DNA from: Pseudomonas migulae
Lineage (GTDB): Bacteria; Pseudomonadota; Gammaproteobacteria; Pseudomonadales; Pseudomonadaceae
Length of the DNA stretch: 64,000 nucleotides
NCBI RefSeq assembly: GCF_024169315.1
Contig: NZ_JALJWR010000001.1
Span: 5,010,501-5,074,500 of the forward strand
Direction: 5' to 3'
Shown: positions 1 to 64,000 of the stretch, piece by piece
How the letters are laid out: each line of letters opens with the position of its first letter
Numbering within the stretch: position 1 is the stretch's first letter
Notes under the pieces: model-generated
What the model saw: only the letters and a program-made list of their open reading frames with translations
Told to the model about the DNA's origin: nothing
Databases searched by the model: none
Translations under genes and position numbers: made by a program

Positions 1-181
1 ACCCGATAAAAGGCTTGTATAGCTCGTCCGTGCTCTTGGCTGCAACATTTTCGGTTACCCAGCTTTTTGATTGGGTGCCGGCAGGCGGCGTTGGATGCGT
101 ACACGCAATAAGCAACGCTGTCAGCGAAGTAATACACAGCATCCAGAAAGGTCGCCGGATGGCTTCTGTAATATTAAGCAT
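1..181 (-). CDS. Putative outer-membrane lipoprotein, 5' part only
   Basis: The reading frame opens with ATG at 181 and runs off the left edge without a stop, so only the first 60 residues are seen. Residues 1-27 form a lipoprotein signal: a charged start (two arginines near residue 9), a hydrophobic core, and the lipobox LLIAC with the lipidated cysteine at residue 27. A purine-rich ribosome site (GGGAGAAG) lies just upstream. The mature part visible is short and polar and gives no family assignment. The lipobox and ribosome site make it a real gene; the function is unknown. Confidence 0.7.
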   Translation of the reverse strand, partial: MLNITEAIRRPFWMLCITSLTALLIACTHPTPPAGTQSKSWVTENVAAKSTDELYKPFIG

Positions 182-381
182 GATTCTTCTCCCTTGAAGA
201 ATACGATCGATGTAATAACTGCCCTTGTTCACAGGCCTCAGCAGTCATAGAACATTTAACGCACATTCTCAGGGGAGGGGATACTGTCAAAGTTGACAGT
301 TCTAAGAGCTTTTTTTGTTGGCCAAGCTCCAAAACGGGGGCGATGCTCTTCCAACCGAAGATGTGCTGCCTGACACACCGC

Positions 382-475
382 AATCGCGAGCAGGCTCACT
401 CCTACAGAGATCTCCTGCGTAAGAGGGATTTGTGTGCCACTCGGTTCAACTGTGGGGAGTGAGCCTGCTCGCGAT
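382..475. repeat. REP pair in inverted orientation (REPIN)
   Basis: Two short palindromic elements face each other: GCGAGCAGGCTCACTCCTACA near 385-405 and its approximate reverse complement at 451-475. They occupy the gap between the lipoprotein gene and the sensor kinase gene. This is the common Pseudomonas REP family, mobilised as REPINs by RAYT transposases; no RAYT gene is in this window. The rest of the 182-492 gap shows no gene. Confidence 0.8.
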
Positions 476-492
476 GCGGGCACCACGGTCTT

Positions 493-2013
493 TCAGACAT
501 GCCTCGGCGTATTCAGATTCATCGAACGCACCGCCAACGCCGTCGCAGTCTCCTCATCCATAGGCAACGAAAACACAAACGTGGCCCCTTGCTCCGGTAC
601 ATCCACCAGCCGAATCTCTCGGCCATGCAGCTGCAGGATCCGCTGCACAATCCGTAATCCCAAACCACCGTCACGCCGCGCACCGCCGATGTTGAACGGC
701 CGTAAAAACAACCCTTCGCGCAGCTGCGCAGAAATACCTGGCCCGCTGTCGCAGACGGTGATCTCGACAAACTTGCCCAGCGGTACCAGGCTGATGCCTA
801 TTTTCCCGCCCACTGGCGTATGACGCAGGGCGTTATCGAACAGGTTGGTCAGTACCCGCTCGATCAGCCCAAGGTCGGCAAACACCCCGGGCACCGTTGG
901 TGCAAAGCTCGCCTTCAACTGCACCTGGCGCGCCTCGGCGGTCAGTTCGAATTTCTGGAAGATGTCCTGCACCAGGTCGGTCAGGGAGAAGCGCTCCAGC
1001 ACGGGCTGCACGAAACCGTGTTCCAGGCGCACCAGTTCCAGCAGCGATTGCGCCAGACCGCCGACCTTGCGGCTTTGATCCAGAGCGATGCCCAGGTAGC
1101 GGCGACGGTCGGTGGGGGAGAGCGTGGCGTCCTTGAGCGACAGGGTTTCCAGATAACCGTGCAGCGACGCCAGAGGCGTACGCAGGTCGTGGGAAATGTT
1201 CGCCACCAGTTCGCGGCGTTCCTGATCCTGGCGGGTCAGCGAACGCCATTGTTCGCTGAGGCGCGCCTGCATCTGGCGGAAGGTGGCGTCGAGAATGGCG
1301 ATTTCGTCGTGACTGGCGGTTTTTTCCACCGGCGCCGGTTCAGGTGCCGTTGCCGGGACGCCGTCGATATCGAACTGGCTGACGGTTTCGGTCAAACGGC
1401 GCAACGGCCGGGTGATCAGCGCAAACGCGGTGAGACCGGCAATCAGGCAGAGCAATGCGACCAGTCCGATCGACAGCAGGGCCGTGTTGAGGGCTGCGCT
1501 GGTGGCGCCCCGTTCCGCCAGGCGATCGTGGTCTTCGCCGAGCAACACCACGTAAAGATAACCGACAGACTTGCCGTCGACCTTCAGCGGCGCAGCGCTG
1601 AACACTTTTCGGGCATCGACGCTGCGCGGGTCGTCGCCGAGAATCGGCAGGGCATCACCCTTGAGCAGGCGCTGGATGGGCGCAAGGTCGACCCGTTCCC
1701 GGTGAATCCGGCCTTCGGGGGCTGCGCTGCCGACAATCCTGCCCCCGATGTCGAGCAGATAGACCTCGACACTGGGATTGACCAGCATCAGCTTGCTGAA
1801 CAGGTCACGCACGGCATCGGGCATCAGGCCCTGGGTGTCCATCAGCACCGTGTCGCGGGCGATATGTTGGGCCAGGTCCCGCGACAGTCCTTGCACCACT
1901 TCCTGTTCATGCATCTGGTTGGAACGCACCTGCATCCAGGCCGAGGTGCCGCAGCACACCAGCAACAGCACGGCGAAAACCAGCGACAGCCGTTGCGTCA
2001 GGGTCAGACTCAT
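493..2013 (-). CDS. Two-component sensor histidine kinase
   Basis: A membrane sensor kinase of 506 residues. Two membrane segments (about 8-26 and 175-200) flank a periplasmic sensor region. A HAMP segment follows, then the dimerisation domain with the phospho-acceptor histidine at about 275 in NISHDLRTPL, and a C-terminal HATPase domain (N-box NLFDNALRHTP, then DSGPGI and GLGLRIVQ). The start was set at 2013 because that ATG overlaps the regulator's stop codon as ATGA; the longer frame to 2055 is less likely. It is transcribed with the response regulator and lies divergent from the msrB-dipZ-msrA operon, so it probably senses periplasmic oxidative or chlorine stress and controls that operon. 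The regulatory target is inferred from position only. Confidence 0.88.
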   Translation of the reverse strand: MSLTLTQRLSLVFAVLLLVCCGTSAWMQVRSNQMHEQEVVQGLSRDLAQHIARDTVLMDTQGLMPDAVRDLFSKLMLVNPSVEVYLLDIGGRIVGSAAPEGRIHRERVDLAPIQRLLKGDALPILGDDPRSVDARKVFSAAPLKVDGKSVGYLYVVLLGEDHDRLAERGATSAALNTALLSIGLVALLCLIAGLTAFALITRPLRRLTETVSQFDIDGVPATAPEPAPVEKTASHDEIAILDATFRQMQARLSEQWRSLTRQDQERRELVANISHDLRTPLASLHGYLETLSLKDATLSPTDRRRYLGIALDQSRKVGGLAQSLLELVRLEHGFVQPVLERFSLTDLVQDIFQKFELTAEARQVQLKASFAPTVPGVFADLGLIERVLTNLFDNALRHTPVGGKIGISLVPLGKFVEITVCDSGPGISAQLREGLFLRPFNIGGARRDGGLGLRIVQRILQLHGREIRLVDVPEQGATFVFSLPMDEETATALAVRSMNLNTPRHV

Positions 2014-2726
2014 GGCTGTTCCTCCCTGGCCGCGAATTTGTAGCCTCGACCCCACACCGTGAGGATGCGCACCGGTTGTGCCGGATCGGCCTCGATCTTT
2101 GCGCGCAGACGGTTGATGTGGGTATTGACCGTGTGCTCGTAGCCTTCATGGCTGTAACCCCACACGGCATTGAGCAGGTCCATGCGCGAAAACACTTTGC
2201 CAGGCTGGCGGGCGAAGAAATACAACAGGTCGAACTCCCGTGGCGTGAGGTCGAGACGCCGACCGTCGAGGGACACCTCGCGGGTGATCGGGTCGATGGA
2301 GAGGCCGTCGATGATCAGGCTGCCGGCGTCCATTTTCAGGTTGCGCGCCATGGCGTCGACCCGTCGCAGCAGCGCCTTGACCCGGGCAACCAGCTCGAGC
2401 ATGGAAAAGGGTTTGGCCAGGTAGTCATCGGCGCCGAGTTCCAGCCCCAGTATCCGATGCACTTCGCTGGAGCGCGCACTGGTGATGATGATCGGGGTGT
2501 AGCGGGCCATGGCACGGGCGCGGCGGCAGATTTCCAGGCCGTCGACACCCGGCAGCATCAGGTCGAGGATCAGCGCGTCCCAGTTTCCTTGTTGCAGCAA
2601 GCGCATGCCTTCATCGCCATCGGCGCAGTGCACTACCTCGAACTGCTCATCGCGCAGATGCAGGCAGATAAGGTCGGCGATATGCAGGTCGTCCTCGACC
2701 ACGAGGACGCGTTTGGTCGGTTCCAT
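2010..2726 (-). CDS. OmpR-family response regulator
   Basis: A DNA-binding response regulator of 238 residues. The receiver domain has the acidic pocket (VEDD near residue 12), the phospho-acceptor aspartate in LILDLMLPG and the conserved lysine in DDYLAKPF. The C-terminal winged helix has the usual DLTPREFDLL and VWGRGYKF signatures. The ATG at 2726 was preferred to the TTG at 2735 because AAGGA lies nine bases upstream of it. It overlaps the kinase start by four bases and is divergent from the methionine sulfoxide reductase operon across a gap of about 150 bases, the natural place for its operator. No operator repeat could be recognised with confidence. Confidence 0.9.
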   Translation of the reverse strand: MEPTKRVLVVEDDLHIADLICLHLRDEQFEVVHCADGDEGMRLLQQGNWDALILDLMLPGVDGLEICRRARAMARYTPIIITSARSSEVHRILGLELGADDYLAKPFSMLELVARVKALLRRVDAMARNLKMDAGSLIIDGLSIDPITREVSLDGRRLDLTPREFDLLYFFARQPGKVFSRMDLLNAVWGYSHEGYEHTVNTHINRLRAKIEADPAQPVRILTVWGRGYKFAAREEQP

Positions 2727-2877
2727 CAGGCTCAATCCTTCGGCGCAATGAGCGCATTGTGCGGGTTTTCCAGGGCCAGAGTTATCACGAATTGTTTAAC
2801 TTCCCGTGAGGATTTGGCGAACAACCCAAGCCTAGGCTGTGTTCCATGAAAGGCACTTTGGATTGTTGGAGGCGGCC

Positions 2878-3396
2878 ATGTTTTCACGGCGACAATTTCT
2901 ACTGGTAAGCGGCGGGCTGGGGGCTGCAGCCCTGGTGATCGGTGTATTGCCAAAATTTGCCGCCCGTTCCGCACTGGTCAGCGAGGCCAGTGCCGAGGAG
3001 GTTTTCGAGGTGACCCACAGCGACAGCGAGTGGCGCGCCCTGCTCAGCGACGAGCAGTACGAAATCCTGCGCGAGGAGGGCACCGAACGGGCCTACAGCA
3101 GTGCGCTGAATAACGAGCACCGTGAGGGCACCTTTGCCTGTGCCGGTTGCGACCTGCCGTTGTTTTCATCCAGCACGAAGTTTGACAGCCGCACCGGTTG
3201 GCCAAGTTTCTGGGCCCCGCTGGAAAAGGCCGTGGCGACCCGTCAGGACCGATCCTTCGGCGTGCTGCGCGAAGAGGTTCACTGCCGGCGTTGCGGCGGT
3301 CATCTGGGGCATGTTTTCGATGACGGGCCCAAGCCCACCGGCCTGCGTTACTGCATGAACGGACTGGCGATGACCTTCAAGCCACAGGCGGCTTAA
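2878..3396 (+). CDS. msrB: Tat-exported peptide-methionine (R)-S-oxide reductase
   Basis: Reduces the R isomer of methionine sulfoxide in proteins. The 172-residue protein starts with a twin-arginine signal (SRRQFLLVSGG then a hydrophobic stretch), so it is sent folded to the periplasm. The MsrB domain follows: FACAGCDLPLF and VHCRRCGGHLGHVF supply the zinc-binding CxxC pairs, and RYCMNGLAM holds the catalytic cysteine. The start at 2878 has GGAGG upstream; the longer frame from 2839 would bury the Tat signal. It is first in an operon with the DipZ-like protein and exported MsrA, which together make a periplasmic repair unit. Tat export of an MsrB is less common than cytoplasmic MsrB. Confidence 0.9.
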   Translation: MFSRRQFLLVSGGLGAAALVIGVLPKFAARSALVSEASAEEVFEVTHSDSEWRALLSDEQYEILREEGTERAYSSALNNEHREGTFACAGCDLPLFSSSTKFDSRTGWPSFWAPLEKAVATRQDRSFGVLREEVHCRRCGGHLGHVFDDGPKPTGLRYCMNGLAMTFKPQAA

Positions 3397-3427
3397 CCCT
3401 CTCTTTCACTTCATGCAGGTCGACGCT

Positions 3428-5194
3428 ATGTGGCTTCTGGTTCTCGCTTATCTCGGTGGTGTGCTGACCATCGTCAGCCCGTGCATTCTGCCGGTACTGC
3501 CGTTTGTCTTCGCTCGCACCGGGCAGCCGTTCATGAAGAGCAGCTTGCCGCTGCTGGCGGGGATGGCACTGACCTTCGCGCTGGTGGCCTCATTGGCAGC
3601 GGTGGGTGGCGGCTGGGTGGTGCAACTCAATCAGTACGGGCGCTGGCTCGCGTTGGTGTTTGTCGCACTGTTCGGCTTGACGTTATTGCTGCCGCAACTG
3701 GCTGAGCGCCTGACGCGTCCGCTGGTGGCGGCGGGCAGTCGTTTGTCGGAAGCGGCAGGCGCCGATTCGCGGCCGCGTCCCGGTGCTTCGTTCCTGATCG
3801 GTGTTGCCACCGGCCTGCTTTGGGCGCCGTGTGCGGGGCCGATTCTAGGTCTGGTACTGACCGGTGCGGCACTGCAAGGGGCAAGCATCGCAACCACCCT
3901 GTTACTGCTGGCCTACGCCGCCGGTGCCGCCACTTCCCTCGCGGTGGCGCTGCTGCTGGGCGGTAAAGTATTCGCTGCAATGAAGCGTTCCATCGGTGCT
4001 GGCGAGTGGGTTCGTCGAGGTTTGGGTGCGGCAATGCTGGCGGGTGTGGCGGCGATTGCACTGGGGCTCGACACCGGGATTCTGGCGCGGTTTTCGACGG
4101 CGTCCACGGGCGGTATCGAACAGGCGCTGGTTGGTCGGTTGGCCAGGTCTCCAAATGAAAGCGGGGCAATGATGGCGCGTGACCCCGGTGGTGCAATGAA
4201 AGCGGCTGACAAAACGCCGGGTGCGCTGCCGATCGAAGGCAACCTTCCACCGCTGGACGGTGCCGTGCAATGGCTCAATTCACCCCCTCTCAGCGCTGAG
4301 GCGTTGAAGGGCAAAGTGGTGCTGGTGGATTTCTGGACCTACTCCTGCATCAACTGCCTGCGCACCCTGCCGTATGTGAAGGCGTGGGCGGAAAAGTATC
4401 GTGATCAGGGGCTGGTGGTGATCGGCGTCCATGCACCCGAATTCGCTTTTGAACGCAATGTAGGCAACGTCACCAAAGCCATGAAGGACCTGGGCATCAA
4501 CTACCCGGTGGCGATCGATAACGACTACAAGATCTGGCGTGCTTTCAACAACGAATACTGGCCAGCCCACTATTTTGCCGACGCTCAGGGGCGCATTCGT
4601 TATCACCACTTTGGCGAAGGAAATTACGCCGAGTCGGAGCGGGTGATCCAGCAGTTGTTGCGTGAAGCGGGTGCCGCCAAGGTGGCCGACGGGCTGATCA
4701 ACGCCAATGCTGAGGGGGTTCAACTCGCGCCGGACATGAACGAAGTGCAGTCACCGGAAACCTATGTCGGCTACCAACGCTCGGAGCATTTCGTCCCCGA
4801 AACCGGTCTGGTTCCCGACAAGTCGACGGCCTACAACCCACCGTCGCAACTGGCCCTGAATGACTGGAGCCTGGGCGGTCAGTGGACTGTCGGTTCGGAG
4901 CGAGCCACCTCAAGCGCGCCGGCCAGTCGCATCGTCTACCGCTTCCACGCTCGCGATCTGCACCTGGTACTGGGGCCCGCCGCTGATGGAAAACCGGTGC
5001 GCTTCAAAGTCCTGATTGACGGAAAAGCCCCTGGTGATGCTCACGGTACGGACGTCGCCCCCGATGGCAGCGGCAGCGTGACCGAGCAACGGTTGTATCA
5101 ACTGGTGCGCCAACCCGGCGGTGTCACGGATCGAACCTTCAGCATCGAATTTCTCGACCCCGGCGTCTCGGCGTATGCCTTTACGTTCGGTTGA
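3428..5194 (+). CDS. dipZ: DipZ-like CcdA/thioredoxin fusion, electron donor to periplasmic Msr
   Basis: A 588-residue membrane thiol-disulfide carrier. The first 220 residues are a CcdA/DsbD-type core with the cysteine-proline motif SPCILPVLPF and a second WAPCAGPI, the pair that carries electrons across the membrane. A periplasmic TlpA/thioredoxin domain follows, with the active-site CINC near residue 307 in FWTYSCINC. The last 150 residues form a beta-rich domain as in mycobacterial DipZ. It lies between msrB and msrA and so probably recycles both enzymes; Neisseria PilB joins comparable Trx, MsrA and MsrB modules in one chain. The start at 3428 was chosen over 3413 because only it has a spaced AGG. 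Confidence 0.88.
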   Translation: MWLLVLAYLGGVLTIVSPCILPVLPFVFARTGQPFMKSSLPLLAGMALTFALVASLAAVGGGWVVQLNQYGRWLALVFVALFGLTLLLPQLAERLTRPLVAAGSRLSEAAGADSRPRPGASFLIGVATGLLWAPCAGPILGLVLTGAALQGASIATTLLLLAYAAGAATSLAVALLLGGKVFAAMKRSIGAGEWVRRGLGAAMLAGVAAIALGLDTGILARFSTASTGGIEQALVGRLARSPNESGAMMARDPGGAMKAADKTPGALPIEGNLPPLDGAVQWLNSPPLSAEALKGKVVLVDFWTYSCINCLRTLPYVKAWAEKYRDQGLVVIGVHAPEFAFERNVGNVTKAMKDLGINYPVAIDNDYKIWRAFNNEYWPAHYFADAQGRIRYHHFGEGNYAESERVIQQLLREAGAAKVADGLINANAEGVQLAPDMNEVQSPETYVGYQRSEHFVPETGLVPDKSTAYNPPSQLALNDWSLGGQWTVGSERATSSAPASRIVYRFHARDLHLVLGPAADGKPVRFKVLIDGKAPGDAHGTDVAPDGSGSVTEQRLYQLVRQPGGVTDRTFSIEFLDPGVSAYAFTFG

Positions 5195-5227
5195 CAGCCC
5201 CCCTTCACTGATTCAGGAGTCAGCCTC

Positions 5228-5935
5228 ATGAAAACCCAGTTCACCTGGCGCCGCACCCTGCTGGGGCTGGCTGCCGCAGGCATCATCGGTCAATGCTCGG
5301 CATTCTCTTTCGGCGCTGCCGAAGAAGCGGTCATCATTCCCCCGCCGGCTCTCGACGAAACTACCCAGGCCCACAGCGAAACGGCGGTCTTCGCCGGCGG
5401 TTGCTTCTGGGGTGTGCAAGGTGTGTTTCAGCATGTCAAAGGCGTGAAGAAAGCGGTCTCCGGCTATGCCGGCGGAGCGGCCAACACCGCTCGATACGAA
5501 CGCGTCAGCGACGGTGATACCGGTCACGCGGAATCTGTCGAGGTCACCTTCGATCCCGCTCAGGTCAGCTACGGTACCTTGTTGCAGATCTACTTCTCTG
5601 TCGCGCACAACCCGACCGAACTCAATCGTCAGGGACCTGACCACGGTACTCAGTACCGATCGGCAATTTTTCCGGAAAGCAGCGAACAACAGCGTGTCGC
5701 CCAGGCCTACATTGCCCAGCTCGACGCTGCGAAATCATTCAACAAACCAATAGTCACCAAACTGGAAACCTATAACGGTTTCTACCCGGCGGAGGAGGAA
5801 CATCAAGATTTTCTGACCGAGCATCCGACTTACCCGTACATCGTGATCAACGATCTACCGAAAGTGGCGCAGCTGAAGCAGTTGTATCCAGAGCGGTATC
5901 AGGAAAAACCGGTGCTGGTGAAGTCGGGGATGTAA
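5228..5935 (+). CDS. msrA: Exported peptide-methionine (S)-S-oxide reductase
   Basis: Reduces the S isomer of methionine sulfoxide. The 235-residue protein has an N-terminal export signal (basic WRR then a hydrophobic core ending near residue 30) ahead of the MsrA fold. The catalytic cysteine lies in GGCFWGVQ near residue 58, and the family motifs GYAGG, GHAESVEV and the Tyr-Arg HGTQYRSAIF are intact. The C terminus lacks the usual long Cys-rich tail, so re-reduction probably goes through the DipZ thioredoxin domain. It follows dipZ by 33 bases with a good AGGAG site. Most pseudomonads also carry a cytoplasmic MsrA elsewhere. Confidence 0.9.
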   Translation: MKTQFTWRRTLLGLAAAGIIGQCSAFSFGAAEEAVIIPPPALDETTQAHSETAVFAGGCFWGVQGVFQHVKGVKKAVSGYAGGAANTARYERVSDGDTGHAESVEVTFDPAQVSYGTLLQIYFSVAHNPTELNRQGPDHGTQYRSAIFPESSEQQRVAQAYIAQLDAAKSFNKPIVTKLETYNGFYPAEEEHQDFLTEHPTYPYIVINDLPKVAQLKQLYPERYQEKPVLVKSGM

Positions 5936-5956
5936 GAGGAGGGGCGAGCACAACGC

Positions 5957-6970
5957 TCACCCCGAAATCACATTCTTGCCCGCCACCTTCGACCGATACA
6001 ACGCCTGATCAGCCCTGGCCAACAGTCCGGTCTGCTGTTCTTCGTCGAAGCGCTGAACCACACCAAAACTGAGGGTCAGTTGAAAGTCTCCCACGGGCGG
6101 CAAGTCGGCGAGGCTATGGCGGATGGTTTCGGCGAGGGTTCTGGCGTCGGCCAGGGGGGTGTTGGGCAGAACCATGATGAATTCATCACCGCCCCAACGC
6201 GCCAGCAAATCGCCCTCGCGGACACAGCGCTTCACACTCTCGACCACCTGCACCAATGCGGCATCACCCAGCGCATGACCGTAGTGATCGTTGATGTTCT
6301 TGAAGTCGTCGATGTCCATGGCAATCAGCGACAGTGGCTGTCGAAAGCGTTGGGCGCGATCACAGGCCTGGGGAAGGGTTTTACTCAGAAGATGTCGATT
6401 GGCGATTGAGGTCAGCGCGTCGGTTTCCGCCAGTTTGCGGTTTTCTTCGAGCTGAATCTGCAATTGCTGGTTGACCCGGGATAGCTCTCGAGTGCGTTCT
6501 TCGACGATGGCTTCGAGGGATTGATTTCTTTGTTCAAGCGCTTCAAACAGGCGCTTCTTGTCTTCAATGCAGCGGTGCGCTCCGACCATTCGCGCGACCG
6601 AGCCGTCGACATTGCGTGCAAGCACGTGGCCCCGGTCTTCGATCCAGATATAGCGCCCGTCCTGTGTGCGACAACGATACTCGGCTTGATAACCGGGAGC
6701 CCGTTGGCTCAGGTAGTCGTCAAACAGGGCCATGACACGCGGGTAATCGTCGGGGTGCATCACGTTTTCCCAGGTCAATACCGTGTTGTCGAGGGAGTGA
6801 GGTGCATAGCCAAGCATTTCGTACCAGCCGGGGTTGCGGTAAACGAACCCGGTATTGGCGTTCCAGTCCCAGATGCCGTCACTGACTAGTTCCATAACGG
6901 TGTGCAGCATGTTTTCGTTCAAATCGGACAGATTGAACTTCAACGCTTCGATATCCGAGACCCCACCCAT
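5957..6970 (-). CDS. PAS-GGDEF diguanylate cyclase
   Basis: Makes cyclic di-GMP from two GTP. The 337-residue cytosolic protein has a PAS_3-type sensor domain (about 22-140, with a WEN..HPDD signature), a coiled-coil linker (about 140-180) and a GGDEF domain. The active site RWGGDEFIMVLP is intact, and the inhibitory site REGD sits five residues ahead of it, so product inhibition is expected. No membrane segment is visible. The gene stands alone and ends 22 bases after the msrA stop on the other strand. The PAS ligand cannot be told from sequence. Confidence 0.92.
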   Translation of the reverse strand: MGGVSDIEALKFNLSDLNENMLHTVMELVSDGIWDWNANTGFVYRNPGWYEMLGYAPHSLDNTVLTWENVMHPDDYPRVMALFDDYLSQRAPGYQAEYRCRTQDGRYIWIEDRGHVLARNVDGSVARMVGAHRCIEDKKRLFEALEQRNQSLEAIVEERTRELSRVNQQLQIQLEENRKLAETDALTSIANRHLLSKTLPQACDRAQRFRQPLSLIAMDIDDFKNINDHYGHALGDAALVQVVESVKRCVREGDLLARWGGDEFIMVLPNTPLADARTLAETIRHSLADLPPVGDFQLTLSFGVVQRFDEEQQTGLLARADQALYRSKVAGKNVISG

Positions 6971-7035
6971 CGCCGCTCTCCCTGACTGAAGTGACCCGTC
7001 TGTCGAGGAGATTAGTCGATGGCGCCTTCAGCCCG

Positions 7036-7941
7036 CTAGTGCTTGCCCCACATCCGCATGGCGAAGTCGACGAAACTGCGCAGTTTCGGCAAACGGTAGC
7101 GATCCTGAGCATACATCAGGCTCATTGGCCGGTTCGGCGGCAGGTAATCCGGCATCACGGCCACCAGTATTCCGTCCTTGAGATCCTGGTCCACCAAGGC
7201 GTCGGGCAACAACACGATGCCCATGCCGGTGCGTGCCGCCTGATGCAAGCCGGCGGAACTGTTGATCAGCATGGGCCCACTGACCGCCACGGTCACCTCG
7301 CCATCGGCCCCGGTCAGGCGCCATTCCTTTTCCACCGAATGCCAGTCATCGCCGGCCGGGTAGGCAAAGGACAGGCAGTCATGGTGTCGCAGGTCATCCG
7401 GTTTTTCCGGGTTGCCTCGACGCGCCAGGTAGCTCGGTGAGGCACACATGGTCAACGTGTAGTCCTCGAGTGGGCGGGCGATCAGGTTGGTCGTTTCCAT
7501 GTTGCCCAGCCGAAACGCCACGTCGAAACCGTTTTCGAGCAGGTCCGGACGCCGGTTGGTGAGGACGACGTCCAGTTTCACTCGCGGACAAAGCAGGGCG
7601 AATTCGCTCAGCGCAGGCGCGAGTTTTTCGGTGCCGAACGTCAGCGGTGCGGTGAGGCGCAGGGTGCCGCTCGGCTCGTCGAGGGCTTGCTCGGCGAGGC
7701 GTTCGGAATCGGCCACCAGCCCCAGTACTTCGAGGCAGCGTTGATAGTACGCAGTCCCAAATTCCGTCAGCCGCTGGCGCCGCGTCGTACGGTTGAGCAA
7801 GCGCACGCCCAAGCGTTGTTCCAGTGCCCGCAAGTGATTGCCCACCATGGTGGTAGACATTTCGCACTGAAAAGCGGCAGCGGTCATGCTGCCGGATTCC
7901 ACCACTCTGACGTAAACGGTCATTGCCTGGAACAAATCCAT
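7036..7941 (-). CDS. LysR-family transcriptional regulator
   Basis: A 301-residue regulator with an N-terminal winged helix (MDLFQAMTVYVRVVESGS, then the recognition region STTMVGNHLRALEQRLGVRLL) and a C-terminal ligand-binding domain of the CrgA/AaeR-like subgroup. It is divergent from the aminotransferase gene at 8044 with about 100 bases between, the classic LysR arrangement, so that gene is its likely target. The ATG at 7941 was chosen; a TTG at 7947 in the same frame is possible. The ligand is unknown. Confidence 0.88.
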   Translation of the reverse strand: MDLFQAMTVYVRVVESGSMTAAAFQCEMSTTMVGNHLRALEQRLGVRLLNRTTRRQRLTEFGTAYYQRCLEVLGLVADSERLAEQALDEPSGTLRLTAPLTFGTEKLAPALSEFALLCPRVKLDVVLTNRRPDLLENGFDVAFRLGNMETTNLIARPLEDYTLTMCASPSYLARRGNPEKPDDLRHHDCLSFAYPAGDDWHSVEKEWRLTGADGEVTVAVSGPMLINSSAGLHQAARTGMGIVLLPDALVDQDLKDGILVAVMPDYLPPNRPMSLMYAQDRYRLPKLRSFVDFAMRMWGKH

Positions 7942-8043
7942 TATCAAGCCCGACTTTAAAATGATTGAAGTGTTGCAGCGTTTATCCAGCTCAGGTGGCT
8001 AACCATACTGCAAAAACACCGACTATTGATGGAGCTTGATGTC

Positions 8044-9219
8044 ATGACCGCCGCCTGCCTGATGAGCACTTACCAACCACTGGCCTTGAGTTTCACCAAA
8101 GGCCTGGGCACACGCTTGTGGGATCAGGCCGGTCGTGAATACCTGGACGCGGTGGCGGGCGTGGCGGTGACCAATGTCGGCCACTCCCACCCCAAAATTG
8201 TCTCCGCCATCAGCGAACAGGCGGGGCTGTTGTTGCACACCTCCAACCTCTACAGCATCGACTGGCAGCAGCAGCTGGCGCAGAAACTGACCCGGCTCGC
8301 GGACATGGAGCGGGCGTTTTTCAACAATTCCGGTGCCGAAGCCAACGAAACCGCGCTGAAACTGGCACGGCTGCATGGCTGGCACAAAGGCATCGAGCAG
8401 CCCTTGGTGGTCGTCATGGAAAATGCCTTCCATGGCCGGACGCTCGGCACGCTGTCCGCCAGTGATGGCCCGGCGGTGCGCCTGGGTTTCAATGATCTGC
8501 CAGGGGATTTCGTCAAAGTGCCGTTTGGCGATCTCAAGGCGCTGGACAAGGTGCAACAGGCCCACGGCCCGCGCATCGTGGCGATCCTGATGGAACCGAT
8601 TCAAGGTGAAAGCGGTGTGCAACTGGCACCGCCGGGATACCTAAAAGCCGTGCGTGACCTGTGCAACCGGCGCGGATGGCTGCTGATGCTCGACGAAATC
8701 CAGACCGGCATCGGTCGCACCGGCCAGTGGTTTGCGTTCCAGCACGAAGGCATCGTTCCGGACGTCATAACGTTGGCCAAAGGTCTGGGTAATGGCGTCC
8801 CTATCGGCGCGTGCCTGGCCCGGGGCAAAGCCGCCGACCTCTTCACCCCCGGTAGCCACGGCAGCACCTTCGGCGGCAATCCACTGGCGTGTCGCGTGGG
8901 TTGCACCGTGCTGGACATCATCGAAGAACAGGGCTTGCTGGAAAACGCCAAAGTGCAGGGTGAACGCTTGCTCGACAGATTGCGCACCGAGCTGGCCGAT
9001 GACCCGAACGTACTGGCCATCCGTGGCCAGGGCCTGATGATCGGCATCGAACTCAAGCAACCGATTCGCGACCTGACCCTGATCGCCGCCCGGGATCACG
9101 GTTTGTTGATCAACGTGACACGGGGCAAGACCATCCGGTTGCTGCCGCCGCTGACGATTGATGAGCGGGAGGTGGAGATGATTGTCAGAGGGGTTTGTCG
9201 GGCGGTGGGTGCGGCCTGA
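8044..9219 (+). CDS. Class III aminotransferase, acetylornithine aminotransferase-like
   Basis: A 391-residue PLP enzyme of the ornithine/acetylornithine aminotransferase group. Visible motifs are the phosphate-binding [13 protein letters not shown], the [12 protein letters not shown] strand with the PLP aspartate, and the Schiff-base lysine in [14 protein letters not shown]. It resembles ArgD/AruC, which swaps an amino group between N-acetylornithine and 2-oxoglutarate. The missing arg or aru neighbours and the divergent LysR gene suggest a paralogue with its own inducer, so argD is not assigned. The start at 8044 has GGAG nine bases upstream; TTG and ATG codons at 8026 and 8029 also open the frame. 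Confidence 0.85.
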
Positions 9220-9241
9220 ACCTTTCTCGGGTTACACCCCA

Positions 9242-9445
9242 TTACCTGTAGGTGCCGCCTTCTGTGGCTCCTACAGGATTCAGTGTCATCAGCTTCCCTG
9301 CTCTCAAATTATCGATCGATTTGAGCAGACGTTCTGCATTGAATTTAGAACTTAGAAGGTAGGCGGTTTCATCGGTTGCCTTGGAGTGAGTCGCAGCCCT
9401 TTCTCCGAGGCGTTCGCGATTCATTGATTGGCGGATGGCTCGCAT
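9242..9445 (-). pseudogene. Remnant of a Phd/YefM-type antitoxin gene
   Basis: The 67-codon frame keeps the two ends of a YefM-type antitoxin but not the middle. It opens like the family (MRAIRQSMNRERLGE) and then jumps to the C-terminal helix signature ETAYLLSS-NAERLLKSIDNLRAGK. The central strand and the segment with the usual LMS-EEY motif are missing, and the sequence after RAGK no longer matches the family tail. A ribosome site (GGGGA) remains. No RelE/YoeB-type toxin lies beside it; the next gene is a P-loop ATPase. It probably decayed after loss of the toxin. The assignment rests on motif recall, and a small intact protein is possible. Confidence 0.5.
9245..9278. repeat. Degenerate hairpin repeat
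   Basis: CCTGTAGG and CCTACAGG flank a 17-base spacer just after the aminotransferase gene and overlap the tail of the antitoxin remnant. It looks like a worn REP element or terminator without a clear U-run. Confidence 0.4.
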
Positions 9446-9527
9446 GGTGTTCCCCGATTTCAAGAGCCATCAGTATCCATCGACTAACTGAAAGACGTTT
9501 CCGTGAACGATGTAATCCGCGTCCGAT

Positions 9528-10052
9528 TCAAACGCCATCTTTCGGCCGCTTCAGGATTTTCACGAATGCCGTGATCTCATTCCCATTCATCAGTTTGATT
9601 TTCGAACCTGCGAAAGCTTCGTACAGCTGCTGATGCGCCAAAAAACCACTGGAGTCTTCGCGGTCACGATAGCTGCCGGCCCACGCCAGCAGCGCCATCA
9701 ACAACTCGTCATCCTCCGGTTTGTGTTCTCGCTGGCGAATATTAGCGACGCAATGTTGATCATCAACACACAACCAGATCAACGCGGTAGCGCGGTGGAT
9801 AAGTTCGCTGGCGATCCAGCCGTAAACACCCTCGATCACCCAGCGCTCTTCATCTGCGGCGATCCGCGCCATGCCCAATGCTTCGGCGCGTGGACGAGAG
9901 ATGCTGTGTTCGTCAGACAGCCAGTGGATCGAATCGAGATCGATCCACGGTAATCGCAGGTGTTCAGCCAAGCGCTCGGCCAGCCAGCTCTTGCCCGAGC
10001 CGGAGTTGCCGATGATCAGCGTTCGAGTGAGATTCACAAGCGTCACCGTCAA
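9528..10052 (-). CDS. Small P-loop ATPase, adenylate-kinase-like
   Basis: A cytosolic protein of up to 174 residues with a Walker A loop in IIGNSGSGKSWLAERLA near the N terminus, then LPWIDLDSIHW and RWVIEGVYG, as in the DNA topology modulation (FlaR) and adenylate-kinase-like group. The substrate is unknown; nucleotide or small-molecule phosphorylation is the family expectation. The start is uncertain: TTG at 10052 gives the longest form, with GTG codons at 10046 and 10037 as alternatives. It stands alone between the antitoxin remnant and the phosphatase gene. Confidence 0.75.
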   Translation of the reverse strand: MTVTLVNLTRTLIIGNSGSGKSWLAERLAEHLRLPWIDLDSIHWLSDEHSISRPRAEALGMARIAADEERWVIEGVYGWIASELIHRATALIWLCVDDQHCVANIRQREHKPEDDELLMALLAWAGSYRDREDSSGFLAHQQLYEAFAGSKIKLMNGNEITAFVKILKRPKDGV

Positions 10053-10056
10053 GTCA

Positions 10057-10082
10057 GATCGTTCCCACGCGTGGGAACGATC
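10057..10082. repeat. 26-bp perfect palindrome of the GTTCCCACGC family
   Basis: The sequence around GTTCCCACGCGTGGGAAC reads the same on both strands for 26 bases, with GATC at each end. It lies in the 50-base gap between the ATPase and phosphatase genes. Fluorescent pseudomonads carry many longer copies with an inner CTCTG loop; this copy has lost the loop. It might also help end transcription, but no T-run is present. Confidence 0.75.
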
Positions 10083-10100
10083 ATCAGTGAGCGAGCACCT

Positions 10101-12023
10101 TCAATCCTCAGTCTTCGGCGCCACCATCCGTGTCTTCGGCGAACCATCCGAGTTGTGTTGAAAAATCTCCTGCGGCTGCCCTTTTTCATTAAAGAACACC
10201 TGCCCGATCCCCGCCGAATTCCACAGCCGTTCACCCGCCTCGGCGTGCTCCGGAACATACGGCACGATGCGCATCCGCCGGCGTTTGGTCAGCCAGTTCA
10301 ATGGCGAGCGCGGGGAATAGAGCCAGCGATTGAGCCGGTCGAACCACTCAAGCAGCGCCGGTGGAAATTCGTTCTTGATGCCGCTGCTGGTGATCTGCCA
10401 GATCCTCGGGCCGGCCGTGCGGTGTCGGATAAAGACTTCATAGACGAAGGAATAATGCACATCGCCTGACAGCACCACGTAGTTACCCGGTGTACGCGAG
10501 TGTCGGAAAATGTTCAGGATCACCTGCGCCGCGCCGCGATGGGCCATCCAGTTCTCGGCGTCCACCAGCAGGGGATAACCGAACCAGCTGAACACCCGTT
10601 GCACGGTTTCGATCAGCTTCACGCCGAACACCGGAGCCGGTGAAACGATGATCGCCGAAGGGTGATCGAGCAATTCCTGTTGCAGTTCGCTCAGGGCTTC
10701 CCAGTCCAACAGACCCGACGGTTGCTTGAGCGTCATCTCACTGCGCCAGCGCCGGGTGCGGGTGTCGAGCACCACCATCGCCGGAGTGGTCGGCAGCACG
10801 TAATGCCAGTGCTGAAACTTCAACAACTCATCGATCAAAGCGTCCTGCACCGGACTGTCGAGATAGCCATCGTCCCCGGTCGCGCTAAAACCGTCCGTCT
10901 TCTCCAGCAACGCACCGAACGCATCCGGATTGTTGCCCCAGCCCTGGCACAACATATAGGCAATCAGCGCGTTGCCGATGATGCGCTTGGAGAACGGATG
11001 GCCGTAGGCCGTTTCCTCCCATTGCGCGGAAAGATTCCAGTCATCGGTAATATCGTGGTCGTCGAAAATCATCAGGCACGGCAGATGCGCGAAGGCTCGT
11101 GCAACACCGCCAAGGCCAGCCTTGAAATCATCGATACGCGTCTGCTCCAGCGCATAACGCTCGCGCCGTTCGGGAATCAGTTTTGGCGGTTTTGGCGCGA
11201 TCAGCGTCCAGGGTGTCGGCGACCACACCAGCAGGTACATGGCCATGACTTCAGCGAACGTCACCAGATGATTGTCGGCACTGCTGCTGGTGAAAATCGG
11301 CTTACGAGCACCGCCGAAAAATCGCTCGCGCAGGGTTTCGTTGCTCTGCAGCGCTGGTAACAAATCCGCACGGTGGTAGTAGCTGGCTTCATGCTGATAG
11401 AGCTTGGCGCTGTCACTGACCACCGCGCCTTCGAGGTGTTCGCCGAACAACCCCAGACGTGCGATCAAGGCGTGAATAGCGCGCAGCATAGGCCCCGCGA
11501 CGTCATCGGCATACACCTGATCGCCGCTCATCATCAGCAGCGCCGGGCGTTCCGTTGCTTCATGTTCCGACGCCAGCAAGCGATCAACGCAAAGCAAGCC
11601 ATCGGCGGCGGGATAGTGCGGTTTGCGGCAGGAGCCATGCAGCAGCTGATCGATCCGGGAACGCAAAACAAAATTCGGGCGGCGTGCTTCGCCATACAGC
11701 AGATGCGGCGCCCAGTCGGCGATGCCCGTTGCGGCGTCATCTATCAGCAGGTCGTACTCGATCAGCGTGTCGCAGGGCAGGGCGGTGTCCAGTGGCACAT
11801 CGATCAAATGGATAAAGGCATGGAGGCCAATCGGGATGACCGTGCACTGCCCGGCGTTCAAGGGAATATCGCCGATGCCCGCCAGGCGTAATGTCAGCGA
11901 CAGCGATCGGGTTCCTACCAGCCAAAGCACCAGGCGCGTCGGCTCCAGGCGCCGCAGCATGGGGCCGACGAGGACGGGTGGCAATGGGGTTTGATGGTCA
12001 GGCAATGGCTGCGGTTCGGACAT
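10101..12023 (-). CDS. PhoD-like metallophosphatase family protein
   Basis: A 640-residue protein of the PhoD-like (alkaline phosphatase D related) metallophosphatase group. Metal-ligand motifs are visible in order: MMSGDQVYADD, MIFDDHDITDDW and VVLSGDVHYSFVYE. There is no Tat or Sec signal at the N terminus, unlike secreted PhoD, so it is probably cytosolic. The long N-terminal beta region before the first motif is common in this bacterial subgroup. The substrate is unknown; family members cleave phosphodiesters or phosphomonoesters. It is a single gene with no operon partner. Confidence 0.82.
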   Translation of the reverse strand: MSEPQPLPDHQTPLPPVLVGPMLRRLEPTRLVLWLVGTRSLSLTLRLAGIGDIPLNAGQCTVIPIGLHAFIHLIDVPLDTALPCDTLIEYDLLIDDAATGIADWAPHLLYGEARRPNFVLRSRIDQLLHGSCRKPHYPAADGLLCVDRLLASEHEATERPALLMMSGDQVYADDVAGPMLRAIHALIARLGLFGEHLEGAVVSDSAKLYQHEASYYHRADLLPALQSNETLRERFFGGARKPIFTSSSADNHLVTFAEVMAMYLLVWSPTPWTLIAPKPPKLIPERRERYALEQTRIDDFKAGLGGVARAFAHLPCLMIFDDHDITDDWNLSAQWEETAYGHPFSKRIIGNALIAYMLCQGWGNNPDAFGALLEKTDGFSATGDDGYLDSPVQDALIDELLKFQHWHYVLPTTPAMVVLDTRTRRWRSEMTLKQPSGLLDWEALSELQQELLDHPSAIIVSPAPVFGVKLIETVQRVFSWFGYPLLVDAENWMAHRGAAQVILNIFRHSRTPGNYVVLSGDVHYSFVYEVFIRHRTAGPRIWQITSSGIKNEFPPALLEWFDRLNRWLYSPRSPLNWLTKRRRMRIVPYVPEHAEAGERLWNSAGIGQVFFNEKGQPQEIFQHNSDGSPKTRMVAPKTED

Positions 12024-12278
12024 CCGGGGTCAAGGCTCTTGGCGCGTAGGGGGGTGATGATAACGCAGGTGGTCAGGGTTGCCTGTTAAGCATTGTGCGT
12101 CTTGTACTCTTTGGGATGGATATGGCCAGATCGAATCGAATACATTTGAAATAGACTGAAATAAGATGGTGAAGAAATCTTCATGAAAGAGCGAAAATTG
12201 ATAGAGTGATAGTGTGTTTGGTTTTTAGGCTTTGAGTTCAATAGTTAATATTTATAATGGTTTTTGAGGTGGTTGGGA

Positions 12279-12761
12279 ATGAACATGTCAGGCATTAATA
12301 TTTCGTCGCCTTCAATAGTGGCTACTAGTAAAGAGGCTGATTTTTCAGGGAAAGTATTCTGTCTTGTAGCTAAATTGGAAACAGTGCAGCAAAGTGCATC
12401 CAGATTAATCGTGGATTTAAAGAGTCAGGGGCTGTCGGACTCCGAGAAAACCTCCTTAATAAAGGACTCCGCCCCGCAACTTGACAGATTGGCTAATGGG
12501 ATAGCGTCGATTGGCGCTCATAAATTGAGTTTGCAAGGGAGTGCCTATAAAAATTCCGAAAATTATGCTCGTGGATTGGATTCTATGTCTAATCAAATAA
12601 AGGCAAGTTACGATGAGTTGAAAGTACTAAGTAATATGTGTGTTGCAAGTTTGCCTGCTGATTCACGATTGGCTGAGGTAGCAGTTCAGGAGTTCAACGC
12701 ATCTAAAGCTGATGAAGGTAAAGAAAAGAAATCAGTCACTTTTGCTTGGTGGACGAAGTAG
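12279..12761 (+). CDS. Hypothetical protein in AT-rich DNA
   Basis: A 160-residue protein with no recognised domain. It is mostly helical and polar, rich in Ser, Lys and Ala, without signal or membrane segment, and ends in an aromatic patch (FAWWTK). Codon use and the 200-base upstream stretch are clearly more AT-rich than the neighbours, which points to recent transfer. The ATG at 12279 follows GAGGTGG; a TTG at 12264 is less likely. A strong terminator follows at 12779. A secreted effector or phage-derived protein would be possible, but nothing visible proves it. Confidence 0.65.
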   Translation: MNMSGINISSPSIVATSKEADFSGKVFCLVAKLETVQQSASRLIVDLKSQGLSDSEKTSLIKDSAPQLDRLANGIASIGAHKLSLQGSAYKNSENYARGLDSMSNQIKASYDELKVLSNMCVASLPADSRLAEVAVQEFNASKADEGKEKKSVTFAWWTK

Positions 12762-12778
12762 TAAGTTTAAGTGGGCTG

Positions 12779-12808
12779 CTTGGTGATCGCAAGATCACCA
12801 AGTTTTTC
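12779..12808 (+). terminator. Rho-independent terminator
   Basis: A perfect 10-bp stem (CTTGGTGATC / GATCACCAAG) with a GCAA loop is followed by TTTTTC, 18 bases after the stop of the AT-rich hypothetical gene. Confidence 0.9.
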
Positions 12809-12952
12809 GAATTGATAGGCCCGTTACAACGCTTTTTATCATGCATATTATTTTCCAATTCAGCCCCCGACAATTTATTCGCCCGATAAACCAGAAACGG
12901 TTCTCTCCAGGCCCACTGACAGCGGTGCGCAGTCGAACGCGGACCGGGCGGC

Positions 12953-13675
12953 ATGCAACTGACCCCCAAGGCGCAGGCCATGCGCGGGCTGTTGAAGCAG
13001 ATTCTGGGCTCGGTCAGCACCCTCGTCGGTGCCGCCAGTGCCGAGCTGAGCACCCTGCGCCAGACCGTGCGCATCGTCATGGCCGACTTCCCGGCAATCG
13101 TCATCGCCCAGCGATTGCACCATCGGCTGGCGGAACTGGCGCCGGGCATCGACCTGGTGATCCAACCCTGGCAGGGCGGTGAGGCGGCACAGGAAAGTTT
13201 GAGTCGCGGCCAAAGCGATCTGGCCATGTCGGTGTTCCCGCCCCTCGGCCCGGACTTCACCCGACGCCTGCTATTGCACGAGCATTTCGTGGTGGCGATG
13301 CGAAGCGGACACCCAGCAATCAAGGACTTCAATCTCGACCGCTGGCTAAGTTATCCACATGTGTTGGTGTCCGGGCGCGGCGCAACCTGGGGTCCGCTCG
13401 ATGAACAGTTGAAGGGCCAAGGGCTGTCGCGACGGGTCGGAATCGTCGTGCCGAGCTTTGTCATGGTTCCGGATCTGCTGCTGGGCTCGGACCTGATTGC
13501 GATGCTGCCGAGCCAGTGCCTGTCGATGCCGATGGCCAATGCGCTGCACACCGTGGAACCGCCGATAGAGGTGGAGGGTTTTGCATTGCATCTGGCCTGG
13601 CATAAACGACGCGATGAAGACGCGGCGGTGCAATGTGTAGCGCGGGTGCTGGAGGCGGTGATAGCTGCTGACTGA
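12953..13675 (+). pseudogene. LysR regulator lacking its DNA-binding domain
   Basis: The frame from MQLTPKAQAMRGLL to the stop is the linker helix and complete ligand-binding half of a LysR regulator of the NodD/LinR kind. The N-terminal winged helix of about 60 residues is gone. Just upstream, the bases still encode a trace of the usual PLFVRTGRG linker (VRSRTRTGR), but in a different frame. A deletion beginning near 12910 plus a frameshift has therefore removed the DNA-binding domain. A separate effector-binding protein from this frame is possible but unlikely. Confidence 0.75.
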
Positions 13676-13901
13676 CATCCGCCTCGCCATTGGCGACCAA
13701 CCAGCGAAACACCTCGCTCACTGACACCGTATGGCTGCGCTCGATCCAGCGCACTACGGCCGGGCCGTAGTGTTCGGTGTAACGAGTGAGCACCAGTTGG
13801 CGGCAATCTGCCGACAGGCGCAGGGTGATTTCCCGGCAGTGCAGATTGGCCTCGGCGTCACGGGTCATCCGTTGTTGAAGAATCAGTCCTTCAGAAACCA
13901 T
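13461..13901 (-). CDS. Small hypothetical protein coupled to the MlaA-like gene, possibly with a run-on tail
   Basis: The ATG at 13901 overlaps the end of the MlaA-like gene by 11 bases and has AGGAG upstream, so it is translated as the second gene of that operon. About the first 75 residues (through SVSEVFRWLVANGE) look like a compact helical protein. From about 13675 the frame runs antisense to the LysR pseudogene and turns into proline- and alanine-rich sequence, which suggests the native stop was lost in the same deletion. No family is recognised. Confidence 0.5.
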   Translation of the reverse strand: MVSEGLILQQRMTRDAEANLHCREITLRLSADCRQLVLTRYTEHYGPAVVRWIERSHTVSVSEVFRWLVANGEADVSQQLSPPPAPALHIAPPRLHRVVYARPDAMQNPPPLSAVPRCAAHWPSASTGTGSAASQSGPSPAADPEP

Positions 13902-14682
13902 CGGCGGGTGCTCCTGTGCATTGAGGCTTGGTGTTGTCGGGCGAGCCTTGTTTGCCATCGGCCACGTAAGCCGCACGATGCTCCGCCACCACGTTGCGCA
14001 ACGCGCTGTAATAGTCCGGCAGTTTTTGCAGGCTGTCGGTCAGCGGCAAGGCTTCGGCTCGACCGTCGACGATGCCGCCGACCGTGTTGATCGTCGACAA
14101 GGTGTCGACGGTGTCGCTATTGCTGCCGAACGGATCGACGACGAAACTGAGCACGCGCCCGGCCGCATCGCGGCTGTTGGACGTGCCGAACAACGGCAAC
14201 TCGACGATCGGGCCGTTGCCGATGCCCCACACGCCGAAGGTCTGCCCGAAGTCGGCGTCGTGGCGCGGGATGCCGACCTTGCCGGAAACGTCGATCAAGC
14301 CCACTACGCCCACCGTTGTGTTCAGCACGAAACGCCCCAGGGTATTGACCGAGCGCCGCGGGTTGCCTTGCAGCACGTCATTGATGAACACCTTGGGCTC
14401 ACCGAAGTTCTCCACGAAGTTATGCACACCCGTCTGGAAAAAGTCCGGCAAGTAGCGATAGCCGCGAGCGACCGGTGCCAGGGCGTAGTCATCCACCACC
14501 CGGTTAAACGCAAAGACCCCGCGATTGAACGGTTCCGCCGGGTCGTTCACCGAATAGGCAATGTCGGCGCAACTCACTTGGGCGGTGGACGACGGTTGGC
14601 TGCTGCAACCGGCCAACCCGGCGGCCAGCACGGCAATCGAGGTGTGGCGGGCCAGCCAGGGAGCACATTTGAAAGGCAACAT
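13891..14682 (-). CDS. MlaA (VacJ) family lipoprotein
   Basis: A 263-residue outer-membrane lipoprotein. The signal ends at the lipobox LAGC (lipidated Cys near residue 26). The body has the MlaA hallmarks DPAEPFNRGVFAFN, NFVENFGEPKVFINDVLQGN, LGRFVLNTTVGVVGLIDV and DFGQTFGVWGIGNGPIVELPLFG. MlaA removes misplaced phospholipids from the outer leaflet with OmpC/OmpF and hands them to MlaC. The gene is away from any mlaBCDEF cluster, so it is probably a paralogue. It is divergent from a two-component pair at 14848. Confidence 0.87.
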   Translation of the reverse strand: MLPFKCAPWLARHTSIAVLAAGLAGCSSQPSSTAQVSCADIAYSVNDPAEPFNRGVFAFNRVVDDYALAPVARGYRYLPDFFQTGVHNFVENFGEPKVFINDVLQGNPRRSVNTLGRFVLNTTVGVVGLIDVSGKVGIPRHDADFGQTFGVWGIGNGPIVELPLFGTSNSRDAAGRVLSFVVDPFGSNSDTVDTLSTINTVGGIVDGRAEALPLTDSLQKLPDYYSALRNVVAEHRAAYVADGKQGSPDNTKPQCTGAPADGF

Positions 14683-14847
14683 GGACGCGAGTCTCGGGAG
14701 GAATTCGCGGTGATGCTGGGCCCAGAGCCTTGCGCAAAGATGTCCGCTTTATTGCGCCGCTGTCGTTTTATTGCAGGATTGAAATATATGACGCGCTGCC
14801 GCGAATGGTTTTAGATGGCGGTTCCATTCGCTCTTAAGTGACCTTCG

Positions 14848-15558
14848 GTGAACAGCCTGTTAATTGTCGATGACGACCTCGAAGTCCTCGATCTGCTGAA
14901 AAAATTCTTCGTCCAGCACGGCTACAGCGTCGAGGTCGCCACCGACGGCGCGTCGCTGTGGACGGCCATCGAGCGCCAGGCGCCAGACCTGATCATCCTC
15001 GACGTGATGTTGCCCGGCGACAGCGGGCTGATCCTGTGTCAGCAATTGCGAATCCGCCACGCGATACCGGTGATCATGCTCACCGCCATGGGCGAACTCA
15101 GTGATCGGGTGGTCGGCCTCGAGCTGGGCGCCGATGATTACCTGACCAAACCCTTCGACGCCCGTGAATTGTTAGCCCGGGTCCGCGCCGTGCTGCGCCG
15201 CGTGGACGACCGCCGTTCGCTGACACAGGAACGCCCACGGCCGTTGATCGACTTCGCCGACTGGCACCTCGACGTCACCCGCCGTGAACTGCGCTCGCCG
15301 GACAACGTGATGATTCCGCTCTCGGCCGGTGAGTTTGATTTGCTGCTGGTCTTCGTCGAACACCCGCAACGCATCCTCACCCGTGAACAACTGCTGGACC
15401 TGGCGCGCGGGCACTGCCACGACGCGTTCGATCGCAGCATCGATGTGCAAGTCAGCCGCCTGCGACGCAAACTCGAGTCCGACACCAAGCGCCCGGCGAT
15501 GATTCGCACCGTGCGTAATGGCGGTTACCTGTTCACCCCCAGCGTGACGCGGCGATGA
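14848..15558 (+). CDS. OmpR-family response regulator (second pair)
   Basis: A 236-residue regulator with a receiver domain (LLIVDDD, phospho-acceptor in LIILDVMLPGD, lysine in DDYLTKPFD) and a C-terminal winged helix (LSAGEFDLLLVFVEHPQR, then VRNGGYLFTP). The start is GTG at 14848. The stop overlaps the kinase ATG as ATGA. Divergent placement from the MlaA-like operon suggests that operon as a target, which is inference from position. Confidence 0.9.
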   Translation: MNSLLIVDDDLEVLDLLKKFFVQHGYSVEVATDGASLWTAIERQAPDLIILDVMLPGDSGLILCQQLRIRHAIPVIMLTAMGELSDRVVGLELGADDYLTKPFDARELLARVRAVLRRVDDRRSLTQERPRPLIDFADWHLDVTRRELRSPDNVMIPLSAGEFDLLLVFVEHPQRILTREQLLDLARGHCHDAFDRSIDVQVSRLRRKLESDTKRPAMIRTVRNGGYLFTPSVTRR

Positions 15559-16898
15559 GCTGGCTGAAGCGGATTCGCCGCGACACGGTGGCGCGCTGGA
15601 TCGCGTTGACGATCATCCTCGCCATGCTCATTTCACTGGCGCTGAACGGCCTGTTTATCCAACTCGCTGGCGTCTGGGCGCGGCCGCCGTTGATCGAAAC
15701 CGGCTTGCTGGAAAAAGCGGCGGCCGTCACCCGCGTCATCGATGCCGCTCCGGCATCACTTCGTGGCCAGTTGGCCAAGGCGGCTACCGAAGACGGCTTC
15801 GTGGTCAGTTGGCACCTTGATCGACATGGTCTCAACGTACCGCCCGTGGACGATCCGATCTCCGAAGAGGGCTCGAGAATCCTTCAGCCATTGCTCAAAT
15901 CGGCCGGTGGCCGCGTCGAAGCCTATGAGCCCAGCGACTGGCCCGAGCACTCGGCGGACGCCCGCTACATGCTGCTGATCGAGCTGTCCGACGCCTCGTG
16001 GCTGTTGTTCTCGCCCCCCACACGCAGTTGGGGCCTCGACGATACGCCGCGCTACCTGATCGTCATTCTGCTGGCGCTGATTTCCACGGCCCTGGTCGCA
16101 CTGATCGCCACCCGCCGTCTCGCCACGCCGCTGCAACACTTCACCGACGGCGCCCGCCGCTTCGGCGCGGACTTCCGCGCCCCGCCCATCGAACCGCTGG
16201 GCCCCCAGGAAATTCGCCAGGCGATCCTCGCGTTCAACGCCATGCAGGCGCAGCTGCAACACTTTATTCGCGACCGTACGCAAATGCTCGCCGCCATCTC
16301 CCATGACCTGCGCGCACCGTTGACGCGGATGCGTTTGCGCGGGGAGTTCATTGAGGATGCCGAGCAACAGCAGCGACTGTTTCGCGACGTGGATGAAATG
16401 CAGGCGATGATCAATTCGGCGCTGGAATTCTTTCGCGATGATGCGCGGCTTGAACCGGCGACCCAGTTTGATCTGGCGGAACTGCTGCAAACCTTGCTGG
16501 ACGATTACCGGGATCAAGGGGTCGAGATTGCCTTCAACGGGCCGTTGCGGCTGGTGTATTTCGGGCGGCCGTTGGGGCTGAAGCGGGTGATGACGAACTT
16601 GCTGGATAACGCGATCAAGTATGGAAGCGAGCCGGTGATTGAACTGATGCCTGATGCTGGAGAAGTGCGGATCAAGGTACTGGATCGTGGGCCGGGAATT
16701 CCGCAGGCCAGCCTTGAACAAGTGTTCGCGCCGTTCTTTCGCATGGAAGGATCGCGTAACAAAAGTACCGGTGGCGTTGGGCTAGGGTTATCAGCGGCGC
16801 GGGCTATTGTGTTGGAGCACGGTGGGGAGTTAACGCTGCGTAATCGGTCGAAGGGCGGGCTGGAAGCGTTGGTGGTGTTGCCGGTGCAGGTGGGGTAG
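15555..16898 (+). CDS. Two-component sensor histidine kinase (second pair)
   Basis: A 447-residue inner-membrane kinase. Membrane segments lie near residues 15-38 and 165-187, with a small periplasmic domain between. HAMP follows, then the H-box AAISHDLRAPLTRMR (EnvZ-like) and the ATPase domain (NLLDNAIKYG, DRGPGIP, GGVGLGLSAARAI). The EnvZ/RstB style fits the OmpR-type partner encoded just upstream. The gene stands at the end of a two-gene operon. Confidence 0.9.
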   Translation: MSWLKRIRRDTVARWIALTIILAMLISLALNGLFIQLAGVWARPPLIETGLLEKAAAVTRVIDAAPASLRGQLAKAATEDGFVVSWHLDRHGLNVPPVDDPISEEGSRILQPLLKSAGGRVEAYEPSDWPEHSADARYMLLIELSDASWLLFSPPTRSWGLDDTPRYLIVILLALISTALVALIATRRLATPLQHFTDGARRFGADFRAPPIEPLGPQEIRQAILAFNAMQAQLQHFIRDRTQMLAAISHDLRAPLTRMRLRGEFIEDAEQQQRLFRDVDEMQAMINSALEFFRDDARLEPATQFDLAELLQTLLDDYRDQGVEIAFNGPLRLVYFGRPLGLKRVMTNLLDNAIKYGSEPVIELMPDAGEVRIKVLDRGPGIPQASLEQVFAPFFRMEGSRNKSTGGVGLGLSAARAIVLEHGGELTLRNRSKGGLEALVVLPVQVG

Positions 16899-17012
16899 GC
16901 AAAGGTTATCCAATCGCCTTCGGTCACCTCGTGAGTGAAGGCTCTATGCCATCACTTTTTCGTCTGCTAAGGTTCTTGCGCATAAATGGATCCACATCTC
17001 ATGGAGTAGAAG

Positions 17013-17465
17013 ATGTTCAAGTCTCTTACGGATAAAGCGAGAGCACTGTCAGGCGGGATCGCTGACAAGGCCATGGCAGCCAAAGACAATGTGTCCGGCA
17101 ATTTTTCAGCAGGCACATCGAAAGCCTCGGAGTTTTTGGACAATAACTGGGGCAAGGTCGAAAACGTTCTGGTCAATGGCCTGCTGACGGTCACGGAAGA
17201 AAAGCTCAAGGATGATGAGGTCTTCATCATGTTGGTCGAAAAAGCTTATGAAATGCTGCCAACGCCTGTCCGTTTGATTCTCTCTCGTACGACATTCATC
17301 AATCACACCCTGACCCATCGCGAAAGCCTGGTCGCCAAGCTGCAGGAGAAAAGAGCTCTGCGTTTGCTCAACGAAGGTGTGTTGACCAATCAGGCGTTGC
17401 TCATTGATGACGGGCGTGTGATCGAGTCTGTTGAAACCCGCGCTATCGTTGTTGCCAAGGTCTGA
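17013..17465 (+). CDS. Hypothetical protein, helical
   Basis: A 150-residue cytosolic protein with GGAGTAGAAG upstream. The first 45 residues are Ala/Lys/Ser-rich and probably amphipathic helix; the remainder (from NNWGKVENVLVNGLL) reads as a compact helical domain. No known family was recognised. The next gene, the helicase-nuclease, follows by 134 bases on the same strand, but no shared operon signal is visible. Confidence 0.7.
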   Translation: MFKSLTDKARALSGGIADKAMAAKDNVSGNFSAGTSKASEFLDNNWGKVENVLVNGLLTVTEEKLKDDEVFIMLVEKAYEMLPTPVRLILSRTTFINHTLTHRESLVAKLQEKRALRLLNEGVLTNQALLIDDGRVIESVETRAIVVAKV

Positions 17466-17599
17466 TTGAACGGGGCAGAGCCTGCCTGCGCATGATGGAT
17501 TCCCCAGCCAGTGGGCTTGCGATGAACGCATGGCCTATTTCCGGTAATGCCTGGCCATACACAGTGGCATCAGGTGCACGACACGACTGAATCAGGACG

Positions 17600-20500
17600 A
17601 TGAACGAAAACTCTCTAAAATTCGCCAAGTACTGGCGCAACTCCCTCGTCGATGCCGAAAATGGCAGCGGCGGTTTGAAACTCGATGGCTTGGCTGGCCA
17701 TGTTCTCCTCCCGCTCGAAGCCTTGCACGCCGGTTACTTGGGCAGCGAGACCGTCGAAGCGTTATTCAAGGACGAGCCTCGGCAATGCCATACGCTTGAA
17801 GTCACCATCCGGCCGTGGGTATTCAAGGCGCGACTGGAACACGGAAAACCCCGTAACGGGATGCATGCGCTGGTGACGCCACTGCTTGGGCATGTGCAGA
17901 TCAACCGTCACGGGCAACTTTTCCCGACTAAAAACACTGTTATTCCGCGAGATATTCTGGAACCTCTGGAGTCCGGCTGTTTTGCGTTGGGCGATGTCGC
18001 GGACGTCGATCGGTTTCTGGCGGTCAACACGCTGCCAGCATTCGAGCCCCCCGAAGAAGGCCAGGCAGCCGCGATCGATGAATATGCCGAACGGTGGGCA
18101 ACGTATCTAGGCTTTTGTCAGCGCTTTGTTGACGAAGTCAGTTCAGGCTGGCTGCAAGGCGATAACGGCTACGAACGGTCGAATGAATGGTGTCTGTTCA
18201 AAGAAGAAAAGGTATCCGGCGCCAGTCAGCACATTGTGCGTCTGTATGACCACCTGCGTGACACGGCCCCTCAAAGCGCACTCTTTGAACGCTACGCCAG
18301 CCAGGCATCGCTCGACCCTGAACCGTGCTTGCCGCCAAATGCCGGTTTTGCCGCACGTTTGGGCCATGCCAGCGATGAGTATGCGTTGGCCAGTGAGCAA
18401 CGTGACGCCCTGGCACATTTCCTGGCCTCCAATGACGGAGACATTCTAGGGGTGAACGGGCCGCCCGGTACGGGCAAGACCACCTTGTTGCTATCGGTTG
18501 TGGCTTCGTTATGGGCCAAGGCCGCGTTGGCTGGAGCAGAGCCGCCGGTGATTGTCGCCAGCTCTACCAATAACCAGGCTGTGACCAACATTCTCGATGC
18601 CTTCGCTACCGATTTCGCCTATGGCAGTGGGCCATTTGCCGGGCGCTGGTTGCCGAAAATCAAAAGTTTTGGGGCTTATTTCCCAAGCAAATTCACAGAC
18701 CCGGTAACGTCGAGCAAATATCAGTGCCAAAGCTTCTTTGCCGATACCGAGTCTGCCAGTTACCTGGAACAGGCCAAAGACGAGTGGTTGAGCAAAGCAT
18801 CAACGGCTTTCCCCTCCTTGCCGTCGCCCACGGTGGAAGGGGCAGTTGGACAGTTGCACCACGCGCTACAAGCTCGTTCCAATGAATTGCACAACATCGA
18901 ACGCTCATGGCAAGCCCTGGCGACCGCTCGCCAGGCACTTGTGGCGGTGTGGGGCGATGATCCTGAGGCCGGTATCACGGCTGTGCAGCAAGACGTGCAG
19001 AAACTCAAGGCCAAAAGCACCCAACAAAAAGCGCTGGAGAATTCGTTCCGCAAGTACCTGGCCGACGAATCGCTGTGGTACGTGATCTTCGCTTGGTTTG
19101 CACCTATTCAACAAAAGCGCTTGCTTCGCGCACGGCTGCATCTCGAACAGAGCCACGACGCTTTGCACGCATCGGAGCCGTTGCTGAACGAGGCGCAACT
19201 GGCCCAGTTACTCGCGCTGGATAATGTGTCGGAAATCAGCGAAAAACTGGCCGCCTGGCGTGCCACGACAAGCGCCGAGATCAGCGAACTTGAGGCGAAA
19301 ATCAACGCCGCACAAGAGTTGCAGTTGGCGCTAAAGCAGCGCCTGGCGAGTTGGCGATCAGCACTGTCGCCGCTGGAGCTGGCTCCCGATGTTGTGACCG
19401 ATGACATGACCCTGAACGATTGCGATCCGTTGGCCGACACTCGGATTCGCTTTCCGATCTTCCTGTTAAGCACGCACTACTGGGAAGGGCGCTGGTTGCT
19501 TGAAGTCGAGCAAACATTGCCGCAAATCCTCAAGGATCAAAGCAGGAACGGCCGAAAGGCCCTGGAAAAAAAATGGTATCGCTGGATGAAGCTGACACCC
19601 TGCGTCGTGTCGACTTTCTTCATGCTGCCCGCCCATATGAAGGGCAGCAAGCACAACGGCCAGGGTCTGATTGAAGACTACATGTACAACCTCATCGATC
19701 TATTGATCGTCGACGAAGCCGGCCAGGTTTTGCCCGAAGTCGCAGGTGCTTCCTTTGCTCTGGGCAAGAAGGCCCTGGTCATCGGGGACACGTTGCAAAT
19801 CGAACCGATTTGGTCGATCCCGGATTCGGTGGACATCGGCAATCTGTTGGGGGCCGATCTGTTGCCACGTGTCGGTGTCGATGAAGCGTATGGAAAACTT
19901 TGCGTCACGGGTGTAAGTGCAGCCTCGGGCAGCGTGATGCAAATCGCCCAGAATGCCAGTCGCTACTGGTACGACCCCGACATGGACCGGGGCATGTTCT
20001 TGTACGAACATCGTCGTTGTTATGACTCAATCGTCGATTACTGCAACACCCTGTGTTACCAGGGCAAACTGGTGCCCAAACGTGGCACTAAACCTCAAGG
20101 CGGCCTGTTGCCAGGTTTGGGTTATCTTCACGTCGATGGTATCTGCCGACAGCAGAACGGCCGTAGCCGCATGAACCGTCTCGAGGCCGAAACTATCGCG
20201 GCGTGGATCGCTGCTCACCGCGAGAAACTGGAGGCATGCTACGGGCTGGAGTTGTGGAAGATCGTGGGTGTGATCACGCCCTTCGGCGCGCAATCCCAAG
20301 CGATTGCGGAGGCATGCGCCGCACTGGGCATCCAGACTGGCAAAGGCGAAGGCGAGCTGACCATCGGCACCGTTCACTCCTTTCAGGGGGCTGCGCGGCC
20401 GGTGGTGATCTTTTCTGCGGTGTATTCCAAGCACGCCGATGGTGGCTTCATCGATCGTCGACCGAGCATGCTCAACGTAGCGGTCTCCCGGGCCAAAGAT

Positions 20501-21136
20501 AGCTTCCTGGTTTTTGGCGACATGGACCTGTTCGGCATGGTGCCCAAAGGTCAACCTCGTGCTCTGCTGGCTGACTACCTGCTACGCGATCCTGCGAGTG
20601 AGCTGGCTTTCGAGTACCTGCCGCGCAAAGACCTGGAGTCTCCCCGGTCAACACTTAGCCATCTGATAAACGCGGATGCTCACGACGATTTCTTGTTGAA
20701 AACCTTGGCCACCGCAATGCGTGAAGTACACATCGTTTCGCCATGGATCATATTGAGGAGGATCCACGAAATAGGCGCATGGGAGGCAATGAGTGCGGCG
20801 GTTGAGCGAGGCGTCAAGGTGCGGGTTTATACCGACAGGGATTTCAACATTTCAGAAAAGTCGCCAGACATTCAAGCGAGAAGAGATGAACTCAAGCACG
20901 CCATTGAGGCCCTGCGAGGCCAGCGTATTGAATCCCATGTGGTGGCGCGGGTGCACAGCAAAATCGTCATGGCCGACGATGAGCTGCTGTGTATGGGATC
21001 ATTTAACTGGTTTAGTGCGAACCGTGGCCGCTGGGCCAACTATGAAACCTCAATGGTCTATGAGGGGCCGGATGTGACGGGGGAAATTAAGGTGCACCGG
21101 GAGAATCTTGTGGCGAGGATAGATTCGCGGCACTGA
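17600..21136 (+). CDS. SF1 helicase with C-terminal phospholipase-D-type nuclease domain
   Basis: A single 1178-residue polypeptide combining a UPF1/DNA2-like superfamily 1 helicase and a PLD nuclease-like end. Walker A is GPPGTGKTT at about 287-295; the Walker B region DLLIVDEAGQVLPE is near 700; motif III-like LVIGDTLQIEP follows; motifs V/VI are TIGTVHSFQGAARPVVIFS and LNVAVSRAKDSF. A charged helical insertion (about 420-600) sits between motifs I and II. The last 160 residues hold one HKD-type half (HSKIVMADD near 1118, GSFNW near 1133), so dimerisation would make a full site. Helicase-PLD fusions recur in phage-defence loci, but no partner gene is present. A repair role is the alternative. 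Confidence 0.82.
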   Translation: MNENSLKFAKYWRNSLVDAENGSGGLKLDGLAGHVLLPLEALHAGYLGSETVEALFKDEPRQCHTLEVTIRPWVFKARLEHGKPRNGMHALVTPLLGHVQINRHGQLFPTKNTVIPRDILEPLESGCFALGDVADVDRFLAVNTLPAFEPPEEGQAAAIDEYAERWATYLGFCQRFVDEVSSGWLQGDNGYERSNEWCLFKEEKVSGASQHIVRLYDHLRDTAPQSALFERYASQASLDPEPCLPPNAGFAARLGHASDEYALASEQRDALAHFLASNDGDILGVNGPPGTGKTTLLLSVVASLWAKAALAGAEPPVIVASSTNNQAVTNILDAFATDFAYGSGPFAGRWLPKIKSFGAYFPSKFTDPVTSSKYQCQSFFADTESASYLEQAKDEWLSKASTAFPSLPSPTVEGAVGQLHHALQARSNELHNIERSWQALATARQALVAVWGDDPEAGITAVQQDVQKLKAKSTQQKALENSFRKYLADESLWYVIFAWFAPIQQKRLLRARLHLEQSHDALHASEPLLNEAQLAQLLALDNVSEISEKLAAWRATTSAEISELEAKINAAQELQLALKQRLASWRSALSPLELAPDVVTDDMTLNDCDPLADTRIRFPIFLLSTHYWEGRWLLEVEQTLPQILKDQSRNGRKALEKKWYRWMKLTPCVVSTFFMLPAHMKGSKHNGQGLIEDYMYNLIDLLIVDEAGQVLPEVAGASFALGKKALVIGDTLQIEPIWSIPDSVDIGNLLGADLLPRVGVDEAYGKLCVTGVSAASGSVMQIAQNASRYWYDPDMDRGMFLYEHRRCYDSIVDYCNTLCYQGKLVPKRGTKPQGGLLPGLGYLHVDGICRQQNGRSRMNRLEAETIAAWIAAHREKLEACYGLELWKIVGVITPFGAQSQAIAEACAALGIQTGKGEGELTIGTVHSFQGAARPVVIFSAVYSKHADGGFIDRRPSMLNVAVSRAKDSFLVFGDMDLFGMVPKGQPRALLADYLLRDPASELAFEYLPRKDLESPRSTLSHLINADAHDDFLLKTLATAMREVHIVSPWIILRRIHEIGAWEAMSAAVERGVKVRVYTDRDFNISEKSPDIQARRDELKHAIEALRGQRIESHVVARVHSKIVMADDELLCMGSFNWFSANRGRWANYETSMVYEGPDVTGEIKVHRENLVARIDSRH

Positions 21137-21231
21137 TAACAGGGCCTGGCCGCTCAGCGGCCAGACCAGCAGAAATTCCCGTTAATCGCCGCGATCAGAA
21201 CAACGGGTCGACATTCAAATAGAGAAATAAT

Positions 21232-21963
21232 ATGGACATTAAATGGCGCCGCTTCATACAGATTGAAGCGATCCTCCTGCTGCTCATCACCCCGTTTTTT
21301 GCTCACGCAGACATTACCGAGGAGGAGGCCACCGCCAACTGTCTTAAAATTGGCGAGTATTTCGTCGAGGGTGGGAAGTATTACAAGCTCAAGCAATATG
21401 CCAAGGCTCGGGAACAATATGAGCAGCAAGCCGGTTGGTCTGAGAGTTGTCAGCTGGACGAAGAAAAAGTCGCGATGGCCTACAACAACGTAGCACTCAC
21501 CTACATTCACGAAGGCAATTATCTGAAGGCCCGGGCGTGGTTGAATATTCTGCCCAACGATAAAAAATCGATGTTCAACCTTGGGAAAATCAGCGGCGAT
21601 ATCAAGAATGCCCTGGAGAAACAGTCAAGCAAGCCGCAAGGGCGGTATTGGCAATATGCCGGAGCTTCGTTATGGAATTCCATGACGATCAAGCCACACG
21701 GTATGAAACACCAAGTTGATTTCGAAGGTTATTCCGCAGGCCTGATGGCGATGTATTACGGTCCCAATCTCGGTGAGTTTTCAACGGTATTAGCGTTTGA
21801 TAACGGCAAGGCTCATTACGCCATGAGTGGGGATGATGGCGACTGTGAATACGACTTCGACATAAAAAAAGACCTGCTCACGGTAACGCGTACGGCCGGT
21901 GAATCATGCGGTTTTGGTCACAATGTGGGCGCTGAAGGCGCATATCAACGGGTCGAGTTCTAG
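21232..21963 (+). CDS. Exported hypothetical protein with TPR-like repeats
   Basis: A 243-residue protein with a clear Sec signal (basic KWRR, hydrophobic core, cleavage near AHA-DITEEE at about residue 25). Residues 40-110 look like two tetratricopeptide repeats (YKLKQYAKAREQYEQQ, YNNVALTYIHEGNYLKA). The C-terminal half is beta-rich with two cysteines that may form a disulfide. It is probably periplasmic. No specific family was recognised. Confidence 0.7.
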   Translation: MDIKWRRFIQIEAILLLLITPFFAHADITEEEATANCLKIGEYFVEGGKYYKLKQYAKAREQYEQQAGWSESCQLDEEKVAMAYNNVALTYIHEGNYLKARAWLNILPNDKKSMFNLGKISGDIKNALEKQSSKPQGRYWQYAGASLWNSMTIKPHGMKHQVDFEGYSAGLMAMYYGPNLGEFSTVLAFDNGKAHYAMSGDDGDCEYDFDIKKDLLTVTRTAGESCGFGHNVGAEGAYQRVEF

Positions 21964-21979
21964 TTTGGAAAGATGGAAT

Positions 21980-22000
21980 GCCCCGAAAGCTCGGGGCTTA
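21980..22000. terminator. Probable terminator hairpin between convergent genes
   Basis: GCCCCGA and TCGGGGC pair around an AAGC loop and are followed by TTATT. The hairpin lies between the exported hypothetical gene and fdsD, which converge here. Confidence 0.6.
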
Positions 22001-22020
22001 TTCCAAAAGATCAAGCGAAC

Positions 22021-22242
22021 CTAAGCCTCCCAACCCGCCCCACTGACGGCCTCTTGCGCCAACGGATGCAAATCCGCCCCGTGATGCTCCGTCTGCCAGG
22101 CCAGCAACTCCTTGCGCATGCCGGGCGTCCAGTACATCTGCAGATGATTCCGCACACCGAGCACGGCCACTTTCTGGTCCGGTTCGGTGGCGAAATACTG
22201 GGCGATCTGGTTGACCATCTTGATCAGGTTTTCAGTGCTCAT
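22021..22242 (-). CDS. fdsD: NAD-dependent formate dehydrogenase, delta subunit
   Basis: A 73-residue protein matching the small FdsD subunit found at the end of fds operons (LIKMVNQIAQYF near the N terminus, NHLQMYWTPGMRKEL in the middle). FdsD helps assemble the molybdenum enzyme. Its ATG overlaps the fdsA stop, so the two are translationally coupled. In Cupriavidus an fdsC gene (FdhD-like chaperone) lies between fdsA and fdsD; here it is absent and probably encoded elsewhere. Confidence 0.85.
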   Translation of the reverse strand: MSTENLIKMVNQIAQYFATEPDQKVAVLGVRNHLQMYWTPGMRKELLAWQTEHHGADLHPLAQEAVSGAGWEA

Positions 22243-25121
22243 CGGCGCACCTCCTCTTTAGCGCCACGGGCCTGACGGCGGTCCTTGAGCAAACGGTCCT
22301 GTTCATCGCTGAAGGCCTGGTAGCGTTTTTGCCACTCGGAAGGGTGGTAGACGCGGCTGACTTCCACGGCGGTGACCTTGTACTCCGGACAGTTGGTGGC
22401 CCAGTCGGAGTTGTCGGTGGTGATGACGTTGGCCCCCGATTCAGGGAAGTGGAACGTGGTGTACACCACGCCCGGCGCCACCCGTTCGGTGACCCGCGCA
22501 CGCAATACGGTCTGGCCGGCGCGGCTGCCGATGCCGACCCAGTCACCTTCGTTGATGCCGCGACTCTCGGCGTCGGTCGGGTGGATTTCCAGACGGTCTT
22601 CGTCGTGCCAGGCGACGTTCTCCGTACGCCGGGTCTGCGCGCCGACGTTGTACTGGCTGAGGATGCGCCCGGTGGTCAGCAGCAGCGGATAACGATTGTT
22701 GACCTTCTCCTCGGTGGGTACGTAGCCGGTGAGCATGAAGCGCCCCTTGCCGCGCACGAATTGATCGATGTGCATGGTCGGCGTGCCGTCCGGTGCCGCG
22801 GCGTTGCACGGCCATTGCAGGCTGCCGTGGCGATCCAGTTCGGCGTAGCTGACGTTGGTGAAGGTCGGCGTCAGGCTGGCGATTTCATCCATGATTTCCG
22901 ATGGATGTTTGTAATTCATCGGATAACCCAAGGCGTGCGCCAGCGCCACGGTGCCTTCCCAGTCGGCCTTGCCGCCCAGAGGCTCCATGACCTTGCGCAC
23001 CCGAGAGATGCGTCGCTCGGCGTTGGTAAACGTGCCGTCCTTTTCCAGGAACGAAGCGCCCGGCAGGAACACATGGGCGAACCTGGCGGTTTCGTTGAGG
23101 AAAATGTCCTGCACCACCACGCATTCCATGGCCGACAGCGCCGCAGTGACGTGCTGGGTATTCGGGTCGCTCTGAGCGATGTCTTCGCCCTGGCAGTACA
23201 GACCCTTGAAACTGCCGGCCAGCGCCGACTCGAACATGTTGGGAATGCGCAGGCCCGGATCAGGTTGCAGCGTGACGTTCCACGCCTGTTCGAACTGCGC
23301 CCGCACCACTTCGTTAGAGATGTGCCGGTAACCGGGTAACTCGTGGGGGAAGGAACCCATGTCGCAGGAACCCTGAACGTTGTTCTGCCCGCGCAACGGG
23401 TTCACGCCCACGCCTTCGCGGCCGATGTTGCCGGTGGCCATGGCGAGGTTGGCGATGCCCATCACCGCCGTGCTGCCCTGGCTGTGCTCGGTGACGCCGA
23501 GGCCGTAATAGATCGCCGCGTTGCCGCCAGTGGCATACAGGCGGGCGGCGGCGCGGATGTCGGCCGGGGCTACGCCGCAAATCTCGCCAAGGACTTCCGG
23601 TGAGTTTTCCGGGCGGCTGACCAGCTCGCTCCAGCGGGCGAAATCACTGCCCTCGCAACGGGCGTCGATAAAGGCCTGATTGAGCAAACCTTCGGTGACA
23701 ATCACATGGGCCAGCGCATTGAGCATGGCGACGTTGGTGCCCGGGCGCAGGGCCAGGTGCAGTTCGGCGCGGGCGTGCACCGAGTCCACCAGATCAATGC
23801 GGCGAGGGTCGATAACGATCAGACGCGCACCTTCACGCAGCCGGCGCTTGAGCTGCGAGGCGAACACCGGGTGAGCATCACTCGGGTTGGCGCCCATCAC
23901 CAGAATCACGTCAGCCTGCATTACCGAGTCGAAACTTTGGGTGCCGGCGGACTCGCCCAAGGTTTGTTTCAAGCCATAGCCGGTCGGCGAATGGCAGACC
24001 CGCGCACAGGTGTCGACGTTGTTGTTGCCGAACGCGGCGCGCACCAGTTTCTGCACCAGATAGGTTTCTTCGTTGGTGCAGCGGCTGGAGGTGATACCAC
24101 CAATGGAATCGCGGCCATATTTTTGCTGCAACCGACGGAATTCGCTGGCGGCATAAGCCACCGCTTCATCCCAGCTGACTTCCTGCCACGGGTCGTTGAT
24201 GTGGCTGCGGATCATCGGTTTGGTGATGCGATCCGGGTGGGTGGCGTAGCCCCAGGCGAAGCGCCCTTTGACGCACGAGTGGCCGTGGTTGGCTTGGCCG
24301 TTTTTGTCGGGAACCATGCGCACCAACTGGTCGCCTTTCATCTCGGCGCGGAACGAGCAGCCCACGCCGCAATAGGCACACGTGGTGATCACGCTGCGTT
24401 CCGGCTGTCCCAGTTCGACCACGCTTTTTTCCATCAGCGTCGCGGTCGGGCAGGCCTGTACACAGGCGCCGCAGGACACGCATTCCGAGTCGAGGAAATT
24501 CTCGCCACCGGCGGCCTCGACCCGGGATTCGAAACCGCGCCCGGTGATGGTCAGGGCAAAGGTGCCCTGGGTTTCTTCGCAGGCGCGCACGCAGCGGTTG
24601 CAGACGATGCACTTGCTCGGGTCGTAGTCGAAGTAGGGATTGGAGGTGTCTTTCACATCGGCCAGATGGTTTTCGCCTTCATAGCCGTAACGCACCTCGC
24701 GCAGACCGACCTGACCGGCCACGGTTTGCAGCTCGCAGTTGCCGTTGGCCGAGCAGGTCAGGCAATCCAGCGGGTGATCGGAGATGTACAACTCCATGAC
24801 ATTACGGCGCAGTGTCGCGAGCTTCGGCGTCTGCGTGTGGACGGTCATGCCTTCAGTGACCGGCGTGGTGCAGGACGCCGGATAGCCGCGCATCCCGTCG
24901 ATTTCCACCAGGCACATACGGCAGGAGCCAAAGGCTTCCAGGCTGTCGGTGGCGCACAGTTTCGGAATGGTGGTGCCCATCAGCGCAGCAGCGCGCATCA
25001 CCGAAGTGCCTTCCGGCACGCTGATGCTGCGTCCATCGATGTTCAGAGTTATCTGCACGTCGCTTTCGCGGGCCGGCGTGCCCAGATCGATATCGGTTTT
25101 CGGGTCGAAGAGAGTAATCAT
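22239..25121 (-). CDS. fdsA: NAD-dependent formate dehydrogenase, alpha (molybdenum) subunit
   Basis: The catalytic subunit of the soluble formate dehydrogenase, which oxidises formate to CO2. In order the 960 residues hold an N-terminal [2Fe-2S] domain (FGSCRMCLVEIDG), a His-Cys3 cluster segment (DHPLDCLTCSANGNCELQ), two [4Fe-4S] sites (CIVCNRCVRAC and CVSCGACVQACP), another cluster (CAYCGVGCSF) and the molybdopterin guanine dinucleotide region with the metal-ligand cysteine in ARVCHSPTGYG. The start at 25121 overlaps the fdsB stop as ATGA; the longer frame to 25241 lies inside fdsB. Intact length and motifs suggest an active enzyme. Confidence 0.95.
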   Translation of the reverse strand: MITLFDPKTDIDLGTPARESDVQITLNIDGRSISVPEGTSVMRAAALMGTTIPKLCATDSLEAFGSCRMCLVEIDGMRGYPASCTTPVTEGMTVHTQTPKLATLRRNVMELYISDHPLDCLTCSANGNCELQTVAGQVGLREVRYGYEGENHLADVKDTSNPYFDYDPSKCIVCNRCVRACEETQGTFALTITGRGFESRVEAAGGENFLDSECVSCGACVQACPTATLMEKSVVELGQPERSVITTCAYCGVGCSFRAEMKGDQLVRMVPDKNGQANHGHSCVKGRFAWGYATHPDRITKPMIRSHINDPWQEVSWDEAVAYAASEFRRLQQKYGRDSIGGITSSRCTNEETYLVQKLVRAAFGNNNVDTCARVCHSPTGYGLKQTLGESAGTQSFDSVMQADVILVMGANPSDAHPVFASQLKRRLREGARLIVIDPRRIDLVDSVHARAELHLALRPGTNVAMLNALAHVIVTEGLLNQAFIDARCEGSDFARWSELVSRPENSPEVLGEICGVAPADIRAAARLYATGGNAAIYYGLGVTEHSQGSTAVMGIANLAMATGNIGREGVGVNPLRGQNNVQGSCDMGSFPHELPGYRHISNEVVRAQFEQAWNVTLQPDPGLRIPNMFESALAGSFKGLYCQGEDIAQSDPNTQHVTAALSAMECVVVQDIFLNETARFAHVFLPGASFLEKDGTFTNAERRISRVRKVMEPLGGKADWEGTVALAHALGYPMNYKHPSEIMDEIASLTPTFTNVSYAELDRHGSLQWPCNAAAPDGTPTMHIDQFVRGKGRFMLTGYVPTEEKVNNRYPLLLTTGRILSQYNVGAQTRRTENVAWHDEDRLEIHPTDAESRGINEGDWVGIGSRAGQTVLRARVTERVAPGVVYTTFHFPESGANVITTDNSDWATNCPEYKVTAVEVSRVYHPSEWQKRYQAFSDEQDRLLKDRRQARGAKEEVRR

Positions 25122-26677
25122 TGCTCGGCCTCCGAGGCTTGCAGACCGAAGTCGGCGGGGAAGTACTTGAGGGCGCTGGCCACCGGAAAGGAAACCATGC
25201 CGCCCAACGCGCAGAGCGAACCGTATTGCAGGGTGTCGCACAGGTCCTTGAGGATGATCACCTGCTCATCGCGACCACTCTGGTCCGGCGCGGCCAACAG
25301 ACGGTCGATCACCTCCACGCCCCGGGTCGAGCCGATGCGGCAGGGCGTGCATTTGCCACAGGATTCCTCGGCGCAGAACTCCATCGCGAAGCGCGCCATA
25401 TGGGCCATGTCCAGCGTGTCGTCCGCCACCACCACACCGCCGTGACCGAGCATCGCGCCCATGGCTGCGAAGGCCTCGTAATCCAGCGGCGTGTCAAATT
25501 GCGACGGCGGCACCCAGGCACCAAGCGGGCCGCCCACCTGCGCAGCTTTCAGCGGCCGGCCACTGGCGGTGCCACCGCCGTAGTCTTCCACCAATTCCCG
25601 CAATGTCAGGCCAAAGGCCCGTTCCACCAGACCGCCATGACGAATATTGCCCGCCAGTTGGAAAGGCATCGTGCCCAGCGAACGGCCCATGCCGTAATCA
25701 CGATAGAACTGCGCACCCTTGGCCAGAATCAGCGGCACTGAAGCCAGGGTCAGCACGTTGTGCACCAGCGTCGGTTGACCAAACAGCCCCTTCAACGCCG
25801 GGATCGGCGGCTTGGCACGAACGATCCCGCGCTTGCCTTCAAGAGAATCCAGCAGCGCCGTTTCTTCACCGCAGATGTAAGCGCCGGCACCGACCCGCAC
25901 TTCCATATCGAACGCCTGACCGCTGCCGCCGACATTGGCGCCGAGGTAACCGGCGGTTCGGGCAAGGTTCAGCGCCTGACGCAGCGTGGCCACGGCATCC
26001 GGATATTCCGAGCGCACATAGATGTAGCCGTAACTGGCGCCGACGGTGATGCCGGCAATGGCCATGCCTTCGATCAGCAGGAAGGGGTCGCCTTCCATCA
26101 ACATGCGATCGGCGAAAGTGCCGGAGTCGCCTTCGTCGGCGTTGCAAACGATGTATTTTTGCGCAGCCTCAGTGGCGCGCACCGTGCGCCATTTGATCCC
26201 GGCGGGGAATGCCGCGCCGCCACGGCCACGCAGGCCTGAATCGAACACCGCCGTCGCGGTCTGCTCGCCGCCAATGGCAACGGCCCTTGTTAAACCCTCG
26301 AAACCGCCATGGGCCCGATAATCGTCCAGCGACAGCGGCCGGGTAATACCGGCGCGGGCGAACAACAGGCGTTGTTGAGACTTGAGATAAGGCAGCTCTT
26401 CCACCAGCCCCAAGGCCAGTGGATGCGAGGACGGCTCGCCTTTCAGCGCTTCAAGCACGGACGGCACATCAGCCGCAGTCAGCGGACCGAAGCCGATCCG
26501 GCCTTGCGGGCTGTCCACTTCCAGCAGCGGCTCCAGCCAATACAGACCGCGCGAACTGGTGCGCTGCAACTCCAGCGGCAGATTGCGTTCCCGAGCCTGA
26601 GTGATCAGGGCCACCGCCACCTCATCGGCGCCCACGGCACGGGCAAGCGAATCAGTGGGCAGATAAAGAGTCGGCAT
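25118..26677 (-). CDS. fdsB: NAD-dependent formate dehydrogenase, beta (flavin/NAD) subunit
   Basis: The diaphorase subunit, related to NuoF: it takes electrons from FdsA through FMN and reduces NAD. Visible are the FMN/NAD region (GLRGRGGAAFPAGIKW, CNADEGDSGTFADR, GAYICGEETALLDSLEGKRG) and the C-terminal [4Fe-4S] motif (ESCGKCTPCRIG). The N terminus is a thioredoxin-like extension. Two adjacent ATGs at 26680 and 26677 are possible; the second has better spacing from GGGAGGA. It overlaps or abuts the fdsG stop. Confidence 0.95.
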   Translation of the reverse strand: MPTLYLPTDSLARAVGADEVAVALITQARERNLPLELQRTSSRGLYWLEPLLEVDSPQGRIGFGPLTAADVPSVLEALKGEPSSHPLALGLVEELPYLKSQQRLLFARAGITRPLSLDDYRAHGGFEGLTRAVAIGGEQTATAVFDSGLRGRGGAAFPAGIKWRTVRATEAAQKYIVCNADEGDSGTFADRMLMEGDPFLLIEGMAIAGITVGASYGYIYVRSEYPDAVATLRQALNLARTAGYLGANVGGSGQAFDMEVRVGAGAYICGEETALLDSLEGKRGIVRAKPPIPALKGLFGQPTLVHNVLTLASVPLILAKGAQFYRDYGMGRSLGTMPFQLAGNIRHGGLVERAFGLTLRELVEDYGGGTASGRPLKAAQVGGPLGAWVPPSQFDTPLDYEAFAAMGAMLGHGGVVVADDTLDMAHMARFAMEFCAEESCGKCTPCRIGSTRGVEVIDRLLAAPDQSGRDEQVIILKDLCDTLQYGSLCALGGMVSFPVASALKYFPADFGLQASEAEQ

Positions 26678-27153
26678 CATGCGTCCTCCCGGCAAGCGTC
26701 GAGCAAGGCATCGAGACGCTCAGCACTGAGCCGCGCATGCACCCGACCATCCAGTTCCAGAGCGGGCGAGCAGGCGCAAGCACCGAGGCAATACACCGGA
26801 CGCAAACTGATACTGCCGTCGGCGCTGCTGCCGTGGTCATCCAGTTGCAGACGTTCACGCAACTGCGCCGCAAGCTCCTCGGCACCGCGACTCTTGCATG
26901 ACTCAGCCCGGCACAAACGAAGAATGTGTCGAGCCGGCGGCGCGGTACGGAAGTCATGGTAAAAGCTGATCACCCCGCGAACCTCGGCCTGACTCTGATT
27001 GAGGGCGTGGGCAATCTCGGGGACGGCGGCATCGGGGATGTAACCGATGCGTTCCTGAATATCATGAAGGATGGGCAACAGTGCACCCGCAGAGCCCTTA
27101 TGGCGCTCCAGCAGGCTGTTGACCAAAGGCAAGTGCAAACTCTCATCAGGCAT
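26677..27153 (-). CDS. fdsG: NAD-dependent formate dehydrogenase, gamma subunit
   Basis: A NuoE-like [2Fe-2S] subunit of 158 residues and the first gene of the fdsGBAD operon. It has the NuoE start (ILHDIQERIGYIPDAAV) and the four cysteines in LCRAESCKSRG and YCLGACACSPA. It passes electrons between FdsB and the rest of the complex. GAGGA lies seven bases before the ATG at 27153. The promoter must lie in the 450-base gap upstream. Confidence 0.95.
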   Translation of the reverse strand: MPDESLHLPLVNSLLERHKGSAGALLPILHDIQERIGYIPDAAVPEIAHALNQSQAEVRGVISFYHDFRTAPPARHILRLCRAESCKSRGAEELAAQLRERLQLDDHGSSADGSISLRPVYCLGACACSPALELDGRVHARLSAERLDALLDACREDA

Positions 27154-27602
27154 TCAGCAATCCTCACGGTCACGGACAAACCAGATGGTTGTCGGTCGTC
27201 CGAAAGTGTCGGCTGCGGCACTCACACCACGTCACGGAATCGTGGCAATTTCAGGCCGTTGGCCAGGGCACCCTTGGCGGGCATCTTGTTGTGCCCGGCA
27301 CGGTCTTCGCCGCACCTCTACTGGGCATAAAGGGCAGCTTGCCACGCTGCTATTGATCGAACTGCACCAAAGCGACGTGTTCGGTTCTGCCTACGACTAT
27401 CCATTAAGTCTAGATGAACGCGGAGTAGGGCGTTCACTCACCGGCCTAATGCCCTGAGGGCTTGTCGATGGGTGATGTATAACAAGCATTGCAGGTAAGA
27501 AACAGCATCAGATCCATGGGCATTCCAGGGTGCAGATGTGCCAGTGGACGGCAAGGCGGCAAAATAGTAGCGTCGAGCCACTTTTTTCGTAACGGACTAC
27601 AC
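27154..27602. other. Intergenic region with the fds promoter, no gene seen
   Basis: This gap of about 450 bases separates fdsG from the oppositely transcribed exported protein gene. I looked for a sigma-54 type -24/-12 pair and for a LysR gene, as found beside some fds operons, and saw neither. A weak hairpin (GGGCA...TGCCC) lies near 27276-27294. No open frame here has a ribosome site or family motif. Confidence 0.5.
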
Positions 27603-28352
27603 ATGCCCATTGCCGCTCGAACCTCGCGCCTGTTCTGCGCAATCACTTTCGCCGTCGTGATGACCCCGGCGCTCGCCGGCCTGTCGAGTGAAACCCCGGA
27701 ATACGCCAGGGCGGGCTACCTCTCCGATTGCCAGAAATTTCTGCAGGTGGTGGCCGAGGTGCAGGCCGGGCGCCAGACGCCCAAAGAAGCTACTCCCGCT
27801 ATCAAGATGCATCTGAGTACCTTTGAGTTACATCGCTACTACCTACCCCAGTCAAGCCTTGGCTCCCCCGAATACGCTCGTTGTGAGAGCGGCGTTCCCA
27901 TAGCGAAAGAGATCGCGGACAAGGGCGAAATTGAACTCAGCAAAGACGTGGACGAGTATCTCGCGCAAGCCCAGACCAAACACCTGGCCTCCTCGGATTA
28001 CAAGCGCGCTCGCTCTCTGGGTTTCACCGACGTCGGCGAAATCGGTCAACTCGACCAGCACGCCGAGCTGGATGGTGAAGCGAATCTGAAGACCTTGATG
28101 ATCAGAGTCGATTCTGGTTGCGGCGAAAATTTCCGCGCCGCGAAATACGTCAAACCTTACGTGATCTACACCGTCGGTCCTGACGATGGCAACTGCGCCA
28201 TTAACCGGAACGTCGCCGTGCTGGGTGGCAAAGTCGCGCAGTGGGGTGAGTACATTGATGACGAAGTGGTTTATCAGTACGTGGGATGGAAGGAACTGCC
28301 TGGACAGGATGGATTCCCCGTCAACATTCGAGTCGTGAAAGTGGTGAAGTAA
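27603..28352 (+). CDS. Exported hypothetical protein
   Basis: A 249-residue protein with a Sec signal (MPIAARTSRLFCAITF, cleavage near residue 25 after ALA). The mature part has four cysteines, probably two disulfides, and a repeated SPEYARxG-like motif (SETPEYARAGY and GSPEYARCES). The C-terminal half is beta-rich. It is probably periplasmic. No family was recognised. The ATG at 27603 is the only start that places the signal peptide first. Confidence 0.65.
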   Translation: MPIAARTSRLFCAITFAVVMTPALAGLSSETPEYARAGYLSDCQKFLQVVAEVQAGRQTPKEATPAIKMHLSTFELHRYYLPQSSLGSPEYARCESGVPIAKEIADKGEIELSKDVDEYLAQAQTKHLASSDYKRARSLGFTDVGEIGQLDQHAELDGEANLKTLMIRVDSGCGENFRAAKYVKPYVIYTVGPDDGNCAINRNVAVLGGKVAQWGEYIDDEVVYQYVGWKELPGQDGFPVNIRVVKVVK

Positions 28353-28388
28353 CCCGCAGGGATTTTTCTTCGAACGGAGGATGGACAG

Positions 28389-28757
28389 ATGATCGACTTC
28401 AACAACAAAGGCTTCTTCAAACTCAAGCAAAACGAAGAATACGCCGAACGCGTCAGCGCACTGCTGCTGGAAGGCGAGCACGTCATCGACTCGTACAAAT
28501 CCATGCGCGATGGCGTCGTGTTCACCAACAAACGCATCATCGCCGTCAACGTGCAGGGCCTCACCGGCAGCAAAAAAGACTTCACCTCACTGCCCTACAA
28601 AAACATCGTCGCCTACTCGGTAGAAACCTCCGGCACCTTCGACCTGGATTCAGAACTGGAGATCTACTTCTCGTCGCTGGGCAAAGTGAAATTCGAATTC
28701 ACCGGCCGGACCTCGATGGTAGAAATCTCAAAACTGATCTCCCAACACCTGCTCTGA
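28389..28757 (+). CDS. Bacterial PH-domain protein
   Basis: A 122-residue single-domain protein of the bacterial pleckstrin-homology type (bPH_1, DUF1696 group). It has the typical GEHVIDSYKSMRDGVVFTNKRI turn and the SLPYKNIVAYSVETSG strand pair. Such domains form oligomeric rings, often with stress or membrane roles, but no specific role is known here. A good GGAGG site precedes the ATG, 36 bases after the exported protein's stop, so the two may be co-transcribed. Confidence 0.82.
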   Translation: MIDFNNKGFFKLKQNEEYAERVSALLLEGEHVIDSYKSMRDGVVFTNKRIIAVNVQGLTGSKKDFTSLPYKNIVAYSVETSGTFDLDSELEIYFSSLGKVKFEFTGRTSMVEISKLISQHLL

Positions 28758-28819
28758 CCCGCGCACCCAAAGCCCCCGAAACCCCAAGGTCAACAACAGG
28801 CTTCAGCCACCCGAAATCC

Positions 28820-28981
28820 CTGTGGGAGCGGGCTTGCCCGCGAAGGCGCCAGCCCACTCACCACAAACTCCTGCATTGAATCACAACCCCTGTAGGAGCG
28901 AGCCCGCTCGCGAAAAACCCAAGCCAACCACCCATCCCGCTGAATGGCCGCCATCTTCGCGAGCAAGCTCGCTCTCACAAG
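28820..28981. repeat. Three REP elements
   Basis: Two direct copies of the GGAGCGGGCTTGCCCGCGAA type at 28820-28848 and 28889-28916, and one inverted copy at 28955-28981. They fill the gap between the PH-domain gene and the DUF3077 gene and mark the boundary between core and accessory DNA. Confidence 0.85.
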
Positions 28982-29029
28982 TGCCCTACGCATCTCCAAA
29001 CACCAGACAAAGTCCGGCCCAAACGCGAG

Positions 29030-29341
29030 CTACCCCTCAGCCATCCCCTCCGCCCGCTTATTCGCCAACTCATTATCCCGATCCCGCGTCACCGCCTTCG
29101 CCACATCATCTACCACCGCCTTACTCATCGCCGTCAAATAATGTGCAGCCCAGGCGTGGTAATCCGTGTCCTTGGCATAAGCCGCATCCTTGGTCAGCGC
29201 CTTGGCGATACACAGAAAATCAGAAGCCATGGCCAACGCATCGCCGGCGGGCACGTTACGCGTGACATGGAACAACGCTTGATCGCCGCAGTAGATGGCG
29301 GGGGTGAGGCCGATGGTTGTGAGTTCGGGTTGATTGGTCAT
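29030..29341 (-). CDS. DUF3077 family protein (solo immunity module)
   Basis: A 103-residue protein of the DUF3077 family common in Pseudomonas genomes and phage-like elements. The core is FHVTRNVPAGDALAMASDFLCIAKAL, followed by the helix YLTAMSKAVVDDV. Its ATG overlaps the stop of a 34-codon leader ORF, and upstream on the same strand lies a P4/C4-type RNA module. The element at 46.2 kb has the same order (RNA, short ORF, DUF3077) with a related DUF3077 protein. The molecular function is unknown; the context ties it to immunity or replication control of P4-like elements. Confidence 0.8.
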   Translation of the reverse strand: MTNQPELTTIGLTPAIYCGDQALFHVTRNVPAGDALAMASDFLCIAKALTKDAAYAKDTDYHAWAAHYLTAMSKAVVDDVAKAVTRDRDNELANKRAEGMAEG

Positions 29342-29442
29342 TTGCCACCTCCGATGTGGGAGATGTGGTGGGGGAGGGTGTTACGCGATTGGGGATTGTG
29401 TAGAGGGAAAAGCCAAATTTCGTACGGATTTGTTCTGTTCAT
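29338..29442 (-). CDS. 34-codon leader ORF upstream of DUF3077
   Basis: ATG at 29442 has AAGGA seven bases upstream and the stop overlaps the DUF3077 start as ATGA. The product starts MNRTNPYEIWLFPLH and ends in a histidine/glycine-rich stretch. It is directly downstream of the second RNA target site, so antisense pairing there would affect its transcription or translation. The 52-codon ORF at 46750-46908 holds the same position in the other module. It may serve as a coupling leader or as a kil-like peptide. Confidence 0.6.
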   Translation of the reverse strand: MNRTNPYEIWLFPLHNPQSRNTLPHHISHIGGGK

Positions 29443-29477
29443 GGTCAACGTCCTTGATTTGAGGAGCTGCCACGAGC

Positions 29478-29488
29478 CTTCTCACAGG
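29478..29488 (-). promoter_or_regulatory. Target site C of the immunity RNA, solo module
   Basis: On the minus strand GTGAGAA (29479-29485) sits in the loop of an AGCCT/AGGCT hairpin, which is enclosed by a nearly complementary GTCAC/GTGGC outer stem. It is complementary to TTCTCAC in the RNA just upstream (29512-29518). The position matches seqC of phage P4. Confidence 0.7.
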
Positions 29489-29489
29489 C

Positions 29490-29575
29490 TTGGGTGACAG
29501 CCGTGCGCGGGGTGAGAAACCGGCAATCAAGGCAACCGGTAGACCCGAAGGTCTCCCACGCACAGCCGCCATAAA
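29490..29575 (-). ncRNA. P4 CI / C4-type antisense immunity RNA, solo copy
   Basis: On the minus strand an outer stem (GTGCG / CGCAC with flanking GGG/CCC) encloses two hairpins: AGACC-UUCG-type tetraloop-GGTCT and ACCGG...CCGGT. The segment TTCTCAC (29512-29518) follows the second hairpin and is complementary to a target upstream (TGTGAGA, 29645-29651) and one downstream (GTGAGAA, 29479-29485). That order, target-RNA-target, is the P4 immunity layout. The element copy at 46958-47044 has the same folds with compensatory changes. The ends are estimates; RNase P or RNase E processing is expected from P1 and P4. Confidence 0.8.
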
Positions 29576-29590
29576 GCCATATCGCAGACG

Positions 29591-29621
29591 AAAAAAAACG
29601 CCACGACAGGTTTTGGGGCGC
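29591..29621 (-). terminator. Terminator between target A and the RNA, solo module
   Basis: Minus-strand CGCC...GGCG followed by eight T. It lies between the first target hairpin and the RNA, where P4 has its immunity terminator. Confidence 0.7.
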
Positions 29622-29643
29622 TTTGCGCCTTGATTGTTTCGGG

Positions 29644-29651
29644 CTCTCACA
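29644..29651 (-). promoter_or_regulatory. Target site A of the immunity RNA, solo module
   Basis: TGTGAGAG is exposed in the loop of a CGGG/CCCG hairpin on the minus strand, about 30 bases after the promoter. Six to seven bases can pair with the RNA segment at 29512-29518. Confidence 0.65.
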
Positions 29652-29681
29652 CCCGGTCGCTGAATTGGCAGCGACTTTGGG

Positions 29682-29710
29682 AGATTATCGTGCAGATTCC
29701 GTTCCTGCAA
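29682..29710 (-). promoter_or_regulatory. Sigma-70 promoter of the solo immunity module
   Basis: On the minus strand TTGCAG and TAATCT are separated by exactly 17 bases, and the downstream CGCTGC segment is shared with the element copy, whose promoter has the same spacing. Confidence 0.7.
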
Positions 29711-29912
29711 CCTTCGAAGACTTCGATCCCAAGACCCCAAGACGAAAAAATGTGCTGCACCCTTTTTGGCAAGAGCAGCCACTACACTCAAAGGCCGTGA
29801 TCGGCCAAAAGCGGTCAATCACGACAGGCAGAGTCAACCGATAACTTACGTCCAGCATCAATATCGTCCCTGGAGCGGGGCGGAGTTACGGAGAATCCTC
29901 TACTATCGGTTT

Positions 29913-30779
29913 ATGAGTAATTACATCTATTCGTCATGCATCAAGGAGCAAGGCTTGAAAATCTCTGAAACCTCCACAGATTATGAGAAGTTGGCTCAGA
30001 AAATTTATGAGGAGATCCTTGCTCTTCAAGGTGTAGAAAATATTGACGTAAGACATAACGTGAAAATCAGGGGTAAGTCTGGTGTTGAACACCAAATAGA
30101 TGTTTTTTGGGAGTACAAATACGCGGGGATAGCTCACCGAGTACTCATAGAATGCAAGCACTATAGCCACGCAGTAAGTTTATTGCACGTTAGAAACCTA
30201 CATGGGCTTACAACAGACATTCCCAATAGCACAGGAGTAATAGTTACAACCATAGGCTTTCAATCTGGCGCCAAAGAGTACGCAGGCTTTTACGAAATGG
30301 GCCTCAAGCTTATTAGAAAACCACGTGGGGAGGACTGGAATGGCTATATTCAAATAATCAATATTCAAATGAAGTTTCTCAGAAATCATTACCTTGATTT
30401 CAAATTGTCGTTTGACGGGAAGGATCAAGCAACGAGGGATATTGTCGAACAAGACCCATCGGTCATGTCTACCAACTCGACCGAAATAGTTGTCAGAGAC
30501 GAAGGTCATGAACCCTGTGCTTTTAATTTATGGCTTGATCGGCATGTCTTGTCAGGATCTCATGGATTTGGTGTCGAAGGCGAGACGACACTGCTTCCTG
30601 AGAAGTCTTATCTCGTAACTCCGGATAGCCGAGAATTAAAGCTAGGTAAAGTTGTGGTTACGTACATGTCTACCCAGTTCGACCAAGACCTTGAAATTGA
30701 TGCTATGAATCTTGTAGAGGCGGTGCTGCAAGATTTCAGCAGTGGAGAAGTTGAGCACATGCATCATAAAAATACTTAA
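29913..30779 (+). CDS. Mrr-like restriction endonuclease fold protein
   Basis: A 288-residue protein whose first 130 residues form a PD-(D/E)xK nuclease core: HQIDVFWEY supplies the aspartate and VLIECKHY the E-C-K triad, then SLLHVRNLHGL and GVIVTTIGFQSGAKEYA as in Mrr-type enzymes. The C-terminal 150 residues are unassigned. DNA here is clearly more AT-rich than the core. No methyltransferase lies nearby, so it could be a stand-alone nuclease attacking modified or foreign DNA. The start at 29913 is preferred because residues before it read as translated intergenic repeat; the ribosome site is weak. Confidence 0.75.
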   Translation: MSNYIYSSCIKEQGLKISETSTDYEKLAQKIYEEILALQGVENIDVRHNVKIRGKSGVEHQIDVFWEYKYAGIAHRVLIECKHYSHAVSLLHVRNLHGLTTDIPNSTGVIVTTIGFQSGAKEYAGFYEMGLKLIRKPRGEDWNGYIQIINIQMKFLRNHYLDFKLSFDGKDQATRDIVEQDPSVMSTNSTEIVVRDEGHEPCAFNLWLDRHVLSGSHGFGVEGETTLLPEKSYLVTPDSRELKLGKVVVTYMSTQFDQDLEIDAMNLVEAVLQDFSSGEVEHMHHKNT

Positions 30780-31003
30780 CGAGACGCAGGCACTGGGGAA
30801 AATTTTTGCTAAGCAACAATTTTGTCGTGCTAAGGGCGTTATTATTTACTCTTCAACTACGGAATAAGGAATTAGGAAGTGACCACAGCAGTCGGCCAGA
30901 AGCAGACCTTCGCCGGGGAGTTTGTTGCGGTCAAAATCGGTAACTCGATTTTTCTACGAGTTTTGGGGTGATTTAATTATTAGGTGCATTAAAGCGAGGC
31001 GGG

Positions 31004-32170
31004 ATGAAACAATCAACTCTAAACACACTATTGGTAGCAAAAGCAATTTTTGGAAAAACCAAATCTCTAGTTAATTCCGGTGACAAACACTCTTGCACAG
31101 CTGGGATAATACTGCTTCAAGATTTCGTAGAGTTGATTGTGCTTGCCGTCCTAGACGAGCTGGATACAAACGAGCAAAGGAATTTAGAATCAAAATCTTT
31201 TGACGAACTGCTTGGCGAGTTAAAAAAACTAAATGTGCCAGTAATAAAATCCGGCACTATCAAGGCACTGAATAAGCAGAGGGTTATCTCAAAGCATTAT
31301 GGACAATTGTCAGAGCCAGCTTCCGTCGTAAACTATTTCAATACAGCAAGTATTTTTGCTGATGCTTTGTTGGAACGCGTAGTCGGTGCAAAGCTGCAAG
31401 AAATATTTCTTACGGACATTCTAAAAGATGGCTCTGCAAAAGAGCTTATAAAGGAGGCAATCTCTACTGCAGACAAAGGAGACTTTCTTGAGTCGCTGGC
31501 TAAACTGAGGAAAGCATTTTATATATCCTATGAACGCGAGTACTGCATTTACGCTTTTAGAGATCGCGAAGCGAACGACAATAGGCTTTTTGGTCTTCTA
31601 GGATTGGGCTTGAGCGGTGGAATGAAAGCCTACTATTGGACTAGAAATAAAACATGGATTGACGCAAATGTAAAAACCCCTGCGGACTTTATCCAAGTCG
31701 ATCCTGAGAAGTTAAAAACAGACTGCATGGAGTGGGGCATAAGTACGGTAGACACTGAGAACTTCAGGCGATTGACTCCAAAAGTAATTGAAACAGAGAA
31801 CGGAGTGTGGCACCTAGATTACGACACAAATTTCGCAGCCAACGAATTGAATATTGAGAACTTCAACTACTGCCTTGATATTGTTTTAGATTTTCTCTTA
31901 AAAAAGCAAGAATTTGATGCTGGGCATAAATGGCCGAAACGAGTGAAGTCAGTGCCAGCTCCACCAATTTACATTGGGAAGCCTATTTTTGAAAAGCCGT
32001 CTGAAAACTCCAACATTATTGGCAATGTAAAAGAAGGTTATTATTACTCGGTGGATAGGGTCGTGTCAGGCTTCAACGCTGGCGAACAATATCTCTATGT
32101 TCACCTTTACCTACAGGAGGCTGAGTTTTCGATAAAAGATCATATCTGGGGATACTTGTTGAATGAGTAA
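31004..32170 (+). CDS. Unknown protein with HEPN-like N-terminal region and C-terminal SH3-like domain
   Basis: A 388-residue protein from AT-rich DNA. The N-terminal 130 residues are helical, with an RxxxxH motif (RVISKH near residues 93-98) followed by a helix (FADALLERVVG), as in HEPN ribonuclease domains. The middle (about 140-310) is unassigned. The last 70 residues (KPIFEKPSENSNIIGNVKEG ... DHIWGYLL) resemble a bacterial SH3 domain. It is 225 bases downstream of the Mrr-like gene on the same strand. It may be an abortive-infection type effector. The HEPN call is by motif only and could be wrong. Confidence 0.6.
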   Translation: MKQSTLNTLLVAKAIFGKTKSLVNSGDKHSCTAGIILLQDFVELIVLAVLDELDTNEQRNLESKSFDELLGELKKLNVPVIKSGTIKALNKQRVISKHYGQLSEPASVVNYFNTASIFADALLERVVGAKLQEIFLTDILKDGSAKELIKEAISTADKGDFLESLAKLRKAFYISYEREYCIYAFRDREANDNRLFGLLGLGLSGGMKAYYWTRNKTWIDANVKTPADFIQVDPEKLKTDCMEWGISTVDTENFRRLTPKVIETENGVWHLDYDTNFAANELNIENFNYCLDIVLDFLLKKQEFDAGHKWPKRVKSVPAPPIYIGKPIFEKPSENSNIIGNVKEGYYYSVDRVVSGFNAGEQYLYVHLYLQEAEFSIKDHIWGYLLNE

Positions 32171-32536
32171 TATCATCAGCAATTCAACAGTGCCGGAGTC
32201 CTGGACTTGTTGATAGGTGCTTGCGGCCTCAGCAACTCAGGTCGAACGTCCCCAAGTGCGGGATATCGATAGTTGGTTGAAACGGTCGCTAAACTGGATG
32301 AATCGAAATACGGCTTCTTGCCGACTTCTACCTGTCGCCACCGTCAATTTTGGGTCGATTACTGCCCGTCGCGAAGGACTGAAAACGACCCTTAATGGAC
32401 GGTCACTTGGGCCGATCAGATTGAACAAACGGGCCGTTCACCCACGCTGCTGATAAAGGTTTCCCGTATTGTTTTACCTGCTCACCCAATGCGAATATGC
32501 CGCTTTGCAAACCAAGGCAACATGGAGGCTTCGCAC
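32171..32536. other. Intergenic region with decayed dispersed repeat
   Basis: No supported gene. The stretch GTCGATTACTGCCCGTCGCGAAGG near 32354-32377 is one of several related repeat fragments (others near 29800, 33253 and 35895) that punctuate this accessory region. The end holds the ribosome site of the LysE-type gene. Confidence 0.5.
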
Positions 32537-33148
32537 GTGAGCGCTACTTCTTCGATCTGGTTTTTTGTCGTGCCCTTCGCGATTGCGGCAGCAATCCCTG
32601 GCCCCGCTCAGGGAGCCCTTTTAGGTCAAGTGGTGTCGCGTGGCGCAAGGTCTACGATCCCTTTCATCGGCGGAATGGTGCTGGGTAATGCTGTCTGGCT
32701 GGTGGTCGCCACCCTCGGTCTCGCGGCGCTGGCACTGCAGTTCGAGCCTGTGTTCATCGCGGTGAAATGGCTCGGTGTTGCCTTTATCCTGTTCATCGCA
32801 TGGAACTTATGGTCGAAGAACACCGAACAACTTCAAGAACCTCCGAAGCGCTCAGCTAGCCGAGGCCTGCTTGCAGGCGCTGTGTTGACTCTGAGTAATC
32901 CAAAGGCCGTTGTATTTTTCGGCGCGGTGCTGCCTCATGCATTTGATCTGACGGCGCTGACTTGGCCAGAAGTCGTCTTTATTACCGCGCTCGGGATCGG
33001 GATCGATCTCACCATCCAACTGGTTTACCTGGTTACCGCATCGCGAATCAAGCGCACCATCCAGTCACCGAAGGCAATGAAGCGTCTGAATAGAGCGTCA
33101 GCCGGCGTAATGACCGGTTGTGCGGGCTGGATGGCCGTTTCACGCTGA
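32537..33148 (+). CDS. LysE/RhtB-family amino acid exporter
   Basis: A 203-residue inner-membrane protein with about six hydrophobic segments and the LysE family signature AIPGPAQGALLGQVVSRGAR at the start and GAVLTLSNPKAVVFFGAVLP in the middle. Members export amino acids or derivatives; the substrate cannot be predicted. The GTG at 32537 is favoured because GGAGG lies eight bases upstream; an ATG at 32522 is in frame. It has core-like base composition, unlike the two genes before it. Confidence 0.85.
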   Translation: MSATSSIWFFVVPFAIAAAIPGPAQGALLGQVVSRGARSTIPFIGGMVLGNAVWLVVATLGLAALALQFEPVFIAVKWLGVAFILFIAWNLWSKNTEQLQEPPKRSASRGLLAGAVLTLSNPKAVVFFGAVLPHAFDLTALTWPEVVFITALGIGIDLTIQLVYLVTASRIKRTIQSPKAMKRLNRASAGVMTGCAGWMAVSR

Positions 33149-33419
33149 TCTTCTCTGCAGTAAGGTTTTGCAAGCCTGCAAAGCCTTTAATAGCCCCCCT
33201 CTGCCTTCAATGATCTGATTCCTTGGTCGCATGCTTGGGTGGACGTCTGCTGTTGGCCGATAGCTGTCCGTCGCGAGTGGAAGCTAGTGGCAGGAAGCGG
33301 ACGTTGTTAACTTTGGTCGAAAGTTAAAAACTGGGGAGAGGGGGCTTGGAAAAGGGATAGGGTGGCCAGCGGCGATCTGCCTATTGGGTGTCCCCACTTT
33401 TTAGTCTGCATGCCTTCCT
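33149..33419. other. Intergenic, repeat fragment only
   Basis: A second copy of the dispersed repeat (GGCCGATAGCTGTCCGTCGC near 33256-33275) lies here. No gene or strong hairpin was seen. Confidence 0.45.
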
Positions 33420-33749
33420 TCATTGAATGTCTTTCAGATAATCCTTGAGCGCGATTAGCGGCTCTTCAAGCTGCTCCATCGCCCGCGCATTGCTGAAATC
33501 ATCTGCCAACCTGTGCAACTCACGCCCCAGTGGCGTATCAACACCGCCTAAAGCTTCCATCGCCAAACTCACGCAGTGCGCCACTCTGAACTGGATCGCG
33601 TCGACATCGCCCCTGCGCACTAGCAAGCCGAATACCTCCCGCTCATAGTCGCTCATGATCGGATCGTCCCGCAAAATCGGACTTCCACCTTCCGTCTCAT
33701 AAGCCAGCTTGAGGGCGAAAAGGGCAACGGTTTCCAGTGGCAATTCCAT
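33420..33749 (-). CDS. Hypothetical protein
   Basis: A 109-residue acidic helical protein (starts MELPLETVALFALKLAYE). The ATG at 33749 was chosen as the likely start; the longer frame to 33857 is built from repeat sequence. It lies next to the native side of the attachment site. No family was recognised. Confidence 0.6.
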   Translation of the reverse strand: MELPLETVALFALKLAYETEGGSPILRDDPIMSDYEREVFGLLVRRGDVDAIQFRVAHCVSLAMEALGGVDTPLGRELHRLADDFSNARAMEQLEEPLIALKDYLKDIQ

Positions 33750-33874
33750 TGTGTGAATCCTTGATTCGTAAGCCGAGCGGTTTCGGATTGTGGCGTTGAA
33801 AAGCAAGATCAAAAGATCGCAGCCTACGGCAGCTCCTACAGGCTGGCGGGGTTCCAACCACTTTATCGCAGGCG

Positions 33875-33905
33875 AAAAAAAAGGCCTTGCAAAGCAAGAC
33901 CTTTC
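33875..33905 (-). terminator. Former terminator of tRNA-Leu, displaced by the element
   Basis: On the minus strand AGGTCTTGC-TTT-GCAAGGCCT is followed by eight T, directly after a copy of the tRNA 3' end. It is where the tRNA gene's own terminator would have been before integration moved it 17 kb away. Confidence 0.7.
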
Positions 33906-33912
33906 TTAATTT

Positions 33913-33930
33913 TGGTGCCCGAGGGAGACT
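33913..33930. repeat. Attachment site, far end (partial tRNA-Leu 3' end)
   Basis: TGGTGCCCGAGGGAGACT matches the 3' end of tRNA-Leu at 51112-51130 except for one missing C. The bases beyond it no longer follow the tRNA. Confidence 0.85.
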
Positions 33931-33976
33931 GTAATTTTTCAGTAAACTCGGGGCCTCCAGCGAGGTTTGCTAGCTC

Positions 33977-33995
33977 GGGATACATGCAGGGATAC
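33977..33995. repeat. Integrase arm-type repeats, left end
   Basis: Two GGATAC units 12 bases apart (33978 and 33990), 50 bases inside the element. The same unit is repeated near the integrase end. Confidence 0.6.
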
Positions 33996-34298
33996 ATGAT
34001 CATTTTTGCTGGGCCTACTATGGAATAGTACGCGTGCGAAATGCAAACCTTCCGAAAGAGAAAAGGCTTCATCTCAGAAACGAGCCGGATCGTTCCAGCA
34101 TTCAGTTTGCGACCCCGCCTTGTCTGTCCAGCACCTGAGAAAATGATTCGATCGGCTAATTCCGATTTTTGACTATGCTTTCCTTGCGTTTCAGCATTGA
34201 TATCAATTAGCTTCGTGGATTGCGCCTTGGCTGAGTCGTGAAATGTGATAACGCTAGCGTCATAATAAAATTCAGTGGAAAAAAGGGAAGTGGAGCTG

Positions 34299-35048
34299 AT
34301 GGCGGATTACATTAATAAGAATATTTTGGCGCAGTCCTACGTTCATGTTGAACCTAAGTGGTTGTCACAAGTAAGTACTAAAGAGCGGTTGCGACAAGTC
34401 GATGTGATTAAGAGTCAAATCACACAATATGCTAATGAGCGCATGCAATTCTTTTTGCATGATGGTGTTGTGATTACTGTAGATTTTCAAGAGGGGTCCA
34501 TTATTGCCAAGATTACTGCTTATGGCAGTATTATGGCTCTTCTTGGCGGTGGGGTGGGGCATGCGCTTGATTTTACCGAGAAATTTCCAGCATATAAGGA
34601 GGGGGTAAAAACAATAGTAACTGACGTGGGGCGACTAGCAGACTCAATAAATTCTGAAGTGCTTTTTCAAACGAAGTCACGTGAGAAAAAGGAAATCATT
34701 CGAACAGAGGCGCGCAAGGGTGTATTCGGCTCATTAGAGAAAATAAATAATAAGATTGGTGAGATTGAGCGCTGCTTGGAAAAGAGAGATAGTAAGCCGT
34801 CAGTCGTGATGAATCATTTGTTAGATGTGAACAAGTATACAATGGAACTCTTTGATAATGTTCAGGATGTCGATGATAGAGCGCTGTTGAAGTCGGCATT
34901 ACTGGATGGTGTTAAATCTCTGAAAATTACTCGTGTTAGATTGATATTGAAGACGGCCGTGGATAAGGCTTTATTTGAGGAGCTACTTAAGGAAAAGAGA
35001 AGAGTAGTCTCTAATATTGAGAAAGTGCAAGTTAAAGTTAAGCCTTAA
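34299..35048 (+). CDS. Cargo protein of unknown function
   Basis: A 249-residue protein, AT-rich in its codons. A short hydrophobic, glycine-rich stretch (ITAYGSIMALLGGG near residues 70-85) may be a membrane hairpin. The remainder is charged helix, probably coiled coil (about 135-170 and the C terminus). The ATG at 34299 has GGAG just upstream; a GTG at 34275 is possible. It is the first gene inside the left end, the usual cargo position. No family was recognised. Confidence 0.65.
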   Translation: MADYINKNILAQSYVHVEPKWLSQVSTKERLRQVDVIKSQITQYANERMQFFLHDGVVITVDFQEGSIIAKITAYGSIMALLGGGVGHALDFTEKFPAYKEGVKTIVTDVGRLADSINSEVLFQTKSREKKEIIRTEARKGVFGSLEKINNKIGEIERCLEKRDSKPSVVMNHLLDVNKYTMELFDNVQDVDDRALLKSALLDGVKSLKITRVRLILKTAVDKALFEELLKEKRRVVSNIEKVQVKVKP

Positions 35049-35289
35049 TGCCATTATTGACATTGGTCAAATCAACCAGTGGTTATGTAGTTGTGATTCT
35101 ATTTGATTTGAAGTCTTGTTTTGTAGTCGTATATTGATCCTGCATCGCATGGGGCGTTGCAATTAAAGCTGGGGCCCCTGGGAAACATTAACTAGTACGG
35201 GGTCGGAAACCCGCGGGACTGCGTTAGTGGAAGGTTTTCAAAGTTACTGAAATTTCAGGCATTGAAATCGAAAGAATTCTGCTGAAAAG

Positions 35290-35326
35290 AGGCCATCGTT
35301 ACCGCAACGGTAACGATGGCCTTTTG
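35290..35326 (+). terminator. Strong terminator-like hairpin
   Basis: A perfect 14-bp stem (GGCCATCGTTACCG with its complement) around a CAA loop is followed by TTTTG. It could end transcription from the cargo gene upstream or be part of the origin. Confidence 0.75.
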
Positions 35327-35353
35327 TGTTGATGATTATGGACACCTTGGGCC

Positions 35354-35377
35354 GTCAACCGAGTCAACCTGTCAACC
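35354..35377. repeat. Three GTCAACC repeats
   Basis: GTCAACC occurs at 35354, 35363 and 35371, close to one helical turn apart, which suggests a protein-binding array. Confidence 0.6.
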
Positions 35378-35485
35378 AATGTAAAAAAATCAGCCACTAC
35401 CAAGATTGCGCGGGTTGTCTGCCCCGTGTCTATCCGAAATGTCCAGGGTCCCCAGCGACATCCCAATTCATAGTGCAGATGCACT

Positions 35486-35520
35486 GGTGAACAGCAGTTC
35501 ACCCGGTTCACCTGTTCACT
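35486..35520. repeat. GGTGAACAG-type iterons
   Basis: GGTGAACAG at 35486 is followed on the other strand by GTTCACC (35497), GGTTCACC (35105 offset, i.e. 35505) and GTTCACT (35514). From memory, the phage P4 alpha protein recognises GGTGAACAG-type iterons; the match should be checked against the literature. Confidence 0.65.
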
Positions 35521-35668
35521 AAGCTGGGCATTTTTCCGCTAATACGATCACGCGGGTTTCCGACCCCGTGGATGTCTCTTTTGCTCAGGGGCCCCCGGTT
35601 CCCGCTGGAATCTCTCCGCTGGTGGAACCCATTGCTGACGGGGAGTGGGGCAGACATGCAAAAACGGC

Positions 35669-35790
35669 GTGTAACTGGTGTTACGGGTGTAACGTAATCA
35701 ATCAAGTCATTGATTTTGTTGAATAAATATCGAGTTACACTGGCTGCTTTTTCCTAAGATATGAGGTGTAGCATTTGCGAAAGGTGTAAC
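35669..35790. repeat. GTGTAAC iterons, left cluster
   Basis: GTGTAAC or its complement at 35669, 35687, 35734 and 35784, with near copies GTGTTAC at 35678 and GTGTAGC at 35765. The same unit recurs at 49554-49676 beside the integrase. Confidence 0.7.
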
Positions 35791-36050
35791 GCTTTCGGTC
35801 CTTGTACTGAATTGAACAAGGAGCGCTGCCCTATGGACAGAACGGTACACCGAAGACCGTAAATGCAAATAGCTGCCGCCCACGAGCATCTGCTTTCGGC
35901 CAATAGCGGTCCGCCACAAACGACCGCTACTGGCTAGGTGTTATTAGTCGGTGGACCACACCCGCCGGAGACTTTACGATCTATAGTAAGTAACATGCAG
36001 CCATACACAGCGCCTCCCCGAATTCTAAAACACAGCAGCCACAAATTGAC

Positions 36051-37004
36051 ATGGTAAGAGTAAAAAAAGAAAGACCTGTTCTTGATGTAACCAATATTAG
36101 CCTCGAAGAGTGGCTTTCCATGGTTTTCACTTATAAAGAGAAGAGAAAATATAGATTCATAGATTTTCGCTTTCCAACAGACGCCCATGCAGCTGAATAT
36201 CTGGCCTCAGCTGAACTAAGATCGGAGTCTGAAACCAAGCACCTAATACGTTCATTTTTGATACCCCCAGGGGTTCAGGGACATGATCATCAGTTTTTTC
36301 GCCATTGGATAGATAATGGTTACCTTGCCCAGATGATTGATACGAACGAGTATGCTCGTCGCCTCGTTAAAAACGAAGGTTGGGAAGGTCTGACTTGGAT
36401 ATTAGATCTCCTCCCCGATTGGCCTCAACACGCTCTTGACGCATTGGACGCTTTCATACGGGCGCATACACTTTACCTCTCCGATGATCGTATATGGGGT
36501 CTGTGTGACGCGATTTCGATAATCCGCCACAAGTATCTACTATCATCTAATCCTCGCGACATACTTAACGATGTCTCTTCAAGGGATTTTGAGTTTCTCA
36601 TCGCCGCATTGTTTAGAAGGCAGAAATATCACGCTAAAGTCACTAAGCAGTCAAGGGATGGAGGGGCTGACGTAATATGCAGCTCAATCGATACCCCCAT
36701 CAAGCAAAAAATTCTAATTGAGTGCAAGCACCACACTGGCACCGTCGGCGTTGAGGTAATTCGTAAGCTGGCAGGAGTTGTGAGTGAAACCGGAGCCACA
36801 AGCGGCTGGGTTGTGACCTCTAGTAAATTTAGTTCGCCAGCAGTGGAATTTGCTAGTGCTACTGGGAGGATTCAGCTCCTTGATTACGTGGCATTGAACT
36901 TAAAATTTAATGAGTATTTCGGTGCGCGATGGAGTGAGCGCTTGCCATCTCTAATCAGTGAGGAACAGCGAAATCAAGTCAATCAGGCTGCTGAAGTAAG
37001 TTGA
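36051..37004 (+). CDS. Mrr-type restriction endonuclease domain protein (cargo)
   Basis: A 317-residue protein. The N-terminal 170 residues are a unique helical region. The Mrr catalytic domain (about 180-290) begins RDFEFLIAALFRRQKY and has DGGADVICSS and ILIECKHHTG, the D and E-x-K active-site residues, then VIRKLAGVV and GWVVTSSKFSSPAVEFA as in Mrr/HSDR-like enzymes. It probably cuts modified or foreign DNA. It has no methyltransferase partner. AT-rich composition marks it as cargo. The ribosome site is weak. Confidence 0.8.
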   Translation: MVRVKKERPVLDVTNISLEEWLSMVFTYKEKRKYRFIDFRFPTDAHAAEYLASAELRSESETKHLIRSFLIPPGVQGHDHQFFRHWIDNGYLAQMIDTNEYARRLVKNEGWEGLTWILDLLPDWPQHALDALDAFIRAHTLYLSDDRIWGLCDAISIIRHKYLLSSNPRDILNDVSSRDFEFLIAALFRRQKYHAKVTKQSRDGGADVICSSIDTPIKQKILIECKHHTGTVGVEVIRKLAGVVSETGATSGWVVTSSKFSSPAVEFASATGRIQLLDYVALNLKFNEYFGARWSERLPSLISEEQRNQVNQAAEVS

Positions 37005-37253
37005 AAGTGGTTAGCGCGTGACCGGGCGGCTTTCGGCGAGAGACGGAATTGATACGATTGTGAAGTTAGACGGGGCCCACACTGAAGTGGCATAGTTAAG
37101 CGTCAGCTTCGTAAATAGATAAAGCACCCATTAGAGAGAGTTTTACCGTATTCGAATATTAACAGCTTTAGCAGTTAGTCAGCCCAGCCAGATTTAAAGC
37201 TGTTGACACTATCTGTCGATACACCTCGCACTCATAACTTTATAAGGGATCTC
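37005..37253. other. Short intergenic region
   Basis: Contains no supported gene. AT-rich, with the start region of the membrane protein; a TTG at 37203 opens the frame but lacks a ribosome site. Confidence 0.4.
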
Positions 37254-37742
37254 ATGGTCTGGGCAATTTTAACAACAATTGGCACGCTCGCTACCCTCTT
37301 TGGATTTGCGCACCAGTTGTATAAGCATAAAGAAAAACCGTTTACTTACAGTCTATTGGCTATTGGGCTCTTATTTGCCGTTGTATCCACATTGCTCTGG
37401 AAGGAGAATGGAGAACTTGAGGCGGAAAATGCTCGCCTACAAAACGCAAAATTAGAAGCAGTCGCTCTTTATGATTCGTGGCCTAGCGTTGATAGTTTTG
37501 AGTTTGTTTCGGATGGCGAGTTTCAAGGGATTGTTATTTCTGGATTGGCGTTTCTTGAGGCCAACAAAGATGCCTTTCCAGAAACCTATATTGACGCAAA
37601 AAATATTCTGCAAGCAAAGTTGAAAGTTGCGAGCAATGATATGAACTACATTTCAAAGCGAAGTGCACTTCGGGAGGCTGCGCAGACAATGTCTTCCACA
37701 GTAAAATCGCTAAGACTAAATAATAGCAGACAAAAGCAATAG
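37254..37742 (+). CDS. Small membrane protein with coiled coil (cargo)
   Basis: A 162-residue protein with two membrane segments (about 1-20 and 30-50) joined by a lysine-rich loop, then a coiled coil (ENGELEAENARLQNAKLEA) and a helical cytosolic domain. AAGGGA precedes the ATG at 37254. No family was recognised. Being between an Mrr nuclease gene and the SIR2-HerA operon, it could be a defence accessory or a membrane effector; this is inference. Confidence 0.6.
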   Translation: MVWAILTTIGTLATLFGFAHQLYKHKEKPFTYSLLAIGLLFAVVSTLLWKENGELEAENARLQNAKLEAVALYDSWPSVDSFEFVSDGEFQGIVISGLAFLEANKDAFPETYIDAKNILQAKLKVASNDMNYISKRSALREAAQTMSSTVKSLRLNNSRQKQ

Positions 37743-37902
37743 TGGGTGTAGAAGGAAAAAGATGTGACTGTTACGGTTTTTCATGTGTTTGACCGTCTAT
37801 AATTGTCCGTCTTTTAAATTTGAGAAAAGTTGCTAGCGTCCAACAGTGGGGTGTTGTCTAGTTACGCGACTAAAGGGGCATTAGTCAGTATGGCTGAATT
37901 CA

Positions 37903-38112
37903 TCAGACTCTTGAGAATGGCAGCGCATTCTTTATGTACATATGGAAAAATTGCCCTTTGGATGAGGCTGACTTAAATTGCTCATAAAGATGCTCGTTCA
38001 CGTTGTAATACTGATAGACAGCTCCCCCCTGGAATTCAATCTCCAAGGTTTCACTCTCAGGGTCATAGCCAGCAGACATAATATTTGACGAAGATACAAT
38101 ATCGCGGTCCAT
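37903..38112 (-). CDS. KTSC-domain protein coupled to herA
   Basis: A 69-residue protein that is a complete KTSC domain: SSNIMSAGYDPESETLEIEF, then VYQYYNV and the C-terminal SSKGQFFHMYI. KTSC domains occur alone or at the end of lysyl-tRNA synthetases, and their role is not settled. The ATG lies two bases after the herA stop, so it is the third gene of the SIR2-HerA operon. Its constant presence beside SIR2-HerA elsewhere would show whether it is part of the system. Confidence 0.8.
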   Translation of the reverse strand: MDRDIVSSSNIMSAGYDPESETLEIEFQGGAVYQYYNVNEHLYEQFKSASSKGQFFHMYIKNALPFSRV

Positions 38113-38114
38113 TT

Positions 38115-39947
38115 TCAGCTCTCCTCAGTGTCGTTTTCGATAGGTGAACGGATAATTTCAAGTTTACGAATAACGGCATTAGTCTGCTGACTGCGCCAAG
38201 AAGCAACAACCCGGTCGTATCCTTCCGCTGAGCGCCGTCGAGACCAAGCCAGAGTTACCTTGGGATCGTTGCTTCTAGGTAAGTGCTCTTGGCGAGGTAA
38301 AGCAATTCGACAGCGAACAGGAAGGCGGGCTGCTTCACCAGTAATTATAGCTTCGCCAGTTCTCAAGACTGGTAACAAATCCATCAGTCCAGCGAGGTTG
38401 TCTGGCAGAGTTCCTTTCACACGTGCGCGATCTAAAGGATTGGACAGCCTTAGAGCGATGATTGTGCCACATTGAGACAAGACTGTTTCATCAACTTCTG
38501 CGGGGCGTTGGGAAACCACCATGGCTCCAACGCCATATTTACGACCTTCCTTCGCGATGCGCTTCACGACCTCGGAAGCAACGGTCCCCGCGTCAGGCCC
38601 CAGATAGCGATGAGCTTCTTCCATAACGACTAAGAGAGGCCGCTCTACGCCGCCCTCTGATTTTTCTCGGCTCCAAAAAAGCGCTTCATAAACGATACGG
38701 AGAATAGAGCCAATGAGTCGCGTTAGAACTGTGCTAGGTACGCCGGACAAGTCTAATATCGTGATTTGTTTATCATGGCCAAGCCAGCCCTTCAGCAGCT
38801 TGTCGAGGTCATTTTTTACTTTTCCAGATAGTTCTGGCTCCCAATCTCCGGGATGAAGCAAAAAGTCATAGCGCCTGTCTAGCAAACGGGATCGAAGCAA
38901 GTTCAATGGCCTACGGATACCCTTGGCCGCTGCATTAGTGAATGGACCTTTGGCACCCATTGCATGAGGCTGGTACTTAGGCGCAACAAGTGCCTCTGCG
39001 TCACCTTCTTCTTCAAGCGCAGGTTCATCACGATTTGCTCCGAGATAAGTGGTGGTTTCAAAGTTAACCAATTCGTACCATAGCTGTTTCAAACTAAACG
39101 GAACTGGGCTATCTACAGTAAGAGTTCTTGAATCCACACCTGCTCTTGGATAAGAGCTAATCCCTTTTTCTTTCAGTTCCGCAATTTTATCAGTGAAGGC
39201 AATTTCGTGGGCATCGGATAGCCCTCCCGTGATGAAATCCAAAAGCTCTCCTGCCTCCAAAGCCCAATAAGGAACGAACAAAGACTCCTGTCCTTGGATG
39301 GGAGTTGCACTAAATACAGTCGCTACATCCTCAAGAGCTTTCGTGTATTCGCCATGGATATCGAGCATGAGAATGCGGGCGCCTGGAGATCCCGTCTTTT
39401 CATCTTTCCGAATGATAGACCGTAAGAGGCTTGCTACAGTTGTGGATTTCCCCGCCCCTGTTGAACCGAGTATTGCGGAATGCCGCGTCACAAGTGCATC
39501 CAAGGATAGGCGCACCTCTATATTTTCAGCGCTCGCGAGGTGACCTATGACTACTTGATCTTCACCGATCGAGCCGTATATTCTTCTCAGATCGGACTCG
39601 ATAACTAAGTGTACCGAATCGTTTATATTAGGATGCTGGCTAAGCCCTCTTTCGAATTGCCCCCCGACCGTTTCACCAGCAAGCTGCACCGTCATCCATC
39701 TACCTGAATCAATACCTGAAATATCTGACTGTTTTGGTGCAGCAGTAGCGCCAACTTCGGAAACAATGCCGAATAGGTCTTGATAGCCCTGAGGGATTCT
39801 AACAAAACTGCCAACTTGGCCAACTCGATATGTATGGCCTTTGATAACGGCAAAGCCTGAGTCAAGTGACTCTGCTAGTTTTATAGTGAGTGTGGCTCCT
39901 GAAACGGCACTGACGACGCCTAAGTAGGTGGGATCATTGCCACTCAT
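38115..39947 (-). CDS. herA: HerA-type ATPase of a SIR2-HerA defence system
   Basis: A 610-residue FtsK/HerA-family ATPase. An N-terminal HAS-barrel-like beta domain (about 1-145) is followed by Walker A GSTGAGKST (about 161-169), LMLDIHGEY, Walker B LLVVMEEAHRYLG, the RRIAKEGRKYGV-type arginine region and SQRPAEVDETVLSQCGT. HerA forms a hexameric ring; in SIR2-HerA it assembles with SIR2 to deplete NAD during infection. The start overlaps the SIR2 stop as ATGA. It is followed at once by the KTSC gene. Confidence 0.93.
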   Translation of the reverse strand: MSGNDPTYLGVVSAVSGATLTIKLAESLDSGFAVIKGHTYRVGQVGSFVRIPQGYQDLFGIVSEVGATAAPKQSDISGIDSGRWMTVQLAGETVGGQFERGLSQHPNINDSVHLVIESDLRRIYGSIGEDQVVIGHLASAENIEVRLSLDALVTRHSAILGSTGAGKSTTVASLLRSIIRKDEKTGSPGARILMLDIHGEYTKALEDVATVFSATPIQGQESLFVPYWALEAGELLDFITGGLSDAHEIAFTDKIAELKEKGISSYPRAGVDSRTLTVDSPVPFSLKQLWYELVNFETTTYLGANRDEPALEEEGDAEALVAPKYQPHAMGAKGPFTNAAAKGIRRPLNLLRSRLLDRRYDFLLHPGDWEPELSGKVKNDLDKLLKGWLGHDKQITILDLSGVPSTVLTRLIGSILRIVYEALFWSREKSEGGVERPLLVVMEEAHRYLGPDAGTVASEVVKRIAKEGRKYGVGAMVVSQRPAEVDETVLSQCGTIIALRLSNPLDRARVKGTLPDNLAGLMDLLPVLRTGEAIITGEAARLPVRCRIALPRQEHLPRSNDPKVTLAWSRRRSAEGYDRVVASWRSQQTNAVIRKLEIIRSPIENDTEES

Positions 39948-41200
39948 TTCTGATCTTCCTGTGCTTCAGTTTCATTGCCGTTAATGCCATCAAATTCGCC
40001 TTCGTTCTGGCTCGGCTCGTCTCTTTTCAAAGATTTTGTTATCAGATCATTGGCTTGCGCTAAGGCGCAGAAGCGAGCGAAAGCTGCAAAGTCTCCTAAT
40101 AGAAACACGGCTGGCTCTTTTGGCCATCGCGGAGCCCAAAAACTCTCGCGAATACTTCCCCAGTTCTTTGGAAGTTCTCCCGGGCGCCACTTCCCTGAAA
40201 CGCCACCTATTACAGCGCCGTCAGCCGCATAAACGCTCAAGTTAGGTCTGTCGTTAGCTAACTTAACTACAGGCTCTTCTTTTTCCATGGTTTGATATTG
40301 AAATGCCAATACTGCTGAATTGGCATTCATTGCTAAGCTCTCATCAAGAACTGCACAAATATGGGCATCTCTGAAAGAAAACCCAATCGCCAGCAATAAC
40401 GAATCTGGCGTAAGCAAAAATCTTTTAAGCCTCTCAAAAAGAGCTGAGTATGGCTGCTTTTGAGTAAGATCATATTTTAAGTGGTCAGGATAGACCAGCT
40501 CAGCAGCGTCTCGCCCATGCCCTCGTACAACTGCTCCGTCTTCTAAAGCCCAGCCTAGGGAACCATGCATCTTCCAGAGTTTCGCCCAGCGTGCAGGTAA
40601 GTCATCGCCGGCTACTGATACTGGGTCGAAGAAAGGTTTACTGCCCCCTGAAAATCCATCGAAATAGGGGCTTCTGACTCTTTCAAATGCTTCTTCGAAA
40701 AGAAAGTCATAGTTCGTGGTGAATATTTCTACAGAATTTGAGCGCACCGTGCCCGTAATCCATGCGATCAAATCGGAATAGGCATTGCGCTCTTTTGGTA
40801 AGGAAACACCAACGATTTGACCAATCTTTTTACATACTTCCTTCCCTAGATCCTTATACCCGTTGGAGTCCAGCCCTTGGACAACAGTTTCTCCCAGTGC
40901 CTGCTCTAATAAACGGATGCGTGAAAGAATTGACTCAATATTCGCGCTAGTACCCAAACTTGCTTTTATAGCGTCGACTGCCCCTGTCTGAGTTTCTGTA
41001 AGCCCGGAAGTCGCCTGTTGTGTAAGCGCATCGACACCAGGAATAAGCGAATTCCCTTCAGGATCTAACTCATTATTTTTGTTAACGCGAATTGCAAGCG
41101 GCGCTCCCGCGCCAACAAGAATTCCGATACGCTTTCTTCCCTGCGACAATACTTGCCGCAAGTCGGACATAAACCTATCTGGATTGTGGAACGTTTCCAT
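39944..41200 (-). CDS. SIR2-domain NADase of a SIR2-HerA defence system
   Basis: A 418-residue protein with a SIR2 fold: NAD-binding GILVGAGAP (about 26-34), FTTNYDFLFEEAF (160-172) and the catalytic histidine in KMHGSLGW (H212), then LLLAIGFSFRDAHI. The C-terminal 100 residues are variable and end in an acidic tail. In known SIR2-HerA systems the SIR2 part hydrolyses NAD and causes abortive infection. The ATG at 41200 follows AGGGGG at good spacing; a TTG at 41269 is in frame. It is first in the sir2-herA-KTSC operon. Confidence 0.92.
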   Translation of the reverse strand: METFHNPDRFMSDLRQVLSQGRKRIGILVGAGAPLAIRVNKNNELDPEGNSLIPGVDALTQQATSGLTETQTGAVDAIKASLGTSANIESILSRIRLLEQALGETVVQGLDSNGYKDLGKEVCKKIGQIVGVSLPKERNAYSDLIAWITGTVRSNSVEIFTTNYDFLFEEAFERVRSPYFDGFSGGSKPFFDPVSVAGDDLPARWAKLWKMHGSLGWALEDGAVVRGHGRDAAELVYPDHLKYDLTQKQPYSALFERLKRFLLTPDSLLLAIGFSFRDAHICAVLDESLAMNANSAVLAFQYQTMEKEEPVVKLANDRPNLSVYAADGAVIGGVSGKWRPGELPKNWGSIRESFWAPRWPKEPAVFLLGDFAAFARFCALAQANDLITKSLKRDEPSQNEGEFDGINGNETEAQEDQK

Positions 41201-41640
41201 CGTTCGCCCCCTAGGTATTGCCAAATGAAATCCTGCAGTAGGACCTCTAAATTCGACAACAGCTCTCAAGTCTTAGGTTATACGCTTCACCTCTACGATC
41301 ATCTTTGAGTGCGGTCTCACCTCTGAAGATGTCACGAGTTTGCTTGAGTCAGGGAGCAGTAAAGCTGACGAAACGTTACCCTGCCAGGATTTCCGGTAAT
41401 CGCTCGTGGTTATGCTCAATCTGTCTAGTTTCCATGGTGCCCATGAACCGGGCTGATTTTTCGACCCGTAGCGCCTTTCCCTCACCAGATCCTACGGATC
41501 TAAATCGAACCGATTCGAATATCCGGTTTCCACCCGATAGCTTCAATCCAATCTTGCTGTTAAAACACCTGACTGCGCATGTCTTTCTTCACTTCGGCGT
41601 GGAGCTGTTGGGTGATTTTGTAGATCATAGGCAAGAAGCA
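41201..41640. other. Intergenic region upstream of SIR2
   Basis: Promoter region for the defence operon and the tail of the replication operon. Open frames here lack ribosome sites and homology. Nothing else is recognised. Confidence 0.45.
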
Positions 41641-41667
41641 AAAAGGGCCCCGACTGGGCCCTTTTTT
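41641..41667. terminator. Bidirectional terminator
   Basis: AAAAGGGCCC-CGACT-GGGCCCTTTTTT gives a 10-bp stem with T-runs on both strands, 14 bases after the MvaT-like gene's stop. It separates the replication operon from the cargo. Confidence 0.92.
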
Positions 41668-41680
41668 AGGTGATGCAGAT

Positions 41681-42046
41681 TTACTTCCTCAGCCATCCTT
41701 CGACGACGTTGGCTCCGTGTTTCGCTTTCCACTCTTTCAAAGCTTTGTGGTTCCCACCTTTGGTTTCGATCACTTCACCGGTATTCGGATTTTTGTAGAC
41801 CTTGAGTTCGCGTGGTTTACGTGTGCTGGCGGCCGGAGCTGCGGCTTGACGCCGCGCCATGGTGTGCGGCTCTAGAATGTTGATGATGTGCTTCAGACTG
41901 AAACCATAGTGTTCGAGCAGCTTGCGCAGCTTTGTCTCGAACTCGATTTCTTTCTTCAGTCCGTCATCACCTTTCAGTGCTTCCAGTGCCTGGAGCTGCT
42001 CAGCGAGGTGTTTTTCCAGCTGGCGGTACTCTGCGAGTTTGGACAT
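41681..42046 (-). CDS. MvaT-family nucleoid silencer carried by the element
   Basis: A 121-residue H-NS-like protein of the MvaT/MvaU family. An N-terminal coiled-coil oligomerisation part (residues 1-60) is followed by the AT-rich DNA-binding end VYKNPNTGEVIETKGGNHKALKEWKAK. Such proteins silence foreign AT-rich DNA in Pseudomonas; plasmid-borne copies (for example Pmr of pCAR1) modulate the host. Here it probably silences the AT-rich cargo next door. AAGG lies upstream of the ATG at 42046, and a terminator follows at 41641. Confidence 0.9.
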   Translation of the reverse strand: MSKLAEYRQLEKHLAEQLQALEALKGDDGLKKEIEFETKLRKLLEHYGFSLKHIINILEPHTMARRQAAAPAASTRKPRELKVYKNPNTGEVIETKGGNHKALKEWKAKHGANVVEGWLRK

Positions 42047-42109
42047 GTCTTTACCTTGAGTGATCGTGAGTAGTTATTAAGATAAAACGAGTTAGTTATA
42101 AGTTCAGCG

Positions 42110-42298
42110 CTATTTTCGACGGTTCAGTTGGCTTTCAATATGCGCCATTTCCGCTTTAATCGCGTTGATAGTTAGCGCTTGTATCGAACTGGTTTTTCCC
42201 GGCCCTGCGTTGATGGTCTTCAGCAGCGCAGTGAGATGGGCCTTCCGAATTTTGAGCGTGTCAGACCAGCTGGCGCTGTTCTGTATCGGCTTGTTCAT
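42110..42298 (-). CDS. Small hypothetical protein
   Basis: A 62-residue basic helical protein whose start overlaps the coiled-coil gene's end by 38 bases. AAGG lies nine bases before the ATG at 42298; an ATG at 42307 is also in frame. No family was recognised. Confidence 0.6.
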   Translation of the reverse strand: MNKPIQNSASWSDTLKIRKAHLTALLKTINAGPGKTSSIQALTINAIKAEMAHIESQLNRRK

Positions 42299-43205
42299 TG
42301 CAATCATCCTTACGTTGTTCCAGGTTGCTCATGACTTCAGGTTGGTGCGGTGTCGGTATGCCGTCGAGCAGGATTAAGTCCCGCGCGCGGTACTGGCGCG
42401 AGCGAGCTGATAGCTCTTCCCATGTCCACCTCCCAAAGTTCTCGCCTTGCTCTGGAACCACCAGCTTCATGAGTCCAATCTGGTCGCGGCCAAGAAGGTT
42501 GTAGTTGGCCCACAGTTTTCCGCCCGCCTCAAACAACGCTTTAGCGGCCTCGTTCCACTTCTCTTCGAGCACTGTCTGCGAGAGCAACAGGGCGGTGCGC
42601 TCTATCTCTTCATGCTTTACCTGAGCTTCTGCGATGTATTTATCTACAGTGACCAGCTCCTGCTCCAGCGCGGCCATGATCAAGTGTTGCCGACGGTTAT
42701 GTTCGGCGGCAGTTGTCAGATTCTTTGCGGCCTTTTGTGCGTCGGCGTTCGCGGTTTTCTCGCCTTCAGTATCGCCCCAAGCAACGGCCTGCGCGTACGC
42801 AGTTGCAGCGTCCGTTTCGGCTTGACGGGCTTTGGTCATGTCCTCTTCCGCCTGTTGTTGAATCTGCTCCAGGCGTGTGCTGAGGCTCTGGCGCTTTTCC
42901 TCCAGCTCCTGCTCATCAGCCTTCCAGTTATCCATTGCCTCGATGTGAGCCGTCATCAAGGATTCGCAATTAGCGAGGTTTTCACTGCGACTAATCCTCC
43001 GATCCAAAAGGTCAGCATTGAGATTGCGCGAATCGAAGTTCCGTTTCAGCTCGTTGTACGCGTCGCGTAATTTGCGCTCGCGATCCGGTTCGATGGCGTC
43101 GTCGCTTTCCAGTACCGTTTCGAGGGGCAGCAAGTCGGCGTGCAGCCGTTCTGCCTCGCTGCGCAGTTGGTCGCGGCGGTCTTTCAGTTCTTGAATTTCG
43201 TTCAT
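42261..43205 (-). CDS. Long coiled-coil protein of the replication operon
   Basis: A 314-residue protein that is almost wholly charged coiled coil through residue 210 (ELKDRRDQLRSEAERLHADL and similar). A short C-terminal domain (from KWNEAAKALFEAGGKLWANY) is globular. It resembles coiled-coil partners found next to phage primases but has no named family. The start at 43205 is 92 bases after the primase stop; the longer frame to 43322 overlaps the primase end. Confidence 0.7.
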   Translation of the reverse strand: MNEIQELKDRRDQLRSEAERLHADLLPLETVLESDDAIEPDRERKLRDAYNELKRNFDSRNLNADLLDRRISRSENLANCESLMTAHIEAMDNWKADEQELEEKRQSLSTRLEQIQQQAEEDMTKARQAETDAATAYAQAVAWGDTEGEKTANADAQKAAKNLTTAAEHNRRQHLIMAALEQELVTVDKYIAEAQVKHEEIERTALLLSQTVLEEKWNEAAKALFEAGGKLWANYNLLGRDQIGLMKLVVPEQGENFGRWTWEELSARSRQYRARDLILLDGIPTPHQPEVMSNLEQRKDDCNEQADTEQRQLV

Positions 43206-43296
43206 GGTCTGGTCTCTTTCAATTCGATTGTGGGTTGGTTGAGTGGCTGGCGAGGCCGGGAATAAGCCGGCGCTACCTCGATCAGCAGAGATGCCC

Positions 43297-46203
43297 TCAG
43301 GCAGCCCTAGCCTCGCTCTCATCCATTCCCGGAATCGTCTTCACGATGTAGCAACGTTGCGTGCCGAGGCCGGGTAGCCGGATAAGGCTCGACGCCTTAC
43401 CGTCCTTCCCGGGTTCCAGAACACCTCGCTGCAGCAATTCCTTGTTCACCGCGTTGATGTTCATGCCTCGGAAGATCTCCGAGCGCCATAATTCGGGAAG
43501 CACGTAGTAGGTGTTGGTGGTGTGCAGGGAATCGCCCAAACCGTGTTCCAGCGTCTTACGAAAACCGAGACGGTCGATGGTGCGCGGACCGTGCTCATCG
43601 ATTTTTGCCGCTGCTGATTCCCAGCGGGTGAAGCGACTTTCGCCAAAGCGCTCGATGACCTGGCGCAGCCGAGCCAAGATCGCATCGCCCTCGAAGTTAC
43701 CGGCACCGCCGCGCTCGTTCATCCATGCGTTGAGGCACACGCGAGCGGCAGTGGTGGCGGTTCCGTCGGGCCAGCCGGTGATCCCCATCGCGGTGGCCAG
43801 CTCGCCCGCTGCTGCGGCGAGACCGAAGCGAGCGGCGGCACGGTGCGCTTGTCCACTGGCCGACGCCGGTAACGACTGGGCGATAAAGCCTTCCAGCGTA
43901 CGGCGCAGGATGGCGGACCATCCGTGACGCTTACCGGGTTCACACAGCGCCGTCAGGAAGGCAGTGAGCGGCGTGCCGTAGTACTTCGCTACGCGAGCCT
44001 TGAGCGCGTCGGACAGTGCCGCTGCATCTTCAAAACCGTTGAGCGTATCGAACATGCCGAGGCCTTTGCTGGCATCGGCCGGGACAGCAAGCATGCGCAC
44101 TTCCATACCCGCTTTCAGTTCCTTGTTCGCTTCGGCCATGTGCTGGGCCAACGTCTTCTCGCCGGTGGAGAGAAACAGCAGGCGCCACTCCTGTACCTGT
44201 CGGCCAGCTTGGCCTCGATCGTTAGCGCGTGCCTTGCCAGTGCCGTTGCCGAGCATGTACACCGTTTCGCCGATGATGCGCGGGTCGCACATGCCGATTT
44301 CATCCAAGACCAGAAGGCCGTCGGAATGCGCGGCGGCGATGGATTCCAGCGCGTTGTCGGTGGAGCGCCACGAACGCACCAGACGCGGCCCGCCGTAAAT
44401 CGAAGCGGCAACCTGCAAGTGGGTGGTCTTGCCGCCGGAGCTGTCGCCGTACAGGTGAAAGCCGCCCGACTCATGGCCAAGCATGTGCAGCAACGGCCCT
44501 GCGAAGGCCACGCCCACGACAAATGCCAAGCGGTGATTACCGATGCACAGCGCGCCGATCTGCTCCTGCCATTGCTCAAGTGTGCCCGCTTCGCTGATCG
44601 GCGGAAGTTGCGAGCCGGCTTCGTAAAAGTGCAGGTGCTCGTTGTGCTCGCCGACCTGCTGCTCGGGCAGTAGAAAGGCAGTGTCATGCCAACCCAAGCG
44701 CGTGACCAGTCGAGCTCGTTGCGCGCTGTCGAAGCCGCCGAGATAACTCTGCAGGTCATTGCGTGCATTGCGGCCAGAACGACTGCCTGCGAGGCGTAGC
44801 CCCATGTCCACCAGCGGACCCAGCACATCTTTGCCGAAGTCACCGGTCATGGTGCGCGCCGGAATGTTCCAGCGCTTCTTGGCGCCGTCGGGATCGTCAA
44901 ATTCAACCAACAATCCCCAGTTCTGGCCCTTGTCGTCGCGAGTGCGGGCAAGGATCTCCAGTGGGGAACACACCGGACGCGCCTCACCGTCGTCACCGGC
45001 GTAAAACACACCTTCGGACGTGAGGCGAAAGCCACCGGGCATCAGATCGTTTTTCGATTTTGTCGGGCGCTTGGCTGCTGATTTCGTCTTCGCTTCCGGT
45101 TTGGCTTCAGGCTGCTCCGTTGCTGGCTTTTCTTCGACTAATCCATACAGCTCGCCGCTGGTCTCCAGCTCGGAGAAATGGGCGGCTGTCCAATTTTTTG
45201 TGAGAGCATCAGCAGCGTCATCACCATCATCCCATTGACCACCTTTGGCGAAAGCGGCGCGGCCACTTTTCAGCGTGGGCTTGCGTTTGAACGAGTCCAG
45301 AGCGATGAAACGGACCGAGGCGGCTCCGATTTCGCGCAGCTTTTCGGCGACGGTTTTCATGCAAGCTTTGCCGCTGTCGTCGTTGTCAGGCCACAACAGC
45401 ACATCGCGACCCTTAAGTGGTGTCAGGTCAGCTTTATGCCAGGAGTTGGAACCGTTCGGCCAGCAGGTGGCCACGTGGCTCGGCAGCAGTTCGGCGGCAG
45501 CGTCGGCAGCTTTCTCTCCTTCGCACAAAACTACCGGTGCGTCAGTGCGTTGAGCCAGTTCATCAAGTCGCAGCAGCGGACGTGGATCGGGCAGACCCTG
45601 CCAGCGCCATTGCGTGGTCTGGCCATCGGCGCGCTGACACCATGTTAGGGGTGCAAAAACCTTCTTCGGCTTGCCGTCCTCGTCAGGGGCGAAGTCGAAG
45701 CGGTAGAGCGCCATAAGCGGCTGGCCTTGCGCATCACGGTAGATCCAGACCTTGGACGGCACGCCGTGCTGCCGATGCTTGGCGGGGCACTTGTTCATCG
45801 CCTCCGCTGGTATCGGCTGAACGGCAATCCACTCGGGTGCTTTTGTTTTGGCAGGAGCTGTCTTCGCCTGGGCGGCGCCGGGCGACACGTTGAGCAATTC
45901 TGCGAGTTGGTTGCAGGCCTCGATGTCGGTGCCGCCGTCCAGATAGCGCACCAGATCAATCAGGTCGCCGCCCTTGTCGCCGGTGGCAAAGTCGGACCAT
46001 GTGCCTTTGCTCAAACTGATCTTGAGCGAACCGGCGCGCTTGTCGCTGCGGGTTGGATTCGGTGCGGTGTATTCCTTGCCGCCATCGACGCGCTTGCCGT
46101 TGGGCAGCCAGTGCGACAAGACACGATCAATGTCTTTCAGCGCGGCGGCCTTCACGTCGGCAAAACTTGGACGTTTCGTGTTGCTATTCGGGCGCTGGCT
46201 CAT
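43297..46203 (-). CDS. TOPRIM/DUF927 primase-helicase, replication protein
   Basis: A 968-residue replication protein. The N-terminal 100 residues are a CHC2-like binding region (SLSKGTWSDFATGDKGGDLIDLV). A TOPRIM domain follows (VVLCEGEKAADAA, then VLLWPDNDDSGKA), then a lysine/proline-rich linker, then a DUF927 helicase domain with Walker A YGDSSGGKTTHL and Walker B LLVLDEIGM. This is the P4 alpha-like function of the element: primer synthesis and unwinding from the iteron origin. The start overlaps the DUF3077 stop as ATGA. Confidence 0.9.
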   Translation of the reverse strand: MSQRPNSNTKRPSFADVKAAALKDIDRVLSHWLPNGKRVDGGKEYTAPNPTRSDKRAGSLKISLSKGTWSDFATGDKGGDLIDLVRYLDGGTDIEACNQLAELLNVSPGAAQAKTAPAKTKAPEWIAVQPIPAEAMNKCPAKHRQHGVPSKVWIYRDAQGQPLMALYRFDFAPDEDGKPKKVFAPLTWCQRADGQTTQWRWQGLPDPRPLLRLDELAQRTDAPVVLCEGEKAADAAAELLPSHVATCWPNGSNSWHKADLTPLKGRDVLLWPDNDDSGKACMKTVAEKLREIGAASVRFIALDSFKRKPTLKSGRAAFAKGGQWDDGDDAADALTKNWTAAHFSELETSGELYGLVEEKPATEQPEAKPEAKTKSAAKRPTKSKNDLMPGGFRLTSEGVFYAGDDGEARPVCSPLEILARTRDDKGQNWGLLVEFDDPDGAKKRWNIPARTMTGDFGKDVLGPLVDMGLRLAGSRSGRNARNDLQSYLGGFDSAQRARLVTRLGWHDTAFLLPEQQVGEHNEHLHFYEAGSQLPPISEAGTLEQWQEQIGALCIGNHRLAFVVGVAFAGPLLHMLGHESGGFHLYGDSSGGKTTHLQVAASIYGGPRLVRSWRSTDNALESIAAAHSDGLLVLDEIGMCDPRIIGETVYMLGNGTGKARANDRGQAGRQVQEWRLLFLSTGEKTLAQHMAEANKELKAGMEVRMLAVPADASKGLGMFDTLNGFEDAAALSDALKARVAKYYGTPLTAFLTALCEPGKRHGWSAILRRTLEGFIAQSLPASASGQAHRAAARFGLAAAAGELATAMGITGWPDGTATTAARVCLNAWMNERGGAGNFEGDAILARLRQVIERFGESRFTRWESAAAKIDEHGPRTIDRLGFRKTLEHGLGDSLHTTNTYYVLPELWRSEIFRGMNINAVNKELLQRGVLEPGKDGKASSLIRLPGLGTQRCYIVKTIPGMDESEARAA

Positions 46204-46472
46204 GTGTCAGCCCTCGGCAGAAACAGTGCGTCGTTGATGTCATCAATCAGCGCTTTGGCCATCTCGCCAAGGTACAGAGCAGGCCAACTGAAACGCTCAC
46301 CGCTATCGCTCATGGCGGCGTCTAAGTTGAGTTGGTTGGCGTGATGCTGCAGCAGGGAAACCATCTCCAGTGCATCCTCGACCGGTACTCCGGCATTGAC
46401 CCGGAACAACTTCAAGTCGGAGGCATTCACGCGAGTAAATGTAGCGTGACCGAGTGTGGTGGAGGTGTTCAT
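46200..46472 (-). CDS. DUF3077 family protein (element copy)
   Basis: A 90-residue DUF3077 protein (FRVNAGVPVEDALEMVSLLQHH, then LYLGEMAKALIDDI). It overlaps the next gene at each end as ATGA, so the whole operon is translationally coupled. The family recurs in the solo module at 29.0 kb. It may control replication or immunity, but no activity is known. Confidence 0.82.
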   Translation of the reverse strand: MNTSTTLGHATFTRVNASDLKLFRVNAGVPVEDALEMVSLLQHHANQLNLDAAMSDSGERFSWPALYLGEMAKALIDDINDALFLPRADT

Positions 46473-46753
46473 AGCGCACCGCCTTTTTGCATGGCGGCCG
46501 TCGAGGTGTTGTCACCGTGCAAGGCGAGGATTTTGATCAGGCCGAGGGTGCCGCGCACGTCCCAAAGGATGGCTGCAATAACGTGGTTTGCGAGGCGGGG
46601 TGACTCGCTGTCGAAGTGATCTTCAAGCAGCGTCAGCACCGAGTCGGCTCTCGTAATAGCGCAGGTGATGGCGTCGATAGGCACACCGGCTTCTGCTTTT
46701 GGATTCACGCAGAGCAGGTCTTCGGGCAGGGCGAAGCTCAAAGCATTGTTCAT
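46469..46753 (-). CDS. Hypothetical protein of the replication operon
   Basis: A 94-residue protein starting MNNALSFALPEDLLCVNP. A longer frame to 47248 exists, but it would cross the immunity RNA and its hairpins, so the internal ATG at 46753 is preferred; this ATG overlaps the stop of the 52-codon ORF. The last helices (AILWDVRGTLGLIKILALHGD) resemble small DUF3077-associated proteins. The function is unknown. Confidence 0.7.
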   Translation of the reverse strand: MNNALSFALPEDLLCVNPKAEAGVPIDAITCAITRADSVLTLLEDHFDSESPRLANHVIAAILWDVRGTLGLIKILALHGDNTSTAAMQKGGAL

Positions 46754-46908
46754 TGGGCACCGCCTGCGGTTTCGAGTGCGCGGGCTTTGGCCATGTGAGC
46801 GTTGTAACGGGAGAGGCGTGTAGCGAGGCTGGAATTGGCGTGTAAAGCGGCGAGAGCCATTGCACGGTGTGCCGCGGCGCGAATTTTGGACGGATTGAGG
46901 GCGTGCAT
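46750..46908 (-). CDS. 52-codon leader ORF below the immunity RNA
   Basis: ATG at 46908 has AGGAG eight bases upstream; the stop overlaps the next gene as ATGA. The product (MHALNPSKIRAAAHRAMALA...) is alanine- and arginine-rich and basic. It is the first coding sequence after the RNA's downstream target, in the same place as the 34-codon ORF at 29338. In P4 the corresponding place holds kil/eta; a toxic or leader role is possible. Confidence 0.65.
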   Translation of the reverse strand: MHALNPSKIRAAAHRAMALAALHANSSLATRLSRYNAHMAKARALETAGGAQ

Positions 46909-46940
46909 CTGGCGAAGCTCCTATTGTTGAGGAGCTGCCA

Positions 46941-46959
46941 CGTTCGTTACCAAGCGAAT
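46941..46959 (-). promoter_or_regulatory. Target site C of the immunity RNA, element copy
   Basis: TTGGTAA (46947-46953 on the minus strand) lies in the loop of an ATTCG/CGAAC-type hairpin inside a perfect GCTGCCAC / GTGGCAGC outer stem. It pairs with TTACCAA of the RNA upstream. Confidence 0.7.
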
Positions 46960-47044
46960 GGGTGGCAGCTGTGCGCAGGTTGGTAAACCGGGACAATAGG
47001 AACCCGGCAGACCCGAAGGTCTCCCACGCACAGCCGCCATAAAA
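46958..47044 (-). ncRNA. P4 CI / C4-type antisense immunity RNA, element copy
   Basis: The minus-strand fold has an outer GTGCG/CGCAC stem, an AGACC-UUCG-GGTCT hairpin and a second GCCGGGTT/GGG-type hairpin, followed by TTACCAA (46980-46986). That segment is complementary to TTGGTAA in the upstream hairpin (47115-47121) and in the downstream one (46947-46953). The scaffold is nearly identical to 29490-29575, but the pairing segments changed together from TTCTCAC/GTGAGAA to TTACCAA/TTGGTAA. The exact ends are estimates. Confidence 0.85.
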
Positions 47045-47059
47045 CGGATTTGCGGGCGC

Positions 47060-47092
47060 AAAAAAAGCGCCTGCAAAAGAGATATGGGCGCT
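47060..47092 (-). terminator. Immunity terminator of the element copy
   Basis: GCGCC and GGCGC on the minus strand form a stem followed by seven T, between target A and the RNA. Confidence 0.75.
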
Positions 47093-47111
47093 GTTGCGCC
47101 TATTGTTCAAC

Positions 47112-47125
47112 GGGTTACCAAGCCC
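47112..47125 (-). promoter_or_regulatory. Target site A of the immunity RNA, element copy
   Basis: TTGGTAA is exposed in a CGGGC/CCCG hairpin on the minus strand, about 30 bases after the promoter. Confidence 0.7.
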
Positions 47126-47152
47126 GGTCACTGAATTTGCAGCGACGGCCAA

Positions 47153-47181
47153 AGAGTAACGTCCGTTTTTCGAAAGTGCAA
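47153..47181 (-). promoter_or_regulatory. Sigma-70 promoter of the immunity/replication operon
   Basis: TTGCAC and TACTCT on the minus strand are 17 bases apart, in the same relation to target A as the promoter of the solo module. Confidence 0.72.
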
Positions 47182-47246
47182 CTGCGCTGATGGCTTGCGG
47201 TTTTTTCAGGTGCGGCATAAATTGTTCGTGCATGTAGATTGACCTC

Positions 47247-47275
47247 AACGCCTCCGGATCGCCCCCGGAGGCGTT
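47247..47275. terminator. Terminator after the AlpA operon
   Basis: AACGCCTCCGG and CCGGAGGCGTT form an 11-bp stem, just after the last gene of the AlpA operon. The T-run is best on the plus strand. Confidence 0.7.
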
Positions 47276-47281
47276 TTCGTT

Positions 47282-47587
47282 TCAGGCATGGGCTTCCCAG
47301 CGCAGGGATAGGAGGGGTAGGAAGCCGCCGCTGAGCATCGAGCGGGCGTCTTCGTAGGCTTGGGTTTGCTGGCCCTCGTCGACGATCACCGCGCCGGTTT
47401 TTTCGCAGTGGAGGGAGAGGGCGCACCAGGTGCCGTCGGCCCAACTTAGTACGCTGACCACACGGCCTCGCTTTTCCTGTTGGCTGCGGTGGCGTTCGAG
47501 GCGCTGCATGAGGCGAGTAGAAAATCCGATCCGGCGCAGTACCGAGAACGGATGCATCAAGGCGTTATCAGCGATCTTGCGATTCAT
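47282..47587 (-). CDS. Hypothetical protein of the AlpA operon
   Basis: A 101-residue basic protein. Its ATG overlaps the stop of the 202-residue gene as ATGA, so it is translated after it. The C-terminal half (VVSVLSWADGTWCALSLHCEK) looks beta-rich. No family was recognised. Confidence 0.7.
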   Translation of the reverse strand: MNRKIADNALMHPFSVLRRIGFSTRLMQRLERHRSQQEKRGRVVSVLSWADGTWCALSLHCEKTGAVIVDEGQQTQAYEDARSMLSGGFLPLLSLRWEAHA

Positions 47588-48192
47588 GCTGCCTCCTGCG
47601 CATTAGCGAACAGTGGAGGCGGTGTTGCGCCTTTGAGCCAGGCGAGGATCTTGCTGTCTTCAACACAGCGGCGACGGTGTAGAACGGCCATTTGCTCGCG
47701 GCGTTGTGCAACACACTCATCGACATAACCGTTCAGGTCGGAGGTCAAGCGCATATCTTGATGAGTGCGCTCGCTTGTCGTTTTCTCGACGGCAAGATCC
47801 TCATCCGTGATGCGTTGCCATACCGCCGGATCGTTCGCGAATCCCGCTGATTGATCGACGAGCCAGTAGGTAACCCAATCAGTCATGCCGCGCGATTTCA
47901 GCGAGGCGAGGCGGCTTTCGCTCATAGCAAAATAGCCGGAGCCGTGAACGCTCGAAAACTCTCTGCGCACCGCATTTTTGCGGATCAGTTCGGGCAGTTC
48001 CCAAGGATTGGCTTTGAGTGGAAGTACGAACCCGTCAGGGCTAAAAAAGAACGCTTCCTGCTCTTCGCCGTTCCAGCTCACGCCCGCAATGGTGCGATGA
48101 CGCCAGTTGATTTCACCAGGTTGATAGAGCCGGAATCCGATGCTGTACGAATCGAAGAATGGCCCCTTGAAAGGGCAGTAATTGCGCTTCAT
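47584..48192 (-). CDS. Hypothetical protein of the AlpA operon
   Basis: A 202-residue protein starting MKRNYCPFKGPFFDSYSIGF, overlapping AlpA upstream and a 101-residue gene downstream as ATGA. It has a histidine/tryptophan-rich N-terminal half and an acidic-basic C-terminal half. It is probably regulatory or replicative by context. No family was recognised. Confidence 0.7.
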   Translation of the reverse strand: MKRNYCPFKGPFFDSYSIGFRLYQPGEINWRHRTIAGVSWNGEEQEAFFFSPDGFVLPLKANPWELPELIRKNAVRREFSSVHGSGYFAMSESRLASLKSRGMTDWVTYWLVDQSAGFANDPAVWQRITDEDLAVEKTTSERTHQDMRLTSDLNGYVDECVAQRREQMAVLHRRRCVEDSKILAWLKGATPPPLFANAQEAA

Positions 48193-48455
48193 GCGGCCAC
48201 CTGGTTACGTGCCTCAATGCGACTACGTGCCCAAGCTTGAACTTCGCCAAGTACCCACGCGACAGGAGCGCCGCGAGCATTGCTCATGCTTAATTTTACG
48301 GGGCGCGGAAAGCCGCTTTCAGTGCACTGCATAAGCTTGTAGATGGTGGGGCGAGCTAAGCCAATGATGGCCATGACCTCAGATATTCTGATCAGGGTCG
48401 TGGCTGGGTCGCGATGAGAGAGGGAGTTTTTTTCAGTAGCAATAGAGATAGTCAT
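48189..48455 (-). CDS. alpA: AlpA/Vis-type excisionase and regulator
   Basis: An 88-residue MerR-like DNA-binding protein of the AlpA family. The winged helix is LIRISEVMAIIGLARPTIYKLMQ followed by GFPRPVKLS and VAWVLGEVQAWARSRI. In P4 and CP4-57 this protein regulates the integrase and directs excision. The start at 48455 follows AAGG; the longer frame to 48485 is less likely. It leads a three-gene operon. Confidence 0.9.
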   Translation of the reverse strand: MTISIATEKNSLSHRDPATTLIRISEVMAIIGLARPTIYKLMQCTESGFPRPVKLSMSNARGAPVAWVLGEVQAWARSRIEARNQVAA

Positions 48456-48540
48456 AGTCGTGCCTTTATGGTGAGAGACAGGCACAGACTAGAGGGCGAA
48501 AAAAAAGCAAACATGGTTTGCTTTTTGCGAACTTGAAAAA

Positions 48541-49461
48541 TTATCGAGGAATAAATCCACCTTTCCTTAAGTGCTTCCTAACGGTCGGCGCAGATGCTTT
48601 GCCCTGCGCGACTATCATTTTGACTAGCTCGGTTTCCGATATTTTTGGATTGCTGGATATTTGGCTTCTCGCGGCTGTACTAATTTCCTCGAAAAGTTTG
48701 TGGCTGTTTTCCTGCTTTATTGCGCCTGGATTTCTATTCGCCTTTCCAGCAGCTTGGGCTCTTGCTGAAGCTTTAGCCGCAAAGGCCTTATCCAATGCAC
48801 TTCTTAGAAAACTTGATGCAGCGAAATCGTTACGCAGACCATCGCTGAAATCAGCCTGTTGATAGAGAGAAGCTAGCATCAAGATCTTGGAGGCCTCGCC
48901 ATTGAAAATGGCGAAGTCTTCCCGGGCGATGATTTCTGAGCTGCTATCTCGTCTTCGTGCTCGGGTTACGAGTGCGAGGTATTGCTGAGGATCAGTTTGT
49001 CTTAGCTGCTCTATCAGATCGACATCCAAGTCGTATAGAGATAGCTCTAAATCAAATAGCCAGTTCGCAAGGGCTTCGACCGCCTGAACCGCTTGTATGA
49101 GAGCGTAAGTCGCTACGAGCTGAGTGTCGCTTGCCGGATGATCAATCCCGAGGAAGCGGCGGACGACCCTCGGCAGTGACGTGGTTTCGGAAAAACTGAA
49201 GTGCTCATCAATTGTGGCGCGGAGGTGAAACATTGCTTTTGTCACTGAATCAGCACAATCAGCATACCGACCATCCTCTAACCAGAAGAAGGTTGCGTTA
49301 TCGATACACGCAAACGCGTCGCGAAAGCTCTCAGCGAAATGGCTATACAACGCTAGCTCGCGGACGGCTTGCTCGACCTCGTCAAGATCCCAAAGGAGAC
49401 TGGTCACATCTGCTCCGGCGATTTCAAGTTCCAGATCTCTGGTGATAAGTGTGTGTTCCAT
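48541..49461 (-). CDS. Hypothetical protein next to AlpA
   Basis: A 306-residue protein of mostly helical character, starting MEHTLITRDLELEIAGADV. The middle (about 110-200) is hydrophobic helix; the C-terminal 60 residues (SETELVKMIVAQGKASAPTVRKHLR) look like a small helix-turn-helix. It may be an element regulator. AGGGGC lies eight bases upstream of the ATG at 49461; the longer frame to 49539 lies in noncoding DNA. Confidence 0.7.
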   Translation of the reverse strand: MEHTLITRDLELEIAGADVTSLLWDLDEVEQAVRELALYSHFAESFRDAFACIDNATFFWLEDGRYADCADSVTKAMFHLRATIDEHFSFSETTSLPRVVRRFLGIDHPASDTQLVATYALIQAVQAVEALANWLFDLELSLYDLDVDLIEQLRQTDPQQYLALVTRARRRDSSSEIIAREDFAIFNGEASKILMLASLYQQADFSDGLRNDFAASSFLRSALDKAFAAKASARAQAAGKANRNPGAIKQENSHKLFEEISTAARSQISSNPKISETELVKMIVAQGKASAPTVRKHLRKGGFIPR

Positions 49462-49553
49462 CAGAGCGCCCCTCGCCCCCACAAAGGATGACTGACCCCG
49501 CGAGCAATGCCCTGGAAAGAGGTTGCCGACAGGGAGCATGTGGCTTCGTGTCC

Positions 49554-49676
49554 GTTACACATCCCGCCGACGTAACACGCGCTTGATGGGAGCGTCAGAC
49601 ACGGTGTAACTCGATATAAATTCAATATTTTCAAGGGGTTGTCGCGCTGCGTTACACGCGCAACACCGGTTACACC
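49554..49676. repeat. GTGTAAC iterons, right cluster
   Basis: Five copies of GTGTAAC or GTTACAC at 49554, 49572 (GTAACAC), 49614, 49651 and 49668 (GGTTACACC), in the 240-base gap between the integrase end and the 306-residue gene. The unit matches the left cluster at 35669-35790. Confidence 0.72.
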
Positions 49677-49705
49677 TGTTTTAGGGGGGGTACGTGTTTT
49701 GGCTC

Positions 49706-50947
49706 TCATACAACCTTTCCAAGCTGTACCTGCGACACGTTCCCTGCCTCTAATGCATCAAGATGATTCGCATACCACTGCATCATCTTTACGCGTTGCT
49801 CAAGATATTGGGCTTTGTTGTACACGCCTGAGATACCTTCTTCTTTGTGAGCAAGCTGCGCCTCAACATGTTCTTTCGGCCAACCATGTTCTCGAAGCAA
49901 TGTGCTCGCTGTATGGCGAGTCCCATGCCCAACAAGACGCCCCTTATAGCCGATGGTGGCGAAGACCTTGTTGATCGTGTTTTCACTGATGGTTGGATTT
50001 TTCGCTCCGACTCCGGGGAATAGCCAACGACTCCGTCCGGTTAAGCAGTGCAGCTCTTTAAGCGCAGCAACAGCTTGGTGAGGAAGGGGGCATACGAAAT
50101 CCCGACGCATCTTCATCTTGGCGGCTGGTGTGGTCCAAATGCCTTTATCAAGGTTGAACTCTTTCCATTCAGCCAGGCGGACCATCCCAGGTCGTGATGC
50201 CGTCCATACACAAAGCCATGCTGCAGTGCGGGCCGTCAGCCTACTTGGAGTATTTTTGAGGGCTTGGAGAAATTCAGCCAGCTCAGGCTCCAGCAGATGT
50301 GGGTGCTGTTGAGTCTTTGGGGCTTGGGCCGCAATATCGCGAAGGCGACTGCCAGGATCGTTTTCGGTAAGACCCAAGCCGATGGCTCGCCCGAATATCT
50401 GATTTATCCAAGTGCGGCACTTCTCCGCCACGTTGTGTGCGTCTCGGGCTTCGATTGATGCTTGGAGTTCTGCGCAGTCGGTACGGGTTATTTCGTCTAG
50501 CGGCTTATCTCCCAGTGCCGGGAGTATGTCTTTGTCGAGGTAGGTGCGGATTTTGTTGAGAGTGGAGGGTGCGAGACCCTTTTCCTCTTTTGCCTTCAGC
50601 CAGGCATCAGCGGCAGCTCGAAAGGTTCGAGTCTTGGCCGCGTCGATAGCAGCTTTAGCGGATCTCTTCTGTTCAAGTGGGTCGGCACCGCTACTAACTA
50701 CTTTGCGTAGATCAGCGGCTTTGTCTCGTGCCAGCGCGCCACTTACTTCCGGGTAACCCCCGAGCCCCATCCAAGCCCAATTGCCCGCCGGACGTTTGTA
50801 GCGAAGTTGCCAAGACTTGCCTCCATCAGGTTTGACCCTGAAATAGAGGCCGTTTCCGTCCAGCTCTCGGTATTCCTTTGATTCCGGCTCCAATCCCGCG
50901 AGTGTCGTGTCAGCGAGAGGGCGGCGCTTGATGTCTGCGCGCTTCAT
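49706..50947 (-). CDS. int: P4-type tyrosine integrase
   Basis: A 413-residue integrase. The arm-binding domain (DUF4102 type) begins KRADIKRRPLADTTLAGLEPE; the core-binding helices follow (about 105-190). The catalytic domain has the first arginine in WTASRPGMV, then HGTRHTASTLLREHGWP and the tyrosine in VYNKAQYL. It catalyses recombination at the tRNA-Leu 3' end. It lies 165 bases from that end with arm repeats between, as in P4. The ATG at 50947 is preferred; a longer frame to 51043 reads through the arm repeats. Confidence 0.95.
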   Translation of the reverse strand: MKRADIKRRPLADTTLAGLEPESKEYRELDGNGLYFRVKPDGGKSWQLRYKRPAGNWAWMGLGGYPEVSGALARDKAADLRKVVSSGADPLEQKRSAKAAIDAAKTRTFRAAADAWLKAKEEKGLAPSTLNKIRTYLDKDILPALGDKPLDEITRTDCAELQASIEARDAHNVAEKCRTWINQIFGRAIGLGLTENDPGSRLRDIAAQAPKTQQHPHLLEPELAEFLQALKNTPSRLTARTAAWLCVWTASRPGMVRLAEWKEFNLDKGIWTTPAAKMKMRRDFVCPLPHQAVAALKELHCLTGRSRWLFPGVGAKNPTISENTINKVFATIGYKGRLVGHGTRHTASTLLREHGWPKEHVEAQLAHKEEGISGVYNKAQYLEQRVKMMQWYANHLDALEAGNVSQVQLGKVV

Positions 50948-50951
50948 CCTT

Positions 50952-51012
50952 GTATCCCAAAGTTCGGTATTTTTCTCAGGATACAAGCAGGGATACAGGG
51001 ATACAACGGATA
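50952..51012. repeat. Integrase arm-type repeats, right end
   Basis: GTATCC/GGATAC units at 50952, 50979, 50991 and 50999, with a partial one at 51008, directly in front of int. They resemble the two units at the left end. Confidence 0.65.
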
Positions 51013-51041
51013 GGGGGAGACTGGCATAAACAGACAGGCAC

Positions 51042-51068
51042 AAAAAAACCGGCCAAGTGGCCGGTTTC
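51042..51068 (-). terminator. Terminator after tRNA-Leu
   Basis: Minus-strand AACCGGCC-ACTT-GGCCGGTT runs into eight T. Since it lies inside the element, it replaced the native tRNA terminator now at 33875. Confidence 0.88.
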
Positions 51069-51111
51069 TCTGGGTCTGAAAGTCTGCTAGAGACTTTCAG
51101 ATACTGCTATA

Positions 51112-51196
51112 TGGTGCCCCGAGGGAGACTCGAACTCCCACTCCTTTCGAAAACGGATTTTGAATCCGCCGCGTCTACCAATTCCGCCATCAGGGC
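51112..51196 (-). tRNA. tRNA-Leu(CAA)
   Basis: An 85-base tRNA with encoded CCA. The acceptor stem is GCCCTGA/TCGGGGC; the anticodon loop TTCAAAA gives CAA, reading UUG. It has the long variable arm of class II tRNAs and the T-loop GTTCGAGTC. The 3' end is the integration site of the P4-like element and remains functional. Confidence 0.97.
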
Positions 51197-51303
51197 TCAA
51201 TGGCGGCGAAGTATAGAGATGAGATAACCGTCGGTCAATCAGGTACATGGAGAATTTTCACTATTTCCGCTAGACTTCCGGGCCCTGCTAGACGAACCCC
51301 ATC

Positions 51304-53483
<2,180 letters not shown>

Positions 53484-53526
53484 GTTTTCTGACCCCAAGA
53501 TTCAACATTTGCAACTGGAGTGCTAA

Positions 53527-53865
53527 ATGAGCTTTTTTATCTCGAATGCCATGGCTGACGCTGCTGCACCGGCCGCTGCAGGCCCAATGGGTGGCGGTTT
53601 TGAGTGGATTTTCCTGGTCGGTTTCCTGGTCATCTTCTACCTGATGATCTGGCGTCCACAGGCCAAGCGCGCCAAAGAGCAGAAGAACCTGCTGGGCAGC
53701 CTGCAGAAAGGCGACGAAGTTGTGACCACCGGCGGCATCGCCGGCAAGATCACTAAAGTGGCTGATGATTTCGTGGTTCTGGAAGTTTCCGACACCGTCG
53801 AAATGAAGTTCCAGAAAGGCGCCATTGCCGCCACGCTGCCAAAAGGCACGCTGAAAGCGATCTAA
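53527..53865 (+). CDS. yajC: Sec translocon accessory protein YajC
   Basis: A 112-residue single-span membrane protein. The membrane segment (about 20-42, FEWIFLVGFLVIFYLMIWRPQ) is followed by the family sequence KGDEVVTTGGIAGKITKV. It assists SecDF with protein export. Its gene lies between tgt and secD. Confidence 0.96.
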   Translation: MSFFISNAMADAAAPAAAGPMGGGFEWIFLVGFLVIFYLMIWRPQAKRAKEQKNLLGSLQKGDEVVTTGGIAGKITKVADDFVVLEVSDTVEMKFQKGAIAATLPKGTLKAI

Positions 53866-53888
53866 GTTTCAACTTCTACTCAATCGAC

Positions 53889-53907
53889 GGGGCGCGCAAG
53901 GCGCCCC
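53889..53907 (+). promoter_or_regulatory. Hairpin between yajC and secD
   Basis: GGGGCGC-GCAAG-GCGCCCC, without a U-run. It could slow transcription or protect message ends. Confidence 0.5.
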
Positions 53908-53928
53908 GCGTCATAAGCGGGCGGCGTG

Positions 53929-55797
53929 ATGCTGAACAAATACCCTCTGTGGAAATACATTCTGATCCTGGCGGTGCTGGCGGTCGGTCTGATTTATTCC
54001 GCTCCCAATTTATATCCTGATGACCCGGCCATTCAGGTCAGCGGTGCAAGCACTGCGCTGCAAGTCAATCAGGCTGATCTGGATCGTGTGAGCGCTGCGC
54101 TCAAGGAATCCGGGATCAACGTCAAGGCAGCCACGCTGGCGGCCAATGGCAAGGGTGGTCTGATTCGTCTGACCAAGGCTGAAGACCAGCTGCCGGCCAA
54201 AGACGTCGTGCGCAAGGCATTGGGTGATGACTACGTCGTTGCACTGAACCTGGCACAAACCACTCCGCAGTGGCTGCGCAACCTCGCCGCGCACCCGATG
54301 AAGCTGGGTCTGGACTTGTCCGGTGGTGTGCACTTCCTGCTGGAAGTGGACATGGACAAAGCCCTCGACGCACGCTTGAAAGTGTACGAAGGCGATGTGA
54401 AGAGCCTGTTGCGTAAAGAGAAACTGCGCTATCGCAGCCTGCCGCAACTCAACGGCGCCATTCAGCTGGGTTTCAGTGATGAAGCTTCCCGCGAACAGGC
54501 CCGCACACTGATCCGCAAGAACTTCAACGATTTCGACATTGTTCCGGCCGACCTCAATGGCCAACCGGTACTGCGTCTGGCGATGACCCCGGCCAAGCTG
54601 GCGGAAATCCGCGAATACTCCATCAAGCAGAACTTGACCACGGTACGTAACCGCGTCAACGAGCTGGGTGTTGCCGAACCGATCGTTCAGCGTCAGGGCG
54701 CCAACCGCATCGTGGTTGAGCTGCCGGGCGTGCAGGACACCGCAGAAGCCAAGCGTATCCTCGGCAAGACGGCCAACCTTGAGTTCCGTCTGGCTGCAGA
54801 GCCTGGCGCTTCGAAAGCTACCTCCGAAACCTTCGAGTTCCGTGAAGGCAACCGTCCTCCGGCGCAGATCGAGCGTGGCCTGATCATCACCGGTGACCAG
54901 GTGACTGACGCCAAAGCTGGCTTCGGCGAGCACGGCACGCCAGAAGTGAACATCCGTCTGGATGGCCATGGTGGCGAGCTGATGAGCCGCGCAACGCGCA
55001 GCAACGTCGGTCGCAGCATGGCGGTGATCTTTATCGAGCAACGTCCGGTCACCACTTACACCAAGCAAGTGGTTAACGGCGTCGAGAAAGACGTAGCGGT
55101 TCAAACGTTCAAGGAAGAGAAGAAGATCATCAGCCTGGCGACCATCCAGTCGCCGCTGGGTGCTCAATTCCGCATCACTGGCCTGAACGGTCAGGGCGAG
55201 TCGTCCGAACTGGCGCTGCTGCTGCGTGCCGGTGGTCTGGCTGCACCGATGTACTTCGCTGAAGAGCGCACAATTGGCCCGAGCCTGGGTGCCGACAACA
55301 TCACCAAAGGTATCGATGCATCGCTGTGGGGCATGCTGTTTGTCTCGCTGTTCATCATCGCCATCTACCGCTTCTTCGGCATCATCGCCACCGTCGCTCT
55401 GGCGGTGAACATGGTGTTGCTGCTGGCCCTGATGTCGCTGCTGGGTGCAACGCTGACCCTGCCGGGTATCGCCGGTATCGTGTTGACCATGGGTATGGCG
55501 GTCGACGCCAACGTTCTGATCTTCTCGCGGATTCGTGAAGAGATCGCGGCGGGCATGACCGTACAACGGGCAATCAACGAAGGCTTCGGCCGGGCATTTA
55601 CTGCGATTCTCGACGCCAACCTGACAACACTGTTGGTCGGCGGGATTCTCTTTGCGATGGGCACCGGCCCGGTCAAAGGCTTCGCAGTGACCATGTCCCT
55701 CGGGATCTTTACCTCGATGTTCACGGCCATCATGGTGACCCGCGCGATGGTCAACCTGATCTTCGGCGGTCGTGACTTCAAGAAGTTGTGGATTTAA
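53929..55797 (+). CDS. secD: Protein translocase subunit SecD
   Basis: A 622-residue inner-membrane protein using the proton gradient to finish export. One N-terminal membrane span, a large periplasmic domain (about 30-450) and five C-terminal spans are visible. Signatures are KLGLDLSGGVHFLLEVD, LGKTANLEFRL, PSLGADNI and GMAVDANVLIFSRIREE. The start is ATG at 53929, with a GTG three bases earlier. Confidence 0.97.
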   Translation: MLNKYPLWKYILILAVLAVGLIYSAPNLYPDDPAIQVSGASTALQVNQADLDRVSAALKESGINVKAATLAANGKGGLIRLTKAEDQLPAKDVVRKALGDDYVVALNLAQTTPQWLRNLAAHPMKLGLDLSGGVHFLLEVDMDKALDARLKVYEGDVKSLLRKEKLRYRSLPQLNGAIQLGFSDEASREQARTLIRKNFNDFDIVPADLNGQPVLRLAMTPAKLAEIREYSIKQNLTTVRNRVNELGVAEPIVQRQGANRIVVELPGVQDTAEAKRILGKTANLEFRLAAEPGASKATSETFEFREGNRPPAQIERGLIITGDQVTDAKAGFGEHGTPEVNIRLDGHGGELMSRATRSNVGRSMAVIFIEQRPVTTYTKQVVNGVEKDVAVQTFKEEKKIISLATIQSPLGAQFRITGLNGQGESSELALLLRAGGLAAPMYFAEERTIGPSLGADNITKGIDASLWGMLFVSLFIIAIYRFFGIIATVALAVNMVLLLALMSLLGATLTLPGIAGIVLTMGMAVDANVLIFSRIREEIAAGMTVQRAINEGFGRAFTAILDANLTTLLVGGILFAMGTGPVKGFAVTMSLGIFTSMFTAIMVTRAMVNLIFGGRDFKKLWI

Positions 55798-55806
55798 GGG
55801 GCTGCC

Positions 55807-56721
55807 ATGTTACGTACAATCAACTTCATGGGCGTTCGCAACTTTGCGTTCGGCGTCACATTGTTCCTTACCGTGCTGGCCTTGTTCAGCGTCGCCACCA
55901 AGGGCATGAACTGGGGCCTGGACTTCACCGGCGGTACGCTCATCGAGCTGACCTACGAGCGTCCTGCCGATGTCACCAAGGTGCGTGAGCAACTGGCTAC
56001 TTCGGGTTATCACGAGGCAATCGTGCAGAGCTTCGGTGCGACTACCGATCTGCTGGTGCGCATGCCGGGTGAAGACCCGCAGCTGGGGCATCAAGTGGCC
56101 GAAGCGCTGCTGAAGGTCGGCGGCGACAACCCTGCGACGGTCAAGCGCGTCGAGTTCGTCGGCCCTCAGGTCGGTGAAGAGCTGCGCGACCAGGGCGGCC
56201 TTGGCATGCTGATGGCGCTGGGCGGCATCCTGATCTACCTGGCTTTCCGCTTTCAGTGGAAGTTTGCGGTCGGTGCGATCGTTTCGCTGATCCACGACGT
56301 GATCGTGACCATCGGTATCCTGTCGTTCTTCCAGATCACCTTCGACCTGACGGTATTGGCGGCGGTGCTGGCGATCATCGGTTACTCGCTCAACGACACC
56401 ATCGTGGTATTCGACCGGGTTCGTGAGAACTTCCGGGTACTGCGCAAGGCCAGCCTGATCGAGAACATCAACATCTCGACCACGCAAACCCTGCTGCGGA
56501 CCATGGCGACGTCGATCTCCACCTTGCTGGCGATCGCGGCACTGCTGTTCTTCGGTGGCGACAACCTGTTCGGCTTCTCCATTGCGCTGTTCATCGGCGT
56601 TCTGGCGGGTACGTACTCGTCGATCTACATCGCGAACGTGGTGCTGATCTGGCTGAACCTGAGCAGCGAAGATCTGATTGCTCCGGTGGCCACTGACAAG
56701 GAAGTCGACGACCGTCCATAA
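55807..56721 (+). CDS. secF: Protein translocase subunit SecF
   Basis: A 304-residue partner of SecD with six membrane spans. Motifs are MNWGLDFTGGTLIEL, IGYSLNDTIVVFDRVREN and GTYSSIYIANVV. It follows secD by nine bases. The operon ends at the terminator at 56750. Confidence 0.97.
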   Translation: MLRTINFMGVRNFAFGVTLFLTVLALFSVATKGMNWGLDFTGGTLIELTYERPADVTKVREQLATSGYHEAIVQSFGATTDLLVRMPGEDPQLGHQVAEALLKVGGDNPATVKRVEFVGPQVGEELRDQGGLGMLMALGGILIYLAFRFQWKFAVGAIVSLIHDVIVTIGILSFFQITFDLTVLAAVLAIIGYSLNDTIVVFDRVRENFRVLRKASLIENINISTTQTLLRTMATSISTLLAIAALLFFGGDNLFGFSIALFIGVLAGTYSSIYIANVVLIWLNLSSEDLIAPVATDKEVDDRP

Positions 56722-56749
56722 CGGCCATCGCTTTTCCAGTTGTCAGCCC

Positions 56750-56783
56750 AAAAAGGCGCGAGTTGAACTCGCGCCTTTTTTTG
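56750..56783. terminator. Bidirectional terminator after secF
   Basis: AAAAAGGCGCGAGTT with its complement and TTTTTTT; a GC-rich stem of ten pairs around a small loop. Confidence 0.93.
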
Positions 56784-56841
56784 TGCTCCAAGGCTGGGAG
56801 AAGCGCGGACATGTTCCGCGGGTGATGGTCAGGAGGTTCAT

Positions 56842-57390
56842 GTGAACAAGTCGTTGCTGGTTGGTGCGGTATTGGGTGCTGTCGGTGTGACTGCCGGGGG
56901 TGCTGTTGCCACCTACAGCCTGGTTAAAAGCGGCCCTGAGTATGCGCAAGTGCTAGCCGTTGAACCGGTCAAGACACAAATCAAGACGCCACGTGAAGTG
57001 TGCAAGGATGTAGCAGTAACCCGGCAAGCGCCGGTCAAAGATCAACACCAGATCGCCGGTACGGTGGTCGGTGCACTGGCAGGTGGTCTGCTGGGTAACC
57101 AGATTGGCGGCGGCACCGGCAAGAAAATTGCCACGGTTGCAGGCGCGGTCGGTGGTGGTTACGCGGGTAACAAGGTTCAGGAAGGCATGCAGGAGCGTGA
57201 CACCTACACCACGACTCAAACCCGCTGTAACACTGTGAATGACATCAGCGACAAGGTTGTCGGGTATGACGTTCGTTATTCGCTGGATGGCAAGGAGGGC
57301 AAAGTGCGGATGGATCGCGATCCGGGGAATCAGATTCCTGTGGATAAGGAAGGTAAGTTGATCCTGTCGCAGAATCAGCAGGGTCAATAA
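56842..57390 (+). CDS. Glycine-zipper 2TM-domain protein
   Basis: A 182-residue envelope protein. A short N-terminal signal or anchor (residues 3-30) precedes a periplasmic part with a glycine zipper (about 70-110: GTVVGALAGGLLGNQIGGGTG, KIATVAGAVGGGYAGNKVQE), as in the SlyB/UmoD-like group. The start is GTG at 56842 with AGGAGG ahead. The role is unknown; relatives affect envelope integrity. Confidence 0.85.
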   Translation: MNKSLLVGAVLGAVGVTAGGAVATYSLVKSGPEYAQVLAVEPVKTQIKTPREVCKDVAVTRQAPVKDQHQIAGTVVGALAGGLLGNQIGGGTGKKIATVAGAVGGGYAGNKVQEGMQERDTYTTTQTRCNTVNDISDKVVGYDVRYSLDGKEGKVRMDRDPGNQIPVDKEGKLILSQNQQGQ

Positions 57391-57408
57391 ATCGCTCAGA
57401 TTCAAAAA

Positions 57409-57434
57409 GAAGCACCCTTCGGGGTGCTTTTTTG
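57409..57434 (+). terminator. Terminator after the glycine-zipper gene
   Basis: AAGCACCC-TTCG-GGGTGCTTTTTT. Confidence 0.94.
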
Positions 57435-57466
57435 TGCCCGGAATTCATGCATCACCACAAATCCCC

Positions 57467-57556
57467 TGTGGGAGCGGGCTTGCTCGCGAATGCGGTCTGC
57501 CAGCCTCCATCAATGCTGAATGTGAAACCGCATTCGCGAGCAAGCCCGCTCCCACA
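57467..57556. repeat. Perfect REPIN between two terminators
   Basis: Two identical 29-base REP elements face each other (57467-57495 and 57528-57556). They sit exactly between two GCACCC-TTCG-GGGTGC terminators that are nearly identical to each other. Confidence 0.92.
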
Positions 57557-57594
57557 TTTGGTTTATGGTGTTCTTGAGGTTGAATTCCAGGCAT

Positions 57595-57624
57595 AAAAAA
57601 GCACCCCTTCGGGGTGCTTTTTTG
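57595..57624. terminator. Terminator after suhB (minus strand)
   Basis: AAAAAAGCACCCC-TTCG-GGGTGCTTTTTT works on both strands and ends suhB transcription. Confidence 0.93.
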
Positions 57625-57635
57625 TGGGTGCTCGC

Positions 57636-58454
57636 TTAGCGCTTCAGCGAGGCCGGCAGGTGCGGCTGGATCGCCGTCAGCACTGCTTTGAAGCACTTGG
57701 TGTTACCCGCAACGATGTGGCCTTTCTCAAGGAAATCGTGACCGCCGGTGAAGTCGCTCACCAAACCGCCGGCTTCCTGGATCAGCAGGGCGCCTGCAGC
57801 CATGTCCCACTCGGACAGGCCCGACTCCCAGAATGCATCGAAACGACCGGCCGCTACGTAAGCCAGGTCCAGGCTCGCCGAGCCAGCGCGGCGGATGCCG
57901 GCGGTCTGGCCAACCAGGGCGCGGAACATGCCCAGGTAGTTGTCGAGGTTGTCCATCTGGTCGTCACGGAACGGGAAGCCGGTACCCAGCAGGGCGCCGT
58001 CCAGGCTGGTGCGACCGCTGACGCGCAGGCGACGACCGTTCAGTTGAGCGCCGCGACCACGGCTTGCGGTGAATTCTTCCTGGCGAACCGGGTCCAGAAC
58101 AACAGCGTGTTCCAGGCGACCGCGGTATTTGCAGGCGATGCTGACAGCGAAGTGAGGAATGCCGCGCAGGAAGTTGGTGGTGCCGTCCAGTGGATCGATG
58201 ATCCACAGGTACTCTTCGCCTTCGATCCCGGTGCCGGCGTGCATGCCGGTTTCTTCACCCATGATCGAGTGGTTCGGGTAAGCCTTGCGCAGCGCGTCGA
58301 TGATTTTCTGTTCAGCGGCGCGGTCCACCTCGGATACGTAATCCTTGGCGTCTTTTTCGTCGACCTTGATGGTATCCAGGCGCTCGATGGAGCGGAAGAT
58401 CAATTCACTGGCGCTGCGGGCGGCGCGCAGCGCGATATTCAGCATGGGCTGCAT
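57636..58454 (-). CDS. suhB: Inositol-1-monophosphatase SuhB
   Basis: A 272-residue magnesium-dependent phosphatase. Metal and catalytic motifs are GEETG, WIIDPLDGTTNF and WDMAAGALLIQEAGG. In enterobacteria SuhB also joins the rRNA antitermination complex; in P. aeruginosa it influences virulence genes. It is divergent from trmJ, the usual order in pseudomonads. Confidence 0.96.
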   Translation of the reverse strand: MQPMLNIALRAARSASELIFRSIERLDTIKVDEKDAKDYVSEVDRAAEQKIIDALRKAYPNHSIMGEETGMHAGTGIEGEEYLWIIDPLDGTTNFLRGIPHFAVSIACKYRGRLEHAVVLDPVRQEEFTASRGRGAQLNGRRLRVSGRTSLDGALLGTGFPFRDDQMDNLDNYLGMFRALVGQTAGIRRAGSASLDLAYVAAGRFDAFWESGLSEWDMAAGALLIQEAGGLVSDFTGGHDFLEKGHIVAGNTKCFKAVLTAIQPHLPASLKR

Positions 58455-58600
58455 GGATGTGTCACCTAAGGTTGTTAAAGAAAGCCGGGCATTCTATCAG
58501 AACTTTTCTACAGGTGAAGGTCGGTGTTCGCTTTCATAGCTTAACGGTAGGATGAACTGTAAGATTCGGCTCCCCTTTATTGTGTTCGAGAACGCCTCCC

Positions 58601-59371
58601 GTGCTGCAAAACATTCGTGTCGTCCTGGTCAATACCAGCCACCCCGGCAATATCGGAGGGGCTGCGCGCGCCATGAAGAACATGGGCCTGTCGCGGCTGG
58701 TGCTGGTCGAACCACGGCTGTTCCCGCATCACGAGGCGGATGCCCGTGCCTCCGGCGCCGGGGATATCCTTGAAAACGCGCAAGTCGTCGCCACCTTGGA
58801 AGATGCCTTGGTCGGCTGCAATCTGGTGCTCGGTACCAGCGCCCGTGACCGGCGCATTCCCTGGCCGCTGCTCGATCCTCGCGAATGCGGGACGAAAGTG
58901 GTCGAGGAGGCGGGGCAGGGCGCGGAAATCGCCTTGGTTTTTGGTCGTGAAGATTCCGGCCTGACCAATGAAGAGCTGCAGCGATGTCATTATCACGTGC
59001 ACATCCCATCAGACCCTGAGTTCAGTTCGCTGAACCTTGGGGCAGCGGTGCAGGTGTTGAGCTATGAAGTGCGCATGTCCTGGCTTGCGGCCCAAGGCCA
59101 GCCGAGCAAGGTCGAGAAGGAAGAAGTGGCCTCCGTCAAAAGCGCTGAGCTGGCGACCATGGATGAGTTGGAACGGTTCTATGAGCACCTGGAGCAAACC
59201 CTGGTGGCCATCGAATTCCTCGATCCGGAAAAGCCACGGCACTTGATGGCGCGCCTGCGTCGGTTGTACGGACGAAGCTCGGTCAGCCGGGCGGAAATGA
59301 ATATATTGCGTGGCATCCTCACGGAAACCCAGAAAGCGGCCCGTGGCGAGCTTCTAAAGCGGAAGGATTAA
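58601..59371 (+). CDS. trmJ: tRNA (cytidine/uridine-2'-O-)-methyltransferase TrmJ
   Basis: Methylates the ribose of position 32 in tRNAs. The 257-residue protein has the SPOUT start [21 protein letters not shown] and the SAM-knot motifs [13 protein letters not shown] and [14 protein letters not shown]. The GTG at 58601 gives the family length; a TTG at 58580 would add seven residues. It overlaps or abuts cysE. Confidence 0.94.
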
Positions 59372-59373
59372 TG

Positions 59374-60150
59374 ATGTTCGAGCGTTTGCGTGAAGATATC
59401 CAGAGTGTTTTCCATCGTGACCCGGCGGCGCGTAACGCTTTTGAAGTCCTGACTTGCTATCCGGGCATGCACGCCATCTGGATTCATCGGCTGTCGGCGG
59501 CCCTGTGGCGTGCCGAGCTGAAATGGCTGGCGCGGCTGGTGTCGAACTTCGGTCGCTGGTTGACCGGGATCGAGATTCATCCGGGGGCCAAGGTAGGTCG
59601 TCGTTTCTTTATTGACCATGGCATGGGCATTGTCATTGGTGAAACCGCCGAGATCGGCAACGACGTCACCCTTTATCAAGGTGTGACGCTCGGTGGCACC
59701 AGCTGGAATAAAGGCAAGCGTCACCCAACGCTGGAAGATGGCGTTGTGGTTGGGGCTGGCGCCAAGGTGCTCGGCCCGTTCACTGTCGGCGCGGGAGCCA
59801 AGGTCGGTTCCAATGCCGTAGTGACCAAGGCTGTGCCGGCCGGTGCGACAGTGGTCGGCATTCCGGGGCGGATCATCGTCAAGTCCGATGAAGAGCAGGA
59901 TGCCAAGCGCAAGGCCATGGCTGAGAAGATCGGCTTCGATGCCTACGGCGTCGGCGAAGACATGCCGGACCCGGTGGCGCGTGCCATCAATCAGTTGCTC
60001 GATCATTTGCAGGCGGTTGATGGGCGTCTGGAGGGGATGTGCGGGGCGCTGAAGGACCTGGGCAGTAATTACTGTGCGAAAGATCTGCCTGAGCTGCGCG
60101 AAGAAGACTTTGCGTGTGTGAAGGACAAGGATCAGAGCCAGGCCGGCTAG
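59374..60150 (+). CDS. cysE: Serine O-acetyltransferase
   Basis: Makes O-acetylserine, the carbon skeleton of cysteine, from serine and acetyl-CoA. The 258-residue protein has an N-terminal helical domain and a left-handed beta helix of hexapeptide repeats ([39 protein letters not shown]). The second of two ATGs (59374) has the better AAGGA spacing. It leads toward the isc genes, which need cysteine as sulfur donor. Confidence 0.95.
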
Positions 60151-60163
60151 ACCGCGCTGACCC

Positions 60164-60231
60164 CTTCGCGGGCAAGCCTTGCTCCTACAGGTCAGCGTGA
60201 TCCTTGTAGGAGCGAGGCTTGCCCGCGAAGA
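60164..60231. repeat. REPIN between cysE and iscR
   Basis: Inverted REP elements at 60164-60190 and 60204-60231 (TTCGCGGGCAAGCCTTGCTCCTACA type). Confidence 0.9.
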
Positions 60232-60324
60232 ACGATAACGCGCAATTGCTGGCTGTAACCGGCCAGCCTTTGCTATGATGCGGCCGCTCTTTTGCGGGTA
60301 AACCTGACTAAAGTACTAGGTCTT

Positions 60325-60348
60325 ATAGTTGACTTAAATACTCGGGAA
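60325..60348 (+). promoter_or_regulatory. IscR operator and isc promoter region
   Basis: ATAGTTGACTTAAATACTCGGGAA matches the type 1 IscR site (ATAGTTGACTNNNNTAGTCGGG core) in its left half and most of its right half. It lies 41 bases before iscR, as expected for autorepression by [2Fe-2S]-IscR. A second partial copy (TGACTAAAGTACTAGGTC) is near 60305-60322. Confidence 0.8.
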
Positions 60349-60388
60349 TTGCATACTCGCCCCATTCCGAACTCCGTGGTAATTGTCC

Positions 60389-60880
60389 ATGCGACTGACT
60401 ACAAAAGGCCGATACGCCGTGACCGCCATGCTCGATCTGGCGTTGCACGCGCAGCACGGGCCGGTGTCCCTGGCCGATATCTCCGAGCGCCAAGGCATCT
60501 CCCTGTCCTACCTCGAACAGCTGTTCGCCAAATTGCGCCGCAGCAATCTGGTCTCCAGCGTCCGTGGCCCGGGCGGCGGCTACCAGCTGTCCCGCGACAT
60601 GCAGGGCATCCAGGTCGCCCAGGTGATCGATGCGGTAAACGAATCGGTCGATGCCACCAAGTGCCAGGGCCAGGGCGATTGCCATCAAGGCGACACCTGC
60701 CTGACTCACCACTTGTGGTGCGATCTGAGCCTGCAGATTCACGAATTTCTGAGCGGTATCAGCTTGGCTGATCTTGTCACTCGCCGTGAGGTACAAGAAG
60801 TAGCCCAGCGTCAGGACCAGCGCCGTTGCAACAGCAAGGCGCCGCGCCTGGACAAGATTGAAGCGTCCGCCGTCGAATGA
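60389..60880 (+). CDS. iscR: Iron-sulfur cluster regulator IscR
   Basis: A 163-residue Rrf2-family regulator. The winged helix ([19 protein letters not shown] and [20 protein letters not shown]) is followed by the three cluster cysteines in [13 protein letters not shown]. It represses isc when it holds a [2Fe-2S] cluster. The start at 60389 is preferred to 60383. It is first in the isc operon. Confidence 0.96.
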
Positions 60881-60930
60881 CAGCCAAAGAGCTAGCGGCA
60901 CGCCAGCCAGCCTGATTTAGGAGATAGTCC

Positions 60931-62145
60931 ATGAAATTGCCGATTTACCTTGATTACTCTGCGACCACCCCGGTTGATCCGCGTGTTGCGCAAAAAATGA
61001 GTGAATGCCTGCTGGTCGACGGAAACTTCGGTAACCCGGCGTCCCGTTCCCACGTGTTCGGCTGGAAAGCTGAAGAGTCCGTCGAAAACGCTCGTCGTCA
61101 GGTCGCTGACCTGGTCAACGCCGACCCGCGTGAAATCGTCTGGACTTCCGGTGCCACCGAGTCCGACAACCTGGCAATCAAGGGTGCGGCGCATTTCTAT
61201 GCGACCAAAGGCAAACACCTGATCACCACCAAGATTGAGCACAAGGCTGTCCTCGACACCATGCGCCAACTGGAGCGTGAAGGTTTCGAAGTCACCTACA
61301 TCGAGCCTCGCACAGACGGCCTGGTCACCCCGGAAATGGTTGAAGCCGCACTGCGCGACGACACCATTCTGGTTTCGATCATGCACGTGAACAACGAAAT
61401 CGGCACCGTCAACGACATCGCCGCCATCGGCGAGCTGACCCGCTCCAAGGGTATCCTGTTCCACGTTGACGCCGCTCAGTCCACTGGCAAGGTCGAGATC
61501 GACCTGCAGAAGCTGAAAGTCGACATGATGTCGTTCTCTGCCCACAAGACCTACGGTCCTAAAGGCATCGGCGCGCTGTACGTCAGCCGTAAGCCGCGTG
61601 TTCGCATCGAAGCGACCATGCACGGCGGCGGTCACGAACGTGGCATGCGTTCCGGCACCCTGGCGACCCACCAGATCGTCGGCATGGGCGAGGCCTTCCG
61701 TGTAGCCAAGGAAGACATGGCTGCCGAGAACGTGCGCATCAAAGCCCTGAGCGACCGTTTCTACAAACAGGTCGAGCATCTGGAAGAGCTGTACGTCAAC
61801 GGCAGCATGACCGCCCGCGTTCCGCACAACCTGAACCTGAGCTTCAACTACGTTGAAGGCGAGTCGCTGATCATGGCACTCAAGGATCTGGCGGTTTCGT
61901 CCGGTTCGGCGTGCACCTCGGCATCGCTTGAGCCTTCGTACGTACTGCGCGCCCTGGGCCGCAACGACGAACTGGCACACAGCTCGATCCGCTTCACCTT
62001 CGGCCGTTTCACCACCGAAGAAGAAATCGACTACGCCGCGCAGAAAGTCTGCGAGGCCGTTACCAAGCTGCGCGCTCTGTCGCCGCTGTGGGACATGTAC
62101 AAAGACGGTGTCGACATTTCGAAAATCGAGTGGGCGGCACACTGA
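60931..62145 (+). CDS. iscS: Cysteine desulfurase IscS
   Basis: Removes sulfur from cysteine for iron-sulfur cluster and tRNA thiolation. The 404-residue PLP enzyme has the Schiff-base lysine in [16 protein letters not shown] and the mobile-loop cysteine in [17 protein letters not shown] lies upstream of the ATG. Confidence 0.97.
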
Positions 62146-62230
62146 TTTCAAGTCGCCGCAAACCGGCCCTGTCGAACCCAGGTTCCCAGGGCTTCAAGAG
62201 CGACTCTCTGATGAGTGAGGATTAAGAATC

Positions 62231-62617
62231 ATGGCTTACAGCGAAAAGGTCATCGACCACTACGAAAACCCGCGTAACGTCGGCAAGATGGACGCCGAAG
62301 ACCCGGATGTCGGCACTGGCATGGTCGGCGCCCCGGCGTGCGGCGACGTCATGCGCCTGCAGATCAAGGTCAACGAGCAAGGCATCATCGAAGACGCCAA
62401 GTTCAAGACCTACGGTTGCGGTTCGGCTATCGCCTCCAGCTCCCTGGCGACCGAGTGGATGAAAGGCAAGACTCTGGATGAAGCAGAGACCATCAAGAAC
62501 ACTCAACTGGCCGAAGAACTGGCCCTGCCGCCAGTGAAAATTCACTGCTCCGTACTCGCTGAAGACGCTATCAAAGCGGCCGTTCGCGACTACAAGCAGA
62601 AGAAAGGCTTGATCTGA
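62231..62617 (+). CDS. iscU: Iron-sulfur scaffold IscU
   Basis: The 128-residue scaffold on which clusters are built. The three ligand cysteines are in PACGDVMRLQ, YGCGSAIASS and IHCSVLAEDA, and the HscA-binding LPPVK motif is present. The standard operon position after iscS confirms it. Confidence 0.97.
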   Translation: MAYSEKVIDHYENPRNVGKMDAEDPDVGTGMVGAPACGDVMRLQIKVNEQGIIEDAKFKTYGCGSAIASSSLATEWMKGKTLDEAETIKNTQLAEELALPPVKIHCSVLAEDAIKAAVRDYKQKKGLI

Positions 62618-62644
62618 TTTTTGGCGACGAGTAAGGAGTCACCG

Positions 62645-62968
62645 ATGGCTATCAGCATGACAGAAGCGGCTGCTCAACACGTGCGACGCTCCCTCAACGG
62701 GCGCGGCAAAGGTGAAGGGATTCGTCTGGGTGTTCGCACCACGGGCTGTTCCGGCCTTGCCTATGTGCTGGAGTTTGTCGACGAGGTGGTTGCAGAGGAT
62801 CAGGTGTTCGAAAGTCACGGCGAAAAAGTGATCATCGACCCGAAGAGCCTGGCCTACCTGGACGGCACCGAGCTCGATTTCGTCAAGGAAGGGTTGAACG
62901 AAGGCTTCAAGTTCAACAACCCCAACGTACGCGGTGAATGTGGCTGCGGCGAAAGCTTCAATATCTGA
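62645..62968 (+). CDS. iscA: A-type iron-sulfur carrier IscA
   Basis: A 107-residue carrier with the three conserved cysteines in [13 protein letters not shown] and [10 protein letters not shown]. The ATG at 62645 follows AAGGAG; the longer frame to 62621 is not needed. Confidence 0.96.
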
Positions 62969-62976
62969 GGCTTCTT

Positions 62977-63498
62977 GTGGGTACTCCTTGTCATTTCGCT
63001 TTATTCGAGCTGCAACCGAGTTTCAATCTGGACCTCGACCAGCTGGCTACGCGCTACCGTGAGTTGGCGCGCAGTGTTCATCCGGACCGTTTTGCGGACG
63101 CTTCCGAGCGTGAGCAACGGCTGGCGCTAGAGCAATCCGCGAGCCTCAACGAGGCCTACCAGACGCTCAAAAGTCCCCCGAAGCGCGCGCGTTACCTGCT
63201 CGCTTTGAATGGTGGCGAGCTGCCGCTGGAGGTCACGGTGCATGATCCGGCGTTTCTTCTGCAGCAGATGGAGTTGCGTGAAGAGCTCGAAGACCTGCAA
63301 GACAGCGCCGACATGGCCGGTATTGCAGCGTTCAAGCGCCGACTGAAAACCGCTCAGGATGAACTGAACCAAAGCTTCGCAGCCTGTTGGAATGACGCAG
63401 CGCAACGTGAGCAGGCCGAGCGCCTGATGCGGCGCATGCAGTTCCTCGACAAGCTCACCTACGAAGTGCGCCAGTTAGAAGAGCGCCTCGACGATTAA
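62977..63498 (+). CDS. hscB: J-type co-chaperone HscB
   Basis: A 173-residue co-chaperone that brings IscU to HscA. The J-domain motif is HPDRF in [12 protein letters not shown]; the C-terminal three-helix bundle binds IscU. The start is GTG at 62977 with GAGG before it. Confidence 0.95.
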
Positions 63499-63549
63499 CC
63501 CAGTGCCGCTCCGGTCGCACGCCTGATATACAGATAAGTCCTGATCACG

Positions 63550-64000
63550 ATGGCCCTACTGCAGATCGCCGAACCCGGCCAAAGTCCTCAACCGCACCAG
63601 CGTCGTCTGGCTGTGGGGATCGACTTGGGCACTACCAATTCGCTGGTCGCTGCATTGCGCAGTGGTCTTTCCGAGCCTCTGGCCGACGCTGACGGGCAGG
63701 TCATCCTGCCGTCTGCCGTGCGCTATCACGCCGATCGCGTCGAAGTGGGCGAGTCGGCCAAGCTGGCTGCCGCTACCGATCCCTTGAACACCGTGCTGTC
63801 GGTCAAGCGCTTGATGGGTCGTGGTCTGTCCGACGTCAAGCAATTGGGCGAGCAACTGCCGTACCGCTTTGTCGGCGGCGAGTCGCACATGCCGTTCATT
63901 GACACCATTCAGGGGCCGAAAAGCCCGGTCGAAGTCTCCGCCGATATCCTGAAAGTGTTGCGTCAGCGCGCTGAAGCGACCTTGGGTGGCGAGCTGGTCG
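63550..64000 (+). CDS. hscA: Hsp70-type chaperone HscA, 5' part only
   Basis: The first 150 residues of the IscU-specific Hsp70. The phosphate loop [16 protein letters not shown] and the [12 protein letters not shown] segment are typical. The gene runs off the right edge. Confidence 0.95.

Follow-up and report, generated by a model that had tools for sequence, protein, structure and literature searches.

Two-code C4-type antisense RNA modules in Pseudomonas migulae and the turnover of their codes

RNAs of the C4 class are processed by RNase P to a length of about 77 nt and repress in trans. In P4, pairing upstream promotes early, Rho-dependent termination. The parts of PMC12197685 and PMC5320573 compared here describe the C4 of the phages P1 and P7 as a three-stem RNA with the segments a' and b', where b' occludes the ribosome-binding site, and report a different specificity for the two phages. 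The targets a1 and b1 upstream of C4 are covered by the Rfam family RF03163. According to the parts of PMC4825925 compared, IsrK of Gifsy-1 is the upstream, terminated portion of a transcript that includes a 45-residue ORF and an antirepressor gene. In Acinetobacter baumannii AB5075, 21 C4-like RNAs, the Group 1 sRNAs, were detected by RNA-seq and are apparently cut at GGW; in the compared parts of the source, the variability is assigned to a' only in section 16 (relative to P1/P7) and to a' and b' in the discussion (PMC5320573). C4 biology, the heteroimmunity of P1 and P7 and the 21-copy Acinetobacter family are known already, whereas the genus-wide cis modules and the allelic turnover of their codes described here appear to be new.

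Anatomy of the two modules and their census

We analysed a stretch of 64,000 nucleotides of P. migulae (the window), in which the initial annotation had recognised two antisense RNA modules on the minus strand (Table 1). With covariance models, both modules scored above the Rfam gathering cut-offs for C4 (45 bits) and for the c4-a1b1 element upstream of it (46.7 bits). The swapped sets of a segments were present as they had been quoted, and so were the differing stems around a2. The three mutually pairing segments a1, a' and a2 thus stood, but a second triplet, b1, b' and b2, had been overlooked. In both modules a' and b' are unpaired in the C4 structure and complementary to a1/b1 and a2/b2, and b2 overlaps a Shine-Dalgarno (SD)-like motif of the controlled ORF.

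The 17-base spacing claimed for the promoters was found in the letters of both modules, but a promoter consensus scan reached no site in either of them. Promoter-like hexamers, judged by eye only, were also seen upstream of many other modules. For the claimed terminators, a scan of the minus strand found none in module 1 and two weak candidates in module 2, of which one (47087-47100) was at the expected place, at about the level of shuffled sequence.

Table 1. Features of the two modules and of the satellite operon, in window coordinates
Feature	Position	Strand	Basis
Module 1 putative promoter TTGCAG-17-TAATCT	29682..29710	-	letters
Module 1 c4-a1b1 element (RF03163)	29636..29688	-	Rfam, 54.3 bits
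Module 1 a1 GTGAGAG, in hairpin loop	29644..29650	-	letters, pairing
Module 1 b1 CAATCAAGG	29628..29636	-	letters, pairing; absent from the initial annotation
Module 1 C4 antisense RNA (RF01695)	29490..29576	-	Rfam, 80.7 bits
Module 1 b' CCTTGATTG, hairpin loop	29524..29532	-	letters, Rfam structure line, pairing
Module 1 a' TTCTCAC	29512..29518	-	letters, Rfam, pairing
Module 1 a2 GTGAGAA, hairpin stem AGCCT/AGGCT	29479..29485	-	letters, pairing
Module 1 b2 AATCAAGG, overlaps SD-like AAGG before leader ORF	29452..29459	-	pairing
Module 1 leader ORF, 34 aa, stop overlaps DUF3077 start	29338..29442	-	ORF list
Module 1 controlled gene, DUF3077 (PF11275), 103 aa	29030..29341	-	family match, E 8e-24
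Module 2 putative promoter TTGCAC-17-TACTCT	47153..47181	-	letters
Module 2 c4-a1b1 element, overlapping isrK match 47060-47146	47107..47159	-	Rfam, 56.5 bits (isrK 53.3)
Module 2 a1 TTGGTAA	47115..47121	-	letters, pairing
Module 2 b1 ACAATAGG	47099..47106	-	letters, pairing; absent from the initial annotation
Module 2 C4 antisense RNA (RF01695)	46958..47044	-	Rfam, 89.5 bits
Module 2 b' CCTATTGT, hairpin loop	46993..47000	-	letters, Rfam, pairing
Module 2 a' TTACCAA	46980..46986	-	letters, Rfam, pairing
Module 2 a2 TTGGTAA, hairpin stem TTCG/CGAA	46947..46953	-	letters, pairing
Module 2 b2 ACAATAGGAGC, covers SD AGGAG	46917..46927	-	pairing
Module 2 leader ORF, 52 aa	46750..46908	-	ORF list
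94-aa ORF, overlaps module 2 leader stop	46469..46753	-	ORF list
Satellite-operon DUF3077 gene, 90 aa	46200..46472	-	family match, E 1.8e-23
Primase/helicase-type protein, 968 aa (DUF927; phrog_1139 DNA primase)	43297..46203	-	family matches
Tyrosine integrase, adjoining tRNA-Leu 51112-51196	49706..51043	-	

The two modules had both been taken for immunity modules, but only module 2 heads a P4-like operon. Its element brings together a C4-type RNA, a leader ORF, a primase-type gene, an AlpA-like protein and a tRNA-linked integrase, as in the CI RNA immunity of P4. We take module 2 for the switch of such a satellite, the P4-like label being presumed from the gene content. The operon differs from that of P4 in its primase-type protein with DUF927 and in the DUF3077 gene within it. 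Leaders resembling that of module 2 come after C4 in other genomes and in IMG/VR contigs. Family searches gave no match for the 94-aa ORF. A search for the ends of the element did not find them: the 25-mer of the tRNA-Leu 3' end had no second copy in the window, and at 33917 a 15-mer that deviates by two mismatches is a weak candidate for the attachment site. In module 1, the leader ORF, for which no Pfam or NCBIfam match was obtained, is followed by the DUF3077 gene. No replication gene is apparent beyond the latter, and the next larger ORFs of the list lie on the plus strand. Module 1 is a member of a family of 24 modules without satellite leader in its own genome.

Instead of two such RNAs the genome holds 26, including these 24. 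Six other complete genomes of the genus had 21-42 C4 matches each, and in other genera a match was obtained in 6 of 36 genomes. C4-like DNA also turned up in 33 phage records and 15 plasmid records. Of 54 viral loci from IMG/VR, 48 could be parsed. In the compared parts of PMC2718517, the repeat family R178 of P. fluorescens is 101 bp long with 18/28/9 copies; it might correspond to the C4 scaffold. The modules without satellite leader mostly precede small genes, namely DUF3077, DUF6124, Bro-N and unnamed families. The module at 1852530 has no ORF, and the DUF6124 frame beside 412294 is split in two. The DUF3077 gene at 4994665 has kept a1b1 and lacks C4, and therefore the switch is dispensable there.

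DUF3077 and DUF6124 have almost no literature among open-licence papers. A common superfamily for these two and the unnamed family was not borne out, with hhalign probabilities of 0.4, 0.5 and 0.0 percent from shallow alignments (Neff <1.9). A search for solved relatives of DUF3077 gave none that was significant (best E 0.36), and tblastn of the window protein found no match in phage records. The AlphaFold model of DUF3077 consists mainly of two helices and, with a mean pLDDT of 70, is too weak for interpretation.

Self-pairing and turnover of the codes

Among the 26 modules of the genome, none of 100,000 permutations reached the mean self-pairing observed for any of the four pairings (a' with the a1 region and with a2, b' with the b1 region and with b2); in this search the b1 window also held a1, and some b1 picks were a1 (e.g. 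at 3323778). When b1 was restricted to the 30 nt after a1, the self score was 18.0 against 10.9 for non-self (0 of 20,000 permutations). All four pairings reached at least 6 bp in 22 of the 26 modules with this stricter search, and in 23 with the looser one. The same held for 104 of 126 modules in a wider set, with at least one pairing missing at this threshold in the other 22; the short locus L015 and seven loci of other genera (L089-L095) had been left out of this set. There, a2 and b2 were jointly paired in 89.7% of the self and 13.8% of the non-self comparisons.

Within the genome, the duplex energy of a2 plus b2 was -23.4 for the own target and -13.2 for non-self targets. The own target was strictly best for 23 of 26 C4 RNAs and the own C4 for 21 of 26 targets, and three C4 RNAs had a better non-cognate target. 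The loosest part is b1, which paired with less than 6 bp in 3/26 modules and found its strictly best regulator in self in only 14/26. Among the 25 modules with an ORF, the end of b2 was 0-10 nt before the ATG in 22, and b2 overlapped an SD-like motif by at least 3 nt in 16. For the two window modules, the C4 of module 1 gave -9.7/-13.7 kcal/mol with its own a2/b2 and -4.9/-8.7 kcal/mol with those of module 2; the C4 of module 2 gave -7.0/-16.9 and -2.1/-8.9 kcal/mol, respectively. This agrees with the earlier prediction that the two do not cross-regulate. An antisense RNA with a conserved scaffold and swapped specificity is backed by the Rfam matches and the self-pairing permutations; to call this direct evidence for an immunity RNA is too strong for what was read from sequence.

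Identical a' and b' were found in 0/325, 0/435 and 0/276 within-genome pairs of three genomes, with a fixed window for b' that can miss shifted copies. A register-free comparison detected a shared 8-mer in the b' region in 17/325, 7/435 and 9/276 pairs, many of them owing to the conserved bases with which the loop begins. A genuinely shared core exists in at least one case: module 1 and the module at 4066687 in the same genome have the b core CCTTGATT in common and differ in a, with cross energies of -2.6/-10.7 and -2.1/-11.5.

The turnover of the codes was followed at one orthologous locus, the glnK-side locus, in the best 50 of 149 flank matches, a non-random sample. C4 and the gene were both present in 24 loci, the gene alone in none and a C4 remnant alone in one; the remaining 25 had neither, among them L214, which is truncated by the contig end. 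L213 and L215 retain pieces only, and L215 was excluded before the alleles were counted. Across 24 species the a core was constant and b fell into seven classes. The b'/b2 score was 23.4 for self, 23.6 for the same allele and 11.4 for other alleles, and in allele-level permutations b2 was matched in 7/20,000 and b1 in 74/20,000. The mean b'/b1 scores barely separate (self 13.9, same allele 11.5, other 12.2), and the own b2 was not the best target for 2 of the 7 allele representatives. Loop changes at one site without matching changes at the others had been named as counting against the antisense reading; here b' and b2 changed together across the allele classes. The segment b1 followed more loosely, and in the commonest allele it carries two mismatched bases.

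Between different alleles, identity was 0.77 in the flank, 0.76 in the ORF, 0.85 in the C4 scaffold and 0.94 in a, against 0.57, 0.53 and 0.49 in b1, b' and b2, where shuffled b segments gave 0.47, 0.50 and 0.44. The pairing of b' with b2 was kept while the sequences drifted to near-random identity, and selection on the pairing is therefore needed. The b code at this chromosomal site appears to have been replaced repeatedly, as a matched set.

Explanations for the turnover and spread of the modules

Avoidance of crosstalk among co-resident modules is a possible driver of the turnover, at somewhat less than even odds. Pairs with an ORF identity of at least 0.5 shared codes in 4/59 cases within and 76/287 between genomes (p 0.0006; 22 of the 126 modules were outside the quality set in this comparison), but this contrast is confounded with orthology. 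The tandem modules 412294/413154 are 98% identical in the first 200 nt after the leader and 100% in a', against 60% in b'. Among non-homologous modules, however, codes were shared in 11/553 co-resident and 107/4102 non-resident pairs (Fisher p 0.47), so that avoidance among unrelated co-resident modules was dropped for lack of a signal, and the b core common to module 1 and 4066687 also speaks against it.

It is unlikely that the chromosomal C4 RNAs serve host defence by silencing incoming P4-like satellites or phages with the same a2b2 code. Such a role is proposed for the Acinetobacter C4-like RNAs in the compared parts of PMC5320573, and the a and b cores of the commonest glnK-side allele recur in a module of another genome (G270_L021) that carries a P4-type leader. 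However, when 24 IMG/VR modules carrying a P4-type leader (of the 48 parsed) were compared with the C4 RNAs of three genomes, every genome gave 0/24 predicted perfect a plus b matches, whereas 21 shuffles decoupling a and b gave means of 1.5, 0.3 and 0.5. Defence against known satellites was accordingly rejected, the matching codes being not above chance, and most modules have a cis target of their own.

Slightly less probable still is an origin by decay, in which modules outside satellites would be leftovers of P4-like satellites and prophages, kept by chance with a functionless gene and inherited, unselected pairing: the scaffold and DUF3077 also occur in the P4-like operon of the window, elsewhere, in other genomes and in IMG/VR contigs, the scaffold is found with P4-type leaders, and degenerate copies exist (1852530, the split frame beside 412294, the pieces at L213 and L215), but the persistent b'/b2 pairing, the co-occurrence of C4 and gene among the best 50 of 149 glnK-side loci and the abundance in six complete genomes argue against it.

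Proposed mechanism and meaning

We estimate a probability of about 85% that both segments are C4-type self-repressing operons with a two-code address that changes as a matched set. Their anatomy, self-complementarity, near-uniqueness within genomes and turnover at one orthologous locus are apparent at the sequence level, and C4-type autorepression in these modules is very likely. From this arrangement we infer transcription, processing, repression and a role of the controlled genes. A single promoter would give rise to a transcript with a1b1, the C4 RNA and the gene preceded by a2b2, and C4 would be cut out of it. Two short codes would then mediate its pairing: a' would bind the a2 hairpin and b' would bind b2. 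As b2 lies at the ribosome-binding site or adjoins it, the latter pairing would prevent the gene's own ORF, or the leader, from being translated. Pairing of C4 with a1b1 could lead to early termination. Alternatively, the terminated a1b1 RNA may act as a C4 sponge by analogy to IsrK. The a1b1 element of module 2 with the following stretch reached 53.3 bits with the isrK model (RF01394, cut-off 50), whereas module 1 was not listed, and trans activation is demonstrated for IsrK only. The two codes would form an address that paralogues and orthologues change, mainly in b, as a matched set.

The modules resemble C4 of P1 and P7 in the a' and b' pairing segments, in b2 at the ribosome-binding site and in the upstream a1b1. 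They differ in that most stand in front of small genes (DUF3077, DUF6124, Bro-N, unnamed families) and in their number, 21-42 matches in each of six complete genomes. Many C4-like RNAs in one bacterial genome are found in AB5075 as well; the compared parts of PMC5320573 mention neither cis targets nor controlled genes, and the variability reported there, for a' in one part and for a' and b' in another, contrasts with the modules here, where b varies most. Tentatively, and with less confidence than in crosstalk avoidance, Pseudomonas may have recruited a phage immunity RNA, across the genus, for addressing dozens of chromosomal genes per cell. Each gene would be held in check by its own near-orthogonal two-code RNA in the same transcript. 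The b code would be exchanged time and again at fixed loci, in the manner of a mating-type or immunity allele; a possible reason is that, with a code in common, a locus could be silenced by another one or by an invading satellite.

The proposed mechanism would assign a regulator to DUF3077 and DUF6124. About 26 near-orthogonal antisense pairs of natural origin, built on one scaffold, are available within a single genome, and a single locus supplies seven allele classes across species. Questions of antisense specificity therefore become directly testable with this natural panel: which positions set the specificity, how linked segments change jointly and whether crosstalk plays a part in sRNA evolution.

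Organisation of the two window modules

On the minus strand of both segments, a putative promoter is followed by c4-a1b1, the C4 RNA, an a2 hairpin, b2 and a short leader ORF. Module 2 also attained the Rfam cut-off for isrK. The letters of the pairing triplets quoted in the initial annotation, here a1/a'/a2, were confirmed in both modules, and each contains a second triplet, b1/b'/b2, that had been missed. In the Rfam structure line b' falls within a hairpin loop and a' within an unpaired strand; b2 covers or touches the Shine-Dalgarno sequence. Both a' and b' are part of the known C4 system (PMC5320573).

Rfam matches in the two C4 modules of the window
Feature	Position	Strand	Evidence
C4 RNA, module 1	29490-29576	-	Rfam, above gathering score
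C4 RNA, module 2	46958-47044	-	Rfam, above gathering score
c4-a1b1, module 1	29636-29688	-	Rfam, above gathering score
c4-a1b1, module 2	47107-47159	-	Rfam, above gathering score

In established C4 systems, the C4 RNA blocks translation at a2b2, and in P4 termination is caused by pairing with the nascent RNA. By analogy with this known biology, the window modules would each form a C4-based self-repressing loop, within which a sponge role is possible. In the case of IsrK, a terminated upstream RNA can activate the downstream ORF in trans (PMC4825925).

Module 2 is at the head of an operon encoding a 52-aa leader, a 94-aa ORF, a DUF3077 protein and a DUF927 primase-type protein, accompanied by an AlpA-like protein and an integrase adjoining tRNA-Leu. 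We take this operon to be P4-like. On the 3' side of module 1, a 34-aa leader and then a DUF3077 gene were found, and its operon contains no replication gene. Adjacent SIR2 and HerA proteins (38115-41269, minus strand; PADLOC models, E 7e-159 and 5e-162) have the satellite genes on one side and Mrr-type nuclease genes (29766-30779 and 36051-37004) on the other, and this region is a defence-rich island. The satellite region also has an MvaT-type xenogeneic silencer gene (41681-42046, minus strand; PF22055, E 2.6e-22).

C4 copies and the genes behind them

The own genome has 26 C4 matches, every one over the cut-off. The short leader ORF of P4-like satellites stands behind two of them, 5057458 (module 2 of the window) and 4083067, and is absent behind the other 24. 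Eight of the ten DUF3077 matches lie behind a C4, two of these in satellite operons, and six of the seven DUF6124 genes (8 rows) are also preceded by a C4; the remaining first ORFs are Bro-N or belong to unnamed families. Module 1852530 has no first ORF, and a few others look degenerate. In a further DUF3077 operon, at locus L140 (G000:C1:4994500-4995200, minus strand), the a1b1 hairpin and leader ORF are kept and the C4 RNA between them is missing, apparently by internal deletion.

In a sample of the genus that includes the own genome, 366 of 398 genomes had a C4 match over the cut-off, at most 10 matches being counted per genome. A fuller search of six complete genus genomes at E <= 0.001, with at least one match below the cut-off, gave 42, 24, 30, 21, 35 and 36. 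Among other genera of the order, C4 was found in 6/36 genomes, five with one match and one with six. The latter, the single genome G412, has five matches over the cut-off, possibly a smaller independent expansion. In another species (G061), tandem matches about 150-170 bases apart were observed at C1:1136623-1136875 and 868644-868881; one of these pairs has identical b'.

Specificity and diversity of the pairing code

When the 26 own modules were permuted, 0 of 100,000 permutations attained the observed mean for any of the four C4-target pairings. All four pairings reached at least 6 bp in 22 of these modules, b1 being sought only after a1. The mean duplex energy was -23.4 kcal/mol for self against -13.2 for non-self. 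The own target was strictly best for 23 C4s, with three exceptions. With other genomes included, 104 of 126 modules had all four pairings of at least 6 bp, and a2 and b2 were jointly paired in 89.7% of self versus 13.8% of non-self comparisons.

Counted as exact fixed-window strings, 161 modules (IMG/VR contigs included) showed 124 different combinations of 44 a' codes with 102 b' codes. The two codes mix, since 22 of the a' codes were each seen alongside at least two b' codes, and 12 of the b' codes alongside at least two a' codes. Within three fully listed genomes (325, 435 and 276 pairs), a' was identical in 11, 9 and 9 pairs, b' in 0, 0 and 1, and both together in none. The picture was less clean in a register-free test, which found a common 8-mer in the b' region of 17, 7 and 9 pairs, many accounted for by the conserved loop start; CCTTGATT is truly common to module 1 and 4066687, which differ in a. 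The exact code of module 2 recurred in three P4-type-leader modules of other genomes, that of module 1 in one.

Code turnover at the glnK-side locus

All 149 genus genomes searched contained the sequence flanking module 3695645, the Bro-N module of the own genome, although some had it only in part. The adjoining gene reads in translation as a PII protein of GlnK type. Among the best 50 of the 149 flank matches, 25 loci had a C4, one a broken remnant; C4 and gene occurred together at 24, the gene alone at none and neither at 25, a count that includes L214, which a contig end truncates. In genome G038 this glnK-side locus (L213) is missing about 750 bases of the module; 76 bases from the 3' part of the module remain, likely a deletion scar indicating module loss.

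All 24 parsed orthologues share the a' core TCGCCAA, whereas b' falls into seven classes by our own lumping. The b'/b2 score was 23.4 for self versus 11.4 between alleles, and allele-level permutations gave 7/20,000 for b2 and 74/20,000 for b1. Between different alleles, identity was 77% in the flank, 76% in the ORF, 85% in the scaffold and 94% in a; for b1, b' and b2 it was 57, 53 and 49%, against 47, 50 and 44% when shuffled. On the upstream-flank tree of 24 tips, parsimony requires 14 allele changes; in two cases, sister species united with 100/99 support carry different alleles, though 10 of the 21 inner branches are open. Against this, b1 is mismatched at two bases in the commonest allele, mean b'/b1 scores hardly separate, and the own b2 is not the best target for two of the seven allele representatives. 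A changed b code was also seen at two more loci whose flanks are both conserved (3492360 versus G046_L111 and 3086031 versus G046_L114).

An Acinetobacter study describes 21 C4-like RNAs with suggested host or phage targets (PMC5320573), so multicopy C4 is not new. Among the open-licence papers listed on C4 antisense RNA, none, judged by titles and abstract starts, deals with a Pseudomonas family; the open-licence literature contained no paper on DUF6124 and one on DUF3077. Three features are apparently new: gene modules with cis targets across the genus, the mixing of the two codes and, at a fixed locus, the replacement of b between alleles.
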